From: Henriciella aquimarina
GTDB taxonomy: Bacteria > Pseudomonadota > Alphaproteobacteria > Caulobacterales > Hyphomonadaceae
Assembly: GCF_002088975.1 (NCBI RefSeq)
Contig: NZ_NCST01000038.1
Span: 62,001 to 126,000, forward strand
Reading direction: 5' to 3'
DNA: 64,000 bases
This document shows positions 1 through 64,000 of this stretch, in pieces. A program made the position numbers and the translations under genes. A model generated the notes under the pieces. That model was not told the origin of the DNA, did not search any database, and saw nothing but the letters and a program-made list of their open reading frames with translations. Position 1 is the first letter of the stretch; every line of letters starts with the position of its first letter.

Positions 1-557
1 CCGACGAGCGACATCGCCATGATCAGCAGGGCCGTCACGTCGATGAAGGCCTTCCAGACCGCGCCCGCATCCTTGCCGCGGTGCAGGTCGTGAATGATGC
101 TCGTCAGATTCGCCCGGCTGACCTCGATCTCGGCAAGCCCGGTCTCCGTATTGACGATGACATCGGTCGTACCCTTCACGCCGGTAAAGCGCAGGAACGC
201 CTCCTCATCCATGAAGTCGCCGTCCCGATAGGCCCCTTTCACGCTCGCATTGGCCTTTACCAGGCCGGCAAGCGCCTCAGCCGGATCGTCGGCCTGCGCG
301 GCTTCTGCCACCTCGCCCTGGGCCAGCTGGATCTCCACCGGCGCAGCATCCTTGCGGTCGGCCCCGAACCAGCCGGGATGGTTGAGCAGCAGGCCCGACA
401 GGGCAAAGAACATCAGCGCGATGAAGGCCCCTGCCGAGAGATAGGCGTGCAGCATCCGGCAGGTCCGGTAGAAAGCGCCCTTGTTGAACTTCTTGCGGGG
501 CTTGCTTGCCGGTTTCGAACTGGAAGAAGCGGCAGGTTTTTCGGGTCTCGGCGTCAT
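1..557 (-). CDS. PepSY-associated membrane protein (C-terminus cut by window edge)
   Basis: Only the first 185 residues are present, because the gene runs off the left end. A basic, Ser/Lys/Pro-rich N-terminus leads into a membrane helix at about residues 38-60 that ends in the LLNHPGW signature typical of PepSY-TM proteins. A soluble periplasmic stretch follows, and a second hydrophobic segment starts at the window edge. The LHRGKDAG region matches the region before the second helix in this family. The ATG overlaps the stop of the upstream ApbE/DUF2271 gene (ATGA), so the two are probably co-translated. PepSY-TM proteins paired with flavin-modified partners are thought to act in transmembrane electron transfer, often for iron reduction. 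That role here is inference. Confidence 0.8.
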   Translation of the reverse strand, partial: MTPRPEKPAASSSSKPASKPRKKFNKGAFYRTCRMLHAYLSAGAFIALMFFALSGLLLNHPGWFGADRKDAAPVEIQLAQGEVAEAAQADDPAEALAGLVKANASVKGAYRDGDFMDEEAFLRFTGVKGTTDVIVNTETGLAEIEVSRANLTSIIHDLHRGKDAGAVWKAFIDVTALLIMAMSLV

Positions 558-2041
558 TGGGCTGCTCCAAACCGGAGGGCCACTTCGCCGAGCTCCTCGC
601 CGGGGGCGGTCTCATCACTGAACGCCTCGTCGGACAGGGTGAAGTCGATGCTCTCATGCTGGTGACCGCCATGCTCGCGCGCCGCCTCGATGTGCAGGAT
701 ATAGTCTCCCGGCGGCACCGGCTCGCCATCATCGGTCAGTCCGTCCCAGCTCAGCTCATACTCACCCGGACGGCGCGTCGGCCCGGCGACGGCATCGACA
801 AGGCTGCCCGCCTTACGGCCAAAGCGGCGATACCAGTAATAATTCTCTTCCATCCAGCGGCTCTCATCACCGGCCAGCATCAGGATACGGATGAGATTGC
901 GCGAATCGTCGGCGATCCAGACGGCCACATAAGGCCGCTCATAATCCGACACATCCTTTTCCGGGATCTCGAAATCGACCGAAAAGGCAAATCCCTCCGG
1001 CCAATTAGCCGTTTCCTGCTCTGCTTCGCCCGTCTCCGCCTGAAGGGCAGACCAGCCGGACGTGGCATGATGCCGCCCGTCGGCCGTCACGATCTCAGCT
1101 TCAATGCCGGCCCTGTCCTCAATGAAGGACAGACCCCGCTTCAGCCCCATGACAAGCAGTGTCGTGGCAAGCGCATCGGCATCGGTTGCCTCGGGTGCGT
1201 GCACACTGGCCGAAAGCACTTCCGACACCGGCCAGCCATCGGTTGGCGAGATGACATGCCCATAGGCCTCACCGTCAATCTCGAGGTCGCGTGGGCCGAG
1301 CCCGCTCGTGGCGACTGCACCCTCATCGATCTTCAGCGTGCCAGCCGGCGAACTGGCGCCGTCACCAAGCTCGGACGCCGAGGTCACCGCAACCGACCAC
1401 TGGCCGTCATGCGGGCCCGCGCCCCAGGCCAGGACATCGCCGCCAATGTTCAGCAACAGTCCGGAGGCGTCGGGCGCGGCTTCACGGCCCGCCGCCAGGG
1501 CCGCGTCCAGGATATGGCCCTTGGCAATCGCATCGGTGTTGAACTTGAGCGCTTCGGGCTTTGTGACGGTCAGGGCGTCAGCGTCCAGCGCGACATCGGC
1601 GCGCCGGAGTTCCCCGGCGGCCACGCGCATGGTCGGTCGCTTTGGCAAGGCGTTGCTGTCTTCCGCCGCCGACCACGTCTCGACGAGGCTGCCGATTCGG
1701 CAGCTGAAGGCGTTGCCGGTCTCTTTGCGATAGGCTTCGCACTGCTGGAGCACGCCCATGAGATCTTCAGAGACCTGCATGCTGTCGGTCTGGTTGAGGC
1801 GGGAAATCTCGCTGGTCGCATCATAGCCGCTGAAGATGGCATTGAGGCGTTCAATCTCCTCAAGCATCGCGGCCTCCGCCTGATCGGCGGCAGCCTCGCC
1901 CGGCGCGTTGACGACAAGGTCGAACGACGTGCCGAGAACGCGGTCCTTGTGGCGCTTATAGGTGTCTGCATGACTGCTTGCGGGCAAGCTGGCCGCCATA
2001 ATCAGAATGGATGCCAGCCCAAGCCCTGCCTGTTTCAACAT
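554..2041 (-). CDS. ApbE-like FAD:protein FMN transferase with C-terminal DUF2271
   Basis: This is a 495-residue exported protein with two parts. Residues about 25-310 look like an ApbE flavin transferase: NIGGDV, then GHVISPTDGWPV, then the DADALATTLLVMG stretch, all in family order. ApbE attaches FMN covalently to a Thr or Ser of redox proteins using FAD. Residues about 345-490 match DUF2271, a beta-rich periplasmic domain. I chose the ATG at 2041 over the in-frame ATG at 2080 because GGAGGGA sits just upstream and a clean signal peptide then begins the protein. It overlaps the downstream PepSY gene by four bases. A Fur-like palindrome lies in the divergent promoter, which suggests iron control. 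The target of flavinylation is unknown. Confidence 0.85.
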   Translation of the reverse strand: MLKQAGLGLASILIMAASLPASSHADTYKRHKDRVLGTSFDLVVNAPGEAAADQAEAAMLEEIERLNAIFSGYDATSEISRLNQTDSMQVSEDLMGVLQQCEAYRKETGNAFSCRIGSLVETWSAAEDSNALPKRPTMRVAAGELRRADVALDADALTVTKPEALKFNTDAIAKGHILDAALAAGREAAPDASGLLLNIGGDVLAWGAGPHDGQWSVAVTSASELGDGASSPAGTLKIDEGAVATSGLGPRDLEIDGEAYGHVISPTDGWPVSEVLSASVHAPEATDADALATTLLVMGLKRGLSFIEDRAGIEAEIVTADGRHHATSGWSALQAETGEAEQETANWPEGFAFSVDFEIPEKDVSDYERPYVAVWIADDSRNLIRILMLAGDESRWMEENYYWYRRFGRKAGSLVDAVAGPTRRPGEYELSWDGLTDDGEPVPPGDYILHIEAAREHGGHQHESIDFTLSDEAFSDETAPGEELGEVALRFGAAQ

Positions 2042-2152
2042 GATCCCTCCGGAGTCCGTGTCCATCGCCCCGCCCGCCATTCAGCGGCTGCGACCGCGCA
2101 AGCAGGGCTTCCTCAAAATCTGTACTTGCAACTAAATCTCATTCGCATAATG

Positions 2153-2173
2153 TGCAAGTGATTATTATTTGCA
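2153..2173. promoter_or_regulatory. Candidate Fur box between divergent operons
   Basis: A 21-base imperfect palindrome begins TGCAAGTGAT and ends ATTATTTGCA, with arms matching at 8 of 10 positions. It follows the TGCnAAT-type half-sites described for alphaproteobacterial Fur. A further half-site (ATTCGCA, 2141-2147) lies just to its left. It sits 26 bases before the DUF4198 start and about 110 bases before the divergent ApbE-like gene, so one site could control both. Confidence 0.55.
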
Positions 2174-2198
2174 GACCAGAAAACCGAGGGGTTGATTA

Positions 2199-2996
2199 AT
2201 GACTGTTCTCAAAACCGGCGCGACAGCGCTTGCAGCGGCACTTGGCCTTTGTGCATCCGCCAGTGCTCACACGTCCTACCTGCTGCCCAATGTCTTCATC
2301 ACGTCAGAGGGCGAATACGTGACGCTGGAAGCCTCCTTCACAGAGGACCCGTTCGTGCCCGAAATCGCCGTACGCTCGGATGATTATCATGTCGTCCTGC
2401 CGGATGGCACGCGAGACGATTTCGAGGCGGTCACGCCGTTCCGCCAGGTGGTCATCCTGGAAGATTCGCTTGAGGCCGAAGGCACCTACCGCTTCACAAC
2501 CGGCGTTCGGCTTGGCCGGACGAGCAAGAAGGCTCTCGTGGACGGCGAGTGGGAAGCGGTGTTCGGCCCCGATGCCGAAGTGCCCGAGAATGCCACCGAG
2601 GTCATCACCAGCCAGACCGAAACCGTCGCGGATGTCTATGTCACCAAGGGCGCCTCGACATGGGAGTCGGTGAACAAGCCGCTCGGCCGGCTCGTCTTCA
2701 AGCCGATCACCCATCCCAGCGAAATCTATCTCGGCGACGGATTCGAATTCCAGGTCCTGTTTGATGGTGAGCCACTGGCCGGCCAGTCCATCGAGGTGAA
2801 GCGCGCGGGCGGGGCCTATGAATCACCGAAATATGAGCGCCATGTCGAAACCGGCGCGGATGGCAAGCTCGCCCTCTCCTTCGACGCGCCGGGCAAGTAT
2901 CTCATCATGACCCGCCATGCCGCCGACGCGCCCGAAGGCGCCGACACCGACGAGCGCAGCTACACCACTTCCCTCACCTTCGAAGTCGCCCGCTAA
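2199..2996 (+). CDS. DUF4198 periplasmic protein
   Basis: This 265-residue protein has a clear signal peptide (residues 1-23, cleavage after ASASA). The mature protein begins HTSYLLPN, the usual DUF4198 opening, and then has two beta-sandwich-like parts. The C-terminal half (about 150-265) holds an Ig-like segment with GxPLAGQSIEVKR and the GKYLIMTRH stretch typical of the family. DUF4198 proteins are often encoded beside TonB receptors and metal-uptake genes and are proposed to help metal handling in the periplasm. The exact function is not established. It is divergent from the ApbE-like gene and shares the Fur-like site. The EF-hand lipoprotein starts 52 bases downstream and is probably in the same transcript. 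Confidence 0.8.
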   Translation: MTVLKTGATALAAALGLCASASAHTSYLLPNVFITSEGEYVTLEASFTEDPFVPEIAVRSDDYHVVLPDGTRDDFEAVTPFRQVVILEDSLEAEGTYRFTTGVRLGRTSKKALVDGEWEAVFGPDAEVPENATEVITSQTETVADVYVTKGASTWESVNKPLGRLVFKPITHPSEIYLGDGFEFQVLFDGEPLAGQSIEVKRAGGAYESPKYERHVETGADGKLALSFDAPGKYLIMTRHAADAPEGADTDERSYTTSLTFEVAR

Positions 2997-3048
2997 GCCG
3001 GCGGCCTTCTCCTTATCGACCACACGCATCTTGAAACGGAAAGCAAAG

Positions 3049-3579
3049 ATGAAATTCCTGAACCTGTTCCTGATCACGGCGGCATCCGCTGCCACCGTCG
3101 CCTGCGCGACCGCGACCGGAGAGACGACCACCGCAGCCTCCGCCGACGCCTCTCAGACCGCCTCTGCGGACACAGCGTCTTCGGACACGGCGGATGCCCA
3201 GCCCCGGCGTTCCGCCCGCGGCCACAGCAAGGCGGCGTTCTTCGAAAAGTACGACACCAATGGCGACGGCAAGATCAGCGAAGCCGAATTCATGGCCGAG
3301 CGTAAAACCGGCTATGACCGGCGCGATGCCGACAGCGACGGCAATGTCCATTCGGAGGAATATGTCTCCGAATACGAAGTCCGCCTGATCAAGCAGCTGG
3401 AAGACCAGCACAAGCGCCAGATCGACCAGGCCGAGTTCCGCTTCACCGTCCTCGACACCAATGAAGACGGCGTTCTCTCGCTGGAGGAATTCAACGCCTC
3501 CGGCAAGCGCATGTTCTCGACGCTCGACACCAATGGTGACGGCATCATCGACGAGCAGAACAACAAGGAAGCCTACTGA
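3049..3579 (+). CDS. Lipoprotein with four EF-hand loops
   Basis: The protein has 176 residues. The N-terminus is a short signal ending in a possible lipobox with Cys19 (TVAC). A low-complexity Ala/Thr/Ser linker (20-50) follows. Four calcium-loop motifs are visible at about residues 69-80 (DTNGDGKISEAE), 93-104 (DADSDGNVHSEE), 136-147 (DTNEDGVLSLEE) and 160-171 (DTNGDGIIDEQN). The first three end in the expected acidic residue, while the fourth is degenerate at position 12. The ATG at 3049 follows a modest purine stretch, and upstream in-frame starts lie inside the preceding gene. It is probably a periplasmic calcium-binding protein. Its link to the iron module is by position only. Confidence 0.8.
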   Translation: MKFLNLFLITAASAATVACATATGETTTAASADASQTASADTASSDTADAQPRRSARGHSKAAFFEKYDTNGDGKISEAEFMAERKTGYDRRDADSDGNVHSEEYVSEYEVRLIKQLEDQHKRQIDQAEFRFTVLDTNEDGVLSLEEFNASGKRMFSTLDTNGDGIIDEQNNKEAY

Positions 3580-3601
3580 CTGTCCGTATCTTGACGACTA
3601 T

Positions 3602-3655
3602 CCCGGGGCCGGATCCGAACGCTCCCAGCGTGTGTTCACCGGCCCCGGGTCTTCC
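3602..3655 (+). terminator. Long inverted repeat, likely terminator
   Basis: An 11-base perfect inverted repeat pairs CCCGGGGCCGG (3602-3612) with CCGGCCCCGGG (3639-3649). A smaller internal stem lies in the loop, and a pyrimidine-rich TCTTCCCTTT follows. It lies directly after the EF-hand gene and before the aldehyde dehydrogenase promoter, so it probably separates the two units. Confidence 0.6.
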
Positions 3656-3656
3656 C

Positions 3657-3686
3657 TTTACCCGTATTTGCCCGGCTTTGCCCGTC
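3657..3686 (+). promoter_or_regulatory. Three tandem decamers, TTACCCG-type operator of the ALDH operon
   Basis: Three head-to-tail decamers lie in direct register: TTTACCCGTA, TTTGCCCGGC and TTTGCCCGTC. The 10-base period places them on one face of the helix, an arrangement used by MalT-like activators. The array ends 66 bases before the aldehyde dehydrogenase start. Related TTACCCG heptamers occur upstream of the hydantoinase, TonB-receptor and HSL-esterase genes. Confidence 0.5.
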
Positions 3687-3752
3687 GGACTCAGTTGATA
3701 AAACCGCCCCCGCCGAACAGCCTGCCCGCATAGATATTTACGGGAGTGAGAT

Positions 3753-5234
3753 ATGCTGGACGGGTTGCGGTTTGACCGCCTCTTCATCAATGGCGAATGG
3801 GTCGAGCCGCTCGATGGCGGCGTGCGAGGCAGCATCGATCCGGCGACCGGCGAAAGCTGGGGCGATGTGGCCTATGGCGGCACCGCCGACATCGACCGCG
3901 CCGTCGAGGCCGCACGCGCCGCCTTTGAAGGCCCATGGCGCACAATGCCCGGGCATGAACGCGCCGCCCTCCTTCGCAAGTTTGCCGACCTCTACGCCTC
4001 CCAGGTCGAACCGCTCGCCCAAATCGAGACGCGCGACAATGGCCGCGCCATCCGTGAGTCGCGCGGCGATATCGGCCTGCACACCCAGTATTATCACTGG
4101 TTCGCCTCGCTGTCCGACAAGCTCTCCGGGCGCACCATCCCCATCGATGACAGCGTGCACGCCTTCACCACGCGCGAGCCGGCCGGCGTCGTCGGCACGA
4201 TCACGCCATGGAATGTGCCGCTCATGGCAGCCGCCTGGAAACTCGGCCCCGCGCTTGCGGCCGGTTGTACGGTCGTCCTGAAGCCCGCCGAACAAACCCC
4301 CGCGTCTTCTCTGGCGCTGGCACGGATCTTCGAGGAAGCCGGCTTCCCGCCCGGCGTCGTCAATGTCGTGCCTGGCGACGGGCCGAGTGCCGGCGCGCAC
4401 CTTGTGGCCCATCCGGGCGTCGACAAGATCGCCTTCACCGGCGAAGGCGCGACCGCGAAGACCATCCTCAAGACAGGCGCCGACACGCTGAAGCGGTTCA
4501 GCTTCGAACTGGGCGGCAAGGCCCCGCACATCATCTTCGCCGATGCCGATGTCGACCAGGCCGTCAATGCCGCGACCAATTCCGCCTGGACGCTTTGCGG
4601 GCAGAGCTGTGCGCTCGGCTCCCGCGTGCTGGTCGAGCGGCCAATCTATGATCGCGTCGTCGAGGCCTTCCGCGAGCGCGCCGCCAAGGTCCGCGTCGGC
4701 ATGCCGCTCGAGGCGGAAACCCATATGGGCCCGCAAGCACACAAGGAACAGCTGGAAAAGACGCTCTCCTATATCGCACTCGGGCGCGAGGAAGGCGCTG
4801 ACCTCATCACGGGGGGCGCCCGGATCGAGACCGCCGGCCTGGCGTCGGGCTACTTCGTACAGCCGACCGTCTTCGCCCAGGTCACGCCAGAAATGCGCAT
4901 CGCGCAGGACGAGATCTTCGGGCCGGTCGCCGGCCTCATCCCCTTCGATGGAGAGGACGAAGCCGTCGCGATCGCCAATGGCACCCCCTATGGCCTGACC
5001 GCCGGGCTCTGGACCCGCGACGCCGGACGCGCCCACCGCGTCTCGCGCCGCATCGAGGCCGGCATGGTCTGGGTCAACACCTACCGCTTTATCCGCTGGT
5101 CGACGCCCTATGGCGGCATGAAGGCCAGCGGCTGGGGACGCGAGAACGGGATCGAAGCGCTCGATTCCTATCTCGAAACCAAGACCACCGTGATCTCCAC
5201 GACCGGCCAGTTCCCCGACGCTTACGCAAAATAA
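3753..5234 (+). CDS. NAD(P)-dependent aldehyde dehydrogenase
   Basis: This 493-residue enzyme is full length for the ALDH superfamily and should oxidise an aldehyde to the carboxylic acid using NAD(P). Visible motifs in order are TPWNVPLMAA (about 151-160), KPAEQTPAS with the cofactor-binding Lys (about 177), FELGGKAP with the general-base Glu252, and GQSC with nucleophile Cys286. The usual FTGS nucleotide-binding motif reads FTGE here (about 228-231), which may alter cofactor handling. GGGAG before the ATG supports the start. The SDR follows after 15 bases and the MFS transporter after that, so this is the first gene of a three-gene operon. The substrate is unknown. Context suggests an intermediate of the catabolic regulon described in the findings. 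Confidence 0.9.
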   Translation: MLDGLRFDRLFINGEWVEPLDGGVRGSIDPATGESWGDVAYGGTADIDRAVEAARAAFEGPWRTMPGHERAALLRKFADLYASQVEPLAQIETRDNGRAIRESRGDIGLHTQYYHWFASLSDKLSGRTIPIDDSVHAFTTREPAGVVGTITPWNVPLMAAAWKLGPALAAGCTVVLKPAEQTPASSLALARIFEEAGFPPGVVNVVPGDGPSAGAHLVAHPGVDKIAFTGEGATAKTILKTGADTLKRFSFELGGKAPHIIFADADVDQAVNAATNSAWTLCGQSCALGSRVLVERPIYDRVVEAFRERAAKVRVGMPLEAETHMGPQAHKEQLEKTLSYIALGREEGADLITGGARIETAGLASGYFVQPTVFAQVTPEMRIAQDEIFGPVAGLIPFDGEDEAVAIANGTPYGLTAGLWTRDAGRAHRVSRRIEAGMVWVNTYRFIRWSTPYGGMKASGWGRENGIEALDSYLETKTTVISTTGQFPDAYAK

Positions 5235-5249
5235 AACAAGGAGAGAGAC

Positions 5250-6014
5250 ATGCGCCTGGAAGGTAAACTGGCGATCGTGACCGCTGCGGCGTCCGGCATG
5301 GGCCGGGCCGGTGTGGAGCGCTTTGTAAGGGAGGGCGCCCATGTGGCCGCCATCGACATCAGCGGCGATGCGCTGAAGACGCTCGTCAACGAGTTCGGGG
5401 CCGACAAGGTCCATCCGGTCGTCGCAGACCTCTCGACGCCGGACGGCGCGCGCGACAGCATCGACGAGGCGGTTGCCGCGCTTGGCGGGGCCGACATTCT
5501 CTGGGCGCATGCCGGCATGCCCGGGCCGGCCTCGGTCGAGGATCTCGACATGGCGGCCTATCAGAAAGCGATGGACCTCAATGTTACCTCCGCCGCCCTC
5601 GGCGCCGGCCAGGTGGCTCAGCATATGCGCGCCCGCGGCGGCGGAGCGATTGTCTTCACCTCGTCCATTTCGGGCCTCGTCGGCTCGATGATGAGCCCGA
5701 TCTATTCCACCGCGAAATGGGCCGTGGTCGGCCTTACCAAGTCGCTCGCGCTCGCCATGGCCGGCGACAATATCCGTGTGAACGTCGTCTGCCCCGGCCT
5801 GGCCGACACGCCGATGAAGTCCGGCTTTACCGGCCGCAGCGGCGATCCGGCGGAAGCCGCCGCCAATGAGGCGAAGATCGTCTCGGCCGTGCCGCTTGGG
5901 CGGCTGGTGAAAGCCGGAGAGGTGGCCGATGCCGTCCTCTGGCTTGTCTCCGGCGAAGCGAGCTTCGTCACCGGCGTCGCCCTGCCCGTGGATGGCGGCT
6001 TCACCGCCAAATAG
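5250..6014 (+). CDS. Short-chain dehydrogenase/reductase
   Basis: This is a 254-residue classical SDR. The N-terminal nucleotide-binding motif reads TAAASGMGRAG (about 11-21), the catalytic triad is Ser138 or Ser139, Tyr152 and Lys156, and the C-terminus carries the usual GVALPVDGGFTAK ending. The NNAG structural motif is replaced by HAG (87-89). It would interconvert an alcohol and a carbonyl with NAD(P). AAGGAGAGAG precedes the ATG. It lies between an aldehyde dehydrogenase and an AAHS-type transporter, so alcohol-to-aldehyde-to-acid oxidation of an imported compound is a reasonable inference. The specific substrate cannot be read from the sequence. Confidence 0.88.
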   Translation: MRLEGKLAIVTAAASGMGRAGVERFVREGAHVAAIDISGDALKTLVNEFGADKVHPVVADLSTPDGARDSIDEAVAALGGADILWAHAGMPGPASVEDLDMAAYQKAMDLNVTSAALGAGQVAQHMRARGGGAIVFTSSISGLVGSMMSPIYSTAKWAVVGLTKSLALAMAGDNIRVNVVCPGLADTPMKSGFTGRSGDPAEAAANEAKIVSAVPLGRLVKAGEVADAVLWLVSGEASFVTGVALPVDGGFTAK

Positions 6015-6039
6015 ACGTCAGCCGGCAGAGGAGGCCGAT

Positions 6040-7374
6040 ATGAGCCAGGACCCGAGACGGACGCTCGATGCCGCGCCGATGCACTGGCGCCAGATCGCGG
6101 TCGTCGCCCTCTGCATCGCACTCAATGCGCTGGACGGCTTCGACGTGCTCGCCATCAGCTTTGCCGCTCCGGGGATCGCCCGGGACTGGGGCATCGACAG
6201 GGCCACGCTCGGCATTGTCCTCTCCATGGAGCTGATCGGCATGGCGGCCGGCTCGGTCCTGATCGGCAATCTCGCCGACCGGATCGGCCGGCGCCCGACC
6301 ATTCTGACCGGCCTCGTCATCATGGCCACCGGCATGCTGCTCTCAGCGGTGGCGGGCAATGTCGTCTTCCTCTCCATCATGCGCCTTGCAACCGGGCTCG
6401 GCATCGGCGGCATGCTGTCGGCGACGAGTGCCATGGTTGCGGAGTTCTCGAACGAGAAGCGGCGCAGCCTCAATGTCGTGCTCAACATTGCCGGCTATTC
6501 CAGTGGCGCCATTCTGGGCGGGCTGGTCGCCTCGCGGTTGCTTGAGGGCAGCGGCGACTGGCACAGCGTCTTCCTGTTTGGCGGCGTCCTCACCCTGGCC
6601 GCCCTGCCGCTCGCCTGGTTCCTCCTGCCGGAATCCATCGACTCGCTGATGGCCCGGCGCCCGGATGGCGCGCTGGAGCGGATCAACCGGACGCTTGCCT
6701 CGCTTGGCCATGCGTCCTTGCGGGCCCTGCCTCCGCCGCCAGCCGAACAGGTGCGCAGTTCGATCACCTCGCTCTTCTCACGCGGCTTTGCCGGGGCAAC
6801 CCTGCTTCTGACGGGCGCCTATTTCGCGCAGATCATGCTCTTCTACTATGTCCAGAAATGGGTCCCGAAGATCGTTGTCGACATGGGCTATGCCGACGCC
6901 GAAGCGGGCCGGGTTCTGGTCGCGGCGAATATCGGTAATCTGGCAAGCGCCGTCCTGATCGGGCTGGCATCGCAGAAGTTCACACTGCGGCCCATGGTGA
7001 TCGCGGCGATGCTGGCCGGCTTTGCCGCCATTGGCGTCTTCGGGTCAGGCCTTGCGAGCCTGTCTGTGCTCTCGGTCTCTGTTGCCGTGGCCGCCTTCTT
7101 CATCAATGCCGGCGTGGTCGGCATGTACCCGATCATGACCAACACCTTCCCGCCGCACCTGCGCGCCAGCGGGATCGGCTTCATCATCGGGATCGGCCGT
7201 GGTGGCTCGGCGGTAGGGCCGATCATCGCCGGCGCCCTGTTCGCCAGTGGCAGCGGCCTGCTGACCGTCTCGCTTGTCATGGGGACCGGCGGCCTTATCG
7301 CCGCGGCCATGCTGGTTCTGCTGCCACGAACGGAGGCCGGCAAGCGGCTGAAACGGATCGAGCAGACCGGCTGA
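6040..7374 (+). CDS. MFS transporter, aromatic acid:H+ symporter-like
   Basis: This 444-residue inner-membrane protein has about 12 predicted helices. The first helix carries the DGFD motif, and the loop after helix 2 carries GNLADRIGRR, both typical of the AAHS (PcaK/BenK-like) branch of the MFS. A central cytoplasmic loop at about 195-235 separates the two six-helix halves. AGAGGAGG just upstream fixes the ATG at 6040 and excludes longer in-frame starts inside the SDR gene. It closes the ALDH-SDR operon and probably imports a carboxylated, perhaps aromatic, substrate. Other organic acids are equally possible. It converges with the regulator gene after only 17 bases, with no obvious terminator hairpin between them. 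Confidence 0.87.
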   Translation: MSQDPRRTLDAAPMHWRQIAVVALCIALNALDGFDVLAISFAAPGIARDWGIDRATLGIVLSMELIGMAAGSVLIGNLADRIGRRPTILTGLVIMATGMLLSAVAGNVVFLSIMRLATGLGIGGMLSATSAMVAEFSNEKRRSLNVVLNIAGYSSGAILGGLVASRLLEGSGDWHSVFLFGGVLTLAALPLAWFLLPESIDSLMARRPDGALERINRTLASLGHASLRALPPPPAEQVRSSITSLFSRGFAGATLLLTGAYFAQIMLFYYVQKWVPKIVVDMGYADAEAGRVLVAANIGNLASAVLIGLASQKFTLRPMVIAAMLAGFAAIGVFGSGLASLSVLSVSVAVAAFFINAGVVGMYPIMTNTFPPHLRASGIGFIIGIGRGGSAVGPIIAGALFASGSGLLTVSLVMGTGGLIAAAMLVLLPRTEAGKRLKRIEQTG

Positions 7375-7391
7375 AGCCGCGCCAGTCGCGC

Positions 7392-10106
7392 CTAGTGCGG
7401 CGTCGGTGCCCCAAACGAGAAATCGTTTTCCAGATCCGGGATCAGCCCGCGCTCGGCCGAGACCCGCACTGCATCGCGGCGCTTGCTGACACCAATCTTC
7501 CGGAACACCGACTTCAGCCGGTATTTCACCGTGTCCGGCGACATGCCGATCAGCCGGGCAATCTCCTTGTTGGAGTGGCCCTGGCTCAAATAATAGAGCA
7601 CTTCGGCTTCGGCCTCGTTGAACGGCCCCGACACGGCGACATGGTTGCGGCTGGCCGACACCGATTTCGCGACCGCCTTCAGGAACTGGCCCCGAAACCG
7701 GTCGACCTGTGTATCAGCCCGCATCGCATCATCGAGACAGGGCTGGATGAACCGGCCGGCCTCCACGAAGGGCCGGATGATGTTCTGGAACATGGCGATG
7801 CCGACCGCTTCGTCGAAACAGGCGCGCGACTCCTCGAGTGCGCCGCTCCGGCGATGGGCAAAGGCGGCCAGCATGTTGATGTCGATCAGGAGACGTCCGG
7901 CGCCGCGCTGATCGGCCCATGCCCGAAGCTGGGCAAGCCCCTCCAGGGCGGCAGCATCCTCCCCGCCCAGAAGCTGCAGCCTGACCCGGCAGAGTGAAGC
8001 CGCCACGGAGACCGGGCGGTATTGCGGGGCTTCCTCGCTCATCATGTCGGCCAGGGCATCGAGGCCAAGCTTGCCGGCCAGCGCACTGGCAGCCTCCTGC
8101 TCGCCGCCATGGGCGATGTGAAGCTCGATCTCGCAGATATCGGCGAGCAGCTGCAGCTGACGCAGCCGCCGCCACTGGGCAGTCCGCCGTGCCCGCGCAA
8201 TCACGGCTCGCGCCTCGTCCAGCGCCCCAGCCCCGGCGAGCGCCCGAGCCTCGGTGAAATAGGCGGCGGCGTAGACATCGACCCAGCCATCCGACTGTTC
8301 CATGTGCGGCAGCGCCCAGGCCAGCAGCGCACGGGCCTCCTCCACCTTGTCCTGCTCATAGAGCAGCTCGGCCTGGAAGGCGTTGCAATTGGCTGCGAGG
8401 TCCGAACAGTCGCCGAAATTGCCGACAATGGTCTCGCAGGCGGTGTCCAGGATGGTCTCGGAATCCTTGAACCGGCCCTGTGCCCGCTTGATCCGGGCCT
8501 CGAGGAATCGCGTGAAGAGGTCGCTGTAGAGGGCATTGCACGCCTGATAGTGCTCGCGCGCCACGAGCGTCGGCTGAAGCGCGCGCTCCAGCCAGCCCCC
8601 CTCGAAATACTTCGCCGCCAGCGTCTCGCTGACATTGGCGAAGACGAGATGGTCATTGGCCGGCAGCTTGCGCAGCAGCGCCTCGCGCGCCAGCAGGTCA
8701 TCGAAGGTTACGGGCTGGTTTTCATAGTCCGACAGCGTATCCCCGACGACCCGGACCTCGGTGCGCAGATCGGCGGAAAATTCGCTGGAATCGACCTCCT
8801 CGCAGAACCGGTCGAACGCCACGCGCGCGGTCCCCAGTTCGCCCAACTTGAGCTGGAGATAGACATAGGCCAGCGCGAGTCGCGGCCGGGTCTGCAGCAG
8901 CCCCTCCGGGAGGTTGGCAAGCGCCTGCTCGACCACGCTCTGCAGCCCCTGCGGGATCAGCCGCCAGCCGCCGGCGTCTTCGAGGATGGTGGCCAGCGTC
9001 TCATCGTCATCGCCAAGGATGGCGTGATTGACCGCCTCGGCGACCATGCCCCGGCGGGCGAACCATGTCGCGGCCCGGCGCTGCAGCTCCGCAAACTCGT
9101 CGCGCCTCGACTTGCGGAACCGGTCGCGGAGATATTCGGCAAAGAGCTGGTGATAACGGTATTGCCGCCGCTCCGGCGTAACGGGGACAAGGAAGACGCC
9201 CTGATGCTCAAGCCGCTCAAGCACCAGCCAGCCATCCTGACGGTCGCAGAGCAGATTGACGAGATCGCCGGTGAGCGTGTCGAGCAGTGCGGTCCGGTTG
9301 ACGATGTCGCGGGTTTCCTCGGGCAGGGTCATCAGAACCTGCTCCGACAAATAGCGCGCCAGATCGCTGCCGGAGCGGGCCGTCTGCGCCATCAGGCGCT
9401 CCTGCCCGATCCCCTGTTTCAGGGAAAGCGATGTCAGCTGGACGGCAATCGGCCAGCCCTCGGTCCGGTCCAGGATCTGGCCGACATCCTCCTCGACAAG
9501 ACTCGCATCGACCCGTGTGAGCAGCGAGCCTGCCTCATGCGCCGAAAAGCGCAGATCCCGCGCGGTAATTTCCAGGAGCTGTTCCTCGGCGGCGAGCACC
9601 GACTGGCCAAGCCAGGGATAATCGCGCGAGGCAAAGACGAAATGGCAATTGGCCGGCGCGAGCTTGATGAGGGATTTGAGGAAATGAATGACGGTGTCGC
9701 TGCCGGCATGATGCAGGTCGTCGAGGATGAGCACGAAGGGCTCGCTGCGGCTGGCCAGCAGGTTGACGATGGCCGACAGCGCCGCACGCGGCGGCAGGTC
9801 GGTCGAGAGCGGCTGGGGCTCGGTATCCGGTGCGTCGCCCAGAATGGCCAGCACCAGATGTTTCAGCAGGCGCTTGAAGTCCCGGTCGTCGCGGTCGAGC
9901 GTCAGCCAGGCGAGTTTGACCGGGCGGTCCTCCAGCGCGATGCGCCATTGCGCGAGCAGGCTGGTCTTGCCGTAACCGGCCGGCGCATGAACCAGGGTGA
10001 GACGATGGGATAGCGCAAGATCGAGCCGTTCCAGCAGCGTGTCACGTCTCAGCTGGTCCCCCATCCATACGGGCGGGTCGAACTTTGCAGCAATCACTTC
10101 ATCCAT
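7392..10106 (-). CDS. MalT-like LuxR-family ATP-dependent transcriptional regulator (LAL)
   Basis: This 904-residue regulator has the large STAND/LAL architecture. Walker A is APAGYGKTS at about residues 41-49 and Walker B is VLILDDLHH at about 120. A winged-helix and long TPR-like sensor region fills about 300-820, and a LuxR helix-turn-helix occupies about 838-895 (SQGHSNKEIARLIGMSPDTV). LAL proteins such as MalT are activated by ATP and a small ligand and bind arrays of direct repeats on one helix face. The gene sits between the ALDH operon (convergent) and the hydantoinase operon (divergent). TTACCCG repeats in nearby promoters are candidate targets. The ligand is probably the pathway substrate or an intermediate, which is inference. 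Confidence 0.88.
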   Translation of the reverse strand: MDEVIAAKFDPPVWMGDQLRRDTLLERLDLALSHRLTLVHAPAGYGKTSLLAQWRIALEDRPVKLAWLTLDRDDRDFKRLLKHLVLAILGDAPDTEPQPLSTDLPPRAALSAIVNLLASRSEPFVLILDDLHHAGSDTVIHFLKSLIKLAPANCHFVFASRDYPWLGQSVLAAEEQLLEITARDLRFSAHEAGSLLTRVDASLVEEDVGQILDRTEGWPIAVQLTSLSLKQGIGQERLMAQTARSGSDLARYLSEQVLMTLPEETRDIVNRTALLDTLTGDLVNLLCDRQDGWLVLERLEHQGVFLVPVTPERRQYRYHQLFAEYLRDRFRKSRRDEFAELQRRAATWFARRGMVAEAVNHAILGDDDETLATILEDAGGWRLIPQGLQSVVEQALANLPEGLLQTRPRLALAYVYLQLKLGELGTARVAFDRFCEEVDSSEFSADLRTEVRVVGDTLSDYENQPVTFDDLLAREALLRKLPANDHLVFANVSETLAAKYFEGGWLERALQPTLVAREHYQACNALYSDLFTRFLEARIKRAQGRFKDSETILDTACETIVGNFGDCSDLAANCNAFQAELLYEQDKVEEARALLAWALPHMEQSDGWVDVYAAAYFTEARALAGAGALDEARAVIARARRTAQWRRLRQLQLLADICEIELHIAHGGEQEAASALAGKLGLDALADMMSEEAPQYRPVSVAASLCRVRLQLLGGEDAAALEGLAQLRAWADQRGAGRLLIDINMLAAFAHRRSGALEESRACFDEAVGIAMFQNIIRPFVEAGRFIQPCLDDAMRADTQVDRFRGQFLKAVAKSVSASRNHVAVSGPFNEAEAEVLYYLSQGHSNKEIARLIGMSPDTVKYRLKSVFRKIGVSKRRDAVRVSAERGLIPDLENDFSFGAPTPH

Positions 10107-10210
10107 GCACCCTTCCCCTTTGCCGGATGGCGCGTTCAGAAATCCGTCACAAAAAGGCTATGCACAGCCAGAAAGCCTGACAATAGCCGCTTCCCAGAAC
10201 AGGTGCCATA

Positions 10211-10260
10211 TTACCCGGATTGTCTGGAAAGCTTACCCGTTCCGGGCCTTCAGACACCCG
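10211..10260 (+). promoter_or_regulatory. Phased TTACCCG repeats upstream of hydantoinase operon
   Basis: Two exact TTACCCG heptamers start at 10211 and 10233, with a third related ACACCCG at 10254. Spacings of 22 and 21 bases put all three on the same helix face. They lie in the 226-base divergent region between the LAL regulator and the hydantoinase operon, 74-123 bases before the latter. They point toward the hydantoinase operon, so activation of that operon, and possibly autoregulation, is the natural reading. Confidence 0.5.
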
Positions 10261-10333
10261 TTTTTCCGATTGCACGGCCCTGCCCCCCTCTTTCTAATCC
10301 GACCAAGAGTTGAGTGATCGAGGAGGCTTCAGG

Positions 10334-11962
10334 GTGCGCATTGGTGTCGATGTCGGTGGAACGAACACGGATGCGGTCCTGATTGACGGCGACAGCGTCC
10401 TCGCTTCGACCAAGCAGCCCACGACCGAGGATGTCAGCAGCGGCGTTGCCGCCGCCATCGGGGCCGTCCTTGCCACCAGCGAGGTCGCCCCGGCGGCCGT
10501 GACATCGGTCATGATCGGCACCACGCATTTCACCAATGCCCTTGTCGAGCGCCGCCATCTCGACAAGGTCGGCATCATCCGGCTTGCCAGCCCGTCCGGG
10601 GAAGCCCTGCCGCCGCTCACCGGGTGGCCGGAGGATCTGATCCGCCAGACGGGAACGACATGCTTCCTCCTGCCCGGCGGCTATGAAGTCGATGGCCGGG
10701 AAATCTCCGCCTTTGACGAGGCATGCGTGCGCGAGGCGGGCCGCACCTGCCGGGAGCGCGGTATCAACCGGATCGCGGTCAGCAGCGTCTTCGCCCCACT
10801 CAATGCGGACATGGAAACCCGTGCCGCCCGGCTGCTGCAGGAAGAACACCCCGAAGCGACGATCAGCCTGTCACATGCCATCGGTCGCCTCGGCATGATC
10901 GAGCGTGAAAACGGGACCATTCTGAATGCCGCGCTGACTAGCCTGGCCGCGCATGTCATCGCCTCCTTCGAGCGCGCCATGCAGGACCTCGGACTCGAGG
11001 CGCCGCTCTACATCTCCCAGAATGACGGCACGCTGATTTCGGCAGACCATGCTGCACGCTACCCGGTCATGACGATCGGGTCCGGGCCGACCAACAGCAT
11101 GCGCGGCGCCGCCTTCCTGACCGGGATCAGCGATGGCATGGTCATGGATGTTGGCGGGACAACCTGCGACATCGGCGTGCTGACCAATGGCTTCCCGCGC
11201 GAATCCTCTCTGGCTGTAGATATTGGCGGTGTGCGGACGAATTTCCGGATGCCCGATATCCTTGCTCTCGGCCTTGGCGGGGGTACACGCATTCATCTCG
11301 ATCCGGCTCATTATCCGGCCGAACATCTGCCGGAGGAGACCCTGAAGGTTGGCCCCGATTCCGTCGGCTACCGGATCGACCGCGACAGCTACCTGTTTGG
11401 TGGCGACACGCTGACCGCCAGCGATGTCGCCGTGGCCGCCGGCCAGGCCGACTTCGGCGACCCTGCAAAGGTTCCTGCGCTCAGCCCGGCCGTGCGCCAG
11501 GCAGTCTGGAGCCGGATGCAGGCCATGCTCGAAGAGGGGCTGGACCGGATGAAGACCGCGCCGGGCGACGTGCCCATCATCGCGGTCGGAGGCGGCAGCT
11601 TCCTGATCGGCGATGCGCTGAAAGGCGCCGCCAGCATCGTGCGCCCGCCCCATGCCGCCGTGGCCAATGCCGTCGGTGCGGCCATCGCCCAGATTGGCGC
11701 GCAGATCGAGCAGATCGTCGATTATGACGTCACTCCGCGCGAAACCGCCTTGCAGCAGATCCGCGACGCTGTCGCCGAACGGGTCGCGACTGCCGGCGGC
11801 GCTCCGGATTCAATAGAGATTGTCGACATGGAAGAAGTGCTTCTGAGCTACCTGCCCGGCCGCTCGACACAAGTCAGGATAAAGGCCGTCGGTGATTTTG
11901 CCGGTGCGGCGCAGACCGCGTCGACGGCGCAAATCCAGTCAGAGCTGCGTCATGCACATTGA
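10334..11962 (+). CDS. Hydantoinase A/oxoprolinase-family protein
   Basis: This 542-residue protein belongs to the actin-fold hydantoinase A/oxoprolinase family, whose members use ATP to open cyclic amides or to carboxylate ketones. The N-terminal ATP motif GVDVGGTNTD is at about residues 4-13. The second phosphate motif VMDVGGTTCDIG lies near 276, and GGGSFLIGD near 427. AGGAGG seven bases upstream selects the GTG at 10334 over a TTG at 10310. It overlaps the DUF917 gene by 11 bases. In this family an A-type subunit paired with a DUF917 protein is common and distinct from HyuA/HyuB pairs. The actual substrate is unknown. A hydantoin-like or other cyclic amide is likely. Confidence 0.85.
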   Translation: MRIGVDVGGTNTDAVLIDGDSVLASTKQPTTEDVSSGVAAAIGAVLATSEVAPAAVTSVMIGTTHFTNALVERRHLDKVGIIRLASPSGEALPPLTGWPEDLIRQTGTTCFLLPGGYEVDGREISAFDEACVREAGRTCRERGINRIAVSSVFAPLNADMETRAARLLQEEHPEATISLSHAIGRLGMIERENGTILNAALTSLAAHVIASFERAMQDLGLEAPLYISQNDGTLISADHAARYPVMTIGSGPTNSMRGAAFLTGISDGMVMDVGGTTCDIGVLTNGFPRESSLAVDIGGVRTNFRMPDILALGLGGGTRIHLDPAHYPAEHLPEETLKVGPDSVGYRIDRDSYLFGGDTLTASDVAVAAGQADFGDPAKVPALSPAVRQAVWSRMQAMLEEGLDRMKTAPGDVPIIAVGGGSFLIGDALKGAASIVRPPHAAVANAVGAAIAQIGAQIEQIVDYDVTPRETALQQIRDAVAERVATAGGAPDSIEIVDMEEVLLSYLPGRSTQVRIKAVGDFAGAAQTASTAQIQSELRHAH

Positions 11963-13055
11963 ACGCTCCGACCTTGCTGACCTCGCCCGCGGTGCCGCCT
12001 TTCTCGGCTCCGGCGGTGGCGGGGACCCCTATTACAGCCTGTTGCTGGCGGAAGCCGCCATTGCGCGCTGCGGCCACTTCGAACTCGTCCCGCTCGAGGC
12101 GCTGGCTGACGATGCGCTGGTCGCCCCTTGCGGCTGGATCGGTGCGCCAACCGTCTCGGTCGAGAAGCTGCCGAATGGTGGAGAGACTGTGTCCGGGCTG
12201 AGGCGGCTGGAAAAGATCATGGGCCGGCAGATCGATGCCGTCCTGCCCATCGAGATCGGCGGCGGCAATGGCCTTGCGCCCCTGATCGCGGCTGCCGAAC
12301 TGGGCGTACCGATCGTCGATTGCGACGGCATGGGCCGGGCTTTCCCGGAATCGCAAATGGCGATCTTCAATATTCGTGGCCTTTCGTCCTGCCCGTCCGT
12401 CCTGACGGCGGCCTGCGGATCGCTGTCGGTAATCGAGACCGACGACAACAACACGCATGAACGCATCGCCCGCGCACTCTCCGTGGCCCTGGGCGGGATC
12501 GCCCACATGGTCGAGTATCCGATGAGCGGGGCCGATGCGAAGGCCAACGCCATTCCCGGCAGCGTGAGTACCGCCATCGCCATCGGCAAAGCCATCCGCA
12601 CCGCGCGCGACCGGCGTGAGGATCCTTTCACCGCGCTGGCAAAAGCGCTCGAGAAAACCGGGCTCTATCCCCACTGCCTGACGTTGTTTGACGGCAAGAT
12701 CGTCGATCTCGAGCGGGAAACGCGCGGCGGCTTTTCAGTCGGCAAGGTCATTCTCGAAGGCTTCAACGGCAGCGGACGGATGGAGGTGCTCTTCCAGAAC
12801 GAGAACCTGATCGCCCGTCAGGATGGCGAGATCCGCGCCCTGGTGCCGGACCTCATCACCATCATGGACCGCGAGACCGCCGACACCATCACCACCGAGC
12901 GCCTGAAATACGGTCAGCGTGTGAAGGTTATCGCTGCTGCTGCACCAGCCATGTTGCGCGAATCCTCCGCCCTGCCCTTCATCGGCCCGCAGGCCTTTGG
13001 CCTGGGCACCGATTTCATTACCCTCGAAAGGCTCAACGCCCTGGAGACGATATGA
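11952..13055 (+). CDS. DUF917 (S-Me-THD-like) protein
   Basis: This 367-residue protein matches DUF917, which I recall is now named after S-methyl-thiohydantoin desulfurase. The diagnostic LGSGGGGDPYYSLLLAE is at about residues 17-33, and EIGGGNGLAPL is near 99. The C-terminal part ends with FIGPQAFGLG before the last helix. The ATG at 11952 overlaps the hydantoinase gene end and its own stop overlaps the permease ATG (ATGA), so translational coupling is strong. DUF917 proteins usually sit beside hydantoinase-like subunits and NCS1 permeases. The partner pair probably acts on a nitrogen- or sulfur-containing five-membered ring, which is inference from family and context. Confidence 0.85.
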   Translation: MHIERSDLADLARGAAFLGSGGGGDPYYSLLLAEAAIARCGHFELVPLEALADDALVAPCGWIGAPTVSVEKLPNGGETVSGLRRLEKIMGRQIDAVLPIEIGGGNGLAPLIAAAELGVPIVDCDGMGRAFPESQMAIFNIRGLSSCPSVLTAACGSLSVIETDDNNTHERIARALSVALGGIAHMVEYPMSGADAKANAIPGSVSTAIAIGKAIRTARDRREDPFTALAKALEKTGLYPHCLTLFDGKIVDLERETRGGFSVGKVILEGFNGSGRMEVLFQNENLIARQDGEIRALVPDLITIMDRETADTITTERLKYGQRVKVIAAAAPAMLRESSALPFIGPQAFGLGTDFITLERLNALETI

Positions 13056-14341
13056 GCGCCAGCGATACAGACAGCGATTTTGCCAGCGCCCCGCTTCCGG
13101 AAAGCATGACGGTTCCCGGCTGGCGGGTCGCGCTGATCATTGCGAGTTTCACCTTTGCGCTGCCCGGCTTTCTCAACGGGGCGCAGACAGGTCTCGCCCT
13201 CGGCTTCGGGAAGGCTGTCCTGGCGGCTCTACTCGCCGGCATTATCCTCTGCGCCGGGGCCTGCCTGACTGCCATTATCAGCGTGCGGACACGTCTGACG
13301 ACCTATCTGCTTGTCCAGCGTTCCTTCGGGATGAGGGGGGCGGCCCTGGTCAACCTCGTCATCGCCATCATCCATTTCTGCTGGTTCGGCGTGAACGTCT
13401 CATTCTTCGGCGATGCAATGGTCGCCGCGCAGGACGCCGGCTATGGCCTGCCGGGCAATTTCAGCATCTTCGTGATCTGCGGCAGCATCATGATCACCAT
13501 CTCCACCATTTTCGGCTTCAAGACGCTGGACCGGCTGGCCATGGTCGCCGTGCCGCTTGTTGGCGTGATCCTTGTCGCCGTCTGCATCAAGTCCGTCGGC
13601 AGCAATCCGGTCGACCTTGCCCCCGCCGCGGAGCCGCCGGTACCCATGAGTTTCGGGATTGCATTGTCAGCACTGGTCGGCGGCAACATGCTCACCGTCG
13701 CGGCCATGCCCGACCTGTCGCGCTTCATCCGCACCGAGCGCGGCGCCCTGGTCGGCATGGCACTGTCCTTCCCGCTGGCCTCTCCCGTGCTGATGGTGAT
13801 CTCGGCGCTGATCGCGCTTTCGACGTTGAACACCGACATCATGCAGCTCGTCACCGGGCTCGGCTTCGGCGCACCGGCGCTCGTCATGCTGCTGCTCTCG
13901 GTCTGGACAATCAACGCGCTCAACCTTTATTCCGCCAGCCTGTCCATGGCCGCGACCTTCCCCGGCGTGCCGCAATGGGTCTATGTCGTCGGCGGCGGTG
14001 TCGTGGGCTGCATCTTCGCGCTGATGGGGATCATCAATTATTTCATCCCCTTCCTCGTGACGCTCGGCCTGATCATCCCGCCCATCGCGGCGATCTATGT
14101 GATTGACGGCTTCATGGCGTTCCGCTCCGATACGCAGCTGCCGCCTGTCGCCATCCGCTGGCAAGCCATCGCCGTCTGGCTGTTCTCGCTGGCCGTCACC
14201 ATGCCCGCGACCTCCTTCGGCCTGACCCTGACAACCGTTCCGGCCCTGGACGCAACCCTTCTAGCCGCAGCCGCCTATCTCGCCATGCTGTATTTCGCCG
14301 GGACGCCGGAAGAACAAGATACCCAACAAGACACCCCATGA
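13052..14341 (+). CDS. NCS1-family purine/cytosine permease-like transporter
   Basis: This is a 429-residue inner-membrane protein with about 12 hydrophobic segments, the length expected of CodB-like NCS1 carriers. The first helix region (about 26-50) includes LPGFLNGAQTG, and HFCWFGVNVSFF near 110 corresponds to the substrate-contact helix of the family. NCS1 proteins import nucleobases, hydantoins, allantoin and similar heterocycles with H+ or Na+. The four-base overlaps with the genes on both sides show one operon with the hydantoinase-like protein, the DUF917 protein and the amidase. This supports uptake of a heterocyclic amide as the pathway substrate. Confidence 0.87.
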   Translation: MSASDTDSDFASAPLPESMTVPGWRVALIIASFTFALPGFLNGAQTGLALGFGKAVLAALLAGIILCAGACLTAIISVRTRLTTYLLVQRSFGMRGAALVNLVIAIIHFCWFGVNVSFFGDAMVAAQDAGYGLPGNFSIFVICGSIMITISTIFGFKTLDRLAMVAVPLVGVILVAVCIKSVGSNPVDLAPAAEPPVPMSFGIALSALVGGNMLTVAAMPDLSRFIRTERGALVGMALSFPLASPVLMVISALIALSTLNTDIMQLVTGLGFGAPALVMLLLSVWTINALNLYSASLSMAATFPGVPQWVYVVGGGVVGCIFALMGIINYFIPFLVTLGLIIPPIAAIYVIDGFMAFRSDTQLPPVAIRWQAIAVWLFSLAVTMPATSFGLTLTTVPALDATLLAAAAYLAMLYFAGTPEEQDTQQDTP

Positions 14342-15735
14342 GCACGACTACCCTCACCGGGATCTGCGATCTCGACGCGCATGCCCAGGCCGATCTCGTC
14401 CATCGCGGCGAGGTCACACCGAAAGAGCTTGTCGAGGCCGCTTTCCAGCGCATCGAACAGCTCAATCCGGTCCTGAACGCCGTCAGCCATGTCGCTACCG
14501 ATCATGCGTTCGCTGCCGCGGAGGCCATGGACCGGGACGCGCCGATGGCCGGTGTACCCTGCCTGCTAAAAGCCTCGATGGAGTATCCGGGCTTTCCGCA
14601 TGTCTCGGGCTCGCGGACCCGCAAAGACGCCATCGGACAAACCAAATATCCGTTTGCTGAAAAAATGGAGGCGGCTGGCCTCATTCCCAGCGGGATCACG
14701 ACCATGCCGGAATTCGGCCTGATCGGCTCCGGCGAGGCGCTGGTCTACGGCCCGACCCACAATCCTTGGAACACCGCGCATGGCGCTGGCGGCTCCAGCA
14801 GCGGCGCCGGCGTTGCGGTCGCAAGCGGCATGGTGCCCTTCGCGACCGGCAGTGACGGCGGCGGCTCGATCCGTATCCCGGCCAGTCATACCGGGACGGT
14901 GGGGTTCAAACCGAGCCGAAACTGGAACCTGCGCTCGCGCGGGCCGGGCCTGATGGATGACCTGCTGGCCTCGGATGGTCTGCTCGCCCGCTCCATGCGC
15001 GACGCAGTATGGGCGGCCCAGACCTTGCGGACCCAGCCGCCCGAAGAAGTTCTGATACAGAAGCCCTTGCGCATCGCCCTGAACCTGACCGGCATCGACG
15101 GGGCCCCGCCCGAGGCACAGATCGCCGACATCATCACCCGGACCGCCCAGCTCTGCGAGGATCTCGGCCATCATGTGCAGGACGTCGGCCCCCTGATGGA
15201 CATGGATGCCATTGGTCAGGCTTTCGATGTGCTCTGGTCCTACGGGGCGGGCGAAGCCGTCGACCTGTGTCGCGCAAAACTCGGCGCGACAGCCGACACG
15301 CTTCTGGAACCCTGGAGCCTCGGTCTCGCGGCAAGACGCTCCGACCATACGCCGGATGACCTCGCCCGCGCGCTGGCCATGGTCGGCCGGATCGACCAGG
15401 CGCTCGACCTCTTCTGGAACGAGTATGACGTCGTCCTGAGCCCGGTGACCAGCAACCCGCCCCCGCCGCTCCGCGTGCTCGCCCCCGACCGGGATTTCGA
15501 CGCCCTGTGGCGCGACCATTTCCGGCATGTGAACTACACCCAGTTCCAGAACATGGCCGGCTATCCCGGGATCTCGCTTCCTCTCTTCGAATGTGCGGAG
15601 GGCCTGCCAGCCGGGTCGATGTTCTGGGGCCCTCACGGGGCCGACGACCTTCTGCTCGCCCTCGGCTGCCAGCTTGAAATGGCCTGCCCCTGGTCCGGCC
15701 GCCGGCCGCCCATGCTTGTCAAACCCGGCCCCTGA
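14338..15735 (+). CDS. Amidase signature enzyme
   Basis: This 465-residue hydrolase belongs to the amidase signature family. The Ser-cisSer-Lys triad is visible as Lys78 (CLLKAS), Ser153 (GGSSSG) and Ser177 (GSDGGGS), with the expected 24-residue gap between the two serines. The surrounding glycine-rich block runs through about residue 190. There is no signal peptide, so it acts in the cytoplasm on an amide or a carbamoyl compound. Its start overlaps the permease stop (ATGA). In context it would hydrolyse the linear amide produced by ring opening, with release of ammonia or an amine. That order of steps is inference. Confidence 0.9.
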   Translation: MSTTTLTGICDLDAHAQADLVHRGEVTPKELVEAAFQRIEQLNPVLNAVSHVATDHAFAAAEAMDRDAPMAGVPCLLKASMEYPGFPHVSGSRTRKDAIGQTKYPFAEKMEAAGLIPSGITTMPEFGLIGSGEALVYGPTHNPWNTAHGAGGSSSGAGVAVASGMVPFATGSDGGGSIRIPASHTGTVGFKPSRNWNLRSRGPGLMDDLLASDGLLARSMRDAVWAAQTLRTQPPEEVLIQKPLRIALNLTGIDGAPPEAQIADIITRTAQLCEDLGHHVQDVGPLMDMDAIGQAFDVLWSYGAGEAVDLCRAKLGATADTLLEPWSLGLAARRSDHTPDDLARALAMVGRIDQALDLFWNEYDVVLSPVTSNPPPPLRVLAPDRDFDALWRDHFRHVNYTQFQNMAGYPGISLPLFECAEGLPAGSMFWGPHGADDLLLALGCQLEMACPWSGRRPPMLVKPGP

Positions 15736-15761
15736 CAGATTAACGCCAAAGGAGACCCGAC

Positions 15762-16655
15762 ATGACCCCATCTTTCCTGAAACAGATGATGCTCGGGATC
15801 AGCCTTGCCGCGCTCACACCAGCCATCGCCGCCCCATCCAACGCGCAGCCGGCCGAAACGCAGGGCTATGTCGTGCCCGAAACAGAGGTCTGGGACATCG
15901 AGGCCGCGCATGGCGAAACCTATCGCATCTATATTTCCAGACCCGAAGGCGAAGCGCCCGAGCAAGGCTATCCCGTGCTCTATGTGCTTGATGGCAATGC
16001 GCTGTTCGCCGGCTTTGCCGAGGCCCGCCGGATCCAGAGCATCTACAATTACGGCTTCGACAAGATGATCGTTGTCGGGATCGGCTATCCCAATCAGGAA
16101 CTCTACGATTCCCGCCGCGTGGGGGACTTCACGCCGCCGATAGAGGCGCCGTTCCTGGCCGAGTATCACAAGGACGATCCGTCCGGGAAACGCGACCTGT
16201 TCTTCGACTTCCTGATGGATGAGCTTCGCCCGGAAATCGAGACGCGCTATTCGATCAATCCGCTGCGCCAATCGCTCTACGGCCACTCGCTCGGCGGCCT
16301 CTTCGCCCTGCATGTGCTCTATACGCAGCCGGATGCCTTCAACGCCATCATCGCCGCCAGCCCGGCCATCTGGTGGGACAGGCAAATGATCATCAAGGAA
16401 GAGCAGGCCTTCGCCGCAAGGCTGGAAGACGAGCCCGAGCTTCTCGGTCATGTCGCCCGCCTGCTGCTTCTCGTCGGCGAGCGCGAGGAAGAAAGCGCGA
16501 TGACAGGCGACACCATCCTGCTCGGCGAACGCCTGAAGGACCTCTCGAAATACGGGCTGCGCAGCGATTACCAGGTCTTCGAGGACGAAACCCATATCAG
16601 CGTGCCGAGCCGGTCGGTGACCGTCACGATGCGCGAGGCCATGCAGTGGCCATAA
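15762..16655 (+). CDS. Exported alpha/beta-hydrolase esterase (Fes/IroE-like fold)
   Basis: The 297-residue protein starts with a signal peptide (about 1-29). It has the putative-esterase fold of siderophore esterases and feruloyl-esterase-like proteins: VLYVLDGNALF near 72-82, the nucleophile elbow GHSLGG with Ser176, and a C-terminal His in DETHISV. It follows the amidase by 26 bases with AAAGGAG before the ATG, so it is the last gene of the hydantoinase operon. A periplasmic esterase that trims the substrate before the NCS1 permease imports it would make sense. A siderophore-ester role is also possible given the FhuA-like receptor nearby. Confidence 0.82.
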   Translation: MTPSFLKQMMLGISLAALTPAIAAPSNAQPAETQGYVVPETEVWDIEAAHGETYRIYISRPEGEAPEQGYPVLYVLDGNALFAGFAEARRIQSIYNYGFDKMIVVGIGYPNQELYDSRRVGDFTPPIEAPFLAEYHKDDPSGKRDLFFDFLMDELRPEIETRYSINPLRQSLYGHSLGGLFALHVLYTQPDAFNAIIAASPAIWWDRQMIIKEEQAFAARLEDEPELLGHVARLLLLVGEREEESAMTGDTILLGERLKDLSKYGLRSDYQVFEDETHISVPSRSVTVTMREAMQWP

Positions 16656-16679
16656 AGAGGCCACCGCCGCCCGCCTCCT

Positions 16680-18452
16680 CTATTCGGTCGATACGTCGCT
16701 GAACTGGTCCAGCTCTCCATAGACCGCCTCGCCCTCGAACAGGGTCAGGATGACGCTCGCCTGCGAGATCTCCATCAGCGGCATCTCGAAGATGTTCTTG
16801 TCGAGCACAATCAGGTCGGCGCTCTTGCCGGCCTTGATGGAGCCGGTGACATCCTCGTTCCAGTTCGTATAGGCGACGTTCAGCGTGTGCGCCTTCACCG
16901 CCTCTTCCAGGCTGACAGCCTCGTCCGGCAGAAGCGGTGCGGAGTCCGGCTGCTCATAATTCACCCGGGTCGTGGCCACTTGCAGGCCAAGCAGGGGATC
17001 GGCCGTCGCGACGGGCCAGTCGGCCCCGTAAGCGAGAATGCCACCGCCTTCGAGAACGCTGCCGGCCGGGTAGATATATTGCGAGCGTTCCGGGCCGATC
17101 GCCTTCTTGGTGAGGTCCATATAGAGATAATTGGCCGTCCAGGTCGGCTGGAAGACCGCGATCACGCCAAGTTCGCCAAAGCGCGGCTGGTCGGCCGGAT
17201 CAATCACATTGAGGTGCGAGATCATCGGACGCTGAGCGCTTCCATTGGCCACGACCGCCGCTTCGAACGCATCGAGCGCGGTCCGCGTGGCGCGGTCGCC
17301 GATCGCGTGGACGTGCGGCTGCATGCCATGCGCGGTCAGCTCCGTGACGGCCTGCGTCAGGGTCTCCGGCGGGATCTGCAGCTTGCCGCGGAAATCGGTA
17401 TCGCCGGCATAAGGCTCGATCATGGCCGCCGTTCTCTGCGGAATGACGCCGTCTTCGTAGAGCTTCACCGATTTTGCCGTGATACCGGCCTCCCGGGCCC
17501 GTTCGGACGCCTCGAGGATGACAGGGATCTGCTCGAGCGATCCGCCATTTTCCCACTTGAAGGCCAGCGAGACATGGCTGGTCAGCGACCCGCTTTCCAT
17601 GACCGCTTGGTAGGCCTCAAGTGTCTTGCTTGTTCCGTCCGGGCCAAGATCGATCCCGGCATCGTGCCAGTTGGTAATGCCCAGCCGGTTGAATTCCTTC
17701 GCGACATAGAGAATGGACTCCTGCATCTCAGCCGATCCCGGCGCGGCGACAAAGTCGCTGACCAGCTCCATGGCGCTTTCCTGCAGGCCGCCGACAGGCT
17801 CGCCCGTTTCAGGATCGCGATTGATGTGACCATTCTCAGGATCGGGCGTCTCGCTGTCGATCCCGGCCAGTTCGAGCGTCTTCGAATTGACCCAGTAGCT
17901 GTGACCGCCCACGGACTCGAAGACGAGCGGCCGGTCGGTCGACACCTCGTCCAGAACCTCCTTGCGGGGAATGCCATTGGGCGGAAACAGCGAGTCTTCC
18001 CAGCCCACGCCATAGACCGGTTCGCCGGCCGGCCTGTCTGCGATGCAGCCGGCAATGATCTCCTGATAATCCTCGAGGGTCTCGCCCTCATGCAGCGAGC
18101 AGCGCGTATACGCCATGCCGCCGAAGACCGGATGGACATGGGCGTCCCCGAAGGATGGCATCAGCAGGCGCCCGCCAAGGTCGACAGTTTCCGTGCCGGT
18201 CCCGGCATAGCGGGCAATGTCGGCCTGCGTGCCCACAGCGACAATCCGGCCATCGTCGACTGCGACGGCCTCAGCCCAGGGCTGGTCGGGCTCAACGGTG
18301 TAGACGCGCGCATTGACGAAAAGCAGGTCCGCCGGGTCGGTGGCGGCCTCTGGCGAAGGGCTGGCGCAGGAGGAAAGCCCCCCTGCGCCAAGGAGAGCCA
18401 TGCCCGCTGCAGCTGAGAGGAGGTTCGCCCGGTTACAGAAGACAGATGGCAT
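16680..18452 (-). CDS. Exported amidohydrolase family 3 protein (YtcJ-like)
   Basis: This 590-residue protein has a lipoprotein-type signal with Cys29 in LSSC, so it is probably membrane-anchored in the periplasm. The amidohydrolase-3 fold is shown by FGDAHVHPVFGG (metal-binding HxH), KLYEDGVI with the likely carbamylated Lys or metal ligand, and HVHAIGDRA near the middle. YtcJ-like enzymes hydrolyse N-acyl or cyclic amide bonds, but most are uncharacterised. It lies 75 bases downstream of the TonB receptor on the same strand, with a hairpin in between. The pairing suggests that the receptor delivers an amide-containing molecule that this enzyme cleaves in the periplasm. Confidence 0.85.
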   Translation of the reverse strand: MPSVFCNRANLLSAAAGMALLGAGGLSSCASPSPEAATDPADLLFVNARVYTVEPDQPWAEAVAVDDGRIVAVGTQADIARYAGTGTETVDLGGRLLMPSFGDAHVHPVFGGMAYTRCSLHEGETLEDYQEIIAGCIADRPAGEPVYGVGWEDSLFPPNGIPRKEVLDEVSTDRPLVFESVGGHSYWVNSKTLELAGIDSETPDPENGHINRDPETGEPVGGLQESAMELVSDFVAAPGSAEMQESILYVAKEFNRLGITNWHDAGIDLGPDGTSKTLEAYQAVMESGSLTSHVSLAFKWENGGSLEQIPVILEASERAREAGITAKSVKLYEDGVIPQRTAAMIEPYAGDTDFRGKLQIPPETLTQAVTELTAHGMQPHVHAIGDRATRTALDAFEAAVVANGSAQRPMISHLNVIDPADQPRFGELGVIAVFQPTWTANYLYMDLTKKAIGPERSQYIYPAGSVLEGGGILAYGADWPVATADPLLGLQVATTRVNYEQPDSAPLLPDEAVSLEEAVKAHTLNVAYTNWNEDVTGSIKAGKSADLIVLDKNIFEMPLMEISQASVILTLFEGEAVYGELDQFSDVSTE

Positions 18453-18484
18453 CTCGTTTCCTTCGTATTGTGTGTCATGAAAGC

Positions 18485-18514
18485 CCGGCAGCGTCGCAGC
18501 CGCAACGCTGCCGG
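18485..18514 (-). terminator. Hairpin between TonB receptor and amidohydrolase
   Basis: A perfect 10-base inverted repeat pairs CCGGCAGCGT (18485-18494) with ACGCTGCCGG (18505-18514) around a 10-base loop. On the minus strand it follows the receptor stop, but no run of T follows it. Partial termination or mRNA stabilisation, giving more receptor than enzyme, is more likely than a full stop. Confidence 0.45.
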
Positions 18515-18527
18515 TAGAATGGCAGGA

Positions 18528-20699
18528 TCAGAACCGGCGGGTCACCGAGGCCAGGACGGTGCGGTCCTTGGCAGCCACGCAATAGCCATAGGGCGCCGAG
18601 GACAGCCCGCAGGTGGCGTAATACTTCTCATTGAGAAGATTGCTCGAATTCACCGAAACCAGCCAGTTGCCATAACTGGCCGAGACCATTGCGTCGACGA
18701 GCGTGACCGATGGCGTCACGAAGGCCTGCGCGGTATCGATCTTGTCACCGATATAGCGCACACCGCCACCGGCCCGCAGCGTCCAGCCATTGTCGAGCTG
18801 GAAGCTCTTGGTGGTCCAGACCGATGCGAGGTGCTCGGGGATGTCGGCGATGCGGTCGCCTTCTGCCAGAGACTGGCTGGAGGAGAGCACTTCGGCCTCG
18901 GTGTAGCTGTAGGACGCCATGAAGTCGAAATCTTCCGGCATGCGGATGACCGCCTCAAGCTCGACACCCTGGGAGCCGACCTCGCCGCCCTGCAGGAAGT
19001 TCTGAATGTTTTCAGGATCCTGCGAGACATAGTTGGACTCTTCGATGTCGAAGAGGGCGAGCGTGAACAGCATGCCGCTTTGCGGCTCCCACTTCGCGCC
19101 AACCTCGTACTGACGGGCCGTGCGCGGCTCGAACGGATTGCCGAAAAAGTCCCCGCCCGGCACGGGCAGGAAGGATTCCGAATAGCTGAAATAAGGCGAC
19201 AGGGTCTCGGTCACGTCAGCGATGACACCGCCGCGGAAAGAGACCTGGTCCTGGTCCAGCTCGTCGACCCCGTTGCGTTCGGATTCCGCGGTATCGTGGC
19301 GAACGCCGAGCAGGACGTGCAGCCAGTCATTATAGGTGATCTGGTCCTGCGCATAGAAGCCGAGCTGAGAGCTGTTGTATTCCAGAAAGTTCGTATAGCC
19401 GTAGTCGATGTCGCCGCCCGGCTGCGGGTTGTAGATGTCGATCGGTGGCGGACTGCCGCCGACATAGCACCCGAAGAGGCCTTCAAACCCGTCGCAGGAA
19501 AAGCCTTCCGCCTTGCTCTGGTCGAACCAAATATAGTCGACCCCGACGAGCACTTCATGCTCGAAAGCCCCCGTGGTCAGCTCAACGAGGACATTATTGT
19601 CAGTGTTGATGACTTCGCTCTGCTCGTCATTCACATAGAATTCCCGCTGCAGAAGCGTTTCTTCCGGGTCCGCGAATGGCGTCACGCCGTCGGAGAAGTC
19701 GCCATAGATTTCCTTGTAGTCACTATCCATGTCCGAATAGCGCGAGGCGCTGCGGAAGGTGATGTTCGGCGCGAACTTGTGGGTCACGAGCAGCGAGCCC
19801 GACGTATAGGTCGTGTCCATGCCGTTGAAGCCCGGCTCGCCCTGGTAGAAGTTGAAATCCACCTTTTCGGCTTCGCTGCCCGCATTGATGGATTTCGACA
19901 GCGGCACATAGCCGAGCGACCCGTTCTGATCTTCCTGGTAGAGACCGATCAGCGTGATTTCCGTGTCCGGCCCCGGCGCCCAGGTGAGGGACGGGTTGAT
20001 CAGGACCCGGTCGTCCGGCGTGCCCCACTGGGTTTCACCGTCCCGTGCGAGCACGACAAGGCGCCCGGCGAGCTGGTCGGTCAGCGGGCCGGTAATATCG
20101 CCCTGGAATTGCAGGCGGCTATCGGTGCCGACAACCACGCCGGCCTCGCCGCCATATTCGAACTTCGGGGTTTTGCTGGCACCATTCAGAACGCCGCCCG
20201 GACCGCCGGCCCCATAGAGCACCGACGAGGGCCCGCGCAGGACCTCGGCACGCTCGAGCGTGTAATTCTCAAGCCGGGCGCCGTAGATAAAGTCCGGCAT
20301 CCGCTTCAGGCCGTCGAGATATTGCGCTGCTTCGAAGCCGCGCGCGTTCACGAAATCCCCGCGGGAGTCGACGCTTTGCGCCGGCGCCACACCGGCGCTG
20401 TAGCGGTAGACATCCTGCAGGTCGACGGCGGCGCGCTCGCGGAACTCATCGTCCGTGATCACACTGATCGACTGGGGAACTTCCGTCAGCGGGGTCAGCG
20501 TCTTGGTGGCGGCCACAGCGCGTGTGCCAGTCACGAAGACCGTGTCCATCGCCGCTTCTTCATCCTGGCTCGCGGCGGCCTCGTCGGCCTCTTGCGCGAC
20601 ACCGGATGCCTGGAAAGCCAGGGCGCAGGTCATGGACATCAGGGCAAACCTGAATGTTCTCGTTATGCCTCCGCGGCTGTGTGTAAATGTGGACCTCAT
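18528..20699 (-). CDS. TonB-dependent outer-membrane receptor, FhuA/siderophore type
   Basis: The 723-residue receptor has a signal peptide (about 1-35). A TonB-box-like DTVFVTG is near residues 51-57, and a plug domain with VPQSISVI and VLRGPSSVLYGAGGPGG lies within about 70-200. A 22-strand barrel follows, ending in the aromatic residue of ASVTRRF. GAGAGGGG before ATG 20699 supports the start. The plug resembles siderophore receptors, but no Fur-like palindrome is visible upstream. Instead there are CGGGTAA/TTACCCG repeats shared with the catabolic operons. Import of the pathway substrate is therefore at least as likely as siderophore uptake. The amidohydrolase follows in the same direction. 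Confidence 0.88.
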   Translation of the reverse strand: MRSTFTHSRGGITRTFRFALMSMTCALAFQASGVAQEADEAAASQDEEAAMDTVFVTGTRAVAATKTLTPLTEVPQSISVITDDEFRERAAVDLQDVYRYSAGVAPAQSVDSRGDFVNARGFEAAQYLDGLKRMPDFIYGARLENYTLERAEVLRGPSSVLYGAGGPGGVLNGASKTPKFEYGGEAGVVVGTDSRLQFQGDITGPLTDQLAGRLVVLARDGETQWGTPDDRVLINPSLTWAPGPDTEITLIGLYQEDQNGSLGYVPLSKSINAGSEAEKVDFNFYQGEPGFNGMDTTYTSGSLLVTHKFAPNITFRSASRYSDMDSDYKEIYGDFSDGVTPFADPEETLLQREFYVNDEQSEVINTDNNVLVELTTGAFEHEVLVGVDYIWFDQSKAEGFSCDGFEGLFGCYVGGSPPPIDIYNPQPGGDIDYGYTNFLEYNSSQLGFYAQDQITYNDWLHVLLGVRHDTAESERNGVDELDQDQVSFRGGVIADVTETLSPYFSYSESFLPVPGGDFFGNPFEPRTARQYEVGAKWEPQSGMLFTLALFDIEESNYVSQDPENIQNFLQGGEVGSQGVELEAVIRMPEDFDFMASYSYTEAEVLSSSQSLAEGDRIADIPEHLASVWTTKSFQLDNGWTLRAGGGVRYIGDKIDTAQAFVTPSVTLVDAMVSASYGNWLVSVNSSNLLNEKYYATCGLSSAPYGYCVAAKDRTVLASVTRRF

Positions 20700-20814
20700 G
20701 CTAATTCACCCCTCTCTCTGTCGGTAGCCTGTTGCCGCAGAAGCCAATGCGTCGTATGCGCGGCGCTTCCATGACAATTCAACAACAATCGCGGTCCTGA
20801 ATCGTCGTCTTTTC

Positions 20815-20864
20815 AGGGTAATCGCAAGTAAAAGCGGGTAAGAGCTTCCGGGTGATCCGGGTGA
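20815..20864 (-). promoter_or_regulatory. CGGGTAA/CGGGTGA repeats upstream of the TonB receptor
   Basis: On the plus strand AGGGTAA starts at 20815, CGGGTAA at 20835, and CGGGTGA at 20849 and 20858. The first two are 20 bases apart and read TTACCCG toward the receptor on the minus strand. They lie 116-165 bases before the receptor start, in the 292-base divergent region. The rest of that region holds only the partner array for the HSL esterase. Confidence 0.45.
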
Positions 20865-20919
20865 ACCCGCCGTTACTACACTTTGGCGAGAAAATAGCCA
20901 GCCTGACGCGGCTTTTTCG

Positions 20920-20947
20920 TTACCCGTATCGGCCCCGCTTTTACCCG
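20920..20947 (+). promoter_or_regulatory. Paired TTACCCG sites upstream of the HSL esterase
   Basis: Two exact TTACCCG heptamers start at 20920 and 20941, 21 bases apart (two helical turns). The second ends 44 bases before the esterase ATG. Orientation toward the downstream gene matches that at the ALDH and hydantoinase promoters. Confidence 0.5.
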
Positions 20948-20991
20948 CTCAGCAGATTGCGCCGCCTTTCGCCTGGCATACACATGCCGCC

Positions 20992-21957
20992 ATGACGACT
21001 CTGAAAGACCTGGATCCGGATATTCACCGCTTCCTTGAGACCATGCGGGAAGACTGGAAGGCTTGGCCGGCCCTGGAAACCATGTCCTTCCCCGAACAGC
21101 GCATTGCCGCCGAACGGGTTCGCGAACGCTGGACGCGCGGCGGCCCGGACATGGCGGTGACCGAGGATTTCACCTTCGACTTCGGCGCCGGCGTGCTGGG
21201 CATCCGCATCTACCGGCCCGTGGCAGACGACACGCCGCTTCCGGCGCTCGTCTATGTCCATGGCGGCGGCTTCACCCTGTTCAACATCAACACGCATGAC
21301 CGCCTGATGCGGGAATATGCCGCCCAGAGCGGCGTCGTGGTAATCGGCGTCGACTATCCGCTGGCGCCTGAAAACAAATATCCCGTCGCGCTCGACAGGA
21401 TCGAAGCGCTGATGCTGTGGCTTGGCGAGCATGCCGGGCGCTGGAAGATCGATCCTGGCCGGATCGCCATGGGCGGCGACTCAGCCGGCGGCAACCTCTC
21501 CTTCGCAACGGTGATGCGGTTGCGCGACAAGGGAAAGGCCGGCCTCGTCAAAGCCATCCTCTCCAATTATGGCGGCTTTTCCCCGCACATCTCCGACGAG
21601 GCCGAAGCCCGCTTCGGCGGGCCCGGCTCGATCATGGACCGGGCCGAGGCGGAACAGTACTGGACAAACTATCTGCGCGGCCGCGAGGATGAAAGCGACC
21701 CTCAGGCCTGCCCGCTGCTGGGCGATGTCTCGGGCTTTCCGCCGGTCATGCTGGTCATTCCGGACCTCGACCTCGTTGCCGAGCACAGCTTCGCCATGCA
21801 GGAACGCCTGGCGGACGCCGACGTCGACGTGGAAACGAAAGTCTATCCCGGCGCGGTGCACAGCTTCCTGGAAGCCATGTCCGTCTCATCGCTCGCCCGC
21901 CAGGGCATCGCCGACGGCGCAGCCTTCATCCGGAAAACCCTAGGCGGCAGGCCCTGA
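20992..21957 (+). CDS. HSL-family alpha/beta-hydrolase (esterase/lipase)
   Basis: This 321-residue cytoplasmic enzyme belongs to the hormone-sensitive-lipase family. The oxyanion-hole HGGG is at residues 90-93, the nucleophile elbow GDSAGG carries Ser164, an Asp is found in PDLDLVAEH, and the catalytic His is in GAVHSFL near residue 295. Such enzymes hydrolyse short acyl esters. The paired TTACCCG sites just upstream and the divergent TonB receptor place it in the proposed catabolic regulon. It converges with the CoA-transferase gene, with only 14 bases between the stops and no clear terminator. Confidence 0.9.
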   Translation: MTTLKDLDPDIHRFLETMREDWKAWPALETMSFPEQRIAAERVRERWTRGGPDMAVTEDFTFDFGAGVLGIRIYRPVADDTPLPALVYVHGGGFTLFNINTHDRLMREYAAQSGVVVIGVDYPLAPENKYPVALDRIEALMLWLGEHAGRWKIDPGRIAMGGDSAGGNLSFATVMRLRDKGKAGLVKAILSNYGGFSPHISDEAEARFGGPGSIMDRAEAEQYWTNYLRGREDESDPQACPLLGDVSGFPPVMLVIPDLDLVAEHSFAMQERLADADVDVETKVYPGAVHSFLEAMSVSSLARQGIADGAAFIRKTLGGRP

Positions 21958-21971
21958 GCCCGCAGTGTCCA

Positions 21972-23129
21972 CTAGGACCGCGAGCGCTCATAAACCGACA
22001 GCTCACTGAGGATATCGTCCCGGTCCCCGTCCAGGGCCGGGGCCGGGCGGTCGGCCTCTTCCTGGGCGGTCCGGCTGGCGAAGGGCGAGGCGGCATAGAG
22101 CAGGTCGCCTTCGGCAGGGTGCGTCATCTGCCGGAAATAGCCGGTGGCAGCCAGATGCTCTTCGCCGGGCAGGTCCTCGATCCGGTTGACCGGTGCGCAA
22201 GGGATGTCGGCCTCGCGCAGCGCGTCGAGCCACGCCCGCGTCGTGCGTTCGGGGGCAGCCTGTTCAATGGTCTCATAGAGCATCTCGATCCGGCTGGAGC
22301 GCGCCTCATTGTCCGACAGCCAGTCGGCTTCGGCGAGATCGTCGCGTCCGATCAGGCCGAAGAAACGGCGCCAGTGGGCTGCCGTATACGGCATGATCGC
22401 GGCATAGCCGTCGCGCGTGCGATAGGGTTTCCGCCCGGCGGCATTGAGCCGGATATAGCCTCTGTCGGGTAGCGGCGGAACGAAAGTCTGGCCACTCAAC
22501 TGCTCGATCAACAGGAAGGACGCCATCGCCTCATACATCGGCGTCTCGATATGGCAGCCTTCGCCCGTGCGGGCGCGCGCCGCGAGGCCCGAGGCCACGG
22601 CGAATGCCAGATGCAGACCGGCAACCTTGTCACACAGGATGGTCCGCACGAAACGCGGCGCCCCGGAGGCATCGGCGTTCAGCCAGGCGAGCCCGGATGC
22701 CGCCTGGATACAGTCATCATAGGCCGGCTCGTCGCCATAGGGCCCTTCTCCGTAGCCACGGGCGGAACAATAGACGATGTCCGGCTTCACCGCCTTTACC
22801 GTGTCATAGTCGATGGCGAGCTTGCGGGCGCTCTTGTCGCGCATGTTATGGACGAAGACATCGGCGGTCGCGGTAAGCCGGTCGAGGATGGCCTTGTCGT
22901 CCGGCTTCGCGAGGTCCAGTGCGATGGACCGCTTGTTGCGGTTACAGTTGAGAAAACCGGCCCCGTCGCCGCCGGGCTGGCCCGGACGCGCGCCGCGAAA
23001 GACATCGCCGCCGGCCGGCTCCACCTTGATGATATCGGCGCCCATGTCGCCCAGAAGCTGCGTCGCATAGGGGCCAAGCACGACCGTGCTCAGATCGATG
23101 ATCCGCACCCCTTTCAGAAGATCGAACAT
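21972..23129 (-). CDS. CaiB/BaiF family III CoA-transferase
   Basis: This is a 385-residue family III CoA-transferase. The N-terminal LLKGVRIIDLSTVVLGP and the following DMGADIIKVEPAGGD (about residues 30-45) are family hallmarks, as is LNCNRNKRSIALDL near 70. The enzyme moves CoA between carboxylic acids, activating an acid without ATP. GGAGGG right before ATG 23129 selects this start over a longer in-frame start at 23210. The gene lies downstream of the PaiB-like gene on the same strand after 116 bases. It could activate the acid produced by the ALDH pathway, which is inference. The acyl substrate is not identifiable. Confidence 0.85.
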   Translation of the reverse strand: MFDLLKGVRIIDLSTVVLGPYATQLLGDMGADIIKVEPAGGDVFRGARPGQPGGDGAGFLNCNRNKRSIALDLAKPDDKAILDRLTATADVFVHNMRDKSARKLAIDYDTVKAVKPDIVYCSARGYGEGPYGDEPAYDDCIQAASGLAWLNADASGAPRFVRTILCDKVAGLHLAFAVASGLAARARTGEGCHIETPMYEAMASFLLIEQLSGQTFVPPLPDRGYIRLNAAGRKPYRTRDGYAAIMPYTAAHWRRFFGLIGRDDLAEADWLSDNEARSSRIEMLYETIEQAAPERTTRAWLDALREADIPCAPVNRIEDLPGEEHLAATGYFRQMTHPAEGDLLYAASPFASRTAQEEADRPAPALDGDRDDILSELSVYERSRS

Positions 23130-23225
23130 GGCAGCCCTCCTTTGCGCAGTTTGCCCAGGCTCCTTCGGCCCTCGCAAACCTTGATACACCGCGAGGAGCG
23201 CCGTGGTCACCGCCAGAGGACGGAC

Positions 23226-23252
23226 TTACCCATGATCCGGGGCCGTTACCCG
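23226..23252. promoter_or_regulatory. TTACCCA/TTACCCG pair near the CoA-transferase promoter
   Basis: TTACCCA starts at 23226 and TTACCCG at 23246, 20 bases apart as at the other proposed operators. They lie 97-123 bases upstream of the CoA-transferase start. The second site overlaps the PaiB-like stop codon, and the pair points away from the CoA-transferase, so chance is harder to exclude here. Confidence 0.25.
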
Positions 23253-23872
23253 CTGCGACGGTCGAAACGCGCCATCCACGCCTTGAGATCGCCCTCCGGC
23301 AGGTTCGACATGATGGCCCGAAAGGTCGGCTCATCCTCGGTCTGGCCGAGCTTGAAGGTCGGCTTCAGCTTGCGGATGCGCGCCCGGAAGCCGATGATCA
23401 TGGGCATGAGAAGGTCATAGCGCTCGCCCAGTTCAGCAGCCCGCCACGGCTCCGGCTTGTCCTTCTCGACATGATCGACAAGGACGTCGATCGCCTCCGG
23501 GGTTAGATCTTCCTCGACAGAAATATCGGCCTCGACATGCAGCTTGGCATAGTTCCAGGTCGGTCCCCAATTGCGCCGTCCAGCCTGGGACGGCGAGATA
23601 TAGCCCTGCGGGCCGGTAAACAGGATAGTGGCCTTCGGGTCCGCCTCGAACGCCGCCCAGAGCGGATTGGACCGGGCGAAATGCCCGATCAGTTCAACAA
23701 GGCCGTCCTCCTCGTCGAAGATCCCGACCAGGGGCAGCAGGCTCGCTTCGCCGGCGTGTACCGCATACACCCATGCCAAGGGGTAGGCCTCAATGAGCGC
23801 CCTTATGTCAGCAGGCTCACAGACCTCGAATGGCGATGATGCTGGTTCGGGTGAAACGGCCCCGTCCTTCAT
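23246..23872 (-). CDS. PaiB-like FMN-binding split-barrel protein
   Basis: This 208-residue protein is of the PaiB family: the flavin-binding split barrel is recognisable by YISPSQAGRRNWGPTWNY (about 101-118) and the GRARSNPLW-like region before it (HFARSNPLW). The C-terminal helix carries AIMSNLPEGD, also typical. Bacillus PaiB is described as a negative transcriptional regulator, but most homologues are probably FMN- or haem-binding proteins. GGGAG seven bases before the ATG at 23872 supports the start and excludes longer in-frame starts. It is divergent from a MocR regulator that may control it, a common arrangement. The relation to the CoA-transferase downstream is unclear. Confidence 0.82.
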   Translation of the reverse strand: MKDGAVSPEPASSPFEVCEPADIRALIEAYPLAWVYAVHAGEASLLPLVGIFDEEDGLVELIGHFARSNPLWAAFEADPKATILFTGPQGYISPSQAGRRNWGPTWNYAKLHVEADISVEEDLTPEAIDVLVDHVEKDKPEPWRAAELGERYDLLMPMIIGFRARIRKLKPTFKLGQTEDEPTFRAIMSNLPEGDLKAWMARFDRRSG

Positions 23873-23929
23873 ACTGTCTCCCTCACGCTTGCAATCCTGG
23901 CAGCAAATGACGGCGTCTTGATCGATATG

Positions 23930-23963
23930 TTTTGGTCTATAAACAAGCACCAATATGACAAAA
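23930..23963. promoter_or_regulatory. Possible MocR operator in divergent promoter
   Basis: An imperfect inverted repeat pairs TTTTGGTC (23930-23937) with GACAAAA (23957-23963) in an AT-rich patch between the PaiB-like and MocR genes. In addition the 9-mer GACCAATTG occurs at the MocR start (23971-23979) and again just after its stop (25429-25437). MocR proteins usually autoregulate from such regions. The evidence is weak. Confidence 0.25.
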
Positions 23964-23978
23964 TCAGGGGGACCAATT

Positions 23979-25430
23979 GTGCAAACCTGGCAAGTGAGCC
24001 TCAGCGCGCGGATCGATGCCACACGCCCCGGCCCGCTCTACATGCAGATCATCCAGGCCGTGATCCGCGACATCGAGAGCGGCCGGCTGGGGCCCGGCAC
24101 CTATCTGCCGAGCAGCCGGGCGCTGGCGACGATCCTCAACGTCAACCGCAAGACCGTCGTGCTCGCCTATGAAGACCTCGTCGCTCAGGGCTGGCTCGCC
24201 ACATCGGCGACACGTGGCACCTTCGTCTCCGAAACCTTGCCGGAGACGGGCACCGGCGCCCCGGTTTCTCCGGACCCCGACACGGCGCGCACAAGCTACC
24301 GCTTCAAGGCGCCGCCCCAACGGCCCCTCGCCCTGTCAGACGGAGAGGGTCTGAGGCTCGATGAAGGCTCTCCCGATGGACGGCTCTTCCCGCCGGAATT
24401 GCTGGTTCGGGCCTATCGCACGGCCACGCACAGGGCCTCGAGGGCCAGGGCCTTCCAGTACCGCGACCCGCGCGGCACACCGGACCTGCGCCGGGCCATC
24501 GCCGCGATGCTGAAGGCCCAGCGCGGCCTTGCCGTCAACGAGTCCAATATCTGCATCACCCGCGGCAGCCAGAACGGCCTCTTCCTCACCGCCATGGCTC
24601 TGCTCCAGCCGGGTGACGCCGTCATCGTCGAAGACCTGACCTATGAACCGGCCGTCGCCGCCTTCCGCGCGCTGGGCGCCCGGATCATCCCGGTCGGGCT
24701 TGATGATGGCGGGATGGATGTCGATGCCATCGAAGCGGTTTGCCGCAAGGCCCCGGTGAAAGCCGTCTTCGTGACGCCGCACCACCAGTTCCCGACCACG
24801 GTCGCGCTGAGGCCCGACCGGCGGCTGCGCCTGGTGGAACTCGCCCGCAATATCGGCTTCGCGATCATCGAGGACGATTACGACCACGAATTCCACTTCC
24901 AGTCCCAGCCCCTCCTGCCCATTGCCGCCTATGCGCCGGGCGAGGCGGTCTATATCGGCTCGCTCTCCAAACTTCTCCTGCCGGCCCTGCGGATCGGCTA
25001 TGTCGCGGCCCCCTCCGACAAGATCGACGCGCTGGCGCACATGGTCTCGCTGAATGACGGCATGGGAAACACGCTGACCGAGAACACCGCTGCCCTTCTC
25101 ATGGAGACCGGCGAATTGCGCCGTCATGCCAGGAAGGCCCGCAAGATCTATGCAGAGCGGCGCGAACGCTTCGCCGATGCCCTGACATCCATCCTTGGCG
25201 ACAAGGTCGATTTCCAGGTGCCGGATGGCGGACTGGCTTTCTGGCTGACCTTCCGGGGTGACCTCGCCCGTATCGAGCAGCGCGCCAGCGCCGCCGGGCT
25301 GCACTTTGCCTCACACCGTTCTTACAAGGCTCAGCGCGACGCCCCATCAGGCCTGCGGATCGGGTTCGCCAGCCTGACGGATGCTGAAGCCATTAAAGCG
25401 ATTGAGGCCCTGAACACGGCGGCCGCCTGA
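23979..25430 (+). CDS. MocR/GabR-type PLP-dependent transcriptional regulator
   Basis: This protein of 483 residues fuses a GntR-type winged helix to an aminotransferase-fold domain. The helix-turn-helix occupies about residues 20-80 (YLPSSRALATILNVNRKTVV). The fold-type-I domain covers about 120-480 and has the PLP lysine in SLSKLLLPALRIGY. AGGGGGA seven bases before GTG 23979 favours that start; an ATG at 23955 adds eight residues but lacks a ribosome site. Members use PLP or an amino-substrate adduct as effector. It is divergent from the PaiB-like gene, the likely target. Confidence 0.87.
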   Translation: MQTWQVSLSARIDATRPGPLYMQIIQAVIRDIESGRLGPGTYLPSSRALATILNVNRKTVVLAYEDLVAQGWLATSATRGTFVSETLPETGTGAPVSPDPDTARTSYRFKAPPQRPLALSDGEGLRLDEGSPDGRLFPPELLVRAYRTATHRASRARAFQYRDPRGTPDLRRAIAAMLKAQRGLAVNESNICITRGSQNGLFLTAMALLQPGDAVIVEDLTYEPAVAAFRALGARIIPVGLDDGGMDVDAIEAVCRKAPVKAVFVTPHHQFPTTVALRPDRRLRLVELARNIGFAIIEDDYDHEFHFQSQPLLPIAAYAPGEAVYIGSLSKLLLPALRIGYVAAPSDKIDALAHMVSLNDGMGNTLTENTAALLMETGELRRHARKARKIYAERRERFADALTSILGDKVDFQVPDGGLAFWLTFRGDLARIEQRASAAGLHFASHRSYKAQRDAPSGLRIGFASLTDAEAIKAIEALNTAAA

Positions 25431-25550
25431 CCAATTGGACCCCTTATTATTCAAAAAACTGGATGTTCACTGATCCAGACGGTCTCTCCATCCTGCCACA
25501 TACAGACGACCGGGCTTCATGACCCTCACCATCAGGAAGGACAGGACGGT

Positions 25551-26324
25551 GTGACCACCCTTGCAGAGACCTTGAGAACCCGCCGGACAATCGGCTTCCA
25601 AAGCGTCTTTCCGGCGGGCTTTGTCGACCCGATGCATGCCCATGACCATGCGCAGCTGGCCTTTTCGCTCTCGGGCGTCATCTCGGTAAAAACCGCGGCG
25701 GCCAGCTATACACTGCCCCCCAACCGGGCAGTCTGGATCCCGGCCGCCATGCCGCACGAAACGACTGGCCGGGGCGATGTGCGGGTCCAGGTTCTCTATG
25801 CCGACGCCGGCCACTGCCGTACCGGCGACACCTGCCGGATCTTCGAGGTGACGCCGCTCATCCGCGGCCTGGTCCATGAGGTCACGCAGTTCGACACCAG
25901 GAGCGGGCCGACCCGACGGGAAACCCGGCTGATCGACCTGCTGCTGGACGAGCTGGCCCGCACGCCCGACCTGGAGGTCGGCACCATCATGCCCGACGAC
26001 ACACGGCTGAGACGCGTCTGCGACACGATCCTCGCCTCACCTGCCGATGGTCGCGACGTCGAGGAATGGGCGAAACTTGCCGGCATGGGGCGGCGCACCT
26101 TCACCCGCCACTTCCGCCAGCAGACCGGCATGGGTTTCGGCATCTGGCGCCAGCAGGTCCGCCTGATGGAAGCGGTCTCCAGGCTGTCGGCCGGCGAGCC
26201 CGTCACCCATGTGGCCTATGAGGTCGGCTATGAGAGCCCCAGCGCCTTCGCCGCCATGTTTCATCGCACCTTCGGCCTCTCTCCGCGCAGCTATCGCAAT
26301 GCCTGCGCACCGCGCCCCAGCTGA
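25551..26324 (+). CDS. AraC-family transcriptional regulator with cupin sensor
   Basis: This 257-residue regulator has an N-terminal cupin-like sensor (about 15-90, with HDHAQLAFSLSG and PHET) and a C-terminal AraC double helix-turn-helix (about 155-250). The second HTH contains VAYEVGYESPSAFAAMFHRTFG, trimmed here to the family pattern GYxSxSAFxxxFxRxFG. The start is a GTG preceded by AGGAAGGACAGG. It sits 128 bases upstream of the Fur-boxed TonB receptor operon in the same direction and 120 bases after the MocR gene. It could respond to the ligand of that receptor, but the cupin gives no clue to the effector. Confidence 0.85.
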   Translation: MTTLAETLRTRRTIGFQSVFPAGFVDPMHAHDHAQLAFSLSGVISVKTAAASYTLPPNRAVWIPAAMPHETTGRGDVRVQVLYADAGHCRTGDTCRIFEVTPLIRGLVHEVTQFDTRSGPTRRETRLIDLLLDELARTPDLEVGTIMPDDTRLRRVCDTILASPADGRDVEEWAKLAGMGRRTFTRHFRQQTGMGFGIWRQQVRLMEAVSRLSAGEPVTHVAYEVGYESPSAFAAMFHRTFGLSPRSYRNACAPRPS

Positions 26325-26412
26325 CCTCCAGGCAGGCAGGCCTCTGCCCTTCCCCGGCGTCCAGTAAGCCCGTCGGCTATTCGCCCTTTACAGCAAAACC
26401 CCACCTCTCTAG

Positions 26413-26436
26413 TGCGAATGCAAATAACTCGCATTC
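26413..26436 (+). promoter_or_regulatory. Candidate Fur box upstream of TonB receptor operon
   Basis: The core TGCAAATAACTCGCA (26419-26433) fits the 7-1-7 Fur half-site pattern of alphaproteobacteria. It is nested in an outer perfect inverted repeat, GAATGC (26416-26421) with GCATTC (26431-26436). It ends 16 bases before the ATG, overlapping the leader, which fits repression in high iron. Confidence 0.55.
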
Positions 26437-26452
26437 TTGCTCAGAGGGGCCA

Positions 26453-28600
26453 ATGAAATACTCTATCCTGCTCGCCGGCGCGAGCATCCTTGCGCTCGGC
26501 GCGACCGCTCAGGACGCCCAGGAAACCAAGGCCGACGACGAAAGCCGTCAGCAAACGGTCATCGTCACCGGCCAGAAAATCGAAACGGCCCTGCAGGACG
26601 TCGCCGCCAGTGTCGACGTCGTCACCGCTGAAGAGATTGCGCGCGAACCGATCGCCGACCTCTACGACATCGTCGACCGCATTCCGAACGTGACGACCTC
26701 TTTCGGCGATCTCGGCTTTGCCATTCGCGGCATCGACCAGCGCGGGATTGGCGGGTCCGGGCGCGGCCAGACTTTGACGGTCTATGTCGATGACGCCTCG
26801 CTCGGCAATTATACGACCTTCTTCGGCCCGCTCGATGCCTGGGACCTTGGCCAGGTCGAGGTTTTCCGCGGCCCCCAGTCGACCAATTTCGGCCGGAACT
26901 CCCTGGCCGGCGCCATCTATGTCCGCACACAGGACCCGACCTATGAAGACGACCTGAGGCTGCGTCTCGAGGGCGGGGAGTACGGCACCTTCCAGATGGC
27001 CGCTGCCGGCGGCGGGGCCATTATCGACGACACACTCGCCTGGCGCGCCTCGGCCCAGCACCGCAAGAGCAACGGCTTCATCGACAATGTCTTCCTGAAT
27101 GAAGACGCCGACCGCAGCGAACTGACGAGCGGACGCTTCAAGCTCCTCTGGGAGCCGACGAATGATGTGCGCATCCTGTCGACGACCTCCTACACCGACA
27201 ATTTTGCCGGTGAGGATGGTATTGATCCGGCGACCGGCTTTTCGCGCAATGCCTCTTACGACGTTCCCGGTTCGGAAGGCACGAAGACCTGGCTGCAGTC
27301 GATCAATGCCAGCTGGCAGATCAATGAGAACTGGGAACTCCAGTCCATCACGGCCTATCAGCAAACGGACTATACAAGGCTGGAGGACTATGACGTTACC
27401 CCGGCGCCGGTCTCCGAACTGGACCGGACGGGCGACGATGAGTCCATATCGCAGGAATTCCGCCTGAAATATTTCGGCGAACGTCTGAGCGGTGTCGCAG
27501 GCGCCTATTATACGGATGCCTCGACGGACTATACCGACAGTTACACCATCCCGATTACCTTCGCCTATCCGACCCTGCCGCTCGACAATCTCGTGTCGCG
27601 CGAGTCCTATATCGACTTCTCCGTTGAGAACTATGCCTTCTTCTTCGATGGGGAATATGCCCTCACGGACAGTTTCGACCTGCTTTTCGGAGCCCGTTAC
27701 GACAACGAGACCCAGACCAATGAGGCCATTGCGGACACGCAGATTCTCGGGCCACTTCCGCCTCTGCCTCCCCAGATTCAGGCTCTCCTGGATGCACAGA
27801 CGGGCGTCACAGAACAGGCAAGCGAAACCGAGTATGATGCCTTCTTGCCGAAGGCCGGGCTGCGCTGGGCGCCGAGCGCGACCTCGACCTACTCCTTCGT
27901 CGTGCAGAAAGCCTATCGGGCTGGTGGCGCGGAGATTTCCTCTCTTGATGGGCGCCTGACCTATTATGACCCGGAATATCTCTGGAACTATGAGATCGCC
28001 TCCCGCCAGAACTTCATGAATGGCCGCCTCTTGTGGAACACCAATGTCTACTATGCCGACTGGACCGACCAGCAGGTCTCCATCCAGATTCCGGAGGCAC
28101 CGAACTTCTACACAACGGCGAATGCGGGGGAATCCACGATCTACGGCCTGGAAACCGACCTGACCTATGCCGTGACACCTGAAGTGCAGGTCTATGGCGG
28201 GGCGGGCTATGCCCATACCGAGTTCGATGACTTCCCGGACCCGAACGACCCGACCAACAACCTTGCCGGCAATAGCTTTCCCTTCGCACCGGAATGGACG
28301 GCCAATGCCGGGTTCGACTATGAGGCCGAGAACGGTGTCTTCGGGGGACTTGATGTGAGCTACCAGTCGGCCAGCTATTCCGACCAGGACAATCTGGATC
28401 TGAACGAAGTCAAGGACCGGACGCTCGTGAATGCGCGCATCGGCTATGCCTTCAACGAGGCCTGGCGTCTCTCCGTGAATGCCCGCAATCTGCTTGACGA
28501 GGACTACTACACCTTCCTCAACCGCGACCGGTCCGGGGGTGGTTTCTCACGCCTTGGCGATCCGCGTGTCGTGACCGTTCGTCTGGACGCCGACTTCTAG
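26453..28600 (+). CDS. TonB-dependent receptor, probable iron-chelate uptake
   Basis: This 715-residue outer-membrane receptor has a short signal peptide (about 1-21) and the TonB-box-like QTVIVTG near residues 34-40. A plug with VEVFRGPQSTNFGRNSLAGAIYV is within about 45-165, and the barrel ends VVTVRLDADF, with the required C-terminal Phe. AGAGGGG precedes the ATG. It heads an operon with a small membrane protein and a PepSY-TM protein, the layout of many ferric-chelate systems in which iron is reduced in the periplasm. The Fur-like box just upstream supports iron control. The siderophore or other chelate is unknown. Confidence 0.88.
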   Translation: MKYSILLAGASILALGATAQDAQETKADDESRQQTVIVTGQKIETALQDVAASVDVVTAEEIAREPIADLYDIVDRIPNVTTSFGDLGFAIRGIDQRGIGGSGRGQTLTVYVDDASLGNYTTFFGPLDAWDLGQVEVFRGPQSTNFGRNSLAGAIYVRTQDPTYEDDLRLRLEGGEYGTFQMAAAGGGAIIDDTLAWRASAQHRKSNGFIDNVFLNEDADRSELTSGRFKLLWEPTNDVRILSTTSYTDNFAGEDGIDPATGFSRNASYDVPGSEGTKTWLQSINASWQINENWELQSITAYQQTDYTRLEDYDVTPAPVSELDRTGDDESISQEFRLKYFGERLSGVAGAYYTDASTDYTDSYTIPITFAYPTLPLDNLVSRESYIDFSVENYAFFFDGEYALTDSFDLLFGARYDNETQTNEAIADTQILGPLPPLPPQIQALLDAQTGVTEQASETEYDAFLPKAGLRWAPSATSTYSFVVQKAYRAGGAEISSLDGRLTYYDPEYLWNYEIASRQNFMNGRLLWNTNVYYADWTDQQVSIQIPEAPNFYTTANAGESTIYGLETDLTYAVTPEVQVYGGAGYAHTEFDDFPDPNDPTNNLAGNSFPFAPEWTANAGFDYEAENGVFGGLDVSYQSASYSDQDNLDLNEVKDRTLVNARIGYAFNEAWRLSVNARNLLDEDYYTFLNRDRSGGGFSRLGDPRVVTVRLDADF

Positions 28601-28623
28601 AAGCCGGAAAGGGCTTGCCGCTT

Positions 28624-29172
28624 ATGGTGGGGACAATTGCAGGTCTTGGAGCTGTCCTTGCCGGGCTTGGCAGTCTCAGGCTGGCCTGGGCGCGCTCGGA
28701 TGGGCTTCGGCCCTGGCTGATCCTCGGCGGCTGGTTTCTGCTGGCCGCCGCGATCCTCGTCTTTGCGCTGGTGATAGGCGGGGAGACGGGGATCCCGGTT
28801 GCCATCCTGCTTGTCTCCATCGCGGGCCTCGGCCTTGTTCTTTCCAACCGCGAGGTGCGCCCGCGCAAGGAAGCCCGCCGGCGTGAAGAGGTCATCGACC
28901 CGTCCGACCGGCGCAGCCGCTGGTGGCGGGGCGTCCTGCGCGTGCTGCTCGCGGGGCCCTTGTCGGGCCTTGCGGCCATCCTGGTCGGCGTGGCCCTTGC
29001 CAAACAGCTGCCGCTGGCGGACGTTGACGCCATTGCCATAGGCGGTCTGGCGGTGCCACTCCTATGGGCTGGCGGCATGGCCTGGACGCTTTCCGACGAC
29101 AAGATCCTGAGGGCGCTCGCTGTCCTGGTTCTTGTCTCAGGCGTCTCCTTTGTCCTGGCATTCCTGGTCTAG
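28624..29172 (+). CDS. Small membrane protein, apparent DUF3325/DUF3649-like fusion
   Basis: The 182-residue protein has about five hydrophobic helices around a charged cytoplasmic linker (about 80-100, rich in Arg and Glu). The N-terminal half (LGSLRLAWARSD, then a Gly-Trp helix) resembles DUF3325. The C-terminal half (QLPLADVDAI, then a WTLSDDKILRA-like end) resembles DUF3649. These two small proteins are normally encoded separately between a TonB receptor and a PepSY protein, exactly this gene's position. The resemblance is by eye only and needs profile confirmation. A TTG at 28615 lies two bases from GGAAAGG, while the ATG at 28624 is 11 bases away, so the start is uncertain. Confidence 0.65.
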   Translation: MVGTIAGLGAVLAGLGSLRLAWARSDGLRPWLILGGWFLLAAAILVFALVIGGETGIPVAILLVSIAGLGLVLSNREVRPRKEARRREEVIDPSDRRSRWWRGVLRVLLAGPLSGLAAILVGVALAKQLPLADVDAIAIGGLAVPLLWAGGMAWTLSDDKILRALAVLVLVSGVSFVLAFLV

Positions 29173-29185
29173 AAGGAACACGAAC

Positions 29186-30718
29186 ATGGCACGCGCGATC
29201 TGGCCGAAAGTCCCCTCCCGTTTCGTAAGCGCCATGCTGGCGGGCCACTCCGCCCTGGGGCTCGCCTTTGCGGCACTGATCTACATCGTCTGCCTGTCCG
29301 GAACGGTCCTGGTCGTCGCCCATGAGATCGACCGATGGGAGAATCCGGATGCCCCCATCATCCACTCGGTCGACACCGACACGCTTGTCCGGGCGCTCGA
29401 TGTTGGCATGGACAAGGCCGAACAGGCGGGCACGCATGGCTATGTGAATGTCACCACGCCGGCCGACGGCCATCCCAACCTGTCGGTCCGCATCGCTGAT
29501 TTCCAGACCGGGCTGGACGAGACCTTCGTCCTGAATGGCGAGGGAGACCTCATGGGGCCGCGCCGCGACGGGTTCGGCCATTTCATGGAGCATCTGCATT
29601 TCTACCTGCACCTGCCGCACACGATCGGCCTGTTTGTCGTCGGCCTGATCGGCGTGGCGCTACTCTCCTCGGTCTGGTCCGGGGTCTTTTCCCACCCGCG
29701 CATTTTCCGGGATGCCTTCCGCTTCCGGCGGGGCGGGACCAAGCGTCTCGAGGAGGCCGACCTGCACAACCGGCTGAGCGTCTGGGGCCTGCCCTTCCAT
29801 ATCGTCGTGCCGCTGACCGGCGCGATCCTGGGGCTCTCCACTTTCGTGCTGGGCATCCTCGCCATGGCCGCCTTCGATGGAGATCTCGAACGCGCCGCCG
29901 AAGTCGTTGGCGGACCAGGCGTGCCGCATGATGAAGCGGTCATGGCGGTTCCGGACGTCGCCCCGATGATCGAAAGCCTGAAGGCCGACCACCCCGACGG
30001 GCGCCTCGCACGGCTCGCCATTCGCGAGTTCGGCACCGCCGGACAGACCATCCAGATCGATCTCGCCAAAGCAAGCGACCTCACCATCACCGACCGCTAT
30101 ATCTTCGATGGAAACGGCACCTATCTCGGCTCGCGCGGTTTCTCTGATGGCTCTCTCGGCAATCAGGTGATCGGGGCGCTCGGGCCGCTGCATTTCGGCT
30201 GGTTCAGCAAGGGCTGGGTGGCCGGTGTCGTGAAGGGCATCTATCTCGTGCTCGGCTTTGCCCTGACAGTGATCACCTCCAGCGGCGTGGCGATCTGGAT
30301 CGCCCGGCGCCGCGATAAAGGCAAGCCGGTGCCGGGCTGGGAGAAGGCCTGGATCGCGCTCGTCTGGGGCCAGCCCGTTGGCTATGGCGCCGTCGCCCTC
30401 GTGGCGCTCGCCGGCCTGCCCGTGCCGCATCTGGGGCTCTACCTCGTGCTCTGTGCAGCCGCCTTTCTGCCGGGCCTGTTTGTGAGCGCGCTGACCCTGT
30501 CGAGGGCGCTGCGTATCGTCAGCGCGGCCGTGATCCTTGGCGTCGTGATCGCCCACATTGCCCGCTACGGCGTTCTGCCGGCAGACGCGATGGCGCTGGT
30601 GATCAACCTTTCGCTGCTTGCCACAAGCCTTCTGCTGCTGGCTTCCGTGCAGCCGATCCTCCAGACCTTCAGGCCCGCAACGAAGCCGGGCATAGGGGCT
30701 GAACAGCCGGCCGAATAG
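29186..30718 (+). CDS. PepSY-TM membrane protein (ferric reductase-like)
   Basis: This 510-residue inner-membrane protein has four main helices with two large periplasmic PepSY regions, the PiuB-like architecture. After helix 1 (about 18-45) comes a PepSY segment, then FMEHLHFYLHLP with several His residues before helix 2. A second His-bearing stretch (EADLHNRLSVWGLPFHI) precedes helix 3, and two or three more hydrophobic segments end the protein. Paired His residues in the membrane suggest haem binding, as in FoxB-type siderophore-iron reductases. AGAAGGAAC before ATG 29186 fixes the start. It is the third gene of the Fur-boxed TonB operon and probably reduces imported ferric chelates. Confidence 0.85.
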   Translation: MARAIWPKVPSRFVSAMLAGHSALGLAFAALIYIVCLSGTVLVVAHEIDRWENPDAPIIHSVDTDTLVRALDVGMDKAEQAGTHGYVNVTTPADGHPNLSVRIADFQTGLDETFVLNGEGDLMGPRRDGFGHFMEHLHFYLHLPHTIGLFVVGLIGVALLSSVWSGVFSHPRIFRDAFRFRRGGTKRLEEADLHNRLSVWGLPFHIVVPLTGAILGLSTFVLGILAMAAFDGDLERAAEVVGGPGVPHDEAVMAVPDVAPMIESLKADHPDGRLARLAIREFGTAGQTIQIDLAKASDLTITDRYIFDGNGTYLGSRGFSDGSLGNQVIGALGPLHFGWFSKGWVAGVVKGIYLVLGFALTVITSSGVAIWIARRRDKGKPVPGWEKAWIALVWGQPVGYGAVALVALAGLPVPHLGLYLVLCAAAFLPGLFVSALTLSRALRIVSAAVILGVVIAHIARYGVLPADAMALVINLSLLATSLLLLASVQPILQTFRPATKPGIGAEQPAE

Positions 30719-30839
30719 AAACGCAAGAAAGCCGCTCGCCGTCGAGATGGCCGCACGCTGATTTTGAGGAAAATCAGAGCTGCAGATCGCTGTCTCACCG
30801 AAGAAGCAAGTTCACTTTTCTAAAGAAGAGGAGCTTGCC

Positions 30840-31421
30840 TTGGCGCAAACCGCACCACTCGACGCCACCATCCTGTCCCCGGCGCGGCCATTGCGCCTTC
30901 TGCCGGGCATGGCCGCGGCCATTGTTCTCTTGCTCACCGCCTGCCAGAGCGTTGAGCCTGTCCCCTATCAGGCGGCAAGGGCGGGCGCAGACGGCGGCCC
31001 CGGCTATAGCGAAACGCGCATCGACGAGTCGGTTTACAGGGTCAGCTTCGAAGGCAATGCTGCGACACCGGCCCGGACGGTGGAAGACTACCTTCTCTAC
31101 AGGGCTGCCGAAATCGCCAAACAGGAAGGCTTTGCCTCTTTCACGGTGCTGCCGAATGAAGGCGGCTCGGTGGAGGTGGAGACGCGGCCCGAACGGACCG
31201 TCTGTCACTACTCGCCCGCCGATTTCTCGCAATTCGTCTTCTATTCAGACGAGGACTTTGCAGCCGGCCCGGAAGCGCCCCCGAACACGACCTTTCACGC
31301 CTATATCGATGTGAAGCTGGGCAAGCCGTCAGCCGACGCCGTCGAGCCGCTTGTCTTCAAGACCGATGCGACGCTCGACTATCTCGAACCCTGTATCTCC
31401 GGCCCGGCGGCCAGCCAGTAA
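30840..31421 (+). CDS. CC0125/CC1285-family lipoprotein
   Basis: This protein of 193 residues has a lipoprotein signal ending LLTAC, Cys35. The mature domain begins YQAARAGADGGPGYSETRID and includes YLLYRAAEIAKQEGF, the pattern of the Caulobacter CC0125/CC1285 lipoprotein family. AGAGGAG six bases before TTG 30840 makes this start stronger than the internal ATG at 30909, which would cut the signal sequence short. The function is unknown. It lies 121 bases after the PepSY gene in the same direction and 46 bases before a carboxymuconolactone decarboxylase-like gene. Confidence 0.75.
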   Translation: MAQTAPLDATILSPARPLRLLPGMAAAIVLLLTACQSVEPVPYQAARAGADGGPGYSETRIDESVYRVSFEGNAATPARTVEDYLLYRAAEIAKQEGFASFTVLPNEGGSVEVETRPERTVCHYSPADFSQFVFYSDEDFAAGPEAPPNTTFHAYIDVKLGKPSADAVEPLVFKTDATLDYLEPCISGPAASQ

Positions 31422-31467
31422 ACTGGCGTGATCCGCCTTCCCCTTCCACACCCAGCAGGACACCATC

Positions 31468-31800
31468 ATGAAATCCTATCCCGCCCTTGCCGCCGACCTC
31501 GAGACCGGCCTCGAAACCTATTCCTCCGCCATGCCGAAGCTGATGGAGGCCTTTTCCGGCGTCATCGACAAGGCCACGGCCGATGGCCAGCTCGACACCA
31601 AGACGAAGGAACTGATCGCGCTCTCCATCGCCGCCGTGGTGCGGTGTGATCCGTGCATCGCGCATCATGTGAAAGCGGTCAAAAAGGCCAAGGCGACCCG
31701 GGCAGAAGTTGCCGAGGCGCTTGGCGTCGCGATCCTGATGGGCGGCGGCCCGGCACTCGCCTATTCGGTCTCTGCCCTGGAAGCCTACGACCAGTTCTAG
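31468..31800 (+). CDS. Carboxymuconolactone decarboxylase/AhpD-like protein
   Basis: This is a 110-residue single-domain CMD-family protein. The AhpD-like redox motif CDPC with the following His is present as Cys60, Cys63 and His67, so it is probably a thiol-active peroxidase-type member rather than a true decarboxylase. Typical members assemble as all-helical trimers or hexamers. There is no signal peptide. The gene follows the CC0125-type lipoprotein and converges with the host-attachment-type gene after 27 bases. The electron donor is not identifiable from this window. Confidence 0.85.
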   Translation: MKSYPALAADLETGLETYSSAMPKLMEAFSGVIDKATADGQLDTKTKELIALSIAAVVRCDPCIAHHVKAVKKAKATRAEVAEALGVAILMGGGPALAYSVSALEAYDQF

Positions 31801-31827
31801 GCGAGTGAGACAGAACGGCCCGGCGGC

Positions 31828-32277
31828 CTAGCCCGGCAGTGTCCAGGCCGAGAGCCCCTTCTCGATCTCCGGGATGGGGAGCTTGGTCAGGTCGCGGGGG
31901 ATCTCGCAGATCAGGGCCTTCCTGACAGCGGCGTCGTAATGGACGCGCACCTCCCCAAGCGTGTCGGGATCGCAGATGACAACCAGGCGGGTGATCGTCC
32001 CATCCTTCGCCAGTTGCGAGAGCGTGTCCGCAAACGCGGCTGCGAAACGGCTTTCCGCGCGCTTGTGAAGATCAGGCCCCTCCGGCCCGCTCGGCCCCGT
32101 CCCTTTCGACGTAAAGCGGCCCGGCGCGTCGCGGCCCATTTCGTGTGTGGGCGGATTGGCCGCCTCTTCATGGCTGAAATGGCGCAAATCGAGGATGTCT
32201 TCATCCCCCTGATTGACCAGCAGCAGGGAGCGCTCACCGTCAGCCAGCGCCACCATGGTTCCGTTCGGAAGTTTCAA
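31828..32277 (-). CDS. Host-attachment-type protein (baeRF/Host_attach family)
   Basis: The 149-residue form begins at a TTG codon with the family's usual opening LKLPNGTMVALADGE (written with the start residue as Leu), preceded by AAGGGGG. An ATG at 32331 would add 18 residues but has no ribosome site. The mid-part HKRAESRFAAAFADTL and the ending LTKLPIPEIEKGL are family hallmarks. The family is related to release-factor-like folds; the host-attachment name comes from Agrobacterium and the real function is unknown. It is the last gene after the RND efflux genes and the ArsR repressor on the minus strand, 74 bases downstream of the latter. Confidence 0.75.
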   Translation of the reverse strand: MKLPNGTMVALADGERSLLLVNQGDEDILDLRHFSHEEAANPPTHEMGRDAPGRFTSKGTGPSGPEGPDLHKRAESRFAAAFADTLSQLAKDGTITRLVVICDPDTLGEVRVHYDAAVRKALICEIPRDLTKLPIPEIEKGLSAWTLPG

Positions 32278-32351
32278 GCTCTGCCCCCTTCTGGAAACAT
32301 TGACGTCCTCCTCTTGATAAGCGTTTTTCATCAAAGCCAGATTGACGGCGA

Positions 32352-32663
32352 TCAAAAGCGTTTGCCCTCTGGGTCGTAATAGTCGCAGAGCGTTTCGATC
32401 AGCGCCGCGCCAATGCCCCCGGCCGTGCGGTAATAGATCGTCTGGGCTTCCCGACGGGACTCGACCAGCCCTTCCACCCGCAGCTTGGCGAGATGCTGCG
32501 ACACCGCCGAGAGGGACTGGCCCACCGCTTCGGCAATGTCCGTGACCGCCATTTCCCCCCGGCTCAGTGAGCAGAGGATCTTGAGCCGCGTTTCGCTGGC
32601 CATCGCCTTGAGCACAGCACACGCATCGGCAATCTGGCCCGACAGGGCATGAGGCTGCATCAT
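32352..32663 (-). CDS. ArsR-family repressor with a BigR/SqrR-like Cys pair
   Basis: This 103-residue winged-helix repressor has its recognition helix at about residues 46-62 (GQSLSAVSQHLAKL) and the wing at about 68-78. Cys31 (in KILCSL) and Cys93 (in TLCDYY) occupy the positions of the two thiols that form the tetrasulfide in BigR and SqrR, so a persulfide- or thiol-sensing role is plausible. The ATG at 32663 begins four bases after the RND pump stop, so it is in the same transcript. A second ATG follows at once, at 32660. It probably represses its own operon, and the sulfide:quinone oxidoreductase lies just beyond. Confidence 0.82.
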   Translation of the reverse strand: MMQPHALSGQIADACAVLKAMASETRLKILCSLSRGEMAVTDIAEAVGQSLSAVSQHLAKLRVEGLVESRREAQTIYYRTAGGIGAALIETLCDYYDPEGKRF

Positions 32664-32667
32664 CGGA

Positions 32668-35600
32668 TCACTCTCTTTCGGTTTCAGTCTTGCCGGGTGG
32701 GGCTTTCCAGTCGGGGCCACGCAGGGCCACATAGATGGCCGGAATGACGAGGACGGTCAGTGCCGTCGATGAGGCCAGGCCGAACAGCAGCGAGATGGCG
32801 AGCCCCTGGAAGATCGGATCGGCGAGGATCACGGCCGCGCCGATCATGGCGGCAAGCGCCGTCAGCAGGATCGGCTTGAAGCGCACCGCTCCGGCATTCA
32901 GCAGGACCTCCTTGAGCGGCTTGTCGCCGGTCTGGCCATGACGGACGAAATCGATCAGCAGAATAGAGTTGCGCACAATGATGCCCGCCAGCGCGATAAA
33001 GCCGATCATGGAGGTCGCGGTGAAGGCCGCCCCGAAGATCCAGTGGCCCAGCATGATGCCGATCAGCGTCAGCGGCACCGGCGTCAGCACCAGGAGCGGA
33101 GTGCGGAAGGTGCCGAATTGCGCGACGACGAGAATGTAGATGCCAATCAGAGCGACCCCGAACGCCAGCCCCATGTCGCGGAAGGTGACATAGGTGATTT
33201 CCCATTCACCGTCCCACAGCATACTCGGTACGGTCTCATCGACCGGCTGACCGTAGAGGTGGACCGCCGGACGCTCCAGACCCGCTCCTGCCCAGTCGAA
33301 GGCGTCGATGCGGTCTCCGATTTCCATCATGCCATAGATCGGCGCCTCGAAACGCCCGGCCAGTTCGCCGGTCACCATGTCGGCAAACCGTCCGTCGCGA
33401 CGGAAGATCATGGGCGAGCCTGCCTCCTGGCGCATCTCGACCAGCGTTCCGAGATCGACCGGCCCGCCAGCCCTGGCCGTCAGCGCGCGCGGCACGGGCA
33501 CGCTGGCGGTGGCCTGCGACCATTGCCGCTCCATCCGCGGCAGTTTGAGGGTCACCGGCAGCGGGTCGCGGCCCTCGCCGCGCGGGGCCACACCAACCGT
33601 CTGCCCCCGGAAGATCAGGCCGATCGTGTCGAGAATATCCTGTTCAGCGACGCCATAGGAAGCCGCCACCGTCTCGTTCGGCGTCAGGAGGAGGCGCGGC
33701 TGGCCTTCCCCGGCGGAGTCGTCCACATCGACAATGAAAGAGGTCTCTTCAAACATCTGCTTGATGACGGCAGCCGTCTCGCGGCGCGTCTCCGCATCCG
33801 GACCATAGACCTCCGCCAAAAGGGTGGAGATGACGGGCGGGCCCGGCGGTACTTCGACCACCTTGACGCTGGCCCCGTCCGGCAGCGGCACGGCGCGCAA
33901 CCGCTCGCGCAAGTCCAGCGCGATAGCATGACTGGAGCGCTTGCGCTCGCCCTTTTCCGACAGGTTCACCTGCAGGTCGCCGAGCTCCGGGGCGTCCCGC
34001 AGGAAGTAGTGGCGCACCAGCCCGTTGAAATTGAACGGCGCAGCGGTGCCGGCATAGACCTGCACCGTCTCGACCTCCTCGAGGTCCTGCGTCACGTCGG
34101 CGAGCGCGAACAGTGTGCGCTCGGTATCTTCCAGCGAAGCGCCCTCTTCCAGATCGACCACCACCTGGATCTCGGACTTGTTGTCGAAAGGCAGCAGCTT
34201 CACCGTCACCGTCTGCGTCACGAACAGCATGAGCGAGGCAAGCGTCGCCACGCCCACCACGATCAGGAAGATCCAGGCATTCCGACGGCTGGAAACGACC
34301 GGCCCGGCCACCCGGCGGTAGAAACCGGCCAGCCGGGTCTCGCCCTCATGCGCCTCATGGCCGGCATGGGCGCCAGGCCGGGCGACCTTCATCAGCAACC
34401 AGGGCGCGATGCCGACCGCGACAAAGAAGGAAAACAGCATGGCTGCCGACGCATTCGCCGGGATCGGTGCCATGTACGGCCCCATCAGGCCCGAAACGAA
34501 CATCATGGGCAAGAGCGCGGCAATCACGGTGAGCGTCGCCACAATCGTCGGATTGCCAACCTCGGAGACCGCATCGATGGCCGCCTGCATACGCGTGCGC
34601 CCGTCGCGCATCGCCCAGTGGCGCGAGATGTTCTCGATGACGACGATGGCGTCGTCGACCAGGATGCCGATGGAGAAGATCAGCGCGAACAGGCTGACCC
34701 GGTTGATCGTGTAGCCCATCATGAGCGAGGCAAAGAGCGTCAGCAGGATGGTGGTCGGGATGACGATCAACGTGACGAGCGCCTCGCGCCAGCCAATCGC
34801 AAAGGCGATCAGGACGACGATGGAGACCGTCGCCAGGCCGAGGTGGAAGAGCAGCTCATTGGCCTTGTGATTGGCCGTCTCCCCGTAATTACGAGTCACC
34901 TCGATATGGACGCCCTCGGGGATCATCTTCTGTTCGAGCAGCTCCAGCCGCTCAAGGATATCGTGGGCGACGTTCACCGCATTAGCGCCGGGGCGTTTGG
35001 CAAGCGACAGGGTGACCGCCGGCGCAATCGCCATGCTGCCCGCCCCTTCGCCCTTTTCGACGGTCCAGACACGCGCCTCGTTCTCGATGCCCTCGACACG
35101 GATGTCGGCCACGTCGGAGAGGTAGATCTTGCGCCCGTCGCCGCCCTGCAGCTCGATCCGCCCCAGATCGCCGACCGAATTCAGCCGGTCGCCGGCCTGC
35201 ACGATCAGGGTCTGCCCGCTGCCCCGGGCGAGGCCGGCCGGGCGGGCCGCAACGGCTTCTGAGACGGCGCGTGAAAGGCTCTGCAACGGCACGTCATAGG
35301 ATGCGAGCGCATCGATGTCCGGCTCCACGCGAATCTCCACCTGGCGCCCGCCGACAATCTCCGTCAGCCCGATCTCGTCGACCTTGATCAGCTCCTTCAG
35401 CACCTCGTCGGCCAGCATGCGCAGGCTGGTGTCGTTCCAGACATCGCCGGTCCACGGTTCCGGCGAGAGGGTCAGCGTGACGATGGCGACATCATTGATA
35501 CCGCGCCCGACCACTTGCGGCATCGGTACGTCGGGCGGGATCCGGTCGATATTCGCCTGGATCTTCTCATGCACTCTGAGGATGGCATCATCGGCATCGG

Positions 35601-35910
35601 TGCCAACGATGAAGCGGGCGGTGACCACAGCGCCGTCGTCCCGGCTCTGACTGTAGACGTGCTCGACATCGGGAATGGCCTTGAGGATTTCCTCCAGCGG
35701 CTCGCTCACCTGTTCGACAACATCGACCGCCGGGAGCCCCGGCGCCGAGACCATGACATCGACCATCGGCACCGAAATCTGTGGCTCTTCCTCGCGCGGG
35801 ATCGTCATCAGCGCGACGAGGCCAACCGCAAGCGCGGCCAGCAGGAGAAGCGGTGTCAGGGGAGAACGGATCGTCGCACGCGTGATCGATCCGGAAACAT
35901 CGGCTTTCAT
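32668..35910 (-). CDS. RND efflux pump inner-membrane subunit
   Basis: The 1080-residue protein has the RND layout: helix 1 near residue 20, a large periplasmic loop, helices 2-6, a second periplasmic loop and helices 8-12. The proton-relay pair is visible as Asp-Asp in GILVDDAIVVIENI (helix 4). The N-terminal REEEPQISVPMVDV and the interrupted porter domains resemble the HAE1 and cation branches; the exact substrate class is not clear by eye. It overlaps the adaptor gene by four bases and is followed by a thiol-bearing ArsR gene. No outer-membrane channel is encoded here, so it must borrow one. Export of sulfur compounds or metals is only a suggestion. Confidence 0.9.
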   Translation of the reverse strand: MKADVSGSITRATIRSPLTPLLLLAALAVGLVALMTIPREEEPQISVPMVDVMVSAPGLPAVDVVEQVSEPLEEILKAIPDVEHVYSQSRDDGAVVTARFIVGTDADDAILRVHEKIQANIDRIPPDVPMPQVVGRGINDVAIVTLTLSPEPWTGDVWNDTSLRMLADEVLKELIKVDEIGLTEIVGGRQVEIRVEPDIDALASYDVPLQSLSRAVSEAVAARPAGLARGSGQTLIVQAGDRLNSVGDLGRIELQGGDGRKIYLSDVADIRVEGIENEARVWTVEKGEGAGSMAIAPAVTLSLAKRPGANAVNVAHDILERLELLEQKMIPEGVHIEVTRNYGETANHKANELLFHLGLATVSIVVLIAFAIGWREALVTLIVIPTTILLTLFASLMMGYTINRVSLFALIFSIGILVDDAIVVIENISRHWAMRDGRTRMQAAIDAVSEVGNPTIVATLTVIAALLPMMFVSGLMGPYMAPIPANASAAMLFSFFVAVGIAPWLLMKVARPGAHAGHEAHEGETRLAGFYRRVAGPVVSSRRNAWIFLIVVGVATLASLMLFVTQTVTVKLLPFDNKSEIQVVVDLEEGASLEDTERTLFALADVTQDLEEVETVQVYAGTAAPFNFNGLVRHYFLRDAPELGDLQVNLSEKGERKRSSHAIALDLRERLRAVPLPDGASVKVVEVPPGPPVISTLLAEVYGPDAETRRETAAVIKQMFEETSFIVDVDDSAGEGQPRLLLTPNETVAASYGVAEQDILDTIGLIFRGQTVGVAPRGEGRDPLPVTLKLPRMERQWSQATASVPVPRALTARAGGPVDLGTLVEMRQEAGSPMIFRRDGRFADMVTGELAGRFEAPIYGMMEIGDRIDAFDWAGAGLERPAVHLYGQPVDETVPSMLWDGEWEITYVTFRDMGLAFGVALIGIYILVVAQFGTFRTPLLVLTPVPLTLIGIMLGHWIFGAAFTATSMIGFIALAGIIVRNSILLIDFVRHGQTGDKPLKEVLLNAGAVRFKPILLTALAAMIGAAVILADPIFQGLAISLLFGLASSTALTVLVIPAIYVALRGPDWKAPPGKTETERE

Positions 35911-36893
35911 GAGGTCTCGTGTTCTGGAGCGGCAATCACATCGCCGGGTTTCAGGCCGGAGAGCACATCATAGGCGCCAGACACGGCCACCGGCTCCGCC
36001 AACATCACCGGGGCTTCGACAAACCGGTCGCCTACCCGCACCCGCACGAAATCCACGCCATAGCGCGTCGTCACGAAGGCTTCAGGAATGCGGATCGCGC
36101 GGCGCTCGCCGACCGGCACCATGACGTCGGCGCGTTCGCCAACCAGCGCATCGAGCCCGCCCTCGACCTCGGCATCCGCGATCACGGCGCCGTTTCTCAG
36201 CTCCGGATAGATCTTCATGATCTCCGCCGCGCGCACCTCGTCGCTGCGGGCCGGCAGGCGCAAGGTGACGGACTCGCCTTCGCTCAGCGCCCCGATATGG
36301 CGCTCGGGAATGGAGAGGCGCACAACCCCGTCCAGCGTTGCCAGCCGGGCAATCTCCTCACCCGGGGAGACGACGGCGCCCTGGACCGTCACGACAGAGG
36401 TTATCTTGCCGTCGGCGGGGGCCCGGATATTCCCTTCGGCCTCGCGCGCCATCAGGCTGCGACGTTCCGAGGCGGCCGCCGCCCGCTCCTGCTTGAGGAC
36501 GTTCAGTGCGGTCTGCTCCTGTTCGAAACGCGCCTTCGGATAGAAGCCCCGATCGAGCAGTTTTTCCGCCCGCGCCAGATCGTCCGTCTGCTGAGCAATG
36601 CGCGCGTCGAGTCCCTCGATACGGGCCGTCAGTGCCCTGACCTGCGGGGCAAGCGTATCGTCGGTGACGAAGGCGACGACATCATCCTTCGCGACGACAG
36701 AGCCTTCATCTATGGTCAGACGTGTCACGACGCCCTGAAGCCGGGACCGGATGGCAGAGGTATCGCTCGCCTCGATGCGGGCGAGCACCGGCTTGTAGTC
36801 GGTGACGAGGTCTTCCTCGACAGTCATGGTCTGCGCATGGGCAAGGCCGGAAGAGAAAAGCAGGAAGAGCGAAGCAAGAAGACCGGCGCGCAT
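35907..36893 (-). CDS. RND periplasmic adaptor (membrane fusion protein)
   Basis: The 328-residue adaptor has a signal peptide (about 1-20). It has a split barrel-sandwich domain (ending near 65 and resuming at GNIRAPADGKI near 155), a coiled-coil hairpin rich in Ala, Glu, Arg and Gln between them, and a beta-barrel part to the end. AAAGG seven bases before ATG 36893 selects that start. A GTG at 36911 would add six residues. The gene is first in the pump operon, and its last four bases overlap the pump start. It faces the SQR gene across a 205-base divergent region with operator-like motifs. Confidence 0.87.
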   Translation of the reverse strand: MRAGLLASLFLLFSSGLAHAQTMTVEEDLVTDYKPVLARIEASDTSAIRSRLQGVVTRLTIDEGSVVAKDDVVAFVTDDTLAPQVRALTARIEGLDARIAQQTDDLARAEKLLDRGFYPKARFEQEQTALNVLKQERAAAASERRSLMAREAEGNIRAPADGKITSVVTVQGAVVSPGEEIARLATLDGVVRLSIPERHIGALSEGESVTLRLPARSDEVRAAEIMKIYPELRNGAVIADAEVEGGLDALVGERADVMVPVGERRAIRIPEAFVTTRYGVDFVRVRVGDRFVEAPVMLAEPVAVSGAYDVLSGLKPGDVIAAPEHETS

Positions 36894-37002
36894 GGTCAGA
36901 CCTTTCTGCACGGCATCAGCGACAATGAACGCAAGACGGACTGTACGGCTCGGGTCACCGGGAAATCCCTTCGTCTCCTAACATCCCTCCAAGGGTCGGA
37001 AT

Positions 37003-37016
37003 TTGATCTAGCTCAG
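37003..37016. promoter_or_regulatory. FNR/FixK-like box
   Basis: The 14-mer TTGATCTAGCTCAG matches the TTGA-N6-TCAA box of FNR and FixK regulators at seven of eight defined positions. It lies between the RND operon and the SQR gene, 83 bases before the SQR start. A FixK-like regulator gene is at 39183. Confidence 0.45.
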
Positions 37017-37045
37017 GGCCGGGGGGCGCGACATACGGAATGTTG

Positions 37046-37069
37046 CGTAATTCATAAAACTCTAAAACG
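37046..37069 (+). promoter_or_regulatory. Sulfide-operon shared motif, copy 1
   Basis: The 24-base element starts with the 13-mer CGTAATTCATAAA and continues into ACTCTAAAACG. A matching element occurs at 45258-45281, with 12 of 13 identical bases in the core. It ends 30 bases before the SQR start. A BigR/SqrR-type repressor is the natural candidate to bind it. Confidence 0.45.
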
Positions 37070-37098
37070 CGCTACGTCCTGTCTTCAGGAGAGGAAAC

Positions 37099-38370
37099 AT
37101 GGCTAGGATCGTTGTTCTCGGCGCGGGTCTCGGTGGCCTCATCGCCGCCTATGAAGCCCGCAAGACACTGGACCGGGCACACACGGTCACCGTCATCAGC
37201 GAAACGCCCTACTACCAGTTCGTCCCGTCCAACCCCTGGGTTCTGGTCGGCTGGCGCGAGCGTGAAGACGTCCTCGTCGATCTCGAAAAACCGATGCGCA
37301 GGCGCGGCATCGAGCTTGTCGTCGGCAAGGCGAGCCGGGTCGAGCCCGAGGCCAGGACCGTCCGCATGCCGGACGGCACCCACGTCGATTATGACTATCT
37401 GATTATCGCCACCGGCCCCGAACTGGCTTTCGACGACATCGAAGGCCTGGGCCCGGATGCCCATAGCCATTCCGTCTGCCTGATCGATCATGCCGAAAAG
37501 GCCGGCGCCGCTTTCGAGGCCTTCTGCCAGTCTCCCGGGCCCCTGGTTGTCGGGGCGACGCAGGGCGCCTCCTGTTTCGGGCCCGCCTATGAGACGGCGA
37601 TGATCATCGAAACCGAGCTTCGCAAGCGCAAGATCCGTGACCAGGTGCCGATAACGTTCGTCACGCCGGAGCCCTATATCGGGCATCTCGGCCTCGACGG
37701 GGTCGGCGACACGAAGGGGCTGCTCGAAAGCGAGATGCGCGAGCGCCACATCAAGTGGATCACCAATGCCCGCATTGTCCGCGCCGAGGCCGACAAGGTC
37801 ATCGTCGAGGAGGTCGGCCGGGATGGCAGCGTCGAGCAGACCCATACCGTCCCGACCCGCTACACCATGCTGATACCGCCCTTCCGCGGCGTGGAAGCCG
37901 TGCGCGAAATCGAGGGGCTGACCAATCCGAAGGGCTTCATCCTGACGGACGCGTATCAGCGCAATCCGACATGGCCGGAAATCTTCGGCATCGGGGTCTG
38001 CATCGCCATTCCCCCGACCGGGCCGACGCCGGTGCCGGTCGGGGTTCCGAAGACCGGCTTCATGATCGAGTCCATGGTCGAGGCCGCCGCGCACAATATC
38101 GCCCAGCTCATCAAGGGCGAGACGCCGACCCACAAGGCAAGCTGGAACGCCATCTGCCTTGCCGATTTCGGCGATGGCGGCGTCGCCTTCGTGGCCCAGC
38201 CCCAGATCCCGCCGCGCAATGTGAACTGGTCGGCCTCCGGGGGCTGGGTCCATGTCGCCAAGGCCGCCTTCGAGAAATACTTCCTGTACAAGCTGCGCAC
38301 GGGGCGCTCCGAAACCTTCTTCGAAAATGCCGCGCTTTCGCTTCTCAAGACCCGCAAGCTGAAACCCTGA
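37099..38370 (+). CDS. sqr: Sulfide:quinone oxidoreductase, three-cysteine type
   Basis: The 423-residue flavoprotein has a Rossmann motif VLGAGLGGLIAA (about 6-17). Cys127, Cys159 (in ATQGASCFGPAYE) and Cys353 match in spacing the three catalytic cysteines of Aquifex- and Acidithiobacillus-type SQR. It oxidises sulfide to polysulfide or persulfide and passes electrons to the quinone pool at the membrane. The C-terminus (about 390-423) holds the amphipathic segment expected for membrane contact. AGGAGAGG precedes the ATG. TrxC and a DUF2892 protein follow closely in the same direction. The FNR-like and ArsR-like motifs upstream suggest control by oxygen and by persulfide. Confidence 0.87.
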   Translation: MARIVVLGAGLGGLIAAYEARKTLDRAHTVTVISETPYYQFVPSNPWVLVGWREREDVLVDLEKPMRRRGIELVVGKASRVEPEARTVRMPDGTHVDYDYLIIATGPELAFDDIEGLGPDAHSHSVCLIDHAEKAGAAFEAFCQSPGPLVVGATQGASCFGPAYETAMIIETELRKRKIRDQVPITFVTPEPYIGHLGLDGVGDTKGLLESEMRERHIKWITNARIVRAEADKVIVEEVGRDGSVEQTHTVPTRYTMLIPPFRGVEAVREIEGLTNPKGFILTDAYQRNPTWPEIFGIGVCIAIPPTGPTPVPVGVPKTGFMIESMVEAAAHNIAQLIKGETPTHKASWNAICLADFGDGGVAFVAQPQIPPRNVNWSASGGWVHVAKAAFEKYFLYKLRTGRSETFFENAALSLLKTRKLKP

Positions 38371-38377
38371 GGACAAG

Positions 38378-38833
38378 ATGGTCACGACCAGCCAGCACAT
38401 CGTCTGTACTGCCTGCGGGCAGACCAACCGCATCCCGAGCCCCCGCACGCCCGACAAGGGCCATTGCGGACGCTGCGGCACGACGCTGGCCGTCAACAAG
38501 CCTGTTGATATCGATGCAGCCATGCTGGCAAAATTGCAGGCCCGCGACGAGGGGATTTTCGTGCTCGATGTGTGGGCGCCCTGGTGCGGCCCCTGCCGCA
38601 TGATGGCGCCGGCCTATGAGCAGGCCGCCAGCCATTTCGGCGGCGCGGTGCGGTTCTTCAAGATTGACTCCCAGGCCCACCCGGAAGCCGGCTCGCGCCT
38701 TCAGGTGCGCGGCATCCCCGCGCTCTTCCTCTTCAAGGACGGGCGCATCATCGCCCAGCAAGCCGGCGCCCAGACACGCGACGCCCTCATTGGCTGGATC
38801 GAGCAGACCGCAACGCCGAAAATTTCAAGCTGA
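38378..38833 (+). CDS. trxC: Thioredoxin 2 (TrxC)
   Basis: The 151-residue protein has the TrxC layout: an N-terminal zinc ribbon with CTAC (about 11-14) and CGRC (about 30-33), then a thioredoxin domain with the WCGPC active site near residues 68-72 and the cis-Pro in RGIPALFLF. It starts seven bases after the SQR stop, so co-transcription is nearly certain. Cytosolic thioredoxin 2 would reduce persulfides formed by SQR or keep peroxiredoxins active. The zinc ribbon makes TrxC sensitive to oxidative stress in other bacteria. Confidence 0.92.
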   Translation: MVTTSQHIVCTACGQTNRIPSPRTPDKGHCGRCGTTLAVNKPVDIDAAMLAKLQARDEGIFVLDVWAPWCGPCRMMAPAYEQAASHFGGAVRFFKIDSQAHPEAGSRLQVRGIPALFLFKDGRIIAQQAGAQTRDALIGWIEQTATPKISS

Positions 38834-38851
38834 CGCGTCAAGGAGGCCCTT

Positions 38852-39055
38852 ATGAATCTCGATCGTGCTGTTCTCGCCTTTGCCGGCCTCGTCGTGCTCG
38901 CCGGTCTGGCGCTGGGCTACTGGGTTTCGCCCTGGTGGTACCTGCTGGCCGCCTTTGCCGGGCTCAACATGCTGCAGGCCGCCTTTACCGGTTTCTGCCC
39001 GGCCGCGATGATCTTCAAACGCCTCGGCCTGCGCCCCGGCACGGCCTTTCAATAA
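38852..39055 (+). CDS. DUF2892 small inner-membrane protein
   Basis: This 67-residue protein has two hydrophobic helices and the FTGFCPAAMIFKRLG end characteristic of DUF2892. In other bacteria DUF2892 is fused or adjacent to rhodaneses (YgaP) and sulfide-detoxification genes. GGAGG precedes the ATG. It is the third gene of the SQR-TrxC unit, 18 bases after trxC. It may channel sulfane sulfur at the membrane, and the single Cys in FCPA is a candidate acceptor. That role is inference. Confidence 0.85.
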   Translation: MNLDRAVLAFAGLVVLAGLALGYWVSPWWYLLAAFAGLNMLQAAFTGFCPAAMIFKRLGLRPGTAFQ

Positions 39056-39093
39056 GCCGGCACCCCGGACGATTTTACAGAGACATGCCCGGG

Positions 39094-39126
39094 GAATTCG
39101 ACTTGGTTAAGTAATTTTCCGAATTC
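39094..39126 (+). promoter_or_regulatory. Possible FixJ-like region flanked by GAATTC repeats
   Basis: AAGTAATTTTCC (39109-39120) lies between two copies of GAATTC (39094-39099 and 39121-39126), 57 bases before the FixK-like gene. The core recalls FixJ-type sites at fixK promoters as I remember them. No match could be computed. A GC-rich inverted repeat (CCCGCC at 39134, GGCGGG at 39160) lies between it and the gene. Confidence 0.25.
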
Positions 39127-39182
39127 ACGCCGCCCCGCCTTTTTGCCACGGTCTTTTTGGGCGGGCCTTTTGTTGGCTAGAG

Positions 39183-39863
39183 ATGAGAGAGATGGATCCA
39201 GAGGATACGAGAGACGAGTACTGGTCCCAGGATGAAATGATGGGCAAGCCATCGCACTATCATCCCCACCAGCCCCTCTATCTGGAGGGAGACCCGGCCC
39301 GGGCCGTCTTCAGGATCGTGTCCGGCGTCGTCATCGTATATCGCCTCCTGCCCGATGGGCGCCGCCAGATCCACAGCTTTGTCGGCAAAGGGGATTTTCT
39401 CGCCCTCGATCTGGCCGACACCTATCGCCACAGCGCCGAAGCCATCACCGAAGTTTCCGCCGAACTCTACATGCGCCAGTCCTTCGACCGCGCGATGCAT
39501 GACAAGGCCGGCTTCCGGCGCCAGGTCTTCAAACTGCTGACGGACATGCTCATGGCTGCGCAGGAACAGGCCGTCATGCTCGGGCGCAAGACAGCACTGG
39601 AGCGCACGGCGTCCTTCCTGCTCTTCCTCGACCATCAGGCCTCCTGCCCGGACAACGGCTATGTCGTGATCCGGATGAGCCGCTACGACATTGCCGACTA
39701 TCTCGGCCTGACCTTCGAGACGGTAAGCCGGATGCTCCACCGGCTGAAGAATCTCGGTCTTATCTCCCTGCCGAAACCGGACCGGTTCCGGGTGCTGAAG
39801 CGCAGTGCGCTGGCCCAGGTCGCCGGCGAGCCGCCCGAGCCTGACCAGCCCCGTCTTCACTAG
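39183..39863 (+). CDS. Crp/Fnr-family regulator, FixK-like
   Basis: The 226-residue regulator has a cyclic-nucleotide-type beta barrel (about 25-130), a dimerisation helix, and a winged helix at about 165-215 with recognition helix LTFETVSRMLHRL. The Glu-x-x-Ser-Arg pattern is that of FNR and FixK proteins that bind TTGA-N6-TCAA. The N-terminal cysteine cluster of oxygen-sensing FNR is absent, so it is probably FixK-like and controlled by expression rather than by an iron-sulfur cluster. A PAS/FixL-like sensor begins at the window's right end. Candidate targets include the SQR promoter box. It converges with the acetate kinase gene. Confidence 0.85.
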   Translation: MREMDPEDTRDEYWSQDEMMGKPSHYHPHQPLYLEGDPARAVFRIVSGVVIVYRLLPDGRRQIHSFVGKGDFLALDLADTYRHSAEAITEVSAELYMRQSFDRAMHDKAGFRRQVFKLLTDMLMAAQEQAVMLGRKTALERTASFLLFLDHQASCPDNGYVVIRMSRYDIADYLGLTFETVSRMLHRLKNLGLISLPKPDRFRVLKRSALAQVAGEPPEPDQPRLH

Positions 39864-39878
39864 GACGAGCCAGGCGGC

Positions 39879-41066
39879 CTAAAGGCTCCGGAACACGTCC
39901 AGGGTCTCCCGGGCAATGACGATCTCCTCATCGGCCGGGATAACGCAAAGGCCAAGCCGCGAGCCGGAGGAATGGACAAGGCTTTCGCCCGCCTCATTGG
40001 CGGCCATGTCGAGATCCGCGCCAAGCCAGGCCAGCTGCTCACAGATCCGCTGCCGGATCACCGGGGCATTCTCCCCCACCCCTGCCGTGAACACGATCGC
40101 ATCGGCGCCCTGAAGCGCGGCGGCCAGCGAGCCGATTTCTCGCGCCACGCGGTAGACGAACACATCGAGCGCTTCTTTCGCCTCCGGCTTCTCGCTCGCC
40201 AGCAGCGTGCGAACATCGCCGCTGATGCCGGACAGCCCGAGCAGGCCGGACTTCTTGTAAAGCATGTCGGCGACCTCGCCCGTGCTCATCCCCTTGTCGG
40301 CAATGAGGTGCAGGACGACGCCCGGGTCGATGTTGCCGCAGCGCGTCGCCATGGGCACGCCGTCGAGCGCTGTTAGTCCCATCGTGGTGGCCACGCTGCG
40401 CCCGTTCTCGATGGCGCAGAGACTGGCCCCGCTGCCGAGATGGGCCACGATCAGCTTGCGGCGCTTGCCTTCCGGCAGCAGCTTCGGAGCCACCTCGGCA
40501 ATGTGGGCATAGGAGAGGCCATGAAAGCCGAAGCGCAACACCCCCTCCTCCGCCAGGTCTCTCGGCAGAGCATAAAGCTCGGCGACGCGCGGCTGATGCC
40601 GGTGGAAGGCGGTATCGAAAGACAGGCTCTGCGGCATATCCGGCCAGAGCTGCGAGATCCCGTCTATGCCGGCGAGATTGGCTGGCTGATGCGACGGCGC
40701 GAGCGGGGCGAGCGCCTCCAGCTCCTTGCAGACCGCAGCCTCGCAGCGCACAGGCCCGGCGAAAGTCCGCCCGCCATGAACGATGCGATGGCCAACCGCC
40801 CGGATGGTGACATCGGGCAAGTGCTCGGCCGCCCAGGCAGCCATGGCCGTCACCCGGTCAGCCGGCCTTGGCGGACATGTGGCGAGCGTTTCGGGCACCG
40901 TCTCGACGCTCTCATGCACGGAGGACGCCGAAAACGCCGGCGCCTTCGAGAGCCCGGACAGGTTCGCCCTGAGCAGGCGCTCGCCCAGCGCATCGCCCTC
41001 GAAAGCGTGCACGGACATCTTGATGCTGGAAGACCCGGTATTGATCGTCAGGACCGCCTCACGCAT
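39879..41066 (-). CDS. ackA: Acetate kinase
   Basis: The 395-residue enzyme interconverts acetyl phosphate plus ADP with acetate plus ATP. The N-terminal LTINTGSSSIK (about 6-16) binds phosphate, VGHRIVHGG lies near 85, FDTAFH near 145, and the ATP loop with HLGSGASLCAI is near 200. Its length is typical. The ATG shares one base with the stop of the upstream phosphotransacetylase gene. Together the two genes give substrate-level ATP from acetyl-CoA when oxygen is short, which fits the FixK-like gene next door. Confidence 0.92.
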   Translation of the reverse strand: MREAVLTINTGSSSIKMSVHAFEGDALGERLLRANLSGLSKAPAFSASSVHESVETVPETLATCPPRPADRVTAMAAWAAEHLPDVTIRAVGHRIVHGGRTFAGPVRCEAAVCKELEALAPLAPSHQPANLAGIDGISQLWPDMPQSLSFDTAFHRHQPRVAELYALPRDLAEEGVLRFGFHGLSYAHIAEVAPKLLPEGKRRKLIVAHLGSGASLCAIENGRSVATTMGLTALDGVPMATRCGNIDPGVVLHLIADKGMSTGEVADMLYKKSGLLGLSGISGDVRTLLASEKPEAKEALDVFVYRVAREIGSLAAALQGADAIVFTAGVGENAPVIRQRICEQLAWLGADLDMAANEAGESLVHSSGSRLGLCVIPADEEIVIARETLDVFRSL

Positions 41067-42004
41067 CAGGATGCAGCCTCCCGGCCGGCCACGAGGAGTT
41101 TCGCCAGCGCGCAGGACGCGACCCGCTCGGCGGGGCTGTCGGCCCGGCTGGTCAGGATGACCGGCACTCTGGCGCCCAGGACGATACCGGCGGCGGCCGC
41201 GCCAGCCAGATAGTCCAGCTGCTTGGCAATCATGTTGCCGGATTCCAGATTGGGCACGACGAGAATGTCGGCCGCCCCCGCGACGGGCGAAGTGATGCCT
41301 TTCGCCGCCACGGACTCCCGCGAGATGGCGAGATCGAAGGCGAGCGGCCCGTCCAGCAGGCCGCCCTTGATCTGTCCCCGGTCGGCCATCTTGCACAACG
41401 CGGCGGCATCCAGCGTCGACTGCAGCTTGGGATCGATGTCCTCGGTCGCCGACAGGATCGCGACAAGCGGCTGGGGAATGCCGATGGCATGGGCAAGATC
41501 GATCGCATTCTGGACGATGTCCCGCTTGGCCAGCAGGTCCGGCGTGATATTGATCGCGCCATCCGTCATCAGAAGCGGTTTCGGATAGGCCGGCGTCTCC
41601 AGCACGAAGACGTGGCTCATCCGGCGCTCGGTACGAAGCCCGGCGGCGCGGTCGACGATGGCGTGCATCAGCTCATGGGTGGCCAGCGCCCCCTTCATGA
41701 TGGCGTCGGCTTCACCGCTGCTGGCCAGCCTGGCACCCTCTTCGGCGGCGGCATGGCTATGCATCACATCGACCAGCTTCAGCCCGGTAATATCTACCCC
41801 GGATTTCTCGGCAGCCTCCTTGATGCGCTCGCTCGGTCCGACAAGGATCGGATCGATCAGGCCGGCGTCGCGGGCCTCCAGCGCGCCAGACAGCGACAAC
41901 GTATCGACGGGGTGGACAACAGCCGTTCGAACGGGCGGCCCGCTTGCCCGGCTGATGATGGTTTCGAAGGCATGCGGCGGATCTTCGGAAGGCGATGATG
42001 TCAT
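41066..42004 (-). CDS. pta: Phosphate acetyltransferase (PTA/PTB family)
   Basis: This 312-residue enzyme is the short Pta/Ptb type that makes acyl phosphate from acyl-CoA. VHPVDTLSLSGALEA is near the N-terminus, GEADAIMKGALATHELM lies in the active-site region (about 98-114), and the closing block VPNLESGNMIAKQL is near 250. The short length lacks the N-terminal regulatory domain of the E. coli enzyme. It overlaps ackA (TGATG). The acyl group could be acetyl or butyryl. The adjacent PHA synthase makes a link to C4 metabolism possible, but the kinase partner looks like acetate kinase. Confidence 0.87.
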   Translation of the reverse strand: MTSSPSEDPPHAFETIISRASGPPVRTAVVHPVDTLSLSGALEARDAGLIDPILVGPSERIKEAAEKSGVDITGLKLVDVMHSHAAAEEGARLASSGEADAIMKGALATHELMHAIVDRAAGLRTERRMSHVFVLETPAYPKPLLMTDGAINITPDLLAKRDIVQNAIDLAHAIGIPQPLVAILSATEDIDPKLQSTLDAAALCKMADRGQIKGGLLDGPLAFDLAISRESVAAKGITSPVAGAADILVVPNLESGNMIAKQLDYLAGAAAAGIVLGARVPVILTSRADSPAERVASCALAKLLVAGREAAS

Positions 42005-42099
42005 GTTGGGAAAGCGTATCTTACGGTGAGGGATGTGTCAGTCGTGCCCTGAAACCTAGCAGCAACATGCCCGCTCGTCCTCTAAGTATTCTCACGGAA

Positions 42100-42129
42100 T
42101 TGATTTATACCCCTGCGTAAGGCTTATAT
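42100..42129 (+). promoter_or_regulatory. Candidate sigma-70 promoter for the phasin-phaC unit
   Basis: TTGATT (42100-42105) is followed after 18 bases by TTATAT (42124-42129), the expected -35/-10 layout. It lies 42 bases before the phasin-like ATG. The rest of the 166-base divergent region shows no clear operator. Confidence 0.4.
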
Positions 42130-42170
42130 CTCATTTTCCGATGGGTGGGCGTAATTCAGAGGAGGCCGCC

Positions 42171-42497
42171 ATGGCCGACACTCAGACAAAATCGGCCTCG
42201 GCAGACGCCGGCGAGCGCGCTGCCGGCTTTGAAGATGTCCTGCCCGGTTTCGACACCATGCACGCTGTCCGTCTGGGCGCGACAAATTTCGAACACTGGA
42301 TCGCGACCAACCAGGAATTGACCCGGTTCTGGTCCTACCGGCTGAAGAAATATCTCGCCACGCTCGACAGTTTCGCCAATTGCCGGACGTCCGAGGACTT
42401 CCTCTCGACGATGGCCCGCGCTGCCAGCGACACGGTGCATGACTATGCCAATGAATATGACCGCGTTCTGGCGATAAACCTGCAATCCGAACGGTAA
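42171..42497 (+). CDS. Phasin-like small protein
   Basis: The 108-residue protein is predicted all-helical, with an amphipathic stretch from about 35 to 100 and no signal peptide or membrane segment. FEHWIATNQELTRFWSYRLK and the following DSFANCRTSEDFLSTMARAA (split here at family-typical sites) resemble phasins that coat PHA granules. GAGGAGG five bases before the ATG at 42171 selects that start over an ATG at 42141. It ends four bases before the PHA synthase, which supports a granule role. The phasin assignment rests on similarity by eye and on this context. Confidence 0.7.
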   Translation: MADTQTKSASADAGERAAGFEDVLPGFDTMHAVRLGATNFEHWIATNQELTRFWSYRLKKYLATLDSFANCRTSEDFLSTMARAASDTVHDYANEYDRVLAINLQSER

Positions 42498-42501
42498 TCG
42501 A

Positions 42502-44340
42502 ATGCCGGACACTTCTCGGCTCAGCCATTTCCAGCCCGCCGCACCGGGATCGGGAAATGAAGATGCCTCACGCGTTCGCAAGGATGGGCCGGCGAAACCC
42601 TCCGCCTGTGTCTCGGCCAACGAGAGCGAAGAGACCGCCTTTGCCTGGCTCGACCGCTTTTTCCGCGGCGCCTCGATGCGCTACGCGCCGAACGCCCCCA
42701 TCCTGACCGGCTTTGCCGCCGTGCATGACTGGATGGTCCACATGTCGCGCTCGCCGGGCCACAATCTCGACCTTACCATCCAGGCCTTCGAGAGCATGCT
42801 CGGCCTTCAGGCCTATGTCGCCCATCGCGTCAGCGGCCAAGAGCCGGAAAACGGCTTTTCCGGCACGCGCTTCCGCTCCGACTACTGGAAAACCTTCCCC
42901 TTCGACCTCCCGGCCAGAAGCTGGCTGAGCATGCGCGACTGGTGGCGCAGCGCGACGGCACCTTCGCGCGGGCTGAACACCTGGTCGAACGAACATACCG
43001 CCTACTGGGCCGAACTGGCGCTGGAAGCCATGTCCCCGGCCAATGTCCCGTTTCTCAATCCGGATGTCATTCACCGCACGCTGGAGGAGTCCGGCGAGAA
43101 CCTCCAGAAAGGCTGGCAGAACTGGCTGGACGACATGCGCCGCGAGATTGGCGGGCGTCCGCCACCCCCGCATGAGGGCTATGAAGTCGGCAAGGACCTC
43201 GCCATCACGCCCGGCAAGGTCGTCTACCAGAATGACCTGATCGAACTCATCCAGTACGGGCCGACCACCGACACCGTCGCGCGTGAGCCCGTGCTGATGG
43301 TGCCGGCCTGGATCATGAAATATTACATCCTCGACCTCTCACCGCACAACTCGCTCGTGCGCTGGCTGGTGAGCGAGGGCTTCCAGGTCTTCATGGTCTC
43401 CTGGAAGAACCCGCATCCCGAAGACGCCCATTTCCGGCTGAACGATTATCTCGATCTCGGCATCGGAGAGGCCCTGAATGCCGTCAACACGATCACCGGC
43501 GAAGAGAAGGTCCATGCCTGTGGCTACTGCCTCGGCGGCACCCTGCTCAGCATGCAGGCCGCCCGCATGGCGCGCGATGGCGATCACCGGCTGAGCACGT
43601 TGAGCCTGCTCGCCGCGCAGACAGATTTCACCGAGCCGGGCGATATCCGCCTGCTGGTCGACGAAGCCCAGGTCACCTATCTGGAAGACATGATGGAGCT
43701 TGAAGGCGTCATGCCCGCCCGCATGATGAGCGACGGCTTCCGGGCGCTGCGGCCCGACTCCCAGATCTGGGACCCGGCCGTGAAGACCTACCTCCTGGGA
43801 GAACGCCCGCCCATCTTCGATATCCTGGCCTGGAATGAAGACGCCACCCGCATGCCGTCCGCCATGATGAGCGACTATCTGCGCGGCCTCTATCTCGACA
43901 ATGATCTGGCCAGCAGCCGCTACAAGGTCGACGGACGGGCCATCTCGATCTCGGACATCCGCGCCCCGATCTTTGCCGTGGGCACCAATCGTGACCACGT
44001 CGCGCCATGGAAATCAGTCTTCAAGATCACCCATCTGGCGCGCCCGGACGTGACCTTCGTGCTCGCCGATGGGGGCCACAATGCCGGCATCGTGACGGAG
44101 CCCGGCCACCCGAAACGCCATCACAAGATCGGCCACACCATGGCCCATGAACACCATCTCAGCCCGGAAGCCTGGGAAGAGGCGGCCACCCAGCGTGACG
44201 GCTCATGGTGGCTCAGCTGGCGCGACTGGCTGAAAGAGCGCAGCGGAGAGCCCCGGCGTGCCCAGAAGCGTTACGGCTATGCCAAGAAGGGCTATCCGGT
44301 CGTGCGTGATGCGCCCGGCCTCTACGTGCTGGACCGGTAG
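42502..44340 (+). CDS. phaC: Polyhydroxyalkanoate synthase
   Basis: The 612-residue enzyme polymerises 3-hydroxyacyl-CoA into PHA on granules. The N-terminal domain with HDWMVHMSRSPGHNLDLT (about 75-92) precedes the alpha/beta-hydrolase core. The lipase-like box is GYCLGG with nucleophile Cys343. The catalytic Asp is in GTNRDHVAP (about 494), and the His is in GGHNAGIV near 522. Residues 1-50 are a non-conserved extension. It is translationally coupled to the phasin-like gene. Pta and AckA are divergent from it, so acetyl units can go to storage or to acetate. Confidence 0.9.
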   Translation: MPDTSRLSHFQPAAPGSGNEDASRVRKDGPAKPSACVSANESEETAFAWLDRFFRGASMRYAPNAPILTGFAAVHDWMVHMSRSPGHNLDLTIQAFESMLGLQAYVAHRVSGQEPENGFSGTRFRSDYWKTFPFDLPARSWLSMRDWWRSATAPSRGLNTWSNEHTAYWAELALEAMSPANVPFLNPDVIHRTLEESGENLQKGWQNWLDDMRREIGGRPPPPHEGYEVGKDLAITPGKVVYQNDLIELIQYGPTTDTVAREPVLMVPAWIMKYYILDLSPHNSLVRWLVSEGFQVFMVSWKNPHPEDAHFRLNDYLDLGIGEALNAVNTITGEEKVHACGYCLGGTLLSMQAARMARDGDHRLSTLSLLAAQTDFTEPGDIRLLVDEAQVTYLEDMMELEGVMPARMMSDGFRALRPDSQIWDPAVKTYLLGERPPIFDILAWNEDATRMPSAMMSDYLRGLYLDNDLASSRYKVDGRAISISDIRAPIFAVGTNRDHVAPWKSVFKITHLARPDVTFVLADGGHNAGIVTEPGHPKRHHKIGHTMAHEHHLSPEAWEEAATQRDGSWWLSWRDWLKERSGEPRRAQKRYGYAKKGYPVVRDAPGLYVLDR

Positions 44341-44345
44341 GCCCT

Positions 44346-44783
44346 TCAGGCCGGGGCGCGGACCCGGCGCATGCGCTCGTAAAGCTCGAACAGGGCCATC
44401 CCCGCAGCCATGGCGGCCACGAAGCCGATCACGGGTAAGCCGCCGATGCTGACAGCCGTAATGGCCGGGCCCGGACACAGGCCAACAAGGCCCCAGCCGA
44501 TGCCGAACAGAACCGCGCCGGTCGCAAGCCTCGCATCCACTGTCTGGTGGCCCGGCAGCTGGAAAGTCTCCGCGAAAACCGGGCTCCGGCGCTGCCAGAC
44601 GATCCGGTAGCCCACAGCCGTCACTGCCAGTGCGGCGGCCATGACAAAGGCCAGCGACGGGTCCCATCCGCCAAGGATGTCGAGAAAGGCCAGCACCTTG
44701 GCCGGGTTCACCATCTGCGAGATAACAAGACCGAGCCCGAAGACCAGCCCGGTCACGAAGGCGGCGATATGTCTGGCGATCAT
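44346..44783 (-). CDS. YeeE/YedE-type (DUF6691) membrane protein
   Basis: The 145-residue inner-membrane protein has about four helices. The N-terminal half carries FVTGLVFGLGLVISQM, and the closing GLCPGPAI motif is that of half-size YeeE/YedE proteins (also called DUF6691). These are thought to move thiosulfate or sulfane-sulfur species across the inner membrane. GGAGG before ATG 44783 supports the start. The ATG lies one base after the partner gene's stop, so the two halves are made together. Their divergence from the peroxiredoxin and persulfide genes fits a sulfur role. Confidence 0.8.
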   Translation of the reverse strand: MIARHIAAFVTGLVFGLGLVISQMVNPAKVLAFLDILGGWDPSLAFVMAAALAVTAVGYRIVWQRRSPVFAETFQLPGHQTVDARLATGAVLFGIGWGLVGLCPGPAITAVSIGGLPVIGFVAAMAAGMALFELYERMRRVRAPA

Positions 44784-44784
44784 C

Positions 44785-45210
44785 CTATCCTCCGAAGACC
44801 GGCTTGATGAGCGAGGCCGTCGCCATGCCGGCCAGCATGAACAGCGCGACCGAGACCATGGAGCGCGAGGACAGCCGCGACAGCCCGCAGACGCCATGGC
44901 CACTGGTGCAACCGGAGCCGAGCCGCGTGCCGAAGCCGACAAGCAGGCCGCCGACGATCACGAGCGGCCAGTTCGCCTCAAGCTCGAAGGCGATGGCTGG
45001 CCCGCCCAGGGCCAGATAAATGACAGGGGCCAGGACAAGCCCCAGCACGAAGGCTGCGCGCCAGCCCCGGTCCCCCGGTTCGGCGAAAACCGCACCCGAA
45101 AAGACGCCGCTGATCCCGGCAATCCGGCCTTTCAGGCCCATCAGCATCACAGCCGAAAGCCCGATAAGAGCGCCGCCAAGGGTTGCGCTTACCGGTGTAA
45201 GATTTTCCAT
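44785..45210 (-). CDS. YeeE/YedE-type sulfur transporter half
   Basis: This protein of 141 residues is the second half-size YeeE/YedE protein. The diagnostic GSGCTSGHGVCGLSR lies at about residues 100-114, with two cysteines likely to relay sulfur. AAGGAT before ATG 45210 selects the start. An in-frame ATG at 45243 would add 11 residues across the promoter. It is first in a two-gene unit and faces the peroxiredoxin gene across an 87-base region holding the shared operator-like motif. Such pairs usually lie beside BigR, SqrR or persulfide dioxygenase genes, as here. Confidence 0.82.
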   Translation of the reverse strand: MENLTPVSATLGGALIGLSAVMLMGLKGRIAGISGVFSGAVFAEPGDRGWRAAFVLGLVLAPVIYLALGGPAIAFELEANWPLVIVGGLLVGFGTRLGSGCTSGHGVCGLSRLSSRSMVSVALFMLAGMATASLIKPVFGG

Positions 45211-45257
45211 GTTCAGATCCTTTGATCGGATGAGGGAAGCCAATCACTTGACATTCT

Positions 45258-45281
45258 CGTAATTCGTAAACAATTAAAATG
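45258..45281. promoter_or_regulatory. Sulfide-operon shared motif, copy 2
   Basis: CGTAATTCGTAAA starts this 24-base element, which continues CAATTAAAATG. Core identity to the 37046 copy is 12 of 13 and overall about 17 of 24. It sits centrally between the divergent YeeE/YedE pair and the peroxiredoxin-ArsR-dioxygenase operon, where one repressor could shut both. Confidence 0.45.
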
Positions 45282-45297
45282 CAACTGAGGAATTCTT

Positions 45298-45966
45298 ATG
45301 AGCGACACGATCCAGATACCCCAGGCCGACACGCCGAAACTGCCGAGCGCAAAGATCGGCGCGCAGGCCCCGGATTTCGAAGCCCGCACGACAGAAGGCC
45401 CCGTTCGCCTGTCTGATCATCGCGGGCGCTGGCTGGTCTTCTTCTCGCATCCGGCCGACTTCACGCCGGTCTGCACCTCCGAATTCATCACTTTCCAGAA
45501 TGAAATCGACCGCTTCGCGGCCATGGACTGCGACCTGCTCGGCCTGTCGGTCGACAGCCTGTATTCGCACCTGGCCTGGGTGAAGGATATCGAAGCGCGC
45601 TTCGGCGTGCGGATTTCCTTCCCCATCATCGAAGACATCTCGATGGCGATCGCGCGCGCCTACGGCATGATCCACGAGGAGTCGGAATCGACCGCCTCGG
45701 TCCGTTCGGTCTTTTTCATCGATCCGGACGGCGTCATTCGCGCCCTGATCCACTATCCGCTCGCCGTTGGCCGCTCGGTCGACGAGATCCTGCGCGTGCT
45801 GGCCGCACTGCAGACCTCCGACCGGGACGGCGTCGCAACGCCTGAAGGCTGGACACCCGGCCATGACGCGGTCCTGCCCGCCCCCGTCGACATCCGCGAA
45901 GCCGATGAACGCGCCGGCATGAATGGCGGCGCCTGGTACTACACACAGAAGGGGACCGGACAATGA
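45298..45966 (+). CDS. 1-Cys (Prx6-type) peroxiredoxin
   Basis: The 222-residue enzyme has the Prx6 layout. The peroxidatic Cys59 is in HPADFTPVCTSE, with the conserved Arg further on in SVRSVFFIDPDG. The C-terminal arm (about 165-222) includes a WTPGHDAVLPAP segment. No resolving Cys is obvious; Cys77 is within the core and not at the usual 2-Cys position. It heads the operon with the SqrR-like repressor and the persulfide dioxygenase. A GAGG ribosome site precedes the ATG. In this setting it may reduce sulfur-derived peroxides or persulfides. Confidence 0.87.
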   Translation: MSDTIQIPQADTPKLPSAKIGAQAPDFEARTTEGPVRLSDHRGRWLVFFSHPADFTPVCTSEFITFQNEIDRFAAMDCDLLGLSVDSLYSHLAWVKDIEARFGVRISFPIIEDISMAIARAYGMIHEESESTASVRSVFFIDPDGVIRALIHYPLAVGRSVDEILRVLAALQTSDRDGVATPEGWTPGHDAVLPAPVDIREADERAGMNGGAWYYTQKGTGQ

Positions 45967-46361
45967 GCCCCAGAAGCGAAGACATGATCCCGCTCGCCGA
46001 TGAAGCCACATCGCTGCTGAAGGCGCTCGCGCATCCGGCCCGGCTGATGATCTGCTGCACCCTGCGCGACCGCGAACTCTCGGTCGGCGAGATCGAGGAC
46101 CACCTCGGCATCCACCAGCCGCGCCTCTCGCGCGAACTGGCCAAGCTGCGCGAGGAAGGCCTCGTCGAAACCCGCCGCGAAGCCAAGCAGATCTATTACC
46201 GCCTGTCCGATGCCTCGCGCGCCGGCGTCATGATCGACGCCCTCTGCGCGGTGATGCTCGACAAGCCCCTGCCCATTCAGGCGCCGGAAGACGCGCCCAC
46301 CCTGCCCCTCAAACCCTCATCCACCGACGGCTCGGGCCACTTTGCCCGGATCGTCCCCTAA
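45963..46361 (+). CDS. ArsR-family persulfide sensor (BigR/SqrR-like)
   Basis: This 132-residue repressor has its winged helix at about 35-82, with recognition helix GIHQPRLSRELAKLREEG. Cys31 or Cys32 (in MICCTL) and Cys95 (in IDALCAVML) match the thiol pair that forms a tetrasulfide in SqrR and BigR. In those regulators the modification releases DNA and induces sulfide-oxidation genes. It overlaps the peroxiredoxin gene by four bases and precedes the dioxygenase by 15. The shared motif at 45258 and 37046 is its likely target. The C-terminal tail (100-132) is proline-rich and not part of the fold. Confidence 0.88.
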   Translation: MSPRSEDMIPLADEATSLLKALAHPARLMICCTLRDRELSVGEIEDHLGIHQPRLSRELAKLREEGLVETRREAKQIYYRLSDASRAGVMIDALCAVMLDKPLPIQAPEDAPTLPLKPSSTDGSGHFARIVP

Positions 46362-46376
46362 AGAAGGAACCGACCC

Positions 46377-47243
46377 ATGAACACACCCACCGTTCAGGGG
46401 TTCTTCGACGACGCGACGAACACGATCAGCTACGTCGTCTGGGACCCGACGACAAACAAGGCCGCCGTGATCGACTCCCTGCTCGATTTCGACCAGGCCT
46501 CCGGCCGCACGACCACCGAGTCCGCCGACCGCCTGATCGCTTTCGTGAAAGAGCAAGGGCTCGAGGTTGAATGGATCGTCGATACCCACGTCCATGCCGA
46601 CCACCTGACCGCGGCCCCCTATATCCGCAGCCAGCTCGGCGGACGCACCGGGATCGGCGAGCACATCTCGACCGTGCAGAAGGTCTTCGGCAAGATCTTC
46701 AATGAAGGCCAGGCCTTCCACACCGATGGCAGCCAGTTCGACCATCTCTTCAAGGATGGCGAGACCTACAGGATCGGCACGATCGAGGCCAAGGCCATCC
46801 ATACGCCGGGCCATACCCCGGCCTGCATGAGCCATCTGATCGGCGACGCCCTCTTTGTTGGCGACACCATCTTCATGCCGGACTTCGGCACCGCCCGCTG
46901 TGACTTCCCGGGCGGCGACGCCGGCACGCTCTACGACTCGATCCAGAAGCTGTTCGCCTTGCCGGACGAGACACGCGTCTTCCTCTGCCATGACTACAAG
47001 GCGCCCGGCCGTGACGAGTTTGTCTGGGAAACGACGATTGGCCAGGAGAAGGCCGAGAACATTCACGTCAAGACCGGCACGACCCGCGAGCAGTTCGTGA
47101 AGATGCGCACCGAGCGGGATGCGACGCTCGCCATGCCGAAGCTGATCCTGCCCTCCGTGCAGATCAACATGCGCGCCGGCGAGATGCCGCCGCCTGAAGC
47201 CAATGGCCAGCGCTACATGAAGCTGCCCATCAACGCCCTTTAG
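46377..47243 (+). CDS. MBL-fold persulfide dioxygenase (Blh type)
   Basis: The 288-residue enzyme has the metallo-beta-lactamase fold of ETHE1- and Blh-like persulfide dioxygenases. The metal motif HVHADH is complete at residues 71-76, His137 lies in HTPGHTPACMSH, and the Asp ligand is in FMPDFGTARCDFPGG. It oxidises glutathione persulfide to sulfite with O2 at a single iron. The C-terminal third (about 210-288) with HVKTGTTREQF is typical of the Blh branch, which is often in BigR operons. AAGAAGGAA precedes the ATG. It lies between the repressor and the phosphatase-SQR fusion and probably acts on the product of the latter. Confidence 0.87.
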   Translation: MNTPTVQGFFDDATNTISYVVWDPTTNKAAVIDSLLDFDQASGRTTTESADRLIAFVKEQGLEVEWIVDTHVHADHLTAAPYIRSQLGGRTGIGEHISTVQKVFGKIFNEGQAFHTDGSQFDHLFKDGETYRIGTIEAKAIHTPGHTPACMSHLIGDALFVGDTIFMPDFGTARCDFPGGDAGTLYDSIQKLFALPDETRVFLCHDYKAPGRDEFVWETTIGQEKAENIHVKTGTTREQFVKMRTERDATLAMPKLILPSVQINMRAGEMPPPEANGQRYMKLPINAL

Positions 47244-47276
47244 TCCCACACCAGAAACGCCGGGAGGACCCCTCAA

Positions 47277-49025
47277 ATGGACATCAGGACCATCGCCCCC
47301 GATCTGTCGGTATCGCCGCAGATCACGCCACAGGATGTAGGCGTAGCCGCCTCAAAGGGCTACCGCTCCATCATCATCAACCGGCCGGACCAGGAAAGCA
47401 GCGACCAGCCCGATCACACAGAGATCGAAGCCGCCGCCAGCCGCCATGGTCTGCGTGTCCAATACCTCCCGGTGACGCCCGGCAATATCACCGATGAGGA
47501 TATTGCCGACTTCTCAGACGCCATGCGCGAGCTCCCGGCCCCGACGCTGGCCTATTGCCGAACCGGCACCCGATCGGCCAGCCTCTGGGCCCTCTCGCAG
47601 GCCGGCCACCTCTCGGTAGAGGCCATCCTCAAGACCGCCGAAAGCGCGGGATATGACCTTTCCGGGCTGACGCAGCGGCTGACCGCCGCCGAGGCCGGCA
47701 GTGGCGTGCGCGCTGCCCCACGCGCCTCGCAGACCCATGATGTGCTGATCATCGGCGGCGGTGCGGCCGGCATTTCCACGGCCGCCAGCATTCTCAAGCG
47801 CCGCGGCGATGTCGACATCGCCATCGTCGAGCCCCGCGCCGAACATTACTACCAGCCCGGCTGGACCCTGGTCGGCGGCGGCGTCTTCCAACGCGAGCAG
47901 ACCGAGCGCAGCATGCAGTCGCTGATGCCGAAAGGCGTCAAATGGATCCGCACCGCCTGCGAGGGCTTCGAACCGGAGCAGAACCAGGTCGTGCTCGAGG
48001 ACGGCACGCGCATCGGCTATCACATCCTCGTCGTCGCCCCCGGCCTGAAGCTGAACTGGGACGGCATTGAGGGCCTGCGCGACACCCTCGGCAAGAATGG
48101 CGTCACCTCGAACTACCTTTTCGACATGGCGCCCTATACTTGGGAGCTCGTCCAGTCGCTGAAGGGCGGCAAGGCGCTCTTCACCCAGCCGCCCATGCCG
48201 ATCAAATGCGCCGGCGCCCCGCAAAAGGCGATGTATCTCGCCTGCGATGCCTGGAAGCGTCGCGGCGTGCTGAAGGATATCGATGTCAGCTTCCACAATG
48301 CCGGCGGCGCGCTGTTCGGTGTGAAGGAATATGTCCCGGCCCTGATGGAATACATCAAAGCTTACGGCATCGACCTTGCCTTCAACCAGACGCTGGTAGC
48401 CATTGACGGCCCGGCGAAGAAAGCCTGGTTCGATGTCAAGGATGCCGACGGCAACGTTACCCGCCAGGAGCAGGGCTTCGACATGATCCATGTCTGCCCG
48501 CCCCAGACCGCGCAGGACTTCGTCGCCCGGAGCCCGCTCGCCAATGAGGCCGGCTGGGTCGATGTCGACGCCGAGACACTGCAGCACAATCAGTACGGAA
48601 ACATCTTCTCGCTGGGCGATGCCGGTTCGACGCCGAATGCGAAAACCGCCGCCGCCGTGCGCAAGCAAGCCCCGGTCGCCGCGCACAACGTGCTCTGCGC
48701 CCTTGATGGCAAGGCGCCCACCGCCGTCTATAGCGGCTATGGCTCCTGCCCGCTGACGGTCGAACGCGGCAAGATCGTGCTCGCGGAATTCGGCTATGGC
48801 GGCAAACTCGAACCGTCGCTTCCGAAATGGCTCATCAATGGCGAGAAACCGACCCGCGCGGCCTGGTTCCTCAAGGAGAAGATGCTGCCGAACATCTATT
48901 TCGACATGATGCTGAAGGGCAAGGAGACGCTGGTGAAGCCGAAAGTGCTACCGCACCGCCCGGCCGCGCACGAGGCCCAGGAGGCCTGCGACTTCAGCGA
49001 TAGCAACAAGAACAAGGCCGCCTGA
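47277..49025 (+). CDS. Fusion of a TIGR01244 phosphatase-like domain and a type II-like SQR
   Basis: The 582-residue protein joins two modules. Residues 1-110 match the TIGR01244/DUF442 beta-lactamase-hydrolase-like domain, with active-site CRTGTR at 94-99. Residues about 153-582 are a sulfide:quinone oxidoreductase with Rossmann motif VLIIGGGAAGIS. Cys311 in KCAGAPQK is the hallmark of the mitochondrial SQOR type. Cys323 and Cys407 are further candidate thiols. A short Ala/Arg-rich linker (140-152) separates the modules. In other bacteria the first domain is fused to the persulfide dioxygenase, which here is the separate gene just upstream. It may move sulfur from the SQR cysteine to an acceptor. 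Confidence 0.87.
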   Translation: MDIRTIAPDLSVSPQITPQDVGVAASKGYRSIIINRPDQESSDQPDHTEIEAAASRHGLRVQYLPVTPGNITDEDIADFSDAMRELPAPTLAYCRTGTRSASLWALSQAGHLSVEAILKTAESAGYDLSGLTQRLTAAEAGSGVRAAPRASQTHDVLIIGGGAAGISTAASILKRRGDVDIAIVEPRAEHYYQPGWTLVGGGVFQREQTERSMQSLMPKGVKWIRTACEGFEPEQNQVVLEDGTRIGYHILVVAPGLKLNWDGIEGLRDTLGKNGVTSNYLFDMAPYTWELVQSLKGGKALFTQPPMPIKCAGAPQKAMYLACDAWKRRGVLKDIDVSFHNAGGALFGVKEYVPALMEYIKAYGIDLAFNQTLVAIDGPAKKAWFDVKDADGNVTRQEQGFDMIHVCPPQTAQDFVARSPLANEAGWVDVDAETLQHNQYGNIFSLGDAGSTPNAKTAAAVRKQAPVAAHNVLCALDGKAPTAVYSGYGSCPLTVERGKIVLAEFGYGGKLEPSLPKWLINGEKPTRAAWFLKEKMLPNIYFDMMLKGKETLVKPKVLPHRPAAHEAQEACDFSDSNKNKAA

Positions 49026-49047
49026 GCGGGCGTAGAGGCAAGAGCAC

Positions 49048-50859
49048 ATGTCATTCCGGCCATCGAAATATTTCCCCATTCTGGAATGGGGCCGGGAATA
49101 CCGGCGCGAGACGCTGATCAATGACCTGATCGCTGCGGTCATCGTCACGATCATGCTGATCCCGCAATCGCTGGCCTATGCCATGCTGGCCGGCCTGCCG
49201 CCGCAGGTCGGTCTCTATGCCTCCATCCTGCCGCTGGTGGCCTATGCCGTCTTCGGCACAAGCCGCACGCTGGCCGTCGGCCCGGTGGCCATCCTGTCTC
49301 TGATGACAGCGGCTGCCGCCGGCAAGATCGCCGCGCAAGGCTCGGACGCCTATATCCAGGCGGCCGTCATCCTGGCGCTGCTCTCCGGGGCCATCCTCTT
49401 TATCCTCGGCATCTTCAGGATGGGATTTCTCGCGAACTTCCTGAGCCACCCGGTCATCTCCGGCTTCATCACGGCGTCGGGCATCATCATCGCCGCCTCG
49501 CAGCTGAAGCACATTCTCGGCATCGATGCCGGCGGGCATAACCTCTTCGAGATCCTCGTTGAGCTCGGCCGTCATATCGGGGAAACGAACATTCCGACGC
49601 TGATCATCGGCGTGGCCTCGCTCGCCTTCCTCTTCTCGGCGCGAAAATACCTGAAGCCTATGCTGCGCGGGATCGGCCTCTCCGAAAAAGCCGCCACCAT
49701 CGCGACACGCACCGGCCCGGTCTTCGCCGTCGTCGCCAGCATCCTCGCCGTCGCGCTTCTGCGTCTCGACGAGGACGGCGTGCGCATCCTGCATGACGTG
49801 CCGCGCAACCTGCCGGCCATCGGCCTGCCCGCCTTCGACCATGACATCTGGCTGCAGCTGCTTGGCTCGGCCGCCCTGATCAGCCTGATCGGCTTTGTCG
49901 AGTCGGTCTCTGTTGCGCAGACCCTGGCGGCCAAGCGGCGCCAGCGTGTCGATCCCAACCAGGAGTTGATCGGGCTCGGTGCCGCCAGCATGTCGGCCGG
50001 CATTTCGAGCGGCTATCCCGTGACCGGCGGCCTCGCCCGCTCGGCGGTCAACTTCGATGCCGGGGCCGAGACACCGGCCGCCGGTGCCTTCACCGCCGTC
50101 GGCATCGCGCTCGCAACACTGTTCCTGACGCCCTATCTCTACTTCCTGCCGCAGGCCGTACTGGCTGCGACCATCATCGTGGCCGTCCTGTCACTGGTCG
50201 ACCTGAAGGCGATCCGGCAGGTCTGGGCCTATTCGCGCTCGGACTTCGCGGCCATGGCAGCGACCATTATCGTCACCCTCTTCTCCGGCGTGGAGCTTGG
50301 CGTGACCATCGGCGTGGCCCTGTCGCTCTTCCTGCACCTCTACAATACCAGCCGGCCGCATTTCGCCCTCGTCGGCCAGGTGCCGGGGACACACCATTTC
50401 CGGAACGTGAACCGCCACGAAGTGGTTACTTCCGACAAGGTGCTGACCATCCGCATCGACGAAAGCCTCTATTTCGCCAATGCGCGCTTCCTGGAAGACA
50501 CCGTCTACTGCGTGCTCGGCAACCGGCCGGACCTGAAGCATCTGATCCTGATGTGCCCGGCGGTAAACCGGATCGATGCCAGCGGGCTTGAAAGCCTGGA
50601 AGCGATCAATCAGCGCCTGAAAGAGGCCGGCGTCACGCTGCACCTCTCCGAAGTCAAAGGGCCTGTCATGGACCGGCTGAAGCGCACCCATTTCCTCGAG
50701 GAGCTGACCGGCAAGGTCTACCTCCACCAGTACGAGGCCATCCAGGACCTCGACACCGACTGCGCCAGATCAGCCTTCGAGAAGAGCGCGCCGACAACGA
50801 TGCCGGCCGACTCGCCCTGCCCGTCACAGAAACTCGCCGGCCTGGACCCTCAGCGATGA
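49048..50859 (+). CDS. SulP-family anion transporter with STAS domain
   Basis: The 603-residue protein has the SulP layout: an N-terminal membrane part of about 12-14 helices (residues 20-430, with LIPQSLAYAMLAGLPPQVGLY near 32-52 as the family signature) and a cytoplasmic STAS domain (about 445-560) with LILMCPAVNRIDASGLESLE. SulP proteins carry sulfate, bicarbonate or other anions. Inside a sulfide-oxidation operon it could export sulfite or sulfate. It starts 22 bases after the SQR fusion gene. The last 40 residues are non-conserved. The direction and substrate are inference. Confidence 0.88.
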   Translation: MSFRPSKYFPILEWGREYRRETLINDLIAAVIVTIMLIPQSLAYAMLAGLPPQVGLYASILPLVAYAVFGTSRTLAVGPVAILSLMTAAAAGKIAAQGSDAYIQAAVILALLSGAILFILGIFRMGFLANFLSHPVISGFITASGIIIAASQLKHILGIDAGGHNLFEILVELGRHIGETNIPTLIIGVASLAFLFSARKYLKPMLRGIGLSEKAATIATRTGPVFAVVASILAVALLRLDEDGVRILHDVPRNLPAIGLPAFDHDIWLQLLGSAALISLIGFVESVSVAQTLAAKRRQRVDPNQELIGLGAASMSAGISSGYPVTGGLARSAVNFDAGAETPAAGAFTAVGIALATLFLTPYLYFLPQAVLAATIIVAVLSLVDLKAIRQVWAYSRSDFAAMAATIIVTLFSGVELGVTIGVALSLFLHLYNTSRPHFALVGQVPGTHHFRNVNRHEVVTSDKVLTIRIDESLYFANARFLEDTVYCVLGNRPDLKHLILMCPAVNRIDASGLESLEAINQRLKEAGVTLHLSEVKGPVMDRLKRTHFLEELTGKVYLHQYEAIQDLDTDCARSAFEKSAPTTMPADSPCPSQKLAGLDPQR

Positions 50860-50907
50860 GGCAAACCAGGCCGCAAACCCGCCCCTGAAGAAAGGAGCTT
50901 CCCTCTC

Positions 50908-52281
50908 ATGTTCCTGAAACAGATCAAGACAGATGGCCTTGCCCATTTCTCCTACATCATCGGCGATGGCAGCCTCGCCGCCGTCATCGACCCCCGGCGC
51001 GACATCGAGGTCTACCTCGAGACCGCGCGCGCGAATGGCGTGCGCATCGCCCACATCTTCGAAACCCACCGCAATGAGGACCTCGTCTCGGGCGCCTGCG
51101 CCCTGGCAGAGATCACCGGCGCCAAGGTCTATCACGGTCCGAATGCCGCCGATGACATCACCTATGCCGAGACGGTGAAAGAGGGTTTCTCCGTCGACCT
51201 AGGCGCCCTCAAGCTCGAGGTGATGGAAACGCCCGGCCACACCGACGACTCCATCTCCATCGCCATTTACGACACCGCCTATCCCGACGGTGCCGCCGGC
51301 GTCTTTACCGGGGATGCGCTCTTCGTCGGGGATGTCGGACGCACCGACTTCTATCCCGACCGCCCGGAAGAAGTCGCCGGCAAGCTCTATGACAGCCTGC
51401 AGAAGCTGGTCAGCCTCGGCGACCAGACGATCCTCTATCCGGCCCACGGGGCCGGCTCGGCCTGTGGTGCCGGCATGGCCGACCGCGAATTCTCGACCAT
51501 CGGGCATGAGCGCAAGAACAATCCCCGCCTCAAGATCTCCAGCCGCGAGGCCTTCATCGAGGCCAAGGTCAACGAGCACCACTACCAGCCGCCCTATTTC
51601 AAGTTGATGGAACAGCTGAACCTGTCGGGCGCGCCGGCCTGCACCGCGCCGGCCCCGCTGAAGGTCCTGCCGCTTGGCGAGCTGCGCAAGGCCCAGCCCG
51701 ACCACATGCTCGATGTCCGCCCCATCACCTCGCACCTTGGCGGCCATGTCGCGGCGAGCCAGGCCCTGCCCGTCTCGATGATCACAGCCTTCGGCGGCTG
51801 GTTCCTCGGACGCGATGACAAGATCGGCCTGATCGCGGAGTCCGTCGGCGAGGCCGAAGCCGCCGCCCGGCACCTTTGCCGCATCGGCTTCGACAATATC
51901 GTCGGCGCCGCGCTGGCCCCGGTCGGCATGGCCGCCGGCGGTGAAAAGCTCGCCAGCATCCCGCTTGTCGACACCGAAGAGGTCGCCGCCCGCCTGAAAG
52001 CCGGCGACGCCGACTGGGCGCTGCTCGATGTCCGCTCGATCGAGGAATTCGAAGGCGGGCACATCCCCGGCTCGAAGCATCTCTATGCCGGCGACGTCAT
52101 GGCAGGCTGCGACGGACCGGACCTGCCGGCCCGCACCACCGTGATGTGCGGCAGCGGCGCCCGCGCCACCCTCGCCGCCTCGGCCCTCAAGCGCTGCGGT
52201 CACACGGGCGTGGATGTCTTCATGGGCTCCTACCAAGCCTGGACGGCAGACGGCCGCGAGACAGAAAGCGGCGGCGGCTGA
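50908..52281 (+). CDS. MBL-fold/rhodanese protein (CstB-like), variant metal motif
   Basis: This 457-residue protein has an MBL domain (1-230) and two rhodanese-like domains (about 240-335 and 350-455). The usual HxHxDH is replaced by HRNED (His54 to Asp58), as in CstB-like proteins. His109 (TPGHTDDS) and the Asp of GDVGRTDFY remain. The first rhodanese has no Cys in its active loop; the second has Cys in VMCGSGARA. CstB-type enzymes convert persulfides to thiosulfate, combining dioxygenase and sulfurtransferase activity. GAAAGGAG precedes the ATG. It would be a second persulfide-consuming enzyme in this operon, probably with a different thiol carrier from the Blh protein. Confidence 0.87.
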   Translation: MFLKQIKTDGLAHFSYIIGDGSLAAVIDPRRDIEVYLETARANGVRIAHIFETHRNEDLVSGACALAEITGAKVYHGPNAADDITYAETVKEGFSVDLGALKLEVMETPGHTDDSISIAIYDTAYPDGAAGVFTGDALFVGDVGRTDFYPDRPEEVAGKLYDSLQKLVSLGDQTILYPAHGAGSACGAGMADREFSTIGHERKNNPRLKISSREAFIEAKVNEHHYQPPYFKLMEQLNLSGAPACTAPAPLKVLPLGELRKAQPDHMLDVRPITSHLGGHVAASQALPVSMITAFGGWFLGRDDKIGLIAESVGEAEAAARHLCRIGFDNIVGAALAPVGMAAGGEKLASIPLVDTEEVAARLKAGDADWALLDVRSIEEFEGGHIPGSKHLYAGDVMAGCDGPDLPARTTVMCGSGARATLAASALKRCGHTGVDVFMGSYQAWTADGRETESGGG

Positions 52282-52335
52282 CCCGCGAGCAATCGAGTTT
52301 CCTCCTGACGACACAACATAAGAAAGGACCGTGTC

Positions 52336-52965
52336 ATGTCTCTCAGAATTGGCGATACAGCCCCTGACTTCACCATCCCGACCTCGAAGGGCGATCTCTC
52401 CTTCCATGAGTGGGCCGGCGACAGCTGGGTCTTCCTGTTCAGCCACCCGGCCGATTTCACCCCGGTCTGCACGACCGAGATGGGCCGCACCGCCCAGCTG
52501 GCCGAAGCCTTTGCCAAGCGCAATGTGAAGCCGCTCGGCCTGTCGACCGACTCTGTGGACGACCACATCAAGTGGATCGATGACGTCAACGACACGCAGA
52601 ACACCGACCTGACCTTCCCGATCATTGCCGACACCGAGCACAAGGTCGCCCAGGCCTATGACATGATCCATCCGGGTGAGAGTGAAACCGCTGCCGTGCG
52701 CTCGGTCTTCATCATCGACCCGGAGAAGAAGATCCGCCTCACCATGACCTATCCGATGAGCGTCGGCCGGAACTTCGACGAGATCCTGCGCGTCATCGAT
52801 GCGCTCCAGACCGGCGACAAGTACAAGGTCGCCACGCCGGCCGACTGGCTGCCGGGCAAGAAGGTGATCATTCCGCCGTCGGTGACGAATGAGACCGCCC
52901 GCACCATGTTCCCGCAAGGCTGGGACGAGGTCCGTCCGTATCTGCGCCTGACCGAGGTCAAATAG
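52336..52965 (+). CDS. 1-Cys (Prx6-type) peroxiredoxin, second copy
   Basis: The 209-residue peroxiredoxin has peroxidatic Cys45 in HPADFTPVCTTE and the Arg in AVRSVFIIDPEKK, with the Prx6-type C-terminal arm (ADWLPGKKVIIPP, about 172-184). It lacks any second cysteine, a clear 1-Cys enzyme. It shares the general layout of the 45298 peroxiredoxin, but the N-terminus is 14 residues shorter. AGAAAGGA precedes the ATG. It is the last gene before the strong terminator, so it ends the sulfide operon. Confidence 0.9.
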   Translation: MSLRIGDTAPDFTIPTSKGDLSFHEWAGDSWVFLFSHPADFTPVCTTEMGRTAQLAEAFAKRNVKPLGLSTDSVDDHIKWIDDVNDTQNTDLTFPIIADTEHKVAQAYDMIHPGESETAAVRSVFIIDPEKKIRLTMTYPMSVGRNFDEILRVIDALQTGDKYKVATPADWLPGKKVIIPPSVTNETARTMFPQGWDEVRPYLRLTEVK

Positions 52966-53013
52966 CGCAGGCTACCGAATGGCCGGGCTTGCGAAGGCCC
53001 GGTCATCACCCCT

Positions 53014-53042
53014 GGGGCGCGAGAGCACGCGCCCCTTTTTTT
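53014..53042 (+). terminator. Intrinsic terminator of the sulfide operon
   Basis: An 8-base GC stem, GGGGCGCG (53014-53021) with CGCGCCCC (53028-53035), has a six-base loop and is followed by seven T. It lies 49 bases after the peroxiredoxin stop and just before the end of the convergent feoB gene. The reverse strand has no T run after the stem, so it works for the plus strand only. Confidence 0.9.
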
Positions 53043-53057
53043 GTCCGCTGAAAGGGC

Positions 53058-54938
53058 TCAGACCAGCGCGCTGGCGATCCAGTAGGTCGCGCCCGCCGCG
53101 ATATAGGCCAACCCGAGCAGGTAGGCGAAGCCGAAGCCTGTCCACGCCCAGCTATTGGTTTCCCGGCGCATGGTGGCCAGCGTCGCGAAACATTGCGGGG
53201 CGAAGACATACCAGGCGATGAAGGCGAGCCCCGTGGGCAGGCTCCAGGCATTCTGCAGCACCGCCGCCAGACCCTGGATATTCTCTTCCCCGCCCTGCAC
53301 GGCATAGACGGTGCCCAGTGCGCCAACCGCGACTTCACGCGCGGCAAAGCCGGGAATAAGCGCAATCGCGATTTCCAGGTTGAAACCGATGGGCGCCAGG
53401 ATGGGCTCGATCAGCGCACCGATCTGGCCGGCAAAGGTCTCGCGCAAGCTGCCGGCACTGGCCGGATAACTCGCCAGGAACCAGAGGCCGATTGAGGTCG
53501 CGAGGATAATCGTCCCGGCCCGGCGCAGGAAGGCGCTCGCGCGCATCCAGAGCCCGGCGAAGAAATCCCCAGCATTCGGCACCTTGTAGCTCGGCAGCTC
53601 CAGGATCAGCGGCTGCACGCCGCCCGCCGTCAGCGTGCGTTTCAGCACGAAAGCCACCGTGACCCCGCTGATGACGGCAAACATGTAGAGCCCGAACATG
53701 ACCAGTCCCTGCAGCCCGAACGGGCCGACCGAGGTGGGCGGGATGAAGGCGGCAATCAGCAGCGTGTAGACCGGCAGCCGCGCCGAACAGGTCATCAGCG
53801 GCGCGATCAGGATGGTGGTGATCCGATCGCGCTCCGAGCCGATCACGCGGGCCGCCATGATGCCGGGAATGGCGCAGGCAAAGCTCGACAGGAGCGGTAT
53901 GAAGGCCCGGCCGTTCAGCCCGACCCGCATCATCAGCTCGTCCATCAGGAAAGCCGCGCGCGCCATATAGCCCGAGGCTTCCAGCAGCAGGATGAAGCTG
54001 AACAGGATGACGATCTGCGGCAGGAAGACAATGACACTGCCGACCCCGGCAATGATGCCGTCGGTCAGCAGGTCGGCCAGCCAGCCCTCCGGCAGCAGCG
54101 TGGCGACACTGGTCTGCAGCAGCCCCATGCCGGCCTCGATGCCGTCCATGAGCGGCGTCGCCCAGGAGAACACCGCCTGGAAGACGAGAAAGAGCAGACT
54201 GAACAGGATCAGCGGGCCGGCGAAGGGATGCAGCAGGACCCGGTCCAGCTTGCGGGTCATCATATTGCCAAGCGGCTCGGACACGATCGCCGCCTTCGCC
54301 ATGCGCCGGGCCTCGGCCTGCAGCGTCTTGAGCGGGATGGTCTCGTCCAGATTCGGGCGGGCGGACTCCAGGTCATCCAGCCGCGCCTCGACCTCCTCGA
54401 CAAGGGCGGCCCGTCCAGCCGAACGCGTCGCCCGGCAGGCCACGACCGGCACGCCAATCTCACGCGAGAGAGCGTCGAGATCGAATTCGAGGCCGTCGCG
54501 TTCGGCGAGGTCGATCATGTTGACGACCACGATCATGGGCAGGCCGAATTCGCGCGCCTGCAGCACGGTGTGCAAATGGGTCCTGAGCGTCGCCGCCTCG
54601 ACGAGGACGAGCAGAAGGTCGGGGCGCGAGACGGTCGCACTTTGCCCGCCAATGACCTCGAGCGCGACATCGGCATCCTTGCTGCGCGAGGCGGTGCCGT
54701 AAATGCCGGGCAGATCGTACAGGGTGATCTCGCGGCCAGAGGGCAGCGTCATGGCGCCCGCGCGGACCTCCACCGTCGCGCCCGGATAGTTGGCGACTTT
54801 CGAGCGACCGCCCGTCAGCCCGTTGAACAGGGTGGACTTGCCGCAATTGGGCGGCCCGACGAGCGCCACCATACGGCGCGTTCCCGCTTCAGCCGCCGGT
54901 TGCTCTTCCCGGGTGCGATCGTCAGCCAGCACCGTCAT
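53058..54938 (-). CDS. feoB: Ferrous iron transporter FeoB
   Basis: The 626-residue protein has an N-terminal G domain with G1 GPPNCGKSTLFN (about 28-39), G3 DLPGIYG and G4-like NMIDLAERD, then a GDI-like linker and an inner-membrane part of about eight helices with two Gate motifs (GYMARAAFLMDELM and ASAFLRRAG regions). It imports Fe2+ across the inner membrane. The canonical G1 NPNCGK reads PPNCGK. The ATG overlaps feoA (ATGA). The neighbouring cbb3 oxidase and the Fur-like site agree with ferrous iron use at low oxygen. Confidence 0.93.
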   Translation of the reverse strand: MTVLADDRTREEQPAAEAGTRRMVALVGPPNCGKSTLFNGLTGGRSKVANYPGATVEVRAGAMTLPSGREITLYDLPGIYGTASRSKDADVALEVIGGQSATVSRPDLLLVLVEAATLRTHLHTVLQAREFGLPMIVVVNMIDLAERDGLEFDLDALSREIGVPVVACRATRSAGRAALVEEVEARLDDLESARPNLDETIPLKTLQAEARRMAKAAIVSEPLGNMMTRKLDRVLLHPFAGPLILFSLLFLVFQAVFSWATPLMDGIEAGMGLLQTSVATLLPEGWLADLLTDGIIAGVGSVIVFLPQIVILFSFILLLEASGYMARAAFLMDELMMRVGLNGRAFIPLLSSFACAIPGIMAARVIGSERDRITTILIAPLMTCSARLPVYTLLIAAFIPPTSVGPFGLQGLVMFGLYMFAVISGVTVAFVLKRTLTAGGVQPLILELPSYKVPNAGDFFAGLWMRASAFLRRAGTIILATSIGLWFLASYPASAGSLRETFAGQIGALIEPILAPIGFNLEIAIALIPGFAAREVAVGALGTVYAVQGGEENIQGLAAVLQNAWSLPTGLAFIAWYVFAPQCFATLATMRRETNSWAWTGFGFAYLLGLAYIAAGATYWIASALV

Positions 54939-55168
54939 TCTGCCAGCTCGATCGTGATGGCCCGGGCCTCATCGAGGCGCAGCGCCACCAGCGTCTCGTT
55001 CAGACGGAAGCAGAGTGGCCGGCGGCCGAGCGGGCCGGTGTGCATGAGCTCAACCGTATCGCGCTCGGCAAACCCGATCTCGCGCAGCGCCATTTCAAGC
55101 AGGGCATCGGTGTCGGAAATGGCGACAATGGTGGCCGGTTGGCCGAAGGTGAGGCTGTCGAGTGTCAC
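54935..55168 (-). CDS. feoA: Ferrous iron transport protein FeoA
   Basis: This protein of 77 residues is a single SH3-like FeoA domain: LALREIGFAERDTVELMHTGPLG (here at about 30-52) and the closing LDEARAITIEL strand. It binds the cytoplasmic side of FeoB and modulates transport. The start is ATG with TTACC upstream and no strong ribosome site. Its stop overlaps the feoB ATG. The Fur-like palindrome lies 60-84 bases upstream, and the ccoS gene ends 183 bases upstream on the same strand. Confidence 0.9.
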   Translation of the reverse strand: MTLDSLTFGQPATIVAISDTDALLEMALREIGFAERDTVELMHTGPLGRRPLCFRLNETLVALRLDEARAITIELAE

Positions 55169-55227
55169 GGTAAGGATGGCCCATTTATTCGTTTGAAGAC
55201 GGTCAAGACTCTACAAGAAAATATATC

Positions 55228-55252
55228 TGCAAATAGTTCTTATTTACATGCA
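55228..55252 (-). promoter_or_regulatory. Candidate Fur box upstream of feoAB
   Basis: The 25-base region starts TGCAAATAG and ends TTTACATGCA. Its inner arms GCAAATA and TATTTAC pair at six of seven positions. It is the only operator-like element seen in the 183-base gap between ccoS and feoA. A separate GC-rich inverted repeat at about 55322-55340 has no T run. Confidence 0.5.
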
Positions 55253-55351
55253 GCGAAGTGACACAGCCCTGCATAAAAACAGTCTTCGACATGGGAGGAA
55301 AAGGGCGTTCGATCCGGCGACAGCCTGCCTGTGAGGCAGGCCAAAAACTCG

Positions 55352-55501
55352 TTACATCGGCTCGTCGTCATCCATCAGGATACGGTATTTCGCCCCGTCC
55401 GGGTCATCGAACTGCCCGCTCCTTGCTGCCCAGATAAAGGCCAGCAGCCCCAGCCCGCCAAGGCCGAGCGCAATCGGGATCAGATAGATCAGCACACTCA
55501 T
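55352..55501 (-). CDS. ccoS: cbb3 oxidase assembly protein CcoS
   Basis: This 49-residue protein has one N-terminal membrane helix (about 3-25, MSVLIYLIPIALGL at its start), a basic patch WAARSGQ, and the family's diagnostic QFDDPDGAKYRILMDDD at about 33-47. CcoS is needed to insert haem and copper into the cbb3 oxidase. The ATG overlaps the stop of the copper ATPase gene (ATGA). It is the last gene of the oxidase-assembly set. Confidence 0.92.
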   Translation of the reverse strand: MSVLIYLIPIALGLGGLGLLAFIWAARSGQFDDPDGAKYRILMDDDEPM

Positions 55502-57723
55502 GATGCGCGCCTTTTCCACACAGCCGGACGGATCGCGTTCAGCGTCACGATAATGGACGAGGACGACATGGCAATCGCCGCGACCAGCGGGGTCGCGAAC
55601 CCGGCCACCGCGACCGGAACGGCAATCATGTTATAGAGCGCGGCCAGGCTGAAATTCTGCAGCATGCGCAGACGTGCGCCGCGCGCCATGTCGACAATGC
55701 TGAGGATCGCGTCGAGACCCGCGCCGGTATAGACCGCATCGCTCGCCGACTGGCTGACATCCATCGCCCCGCCGGGCGCGAGCGAGGCGTGCGCCAGCGC
55801 GAGCGAGCCGGCATCGTTGAGCCCATCGCCCACCATCAGGACCTTGCGGCCTTCATCCCGCAGTGTTTCGAGCCGCTTGGCCTTCTCGGCGGGGCTCGCC
55901 CCGGCCGTCCAGTGCGACACACCGAGGCGGTTGGCGACATCGGCCACAGCCGGTTCACGGTCTCCTGAGAGGATTTCAAGACTGAGCCCGCGCGCCTTCA
56001 GCTGTTCGGCAAGCTGCTCGGAGCCCGGCCGCAAAGCATCCTCGAAGTCGAACCGGTGCGCTGGACCGCCGGCTTCGCTGTACCAGATGTGCAGCTTGCC
56101 ATCCTCGGCGGCTTCGCCGGCGCCGGCCCACTCAGCCGAGCCGAGCCGGGTGCGAACCCCGTCAATCTCTGCTTCGAGCCCGAGGCCCGGATATTCCGTC
56201 ACATGGGCAGCGACCTGTCCCGCCCCGGCGGCCTTCACCAGCGCGCGCGACAGCGGATGACGCGAAGCCCGCGCCAGACGGGCGGCCCGCAAGACAAGGT
56301 CCTGTGGCGCAGAGCCGGGCACCAGTTCGGCCTCGCCGAGCGTCAGCGTGCCGGTCTTGTCGAACACCACATGGTCGCAGGTCGCCAGCCGCTCCAGCGC
56401 ATCTCCGGACTTCAGGAAAACGCCCTTGCGGAAGAGCCGGCCCGAGGTGACGACCTGAACGACAGGCGCCGCCAGCGCGAGCGCGCAGGGGCAGGTAATG
56501 ATCAGCGTCGAGACCGCGATCATCAGCGCCTCGCGCGCACCGATGCCGGCCAGCATCCAGCCGATAAAGGTCAGCGCGGCGGTGGTGTGAACCAGCGGCA
56601 CGTAAAGCGAGACCGCCTTGTCGGCGATCCGACGATAGCTGGAGCGGCGCTGCTCGCCTGCTTCCAGCATACCGGCAATATCAGCCAGCAGCGAGTCGGC
56701 GGCCGGTGAGATGGCGCGCCCGCGGATCGACTGGCCCAGATTGACCGTGCCCGCAAAGAGGCGGCTGCCCGGCGCGATGGCACGCGGCAGCGCTTCGCCG
56801 CTCACCAAGCTTTCATCGACTTCACCCGTGCCCTCGACGATATCCATATCGACCGCCAGGCGCTCGCCAGGCGCGACCAGGATCATGTCGCCAGCGGCAA
56901 TCTCGCTCGCCTTGGCCGAGCGCGCCGTGCCGTCGGCCTCAAGCCGGGTGACCGAGCGCGACTGCAGCGCCGCGAGGTCATGCGCGGCGAGATGCGCGCG
57001 CCGGCGCAGGCGGGCATCGAGAAAGCGCCCGATCAGCAGGAAGAAGAGCAGCATGACCGAGGCATCGAAATAGGCATGCTCGCCACCCCGGATCGTCTCC
57101 GCCACGCTGACACCAAGCGCCAGCAGGACGGCCAGCGAGATCGGCACATCCATATTGGCATGGCCGCGCTTCAACACGTTCCAGGCAGACTTGAAGAAGA
57201 CACGGCCGGAGAACGCCGCCGCCGGCAGCGCGATCGCACCGGAAATGGCATGCATGGCCCGCCGCGTCGTCTCGCCCATCTCGCCATGCCCGGCCCAGAC
57301 AGAGACCGAGAGCAACATGATGTTGGCGGCGGCAAAGCCCGCCACGCCCATGGCGATCAGCAGGTCGCGCTCCTCGCGTTTGGCGGCTTCCTCGCCGCGA
57401 TCCGGATCGAAAGCCGAGACGCCATAGCCGAGATCGGAGACGGTCGCGGCAATCCGGTTGGCGTCCAGCGACCCGGTCCAGGTGACATCGAAGCGGCCAT
57501 TGGAGAGGTTGAGCCTCGCCTCGCTGATGCCGGGCAGCGCTTTTACCGCGCCCTCGATCTTGGAGAGGCAGCCCCCACACTTCGCCCCGCGCACTGAAAG
57601 GCTGAGCGCTTTCAGGCCTTTCTTCGTGGTCACGAACGCCGACACATCGCCTTGGCTGTCCTGCGATGCGGGCGCCAGGCCACTCGGACAGCCCTGTGCG
57701 GGAATATCCGTCATGGCGTTCAT
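55498..57723 (-). CDS. ccoI: Copper-exporting P1B ATPase CcoI/FixI
   Basis: This 741-residue copper P-type ATPase delivers copper for the cbb3 oxidase. A heavy-metal-associated domain with CGGC lies at about 45-50, eight membrane helices follow, and the ion motif CPC (ITCPCALAL) is near 430. The phosphorylation loop DKTGTLT and the hinge GDGLNDAGSLA are intact. The N-terminal Cys-containing region before the HMA is short. The ATG at 57723 overlaps the fixH stop, while an in-frame upstream start would be inside fixH. CcoI-type pumps have slow transport suited to assembly rather than detoxification. Confidence 0.9.
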   Translation of the reverse strand: MNAMTDIPAQGCPSGLAPASQDSQGDVSAFVTTKKGLKALSLSVRGAKCGGCLSKIEGAVKALPGISEARLNLSNGRFDVTWTGSLDANRIAATVSDLGYGVSAFDPDRGEEAAKREERDLLIAMGVAGFAAANIMLLSVSVWAGHGEMGETTRRAMHAISGAIALPAAAFSGRVFFKSAWNVLKRGHANMDVPISLAVLLALGVSVAETIRGGEHAYFDASVMLLFFLLIGRFLDARLRRRAHLAAHDLAALQSRSVTRLEADGTARSAKASEIAAGDMILVAPGERLAVDMDIVEGTGEVDESLVSGEALPRAIAPGSRLFAGTVNLGQSIRGRAISPAADSLLADIAGMLEAGEQRRSSYRRIADKAVSLYVPLVHTTAALTFIGWMLAGIGAREALMIAVSTLIITCPCALALAAPVVQVVTSGRLFRKGVFLKSGDALERLATCDHVVFDKTGTLTLGEAELVPGSAPQDLVLRAARLARASRHPLSRALVKAAGAGQVAAHVTEYPGLGLEAEIDGVRTRLGSAEWAGAGEAAEDGKLHIWYSEAGGPAHRFDFEDALRPGSEQLAEQLKARGLSLEILSGDREPAVADVANRLGVSHWTAGASPAEKAKRLETLRDEGRKVLMVGDGLNDAGSLALAHASLAPGGAMDVSQSASDAVYTGAGLDAILSIVDMARGARLRMLQNFSLAALYNMIAVPVAVAGFATPLVAAIAMSSSSIIVTLNAIRPAVWKRRAS

Positions 57724-58235
57724 GAGACGCTCACCACCTTCTTCGCGGTGAAGGCCGCATCGCTGGTCGTCGACCGGGCTTCGATCTCGATATCCCACTG
57801 GCCGCTGGCGAGTTCAGGCAGGGTCGCCTCATAGCTGCCCCGGTGCCCGCGCACGGGCGTCAGGGTGACGGTGGTATCGCTCGCCGTCGTGGCCAGCCGG
57901 CGCAGGGTGGCCTTTACCTCCAGCATGGAGAGCGGCGCCCCGCCCTCGTCTGCCGCCTCGACGCGCAGGACAGAAGACCCTTCGCCGACGAGCCCGGCCC
58001 GCATGGTCCAGCCAAGCGCGTCCTGGGCATGGCGGGCCTCGATCTTTTCATTGTAGTTGAGGCCCTGGAGATAGGACTTCTCGACATCCTCACCGGGGAA
58101 GCTGGTCACCGCCGAATACACGAAGAAGCCGTTTACCGTGAACATCACCCCGAAGAAGGCGAGCATGATGAGCAGGACATGCCAGCCCTTGAGTTTTGCA
58201 TCGGGGTCCTGGCGGTATTGAGGGGAAGTCGCCAT
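57720..58235 (-). CDS. ccoH: FixH/CcoH oxidase-assembly protein
   Basis: The 171-residue protein has one N-terminal membrane helix (about 18-42) and a periplasmic beta-rich domain. The features GWHVLLIMLAFFGVMFTVNG (the helix, split by family alignment) and YNEKIEARHAQDALGW near 75-90 are those of FixH. It helps cbb3 assembly and interacts with the oxidase and CcoI. The start lies two bases after the ccoG stop. The C-terminal part ends VVSVS. Confidence 0.88.
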   Translation of the reverse strand: MATSPQYRQDPDAKLKGWHVLLIMLAFFGVMFTVNGFFVYSAVTSFPGEDVEKSYLQGLNYNEKIEARHAQDALGWTMRAGLVGEGSSVLRVEAADEGGAPLSMLEVKATLRRLATTASDTTVTLTPVRGHRGSYEATLPELASGQWDIEIEARSTTSDAAFTAKKVVSVS

Positions 58236-58237
58236 GA

Positions 58238-59692
58238 TCAGTCTCCAGCCATGAAGGATGTGCGGTTGGTGTGAACCTCGCCGGTTGCGGTGTCGGTGAG
58301 GGTGAGGCGGAAATACTGCCGCCCGTCAGCCTTGCCCTCGGGCACCGTCACCAGCATGCGGTAGCGGTCAACGCCGTGAGAGGCCACTGGCAGGATCAGC
58401 CGGTCGTCCGCGGTGTCCTCCAGGCCGACCACTTCGATCTCGAGGCCCTGGATCCCGCTGGCCAGCAGCAGCATCTCGCGCGCCTCGCCCGACTTGTTGA
58501 CAAGCTTCAGCGTATAGCCATTGCGGATATCGCCATTCGAGAGGCGGACATAAGGCGGCGAACGGTCCTTGAGCACATTCACCTCGAACGTACCGCGGCT
58601 GAACAGGCCAAAGGCCATCAGCGAGGCGATCGAGACGATCAGGAAGGCGTAAAGCACGGTCCGCGCACGGACGAGCCGGTATTTCGGTGTCTCGCCCACG
58701 GCCCGCTGCGCCACAGCGACATCGGTGTCATAGGCGATGAGCCCGGTCGGACGGCCGACCTTTTTCATCATCTCGTCGCAGGCATCGATGCAGAGCGCGC
58801 AGTGGATGCATTCCAGCTGCGAGCCGTCGCGAATGTCGATGCCCATCGGGCAGACCTGGACGCACTGCTTGCAGTCGATGCAGTCGCCACGGCCGTCCCA
58901 GCCCTCGCCCTTGCGCAGCGGACCGCGCGGCTCGCCCCGGTCATAGCGGTAGGTGACGTTCAGTGCGTGCTCGTCGGTGAGCGCGGCCTGGATGCGCGGC
59001 CACGGGCAGAGATAGGTGCAGACCTGCTCGCGCATTGTGCCGGCGAGCGCATAGGTCGTGAAGGTGAGGATGCCGGCGAACCAGTAGGCCGAGAGCGGCG
59101 CCTCACCGATGAAGAAGGTCTGGGCGATCATCCGCGCATCATGGAAGTAGAGGATGAAGGCCCCGCCCGTCAGGAAGGCGATGATCAGCCAGACAATATG
59201 CTTGCCGACCTTGCGCCAGGCCTTGTTGAAGCTCCACGGCTGATGGTCCAGCCGCATGCGCTTGGCCCGGTCGCCCTCAAAGGCGCGTTCGACCCAGATA
59301 TAGAGGTCGGTCCACACCGTCTGCGGGCAGGCATAGCCGCACCAGACCCGGCCGAACAGCGAGGTCACCAGGAAGAGACCAAGCGCCGCCAGGATCATCA
59401 GGCCGGCGAGGTAATAGGCTTCCTGCGGCCAGATCTCGATGCCGAAGAAGAAGAAGCGTTCCCCTCCAAAGTCCGCGAGCACGGCCTGGTCCGGCACCCC
59501 TGCCCCACGCTCCCAGCGCAGCCAGGGCACGAGGTAGTAGATGCCGAGCAGGATCGCCATCGCCGCCCACTTCACCGTCCGGAACTTGCCGTGGGCAAGC
59601 TTCGGATAGATCTGCTTCCGCTTGGAATAGAGGTCCTGCGGCGGCGGGACGGGCGGCGGGGATTTGGACGATATGAGGGAAACGCGGTTCAT
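58238..59692 (-). CDS. ccoG: Cytochrome oxidase accessory iron-sulfur protein CcoG/FixG
   Basis: The 484-residue inner-membrane protein has about five helices and two 4Fe-4S clusters: CIDCKQCVQVCP and CIHCALCIDACD in the cytoplasmic region at about 265-300. The N-terminal YSKRKQIYPKLAHGKFR leads into the first helix. An Ig-like periplasmic domain closes the protein. CcoG is described as a cupric reductase needed for cbb3 biogenesis. Its start is 11 bases after the ccoP stop, so it continues the ccoNOQP operon. Confidence 0.92.
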   Translation of the reverse strand: MNRVSLISSKSPPPVPPPQDLYSKRKQIYPKLAHGKFRTVKWAAMAILLGIYYLVPWLRWERGAGVPDQAVLADFGGERFFFFGIEIWPQEAYYLAGLMILAALGLFLVTSLFGRVWCGYACPQTVWTDLYIWVERAFEGDRAKRMRLDHQPWSFNKAWRKVGKHIVWLIIAFLTGGAFILYFHDARMIAQTFFIGEAPLSAYWFAGILTFTTYALAGTMREQVCTYLCPWPRIQAALTDEHALNVTYRYDRGEPRGPLRKGEGWDGRGDCIDCKQCVQVCPMGIDIRDGSQLECIHCALCIDACDEMMKKVGRPTGLIAYDTDVAVAQRAVGETPKYRLVRARTVLYAFLIVSIASLMAFGLFSRGTFEVNVLKDRSPPYVRLSNGDIRNGYTLKLVNKSGEAREMLLLASGIQGLEIEVVGLEDTADDRLILPVASHGVDRYRMLVTVPEGKADGRQYFRLTLTDTATGEVHTNRTSFMAGD

Positions 59693-59703
59693 GGGTCTGG
59701 CGC

Positions 59704-60591
59704 CTATTCTCCGCCACCAAGCGAGTGGACATAGACGGCAAGCGACTTGATCGTGGCATCGTCCAGACGCTCGCCCCAGGCCGGCATGTGGGCATTCCGG
59801 GCATTGTAGACGGTGTTGTAGATGTCACGATACTCGCTGCCGAACTGCCAGTTCTGGTCCGTCAGGTTCGGGGCACCGACAGAGCGGTCGCCCTTGCCTT
59901 CATCGCCGTGGCAGGTCGCGCACTGGGCCGCGAAGATGTCGGCCCCGCGGGCGGCGGCGTCTTCATCAACCTCATCATGGCCCGAGATCAGCAGGACATG
60001 GCTGACCACATCATCGATCTGCGAGGTGGTCAGCAGCCCGTCGCGGCCAAAGGCCGGCATGGCCGAGAACCGGGTCTCGGGATCTTCCTCGTGGCGGATG
60101 CCGTGACGGATGGTCTGCTCGATGCCGTCCAGCGTGCCCGACCAGAGCCAGACATCGTCGGCCAGCGTCGGATAGCCCTTGGCGCCCCGCCCGCCAGCGC
60201 CGTGACAGGTCGCGCAATTGTCGCCGAAGGCGCTCTCGCCGGCCGCCATGGCGAACTGCTGCAGCGAGCGGTCCGTCTGGATTTCCGACAGGCTCGCATT
60301 GACGAGCATGCTGCCTTCCTCGGCCCGCGCACTGCGCAGCGCTTCGACCTCGTTGGCAACGTTCACCCGGTCGGAATGGCCGCCGATACCGCGCGTATTG
60401 GTGCCAAGGCCCGGCAGGGCCGGAATGGCCGGCATGATGACCATGTAGACCAGCGAGAAGGCGATCGTGGCGTACCAGATGTAGAGCCACCAGCGCGGGA
60501 GCGGATTGTTCAACTCCTTGATGCCGTCCCATTCATGGCCGGTTGTTTCGACCCCGGTCGGCTGATCGATATCCTTGTTATGGTCACTCAT
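59704..60591 (-). CDS. ccoP: cbb3 oxidase subunit III CcoP (dihaem cytochrome c)
   Basis: This protein of 295 residues is a membrane-anchored dihaem cytochrome. The N-terminal helix (about 35-60, preceded by NNPLPRWWLYIWY) leads to two class I cytochrome domains with CATCH at about 120 and again at about 210. Met ligands lie in FSAMPAFGRDG and AHMPAWGERL. It passes electrons from soluble cytochrome c to CcoO. GGGAG seven bases upstream supports ATG 60591. The start overlaps the ccoQ end by eight bases. Confidence 0.93.
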   Translation of the reverse strand: MSDHNKDIDQPTGVETTGHEWDGIKELNNPLPRWWLYIWYATIAFSLVYMVIMPAIPALPGLGTNTRGIGGHSDRVNVANEVEALRSARAEEGSMLVNASLSEIQTDRSLQQFAMAAGESAFGDNCATCHGAGGRGAKGYPTLADDVWLWSGTLDGIEQTIRHGIRHEEDPETRFSAMPAFGRDGLLTTSQIDDVVSHVLLISGHDEVDEDAAARGADIFAAQCATCHGDEGKGDRSVGAPNLTDQNWQFGSEYRDIYNTVYNARNAHMPAWGERLDDATIKSLAVYVHSLGGGE

Positions 60592-60745
60592 CTCCGGGCT
60601 CCCGGTCTTGAAGAGGAAGTTGGGCAGCCTCGTCGAAGCGCTTCTGATTGCGCGGCCACAAGGCGTAAACGAGAACGACGGCAAAGATCGCGAAGAAGTA
60701 GATCAGACCGCCGGTTTGCGCGAAACGGGAAAGATGTTCGTACAC
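60584..60745 (-). CDS. ccoQ: cbb3 oxidase small subunit CcoQ
   Basis: This 53-residue membrane protein has a single helix (about 13-31) followed by LWPRNQKRFDEAA, the CcoQ hallmark. The start is GTG at 60745, with AGGAGG six bases upstream. It overlaps the ccoP start by eight bases and begins 12 bases after the ccoO stop. CcoQ stabilises the oxidase complex. Confidence 0.9.
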   Translation of the reverse strand: MYEHLSRFAQTGGLIYFFAIFAVVLVYALWPRNQKRFDEAAQLPLQDREPGDE

Positions 60746-60756
60746 GGATATCCTCC

Positions 60757-61533
60757 TTAGCGCCGGTTCATCAGGTCTTCGGCTTCGTAGGTGGAGAAAT
60801 CCACCAGCGTACCGGTCATCTGCAGATAGGCGACGAGCGCATCCATCTCGGTGATCCGGTCCGGATCGAGGTCGAAGTCACGGATCTGGACGGTGCCCTC
60901 ACGGCCGGACGCTTCGGTATAGCGGGCCGTCAGCGCATCCTGCTCGTCGAAATAGGCCTCCGGGTCCACCTGGGCGACGAGGTCGGCCTTGGCGTTCTCG
61001 ATCATCTCATCGGTGTAGGGAACACCAACCATGCGCAGCGCTTTCAGATCCGCCTCTATGTTGTCGTAATCAAGAGACTTTTCCGCGAGGAAGGCATAGG
61101 GCGGCATGATCGATTCCGGCACCAGAGCACGCGGGTCGATCAGGTGGTCGACATGCCACTCGTCGGAATACTTCCCGCCGACCCGGGCCAGGTCCGGCCC
61201 GGTCCGCTTGGAGCCCCACTGGAAGGGGTGGTCGTACATCGACTCCGCAGCCAGCGAATAGTGGCCATAGCGTTCCACCTCGTCACGCAGCGGGCGCACC
61301 ATCTGCGAGTGGCAGACATAGCAGCCCTCGCGGAGATAGATGTTGCGGCCGGCCACTTCGAGCGGGGTATAGGGGCGCATGCCTTCCACCTTCTCGATGG
61401 TGTTCTCCATATAGAAGAGCGGAGCCATCTGGATGATCCCGCCGATCGACACCGTAATCAGGATGGCGATCGTGAGGATAAGCGAGTGGCGTTCAAGGAC
61501 GCCGTGATTGTTGAGAAGTCCCATGGTCTTCAC
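60757..61533 (-). CDS. ccoO: cbb3 oxidase subunit II CcoO (monohaem cytochrome c)
   Basis: The 258-residue subunit has an N-terminal membrane helix (about 15-38), a haem-binding CYVCH motif near residue 72, and a Met-ligand region with [10 protein letters not shown]. It bridges CcoP and CcoN. AGGAG lies three bases before the GTG at 61533 and 12 bases before the ATG at 61524, so the start is uncertain by three residues. It follows ccoN by six bases. Confidence 0.92.
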
Positions 61534-61539
61534 AGGCTC

Positions 61540-63219
61540 CTATTCGGCAGGTTGGAGGGAGGCAGCCGCCGGCGGGTTGCTGACAGCAGGCGCGTCGGCG
61601 GGCTGGTTGATGCGCTCATGGCCCATCGCCGTCCGGACGAGGTTGTAGGCCATGATCAGGGCACCGCTGAAGTAGAGCAGCCCGCCCACCATACGGATGA
61701 TGTAGCTGATGTGCTTGGCCTCGACGGTTTCCACGAAGGCATATTCGAGGAAGCCGAACTCGTTATAGGCACGCCACATCAGGCCTTCCATGATCCCGGC
61801 GAACCACATCGACACGATGTAGAAGACGATGCCGATGGTCGCGAGCCAGAAGTGCCATTCGACCAGCGCGATGGAGTAGAGGCTTTTGCGCTTCCAGAGC
61901 CACTGCGTCAGGCAGTAGAGCGCGCCGAAGGAGATGAAGCCGACCCAGCCGAGCGCACCCGAGTGCACGTGGCCGATGCCCCACTCGGTGTAGTGGCTGA
62001 GCGAGTTCACCGCGCGGACCGACATCAGCGGGCCTTCGAAGGTCGACATGCCGTAGAAGGCGAGCGAGACGACCATCATGCGGACCACCGGATCGGTGCG
62101 CAGCTTGTCCCAGGCGCCCGACAGGGTCATCACGCCGTTGATCATGCCGCCCCAGGAGGGCATCCACAGCATGATCGAGAAGGTCATGCCCAGCGTCTGC
62201 GCCCATTGCGGCAGCGCGGTGTAGTGCAGGTGGTGCGGACCGGCCCAGATATAGATGAAGATCAGCGACCAGAAGTGCACGATGGACAGCCGGTAGGAAT
62301 AGACCGGACGGTTCACCCGCTTCGGAATGTAATAGTACATGATCGCCAGGAAGCCGGTCGTCAGGAAGAAGCCGACGGCGTTGTGGCCATACCACCACTG
62401 GGTCAGCGCGTCCTGGACGCCGGAGAAGAGCTGGTAGCTCTTGGACGAGGCCAGCGACACCGGCAGCGACAGGTTGTTGACGATGTGCAGCATCGCGATG
62501 GTCACGATGAAGGACAGGTAGAACCAGTTGGCCACATAGATGTGCGGCTCCTTGCGCTTCCACAGCGTGCCCAGGAAGATGATCAGATAGGTGACCCAGA
62601 CAATGGTCAGCCACAGATCGGCATACCATTCCGGCTCGGCATATTCCTTCGACTGGGTAACGCCCATCAGATAGCCGGTGGCCGCCAGGACGATGAAGAG
62701 CTGGTAGCCCCAGAAGACGAACCATGGCCACATGCCGCCAAAGAGGCGGGCGCGTGTGGTGCGCTGGACGACGTGAAAGCTGGTGGCCAGAAGGACGTTA
62801 CCGCCAAACGCAAAAATCACCGCCGAGGTGTGCAGCGGCCGCAGGCGCCCGAAATTCGTGAAACCCCACTGTTCGAAATAGAAGAGATTCGGCCAGGTCA
62901 GCTGCAGGGCGATGACGATGCCGACGAGAAGGCCGGCAATACCCCAGAACATCGAGGCGAAAACGCCGAACTTGACCAGCGTATCTTCATACTTGGTCTC
63001 GTCGAACGGGTCGCGCCCCTCGAGCTTGCCGGCCCAGAGGCCGATCCCGACCAGCCAGGCAGCGAGCGCAAAAAGGAAGATGGTCGCATGAACGCCCATA
63101 AGGCGGTCCATGGCGTTAGCGGCGATATAGATGGACAGGATGGCAAAGACGCCCAGCAGGCCTGCAACGCTTGCCGTGCTGTTGTCCATCCCGCCCCGCT
63201 TGAGTGTGGCAGTGCTCAC
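61540..63219 (-). CDS. ccoN: cbb3 oxidase subunit I CcoN
   Basis: The 559-residue subunit is the catalytic haem-copper core with about 12-14 helices. Conserved His residues are seen in [45 protein letters not shown] and [12 protein letters not shown], corresponding to haem b, Cu and haem b3 ligands. It reduces O2 to water with high affinity. AGGGG seven bases before the GTG at 63219 favours that start; an ATG at 63189 would shorten it by 10 residues. It heads ccoNOQPGHIS. No classic TTGA-N6-TCAA box was found in the 167 bases upstream, only a CATACGTATG palindrome. Confidence 0.94.
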
Positions 63220-63325
63220 CAGGTTTCCCCTCAGTCTTCTCCCCAGCCGCACCTGCAGCCTGAATGGGGCGTTCCATTGATGAGCGAGGGAATAAATGAG
63301 TGCGTCAAAAGCCAACATAAGGGGT

Positions 63326-63335
63326 CATACGTATG
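63326..63335. promoter_or_regulatory. CATACGTATG palindrome in the ccoN divergent promoter
   Basis: A perfect 10-base palindrome lies between ccoN (start 63219) and the divergent small gene (start 63387). Its TACGTA core is compatible with, but does not prove, FixJ-type recognition. A FixL-like gene starts nearby. The rest of this 167-base region shows no full FNR/FixK box. Confidence 0.3.
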
Positions 63336-63386
63336 GGCCAGCCTGTCGCAGCGTGGCTTATTCCGGCCGAAGAGGAGACCACGACC

Positions 63387-63650
63387 ATGCTTCGTCTGAC
63401 TGTATTTCTTGCCGGGTTCATTCTTGCCGCCGCCGCGCTGCCGACGGTGCTGGAGCATCATGCCCGCGCCGAGATCATGCAGCTGGCCTGGTGCTCGTCA
63501 TCGGGCGGGGCCGGCCCGGCCGGGACCGGGTTTTTCGGCATGCACTGCATGGCCTGCCCTGTGCTGCTGGGCAGCATCGGCCTGATGATCGTCAGCCCGT
63601 TCATCCACTCGATCCGCCGCTTCGCGCTTCTCCGGGCTAGCGGCAAATGA
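63387..63650 (+). CDS. Small Cys-containing membrane protein of unknown function
   Basis: The protein of 87 residues has an N-terminal hydrophobic segment (about 4-20, possibly a signal peptide) and a second helix at about 58-75. Between them lies WCSSSGG and then GMHCMACP, three cysteines with neighbouring Met and His residues that could bind a metal such as copper. GAGGAG nine bases before ATG 63387 supports the start; an in-frame ATG at 63333 lies next to the palindrome. It is divergent from ccoN and precedes the FixL-like gene. I do not recognise a family. A role in oxidase metal supply or regulation is suggested by position alone. Confidence 0.6.
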   Translation: MLRLTVFLAGFILAAAALPTVLEHHARAEIMQLAWCSSSGGAGPAGTGFFGMHCMACPVLLGSIGLMIVSPFIHSIRRFALLRASGK

Positions 63651-63767
63651 CCACAATCCTCCCGCCGTCTATACAGCACATGTTGACCTCCTGCCCCCGC
63701 TTGGCGCATTGCATAGCGTGGATAGGCGGAGGTGCGTGCGCTGGTTCGGCAGGAACTGATATACGAT

Positions 63768-64000
63768 ATGGCGGAGATGGACGTTGACGCGCTCCATCAG
63801 CACTTCCGGTCGATTCTCCAATCGGTGCCGGATGCCATGGTCGTCATCAATGATGCCGGCATCATCACCGCGTTCAGCCGCGCGGCGGAAGCGCTGTTCG
63901 GCTATGAGGCCAATGAGCTGCTCGGGCAGAATGTCAGCATCCTCATGGCGCCGACCGACAAGGCGCAGCACGACGAATACATCATGCGCTACCTCCGCAC
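63768..64000 (+). CDS. PAS-domain sensor, FixL-like (cut by window edge)
   Basis: Only the first 77 residues or so are present. After a short helix, the PAS core begins FRSILQSVPDAMVVINDAG and continues with FSRAAEALFGYEANELLGQN and the NVSILMAPTD segment, the usual sequence of FixL-type PAS domains. The oxygen-binding His, if present, and the kinase domain would lie beyond the window. The start is uncertain: a GTG at 63732 overlaps GGAGG, while ATGs at 63768 and 63777 lack strong ribosome sites. Position next to cbb3 genes and the presence of a FixK-like gene support FixL, but another PAS sensor cannot be excluded. Confidence 0.7.
   Translation, partial: MAEMDVDALHQHFRSILQSVPDAMVVINDAGIITAFSRAAEALFGYEANELLGQNVSILMAPTDKAQHDEYIMRYLR

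Follow-up and report, generated by a model that had tools for sequence, protein, structure and literature searches.

The window analysed here is the whole stretch of 64,000 nt from Henriciella aquimarina (assembly GCF_002088975.1, contig NZ_NCST01000038.1, positions 62,001-126,000, forward strand), in which heptamers of the TTACCCG type recur near genes of uptake and breakdown. Gene starts, operons and -10 elements were taken from our own gene calls and patterns. The features are as follows:

3658-3684, plus strand: candidate ALDH operator, TTACCCG (3658), TTGCCCG (3668) and TTGCCCG (3678), 10-bp steps
3695-3700, plus strand: TTGATA in the ALDH promoter
3753-5234, plus strand: ALDH, probable ALDH operon 3753-7374 (Pfam, NCBIfam)
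5250-6014, plus strand: SDR, probable ALDH operon (Pfam, NCBIfam)
6040-7374, plus strand: MFS transporter, probable ALDH operon (Pfam, NCBIfam)
7392-10106, minus strand: LAL (MalT-like) regulator with AAA_16, TPR_MalT and C-terminal GerE/LuxR HTH (Pfam, above cut-offs)
10211-10217, plus strand: candidate hyuA operator, box 1, TTACCCG
10233-10239, plus strand: box 2, TTACCCG, 22 bp past box 1
10254-10260, plus strand: box 3, ACACCCG, 21 bp past box 2
10270-10298, plus strand: putative sigma-70-type promoter (from sequence), TTGCAC (10270-10275), 17 bp, TCTAAT (10293-10298)
10334-11962, plus strand: hyuA, first gene of the probable operon 10334-16655 (Pfam)
11952-13055, plus strand: DUF917/S-Me-THD-like, probable hyuA operon (Pfam)
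13052-14341, plus strand: NCS1 permease, probable hyuA operon (Pfam)
14338-15735, plus strand: amidase, probable hyuA operon (Pfam)
15762-16655, plus strand: PF00756 esterase with signal-peptide-like start, probable hyuA operon (Pfam)
16680-18401, minus strand: Amidohydro_3 hydrolase, second gene of the tonB unit (Pfam)
18528-20639, minus strand: TonB-dependent receptor, siderophore subfamily (Pfam)
20777-20782, minus strand: putative tonB -10, TTGAAT, 39 nt from the proximal box start
20815-20841, minus strand: candidate tonB operator, TTACCCG (20841-20835) and TTACCCT (20821-20815), 20 bp apart
20920-20947, plus strand: candidate HSL esterase operator, TTACCCG (20920-20926) and TTACCCG (20941-20947), 21 bp apart
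20957-20984, plus strand: putative HSL -35 TTGCGC (20957-20962) and weak -10 TACACA (20979-20984) (from sequence)
20992-21957, plus strand: HSL-family esterase (Abhydrolase_3) (Pfam)
23226-23252, plus strand: pair TTACCCA (23226) and TTACCCG (23246), where the FMN_bind_2 gene ends, ahead of the CoA-transferase gene

The genes from hyuA to the PF00756 esterase are regarded as a probable operon because they overlap or are separated by short gaps. Among relatives the order hyuA-DUF917-NCS1 is kept, the order TonB-Amidohydro_3 recurs in many cases, and the divergent tonB/HSL layout is also present in loci L086 and L088/L089. The receptor belongs to the siderophore type, with 300.2 bits on TIGR01783 (cut-off 223.5) and PDB matches to the enantio-pyochelin receptor, FhuA and FoxA, and the N-terminus of the Amidohydro_3 hydrolase is lipobox-like as judged by eye. 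The DUF917 protein remains far under the cut-offs of the thiohydantoin desulfurase models (107.3/450 and 93.5/440 bits), and identity with the S-methyl thiohydantoin desulfurase equivalog was rejected on the score of 107.3; likewise, window proteins fall far under the cut-off of the NCBIfam caprolactamase models. Ergothioneine utilisation (ErtD, thiohydantoin desulfurases; NCBIfam names) also places a DUF917-family enzyme beside a hydantoin-type hydrolase, but its gene set is different and the window DUF917 lies far under both cut-offs.

The product of 7392-10106 is a LAL (MalT-type) regulator by its length of about 900 aa, its domain layout and the match of residues 5-417 to the MalT structure 8bob in the PDB comparison. 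Its AAA_16 ATPase domain contains APAGYGKTS, which we take to be Walker A, and the HTH helix reads SPDTVKYRLK. When four parts of the protein were compared with relatives, conservation was highest in the HTH, at 78% mean identity to the window protein (other parts 60-64%). A genome search returned a single full-length LAL match, the window gene itself, and two others covering the HTH only. The protein was not accepted as a MalT equivalog, since it scores 313.5 bits on the NCBIfam MalT model (cut-off 537) and has targets other than maltose genes.

The heptamers are more frequent than composition predicts. The 64 kb have nine copies of TTACCCG where 2.55 would be expected, and none of 100 shuffles reaches nine; seven copies lie in the 2,196 bases of 3.5-24 kb that are non-coding by our gene calls (mean 0.18, maximum 3 in 2,000 shuffles). 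Same-strand TT[AG]CCC pairs spaced 19-22 bp number five in these bases, counting the doubtful one at 23226, against a mean of 0.009 and a maximum of 1 in 2,000 shuffles. A count over the whole 4.34-Mb genome found TTRCCCG-N12-16-TTRCCCG four times, three of them inside the window (reversed-pattern control, 1), so that the pairs are rare and clustered here. In themselves TTACCC pairs are no rarity. At least one is present in 48 of 105 family genomes; 30 of these share an identical 25-mer, and 15, from one genus, have a tandem repeat. A two-box matrix trained on 41 pairs from relatives only (21 chosen loci, the window not in training) gave its four highest scores in the window to the pairs of tonB (28.2), hyuA (26.8), HSL (24.4) and ALDH (22.0); in 40 block-shuffled windows the 95% level of the maxima was 18.8 and the largest 20.9.

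The original prediction joined five units into one regulon; its heptamer coordinates, from 3658 to 23246, were all borne out on re-check of the sequence, and the ALDH, hyuA, tonB and HSL sites stand with matrix scores above all shuffles. Membership of the CoA-transferase was dropped: the 23226/23246 pair points away from that gene, its score of 19.9 is within the range of shuffled maxima, and the ortholog in L089 has no pair upstream. Another pair, near hisG in L003, reads away from the next gene and was rejected too; neither pair fits a promoter.

The hyuA and tonB sites share a narrow geometry with respect to the promoter. As a correction to the earlier description, the hyuA operator appears to comprise three boxes plus conserved -35 and -10 elements. 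Box 3 reads CACCCG in most aligned relatives, the TTG of the -35 is invariant in 16 aligned promoters (window and 15 chosen loci), and the -35 starts after a 9-nt gap from box 3 in 24/24 pattern matches, the pattern permitting 7-9. In tonB-type promoters a TT[GC][AT]AT-type hexamer lies 38-40 nt from the proximal box in 25/25 pattern matches. These counts cover pattern matches only, 24 hyuA-type and 25 tonB-type (six of which drive Amidohydro_3) from 39 sources, and in both types the proximal box starts about 39 nt ahead of the putative -10. At HSL the putative -35 begins 16 nt from the proximal box start, and TTGC stands at this same distance in L086 and L089 (by eye). Steps of 10 bp, with TTGCCCG copies, occur at ALDH only, while the hyuA, tonB and HSL pairs are spaced 20-22 bp. 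Comparison shows sets of two or three heptamers in direct repeat, set at intervals of about two helical turns and directed gene-ward, with the centre of the proximal box near -48.

Relatives were collected as 40 loci by LAL similarity, of which 38 were kept (LAL 48-74% identity) and L051 and L052 dropped (30% identity, Mycobacterium and Paenibacillus); L048 and L053 were left out of the LAL grouping. Because of this selection the presence of a LAL gene in them is not independent evidence. Spacings of 19-22 bp account for 63 of 70 same-strand TTACCC pairs (up to 60 bp apart, non-coding DNA, 38 loci) and for 38 of 45 when one locus per 85% LAL group is retained (23 loci; dinucleotide-shuffle mean 0.01, maximum 1 in 200). 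Among 65 pairs, 61 lie within 400 bp ahead of a same-direction gene and the remaining four were placed before hyuA or tonB by tblastn, the targets being hyuA for 26 and tonB for 20. By locus, exact TTACCC pairs are found at hyuA in 26/38 and at tonB in 19/38, and at HSL in L086 and L089. When 25 LAL genomes were scanned (24 of the 38 loci plus L053), 62 of 75 pairs fell within 20 kb of the locus, against 24 anywhere for the reversed pattern. Operators and LAL gene are conserved jointly in both Alpha- and Gammaproteobacteria, and alignment of orthologous promoters, as the original prediction had proposed, indicates conserved boxes before orthologous genes in these distant genomes.

As a control, hyuA homologs were examined in 24 genomes in which a search for close LAL orthologs gave no match at E 1e-100 (sample n=385, assumed identical for both searches): TTACCC was found within 500 bp upstream in 0/27 loci, a control weaker than this count, as the homologs are only 45-55% identical and in at least L122-L124 those 500 bp fall inside another gene or close to one. 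Of 10 control genomes searched, 3 encode distant LAL proteins, at 25-31% identity. In L122 and L124 a distant LAL (28-31% identity) stands beside hyuA-DUF917-NCS1, and CCCTGCC recurs there at 21 bp (shuffle p 0.01-0.16, the two being alike); the repeat search gave nothing significant in L123 and L012. The boxes also vary with the regulator: an SPNT helix in place of SPDT accompanies CTACCCA, CTGCCCA, TTGCCCA or TTACCCA boxes in three lineages (Steroidobacter, G032, L039). This link is a tendency, because TTACCCA boxes are found at some loci with SPDT too, and of the three Steroidobacter boxes one remains TTACCCG.

Taken together, the boxes are best read as candidate operators of the neighbouring LAL activator, which would switch on 11 uptake and breakdown genes for one compound (probability about 0.87). 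The proposal of one LAL regulon is favoured by rarity, spacing, orientation, promoter conservation, the hyuA control and the helix-box shift, and one co-regulated pathway is very probable because in many other bacteria, too, the repeats stand ahead of these genes. In such a mechanism a small inducer and ATP would convert the LAL protein into a multimer, its HTH domains would dock cooperatively on the in-phase boxes along one helix face, and the subunit beside the -35 would recruit RNA polymerase. The genes switched on would be those of the TonB receptor and Amidohydro_3, hyuA, DUF917, NCS1, amidase and exported esterase, HSL, and ALDH-SDR-MFS, their products together serving uptake, hydrolysis and oxidation of one compound with amide, ester or cyclic-amide bonds; the compound is probably amide- or ester-containing.

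Chance or the composition of intergenic DNA might be invoked for the single TTACCCG copies elsewhere in the window (44432, 48457) and for unrelated TTACCC pairs in other family genomes, but as an account of the repeats it is rejected by the shuffles and, with the genome-wide counts, spacing peak, orientation and conservation, is hardly credible. The boxes could instead belong to another regulator, with the LAL as bystander, and two candidates are at hand besides a distant factor: an IclR protein encoded by the ALDH operon in many relatives, and a MocR-type GntR-aminotransferase, represented in the window at 23979-25430. IclR was rejected as their owner, since its ortholog was sought in the window genome and none was found (best match 25% identity) although boxes are there, and in relatives it has a likelier site of its own, the palindrome GAC-N6-GTC ahead of ALDH in 16/26 loci. 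The MocR cluster has four members only, among loci with gene calls. Another owner is very unlikely, given that hyuA homologs lack the boxes where the genome has no close LAL ortholog, and that the box sequence shifts when the recognition helix of the LAL changes.

A narrower LAL role is a more serious, if still improbable, rival: uptake and first hydrolysis (hyuA, tonB, HSL) would be governed by it and ALDH-SDR-MFS would be separate, IclR-controlled in many relatives and under some other control in the window. Of the four sites that of ALDH is the weakest, its boxes are degenerate, and no clear -10 is seen at the usual distance in the window. Most IclR-bearing relatives have zero or one LAL box there; a single box with the palindrome occurs in six loci and none in others, and no boxes of their own stand before ALDH in L039, L049 and L050, where the stretch examined has no IclR. 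Against this, the window ALDH pair exceeds the maxima of 40/40 shuffled windows, and L038 and L088, whose ALDH-SDR-MFS set is likewise without an IclR gene, retain a tandem pair (TTACCCG and CGACCCG, 20 bp apart).

Several known systems resemble the proposed LAL regulon. MalT (Escherichia coli / Klebsiella), the LAL prototype, shares the ATPase, TPR_MalT and GerE-type HTH and acts at several promoters of one uptake-and-breakdown system, the maltose regulon; its sites are decanucleotides nearer to the start than the proximal box near -48, whereas the window has heptamers and targets other than maltose genes. Direct-repeat operators in target promoters, typical of the class, are present in the window, and their assignment to the LAL protein is a comparative one. 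MalT operators are also in direct repeat, and TpdR of Rhodococcus jostii TMP1, a LAL activator of tetramethylpyrazine catabolism (an N-heterocycle degradation operon), has a promoter with two direct repeats that is inactive if one is missing (PMC6099782); there, an actinobacterium, 15-bp repeats and tpdABC contrast with the heptamers of a proteobacterium. Streptomyces SARP-LAL regulators of the PimR type have operators of heptamers in direct repeat, two or three of them and in helical phase, like the window, but with 4- or 3-bp spacers (11- or 10-bp steps) and binding by the SARP domain, PimR being without a LuxR HTH (PMC5930380). MilO, a LuxR-family activator of mildiomycin biosynthesis, acts on three imperfect direct repeats, of 11 bp with 2-nt spacers and 142 bp upstream of the start, unlike the window boxes (PMC11784345). 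A search of open-access literature, mostly judged by title, found no account of a TTACCCG regulator or of this gene cluster among the papers listed.

Regarding the compound, a tentative and rather doubtful idea is substrate-induced uptake of a chelator-type molecule (siderophore, metallophore or similar) through the FhuA/FoxA-type receptor, its hydrolysis for carbon and nitrogen, and sensing of a breakdown product by the LAL. The hyuA-to-HSL part of the cluster occurs with the same operators in Niveispirillum irakense DSM 11586, a species reportedly cited (as Azospirillum irakense) for desferrioxamine degradation. The result provides a regulator, an operator code of narrow geometry and the target genes for a pathway that occurs in Alpha- and Gammaproteobacteria of several genera; inducer screening with a promoter reporter built on this code could name the compound, and the code may be used to find further pathway genes in each genome. 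Additional candidate targets are a GntR-aminotransferase (L089), a PepSY_TM gene (L087) and YbiX-type dioxygenase units (Sphingopyxis).

The intergenic heptamers were placed correctly in the original prediction, as re-reading of the window sequence confirmed, and TTACCCG is commoner in the window than expected (9 copies vs. 2.55). The excess resides in the intergenic DNA of 3.5-24 kb, which holds 7 copies in 2,196 bases (0.18 on average in shuffles) and in which phased same-strand pairs are far beyond chance, with 5 observed, a doubtful pair at 23226 included, vs. 0.009 in shuffled sequence. The genome-wide count (4,335,829 bases, 132 contigs) also bears out the prediction: TTRCCCG-N12-16-TTRCCCG was detected four times, at ALDH, hyuA, the HSL esterase gene and near hisG on another contig, and the reversed pattern once. 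Two single TTACCCG copies lie outside the gene cluster, at window positions 44432 and 48457.

The candidate regulator is encoded among these genes:
7392-10106, minus strand: LAL (MalT-like) protein, 904 aa, with AAA_16, TPR_MalT and GerE domains

Residues 5-417 of this protein match the MalT structure 8bob, and its only full-length match in its own genome is itself, two further matches being to the HTH alone; judged from sequence, the regulator has LAL architecture and is not MalT. Of 105 family genomes, three contain a LAL match at E 1e-60 or better (the protein itself, and matches of 45% and 29% identity); in the class sample of 385 genomes, two do at E 1e-100. A scan of GTDB contigs provided 40 LAL loci, of which 38 (48-74% identity) were kept, including those of Sphingopyxis, Sphingosinicella, Sphingomonas, Novosphingobium, Croceicoccus, Caulobacter, Niveispirillum, Pseudoxanthomonas, Luteimonas, Steroidobacter and other genera. 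No description of this regulator or cluster was found in the open-access literature searched. According to PMC6099782, MalT operators are decanucleotides in direct repeat and those of TpdR two 15-bp repeats, and PMC5930380 describes for PimR heptamers at 11- or 10-bp steps with the SARP domain as binder. The window LAL resembles the three in its putative direct-repeat operators and, by analogy, its system would act like these repeat-bound activators.

By our gene calls and clusters, the hyuA, DUF917 and NCS1 genes each occur in 34-35 of the 38 loci and Amidohydro_3 in 32. In most mapped loci, LAL and the hyuA set are divergently transcribed. TonB receptor, ALDH-SDR-(IclR)-MFS, esterase, amidase, FMN_bind_2 and CoA-transferase genes are also recurrent. 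Among the loci viewed, the gene order nearest to the window is that of genome G279 (LAL 74% identity):
G279: ALDH-SDR-MFS, LAL, hyuA-DUF917-NCS1-amidase-esterase, Amidohydro_3, TonB, HSL, CoA-transferase, FMN_bind_2, GntR-aminotransferase

Directly before the ALDH boxes, window 3-3579 encodes a PepSY-like protein (by eye), ApbE-DUF2271, DUF4198 and EF-hand proteins, apparently a periplasmic set linked to iron or flavin. In two more distant loci, L122 and L124, LAL genes of 28-31% identity adjoin hyuA-DUF917-NCS1 genes, and a CCCTGCC repeat at 21 bp with a similar motif midway occurs at 4896-5129 and 10427-10728, respectively (not significant in L124); the pairing of LAL with hyuA may predate the TTACCCG code.

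Non-coding DNA of the 38 loci contains 70 same-strand TTACCC pairs up to 60 bp apart, spaced by 19 bp (6), 20 (14), 21 (30), 22 (13) or other distances (7), and coding DNA contains 4. With one locus per LAL group, 38 of 45 pairs, in 23 loci, stand at 19-22 bp (shuffle mean 0.01, maximum 1/200). Taking all DNA of the window and relatives, 69 TTACCC pairs have this spacing and 64 of them lie less than 400 bp before a gene of the same direction; the remaining five are four gene-call failures (L025, L030, L039, L047), assigned by tblastn to hyuA or tonB promoters, and the window 23226 pair. Conservation in orthologous promoters is thus observed, since the 65 pairs of relatives recur at hyuA (26) and tonB (20, in 19 loci), followed by Amidohydro_3 (6) and other genes (13). 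Box pairs also precede a PepSY_TM gene (L087, 8325-8453) and a MocR-type GntR-aminotransferase gene (L089, 5344-5371), putative regulon members varying between genomes. On a contig without the LAL gene (L085, 1352-9251; G506 contig 16), Amidohydro_3, TonB receptor, esterase, cupin and Amidohydro_1 genes accompany two box pairs and perhaps form a remote arm of the regulon.

Aligned hyuA promoters show three boxes, TTACCC(G), TTACCC(G) and mostly CACCCG, then TTG, which lies 9 nt past box 3 in 24 matches (7-9 permitted by the pattern); the start of a -10, loosely defined, is at 39 nt in 17 of the 24, the remaining 7 having it at 37-41 nt. In tonB promoters two boxes are followed by a TT[GC][AT]AT-type hexamer starting 38 (1), 39 (13) or 40 nt (11) from the first base of the proximal box; six of these 25 pattern matches drive Amidohydro_3 and one is the window tonB. 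If the -10 starts at -12, the box centers would lie near -48 (proximal box), -69 and -90, positions (absolute values inferred) that would share one helix face. Adjoining the window tonB boxes, at 20847-20864, is an exact 9-bp tandem repeat (TCCGGGTGA twice), the minus strand of which reads CACCCG motifs.

That the boxes are operators of the window LAL is the favored reading, with a probability of nearly 0.9, tempered slightly by the limits of the hyuA control and by the background of TTACCC pairs. Across 25 LAL genomes (those of 24 of the 38 loci, and L053), 75 TTACCC-N13-16-TTACCC pairs were counted, 62 of them no more than 20 kb from the LAL locus, against 24 matches of the reversed pattern anywhere. 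The pair alone is no proof, because 48 of 105 family genomes contain the pattern; a single 25-mer, identical throughout, accounts for 30 of these matches and a tandem repeat of one genus for 15. The 25-mer, TTACCCCACCCTTTCACCCTTACCC, is present in 30 family genomes and is unrelated to LAL. Homologs of hyuA occur in 26 of 385 class genomes; TTACCC is present in the 500 bp upstream of hyuA in the window and G279, and in none of 27 loci of the 24 genomes without a close LAL ortholog. This control is fair, not strong, because its homologs are 45-55% identical and at least three have the upstream 500 bp in or near another gene. Where the recognition helix of LAL reads SPNT in place of SPDT (Steroidobacter, G032, L039), the boxes are CTACCCA, CTGCCCA, TTGCCCA or TTACCCA at similar spacing; this link is a tendency over three lineages, as one of three Steroidobacter boxes is TTACCCG and TTACCCA also occurs in some SPDT loci.

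Trained on 41 pairs from 21 relatives, a two-box matrix ranked tonB (28.2), hyuA (26.8), HSL (24.4) and ALDH (22.0) as the top four window sites, putative promoters which would control 11 genes. L086 (Niveispirillum irakense) and G279 share with the window the divergent arrangement of tonB and HSL, boxes on each side included. The CoA-transferase gene, proposed as a weaker member, was rejected: the TTACCCA/TTACCCG pair (23226..23252, plus strand) faces away from it, its score of 19.9 is within the range of the best scores in 40 block-shuffled windows (up to 20.9), and no pair was found before the gene in G279.

ALDH has a second candidate regulator. Within the sequence covered, an IclR gene lies within ~2.5 kb in 18 of 26 loci having the ALDH start, and a GAC-N6-GTC palindrome, probably the operator of the IclR protein, precedes ALDH in 16 of the 26 (e.g., L026, L027, L040); in L026 it reads TTTCCATATGTGGACAAATTAGTCCACATTAAGAAA, before ALDH-SDR-IclR-MFS genes. 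Six of the 16 (L013, L016, L017, L018, L024 and L041; L017 ends at a contig end) carry a single LAL box ~77 nt upstream of the start codon. Tandem LAL boxes are present in the window, L038 and L088, with neither IclR gene nor palindrome in the ALDH set, which suggests a shift of ALDH control from IclR towards LAL; no IclR ortholog was found in the window's genome (best match 25% identity). Against a clean rule, L039, L049 and L050 have neither IclR, in the stretch covered, nor boxes before ALDH, which in L049 and L050 starts at most 6 nt after Amidohydro_3. The L031 genome has an IclR gene outside the locus, near ALDH (L092).

As to the compound, the NCS1 permease, HyuA, DUF917 and amidase point to a cyclic amide, or something similar, as an intermediate, the DUF917 and HyuA scores being far under the level of the named enzymes. 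By eye, Amidohydro_3 has a lipobox-like and the PF00756 esterase a signal-peptide-like N-terminus, so the first hydrolysis may be periplasmic. The TonB receptor scores above the siderophore-receptor cut-off, with PDB matches to the enantio-pyochelin receptor, FhuA and FoxA. A substrate of the chelator type is no more than a lead. PMC11800396 states that bacterial amidases break down desferrioxamines to products that serve as sources of carbon and nitrogen. By the same account the iron-bound form is not degraded, which speaks against entry as a ferri-siderophore. The reference lists of PMC11800396 and PMC12364333 cite the same work on Azospirillum irakense, by name look-up the same species as N. 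irakense, of which strain DSM 11586 (possibly other than that of the cited work) possesses the gene cluster (L034, L086). Box-bearing units of some relatives include a PepSY_TM gene or a YbiX-type Fe2+-dependent dioxygenase scoring above its own cut-off.
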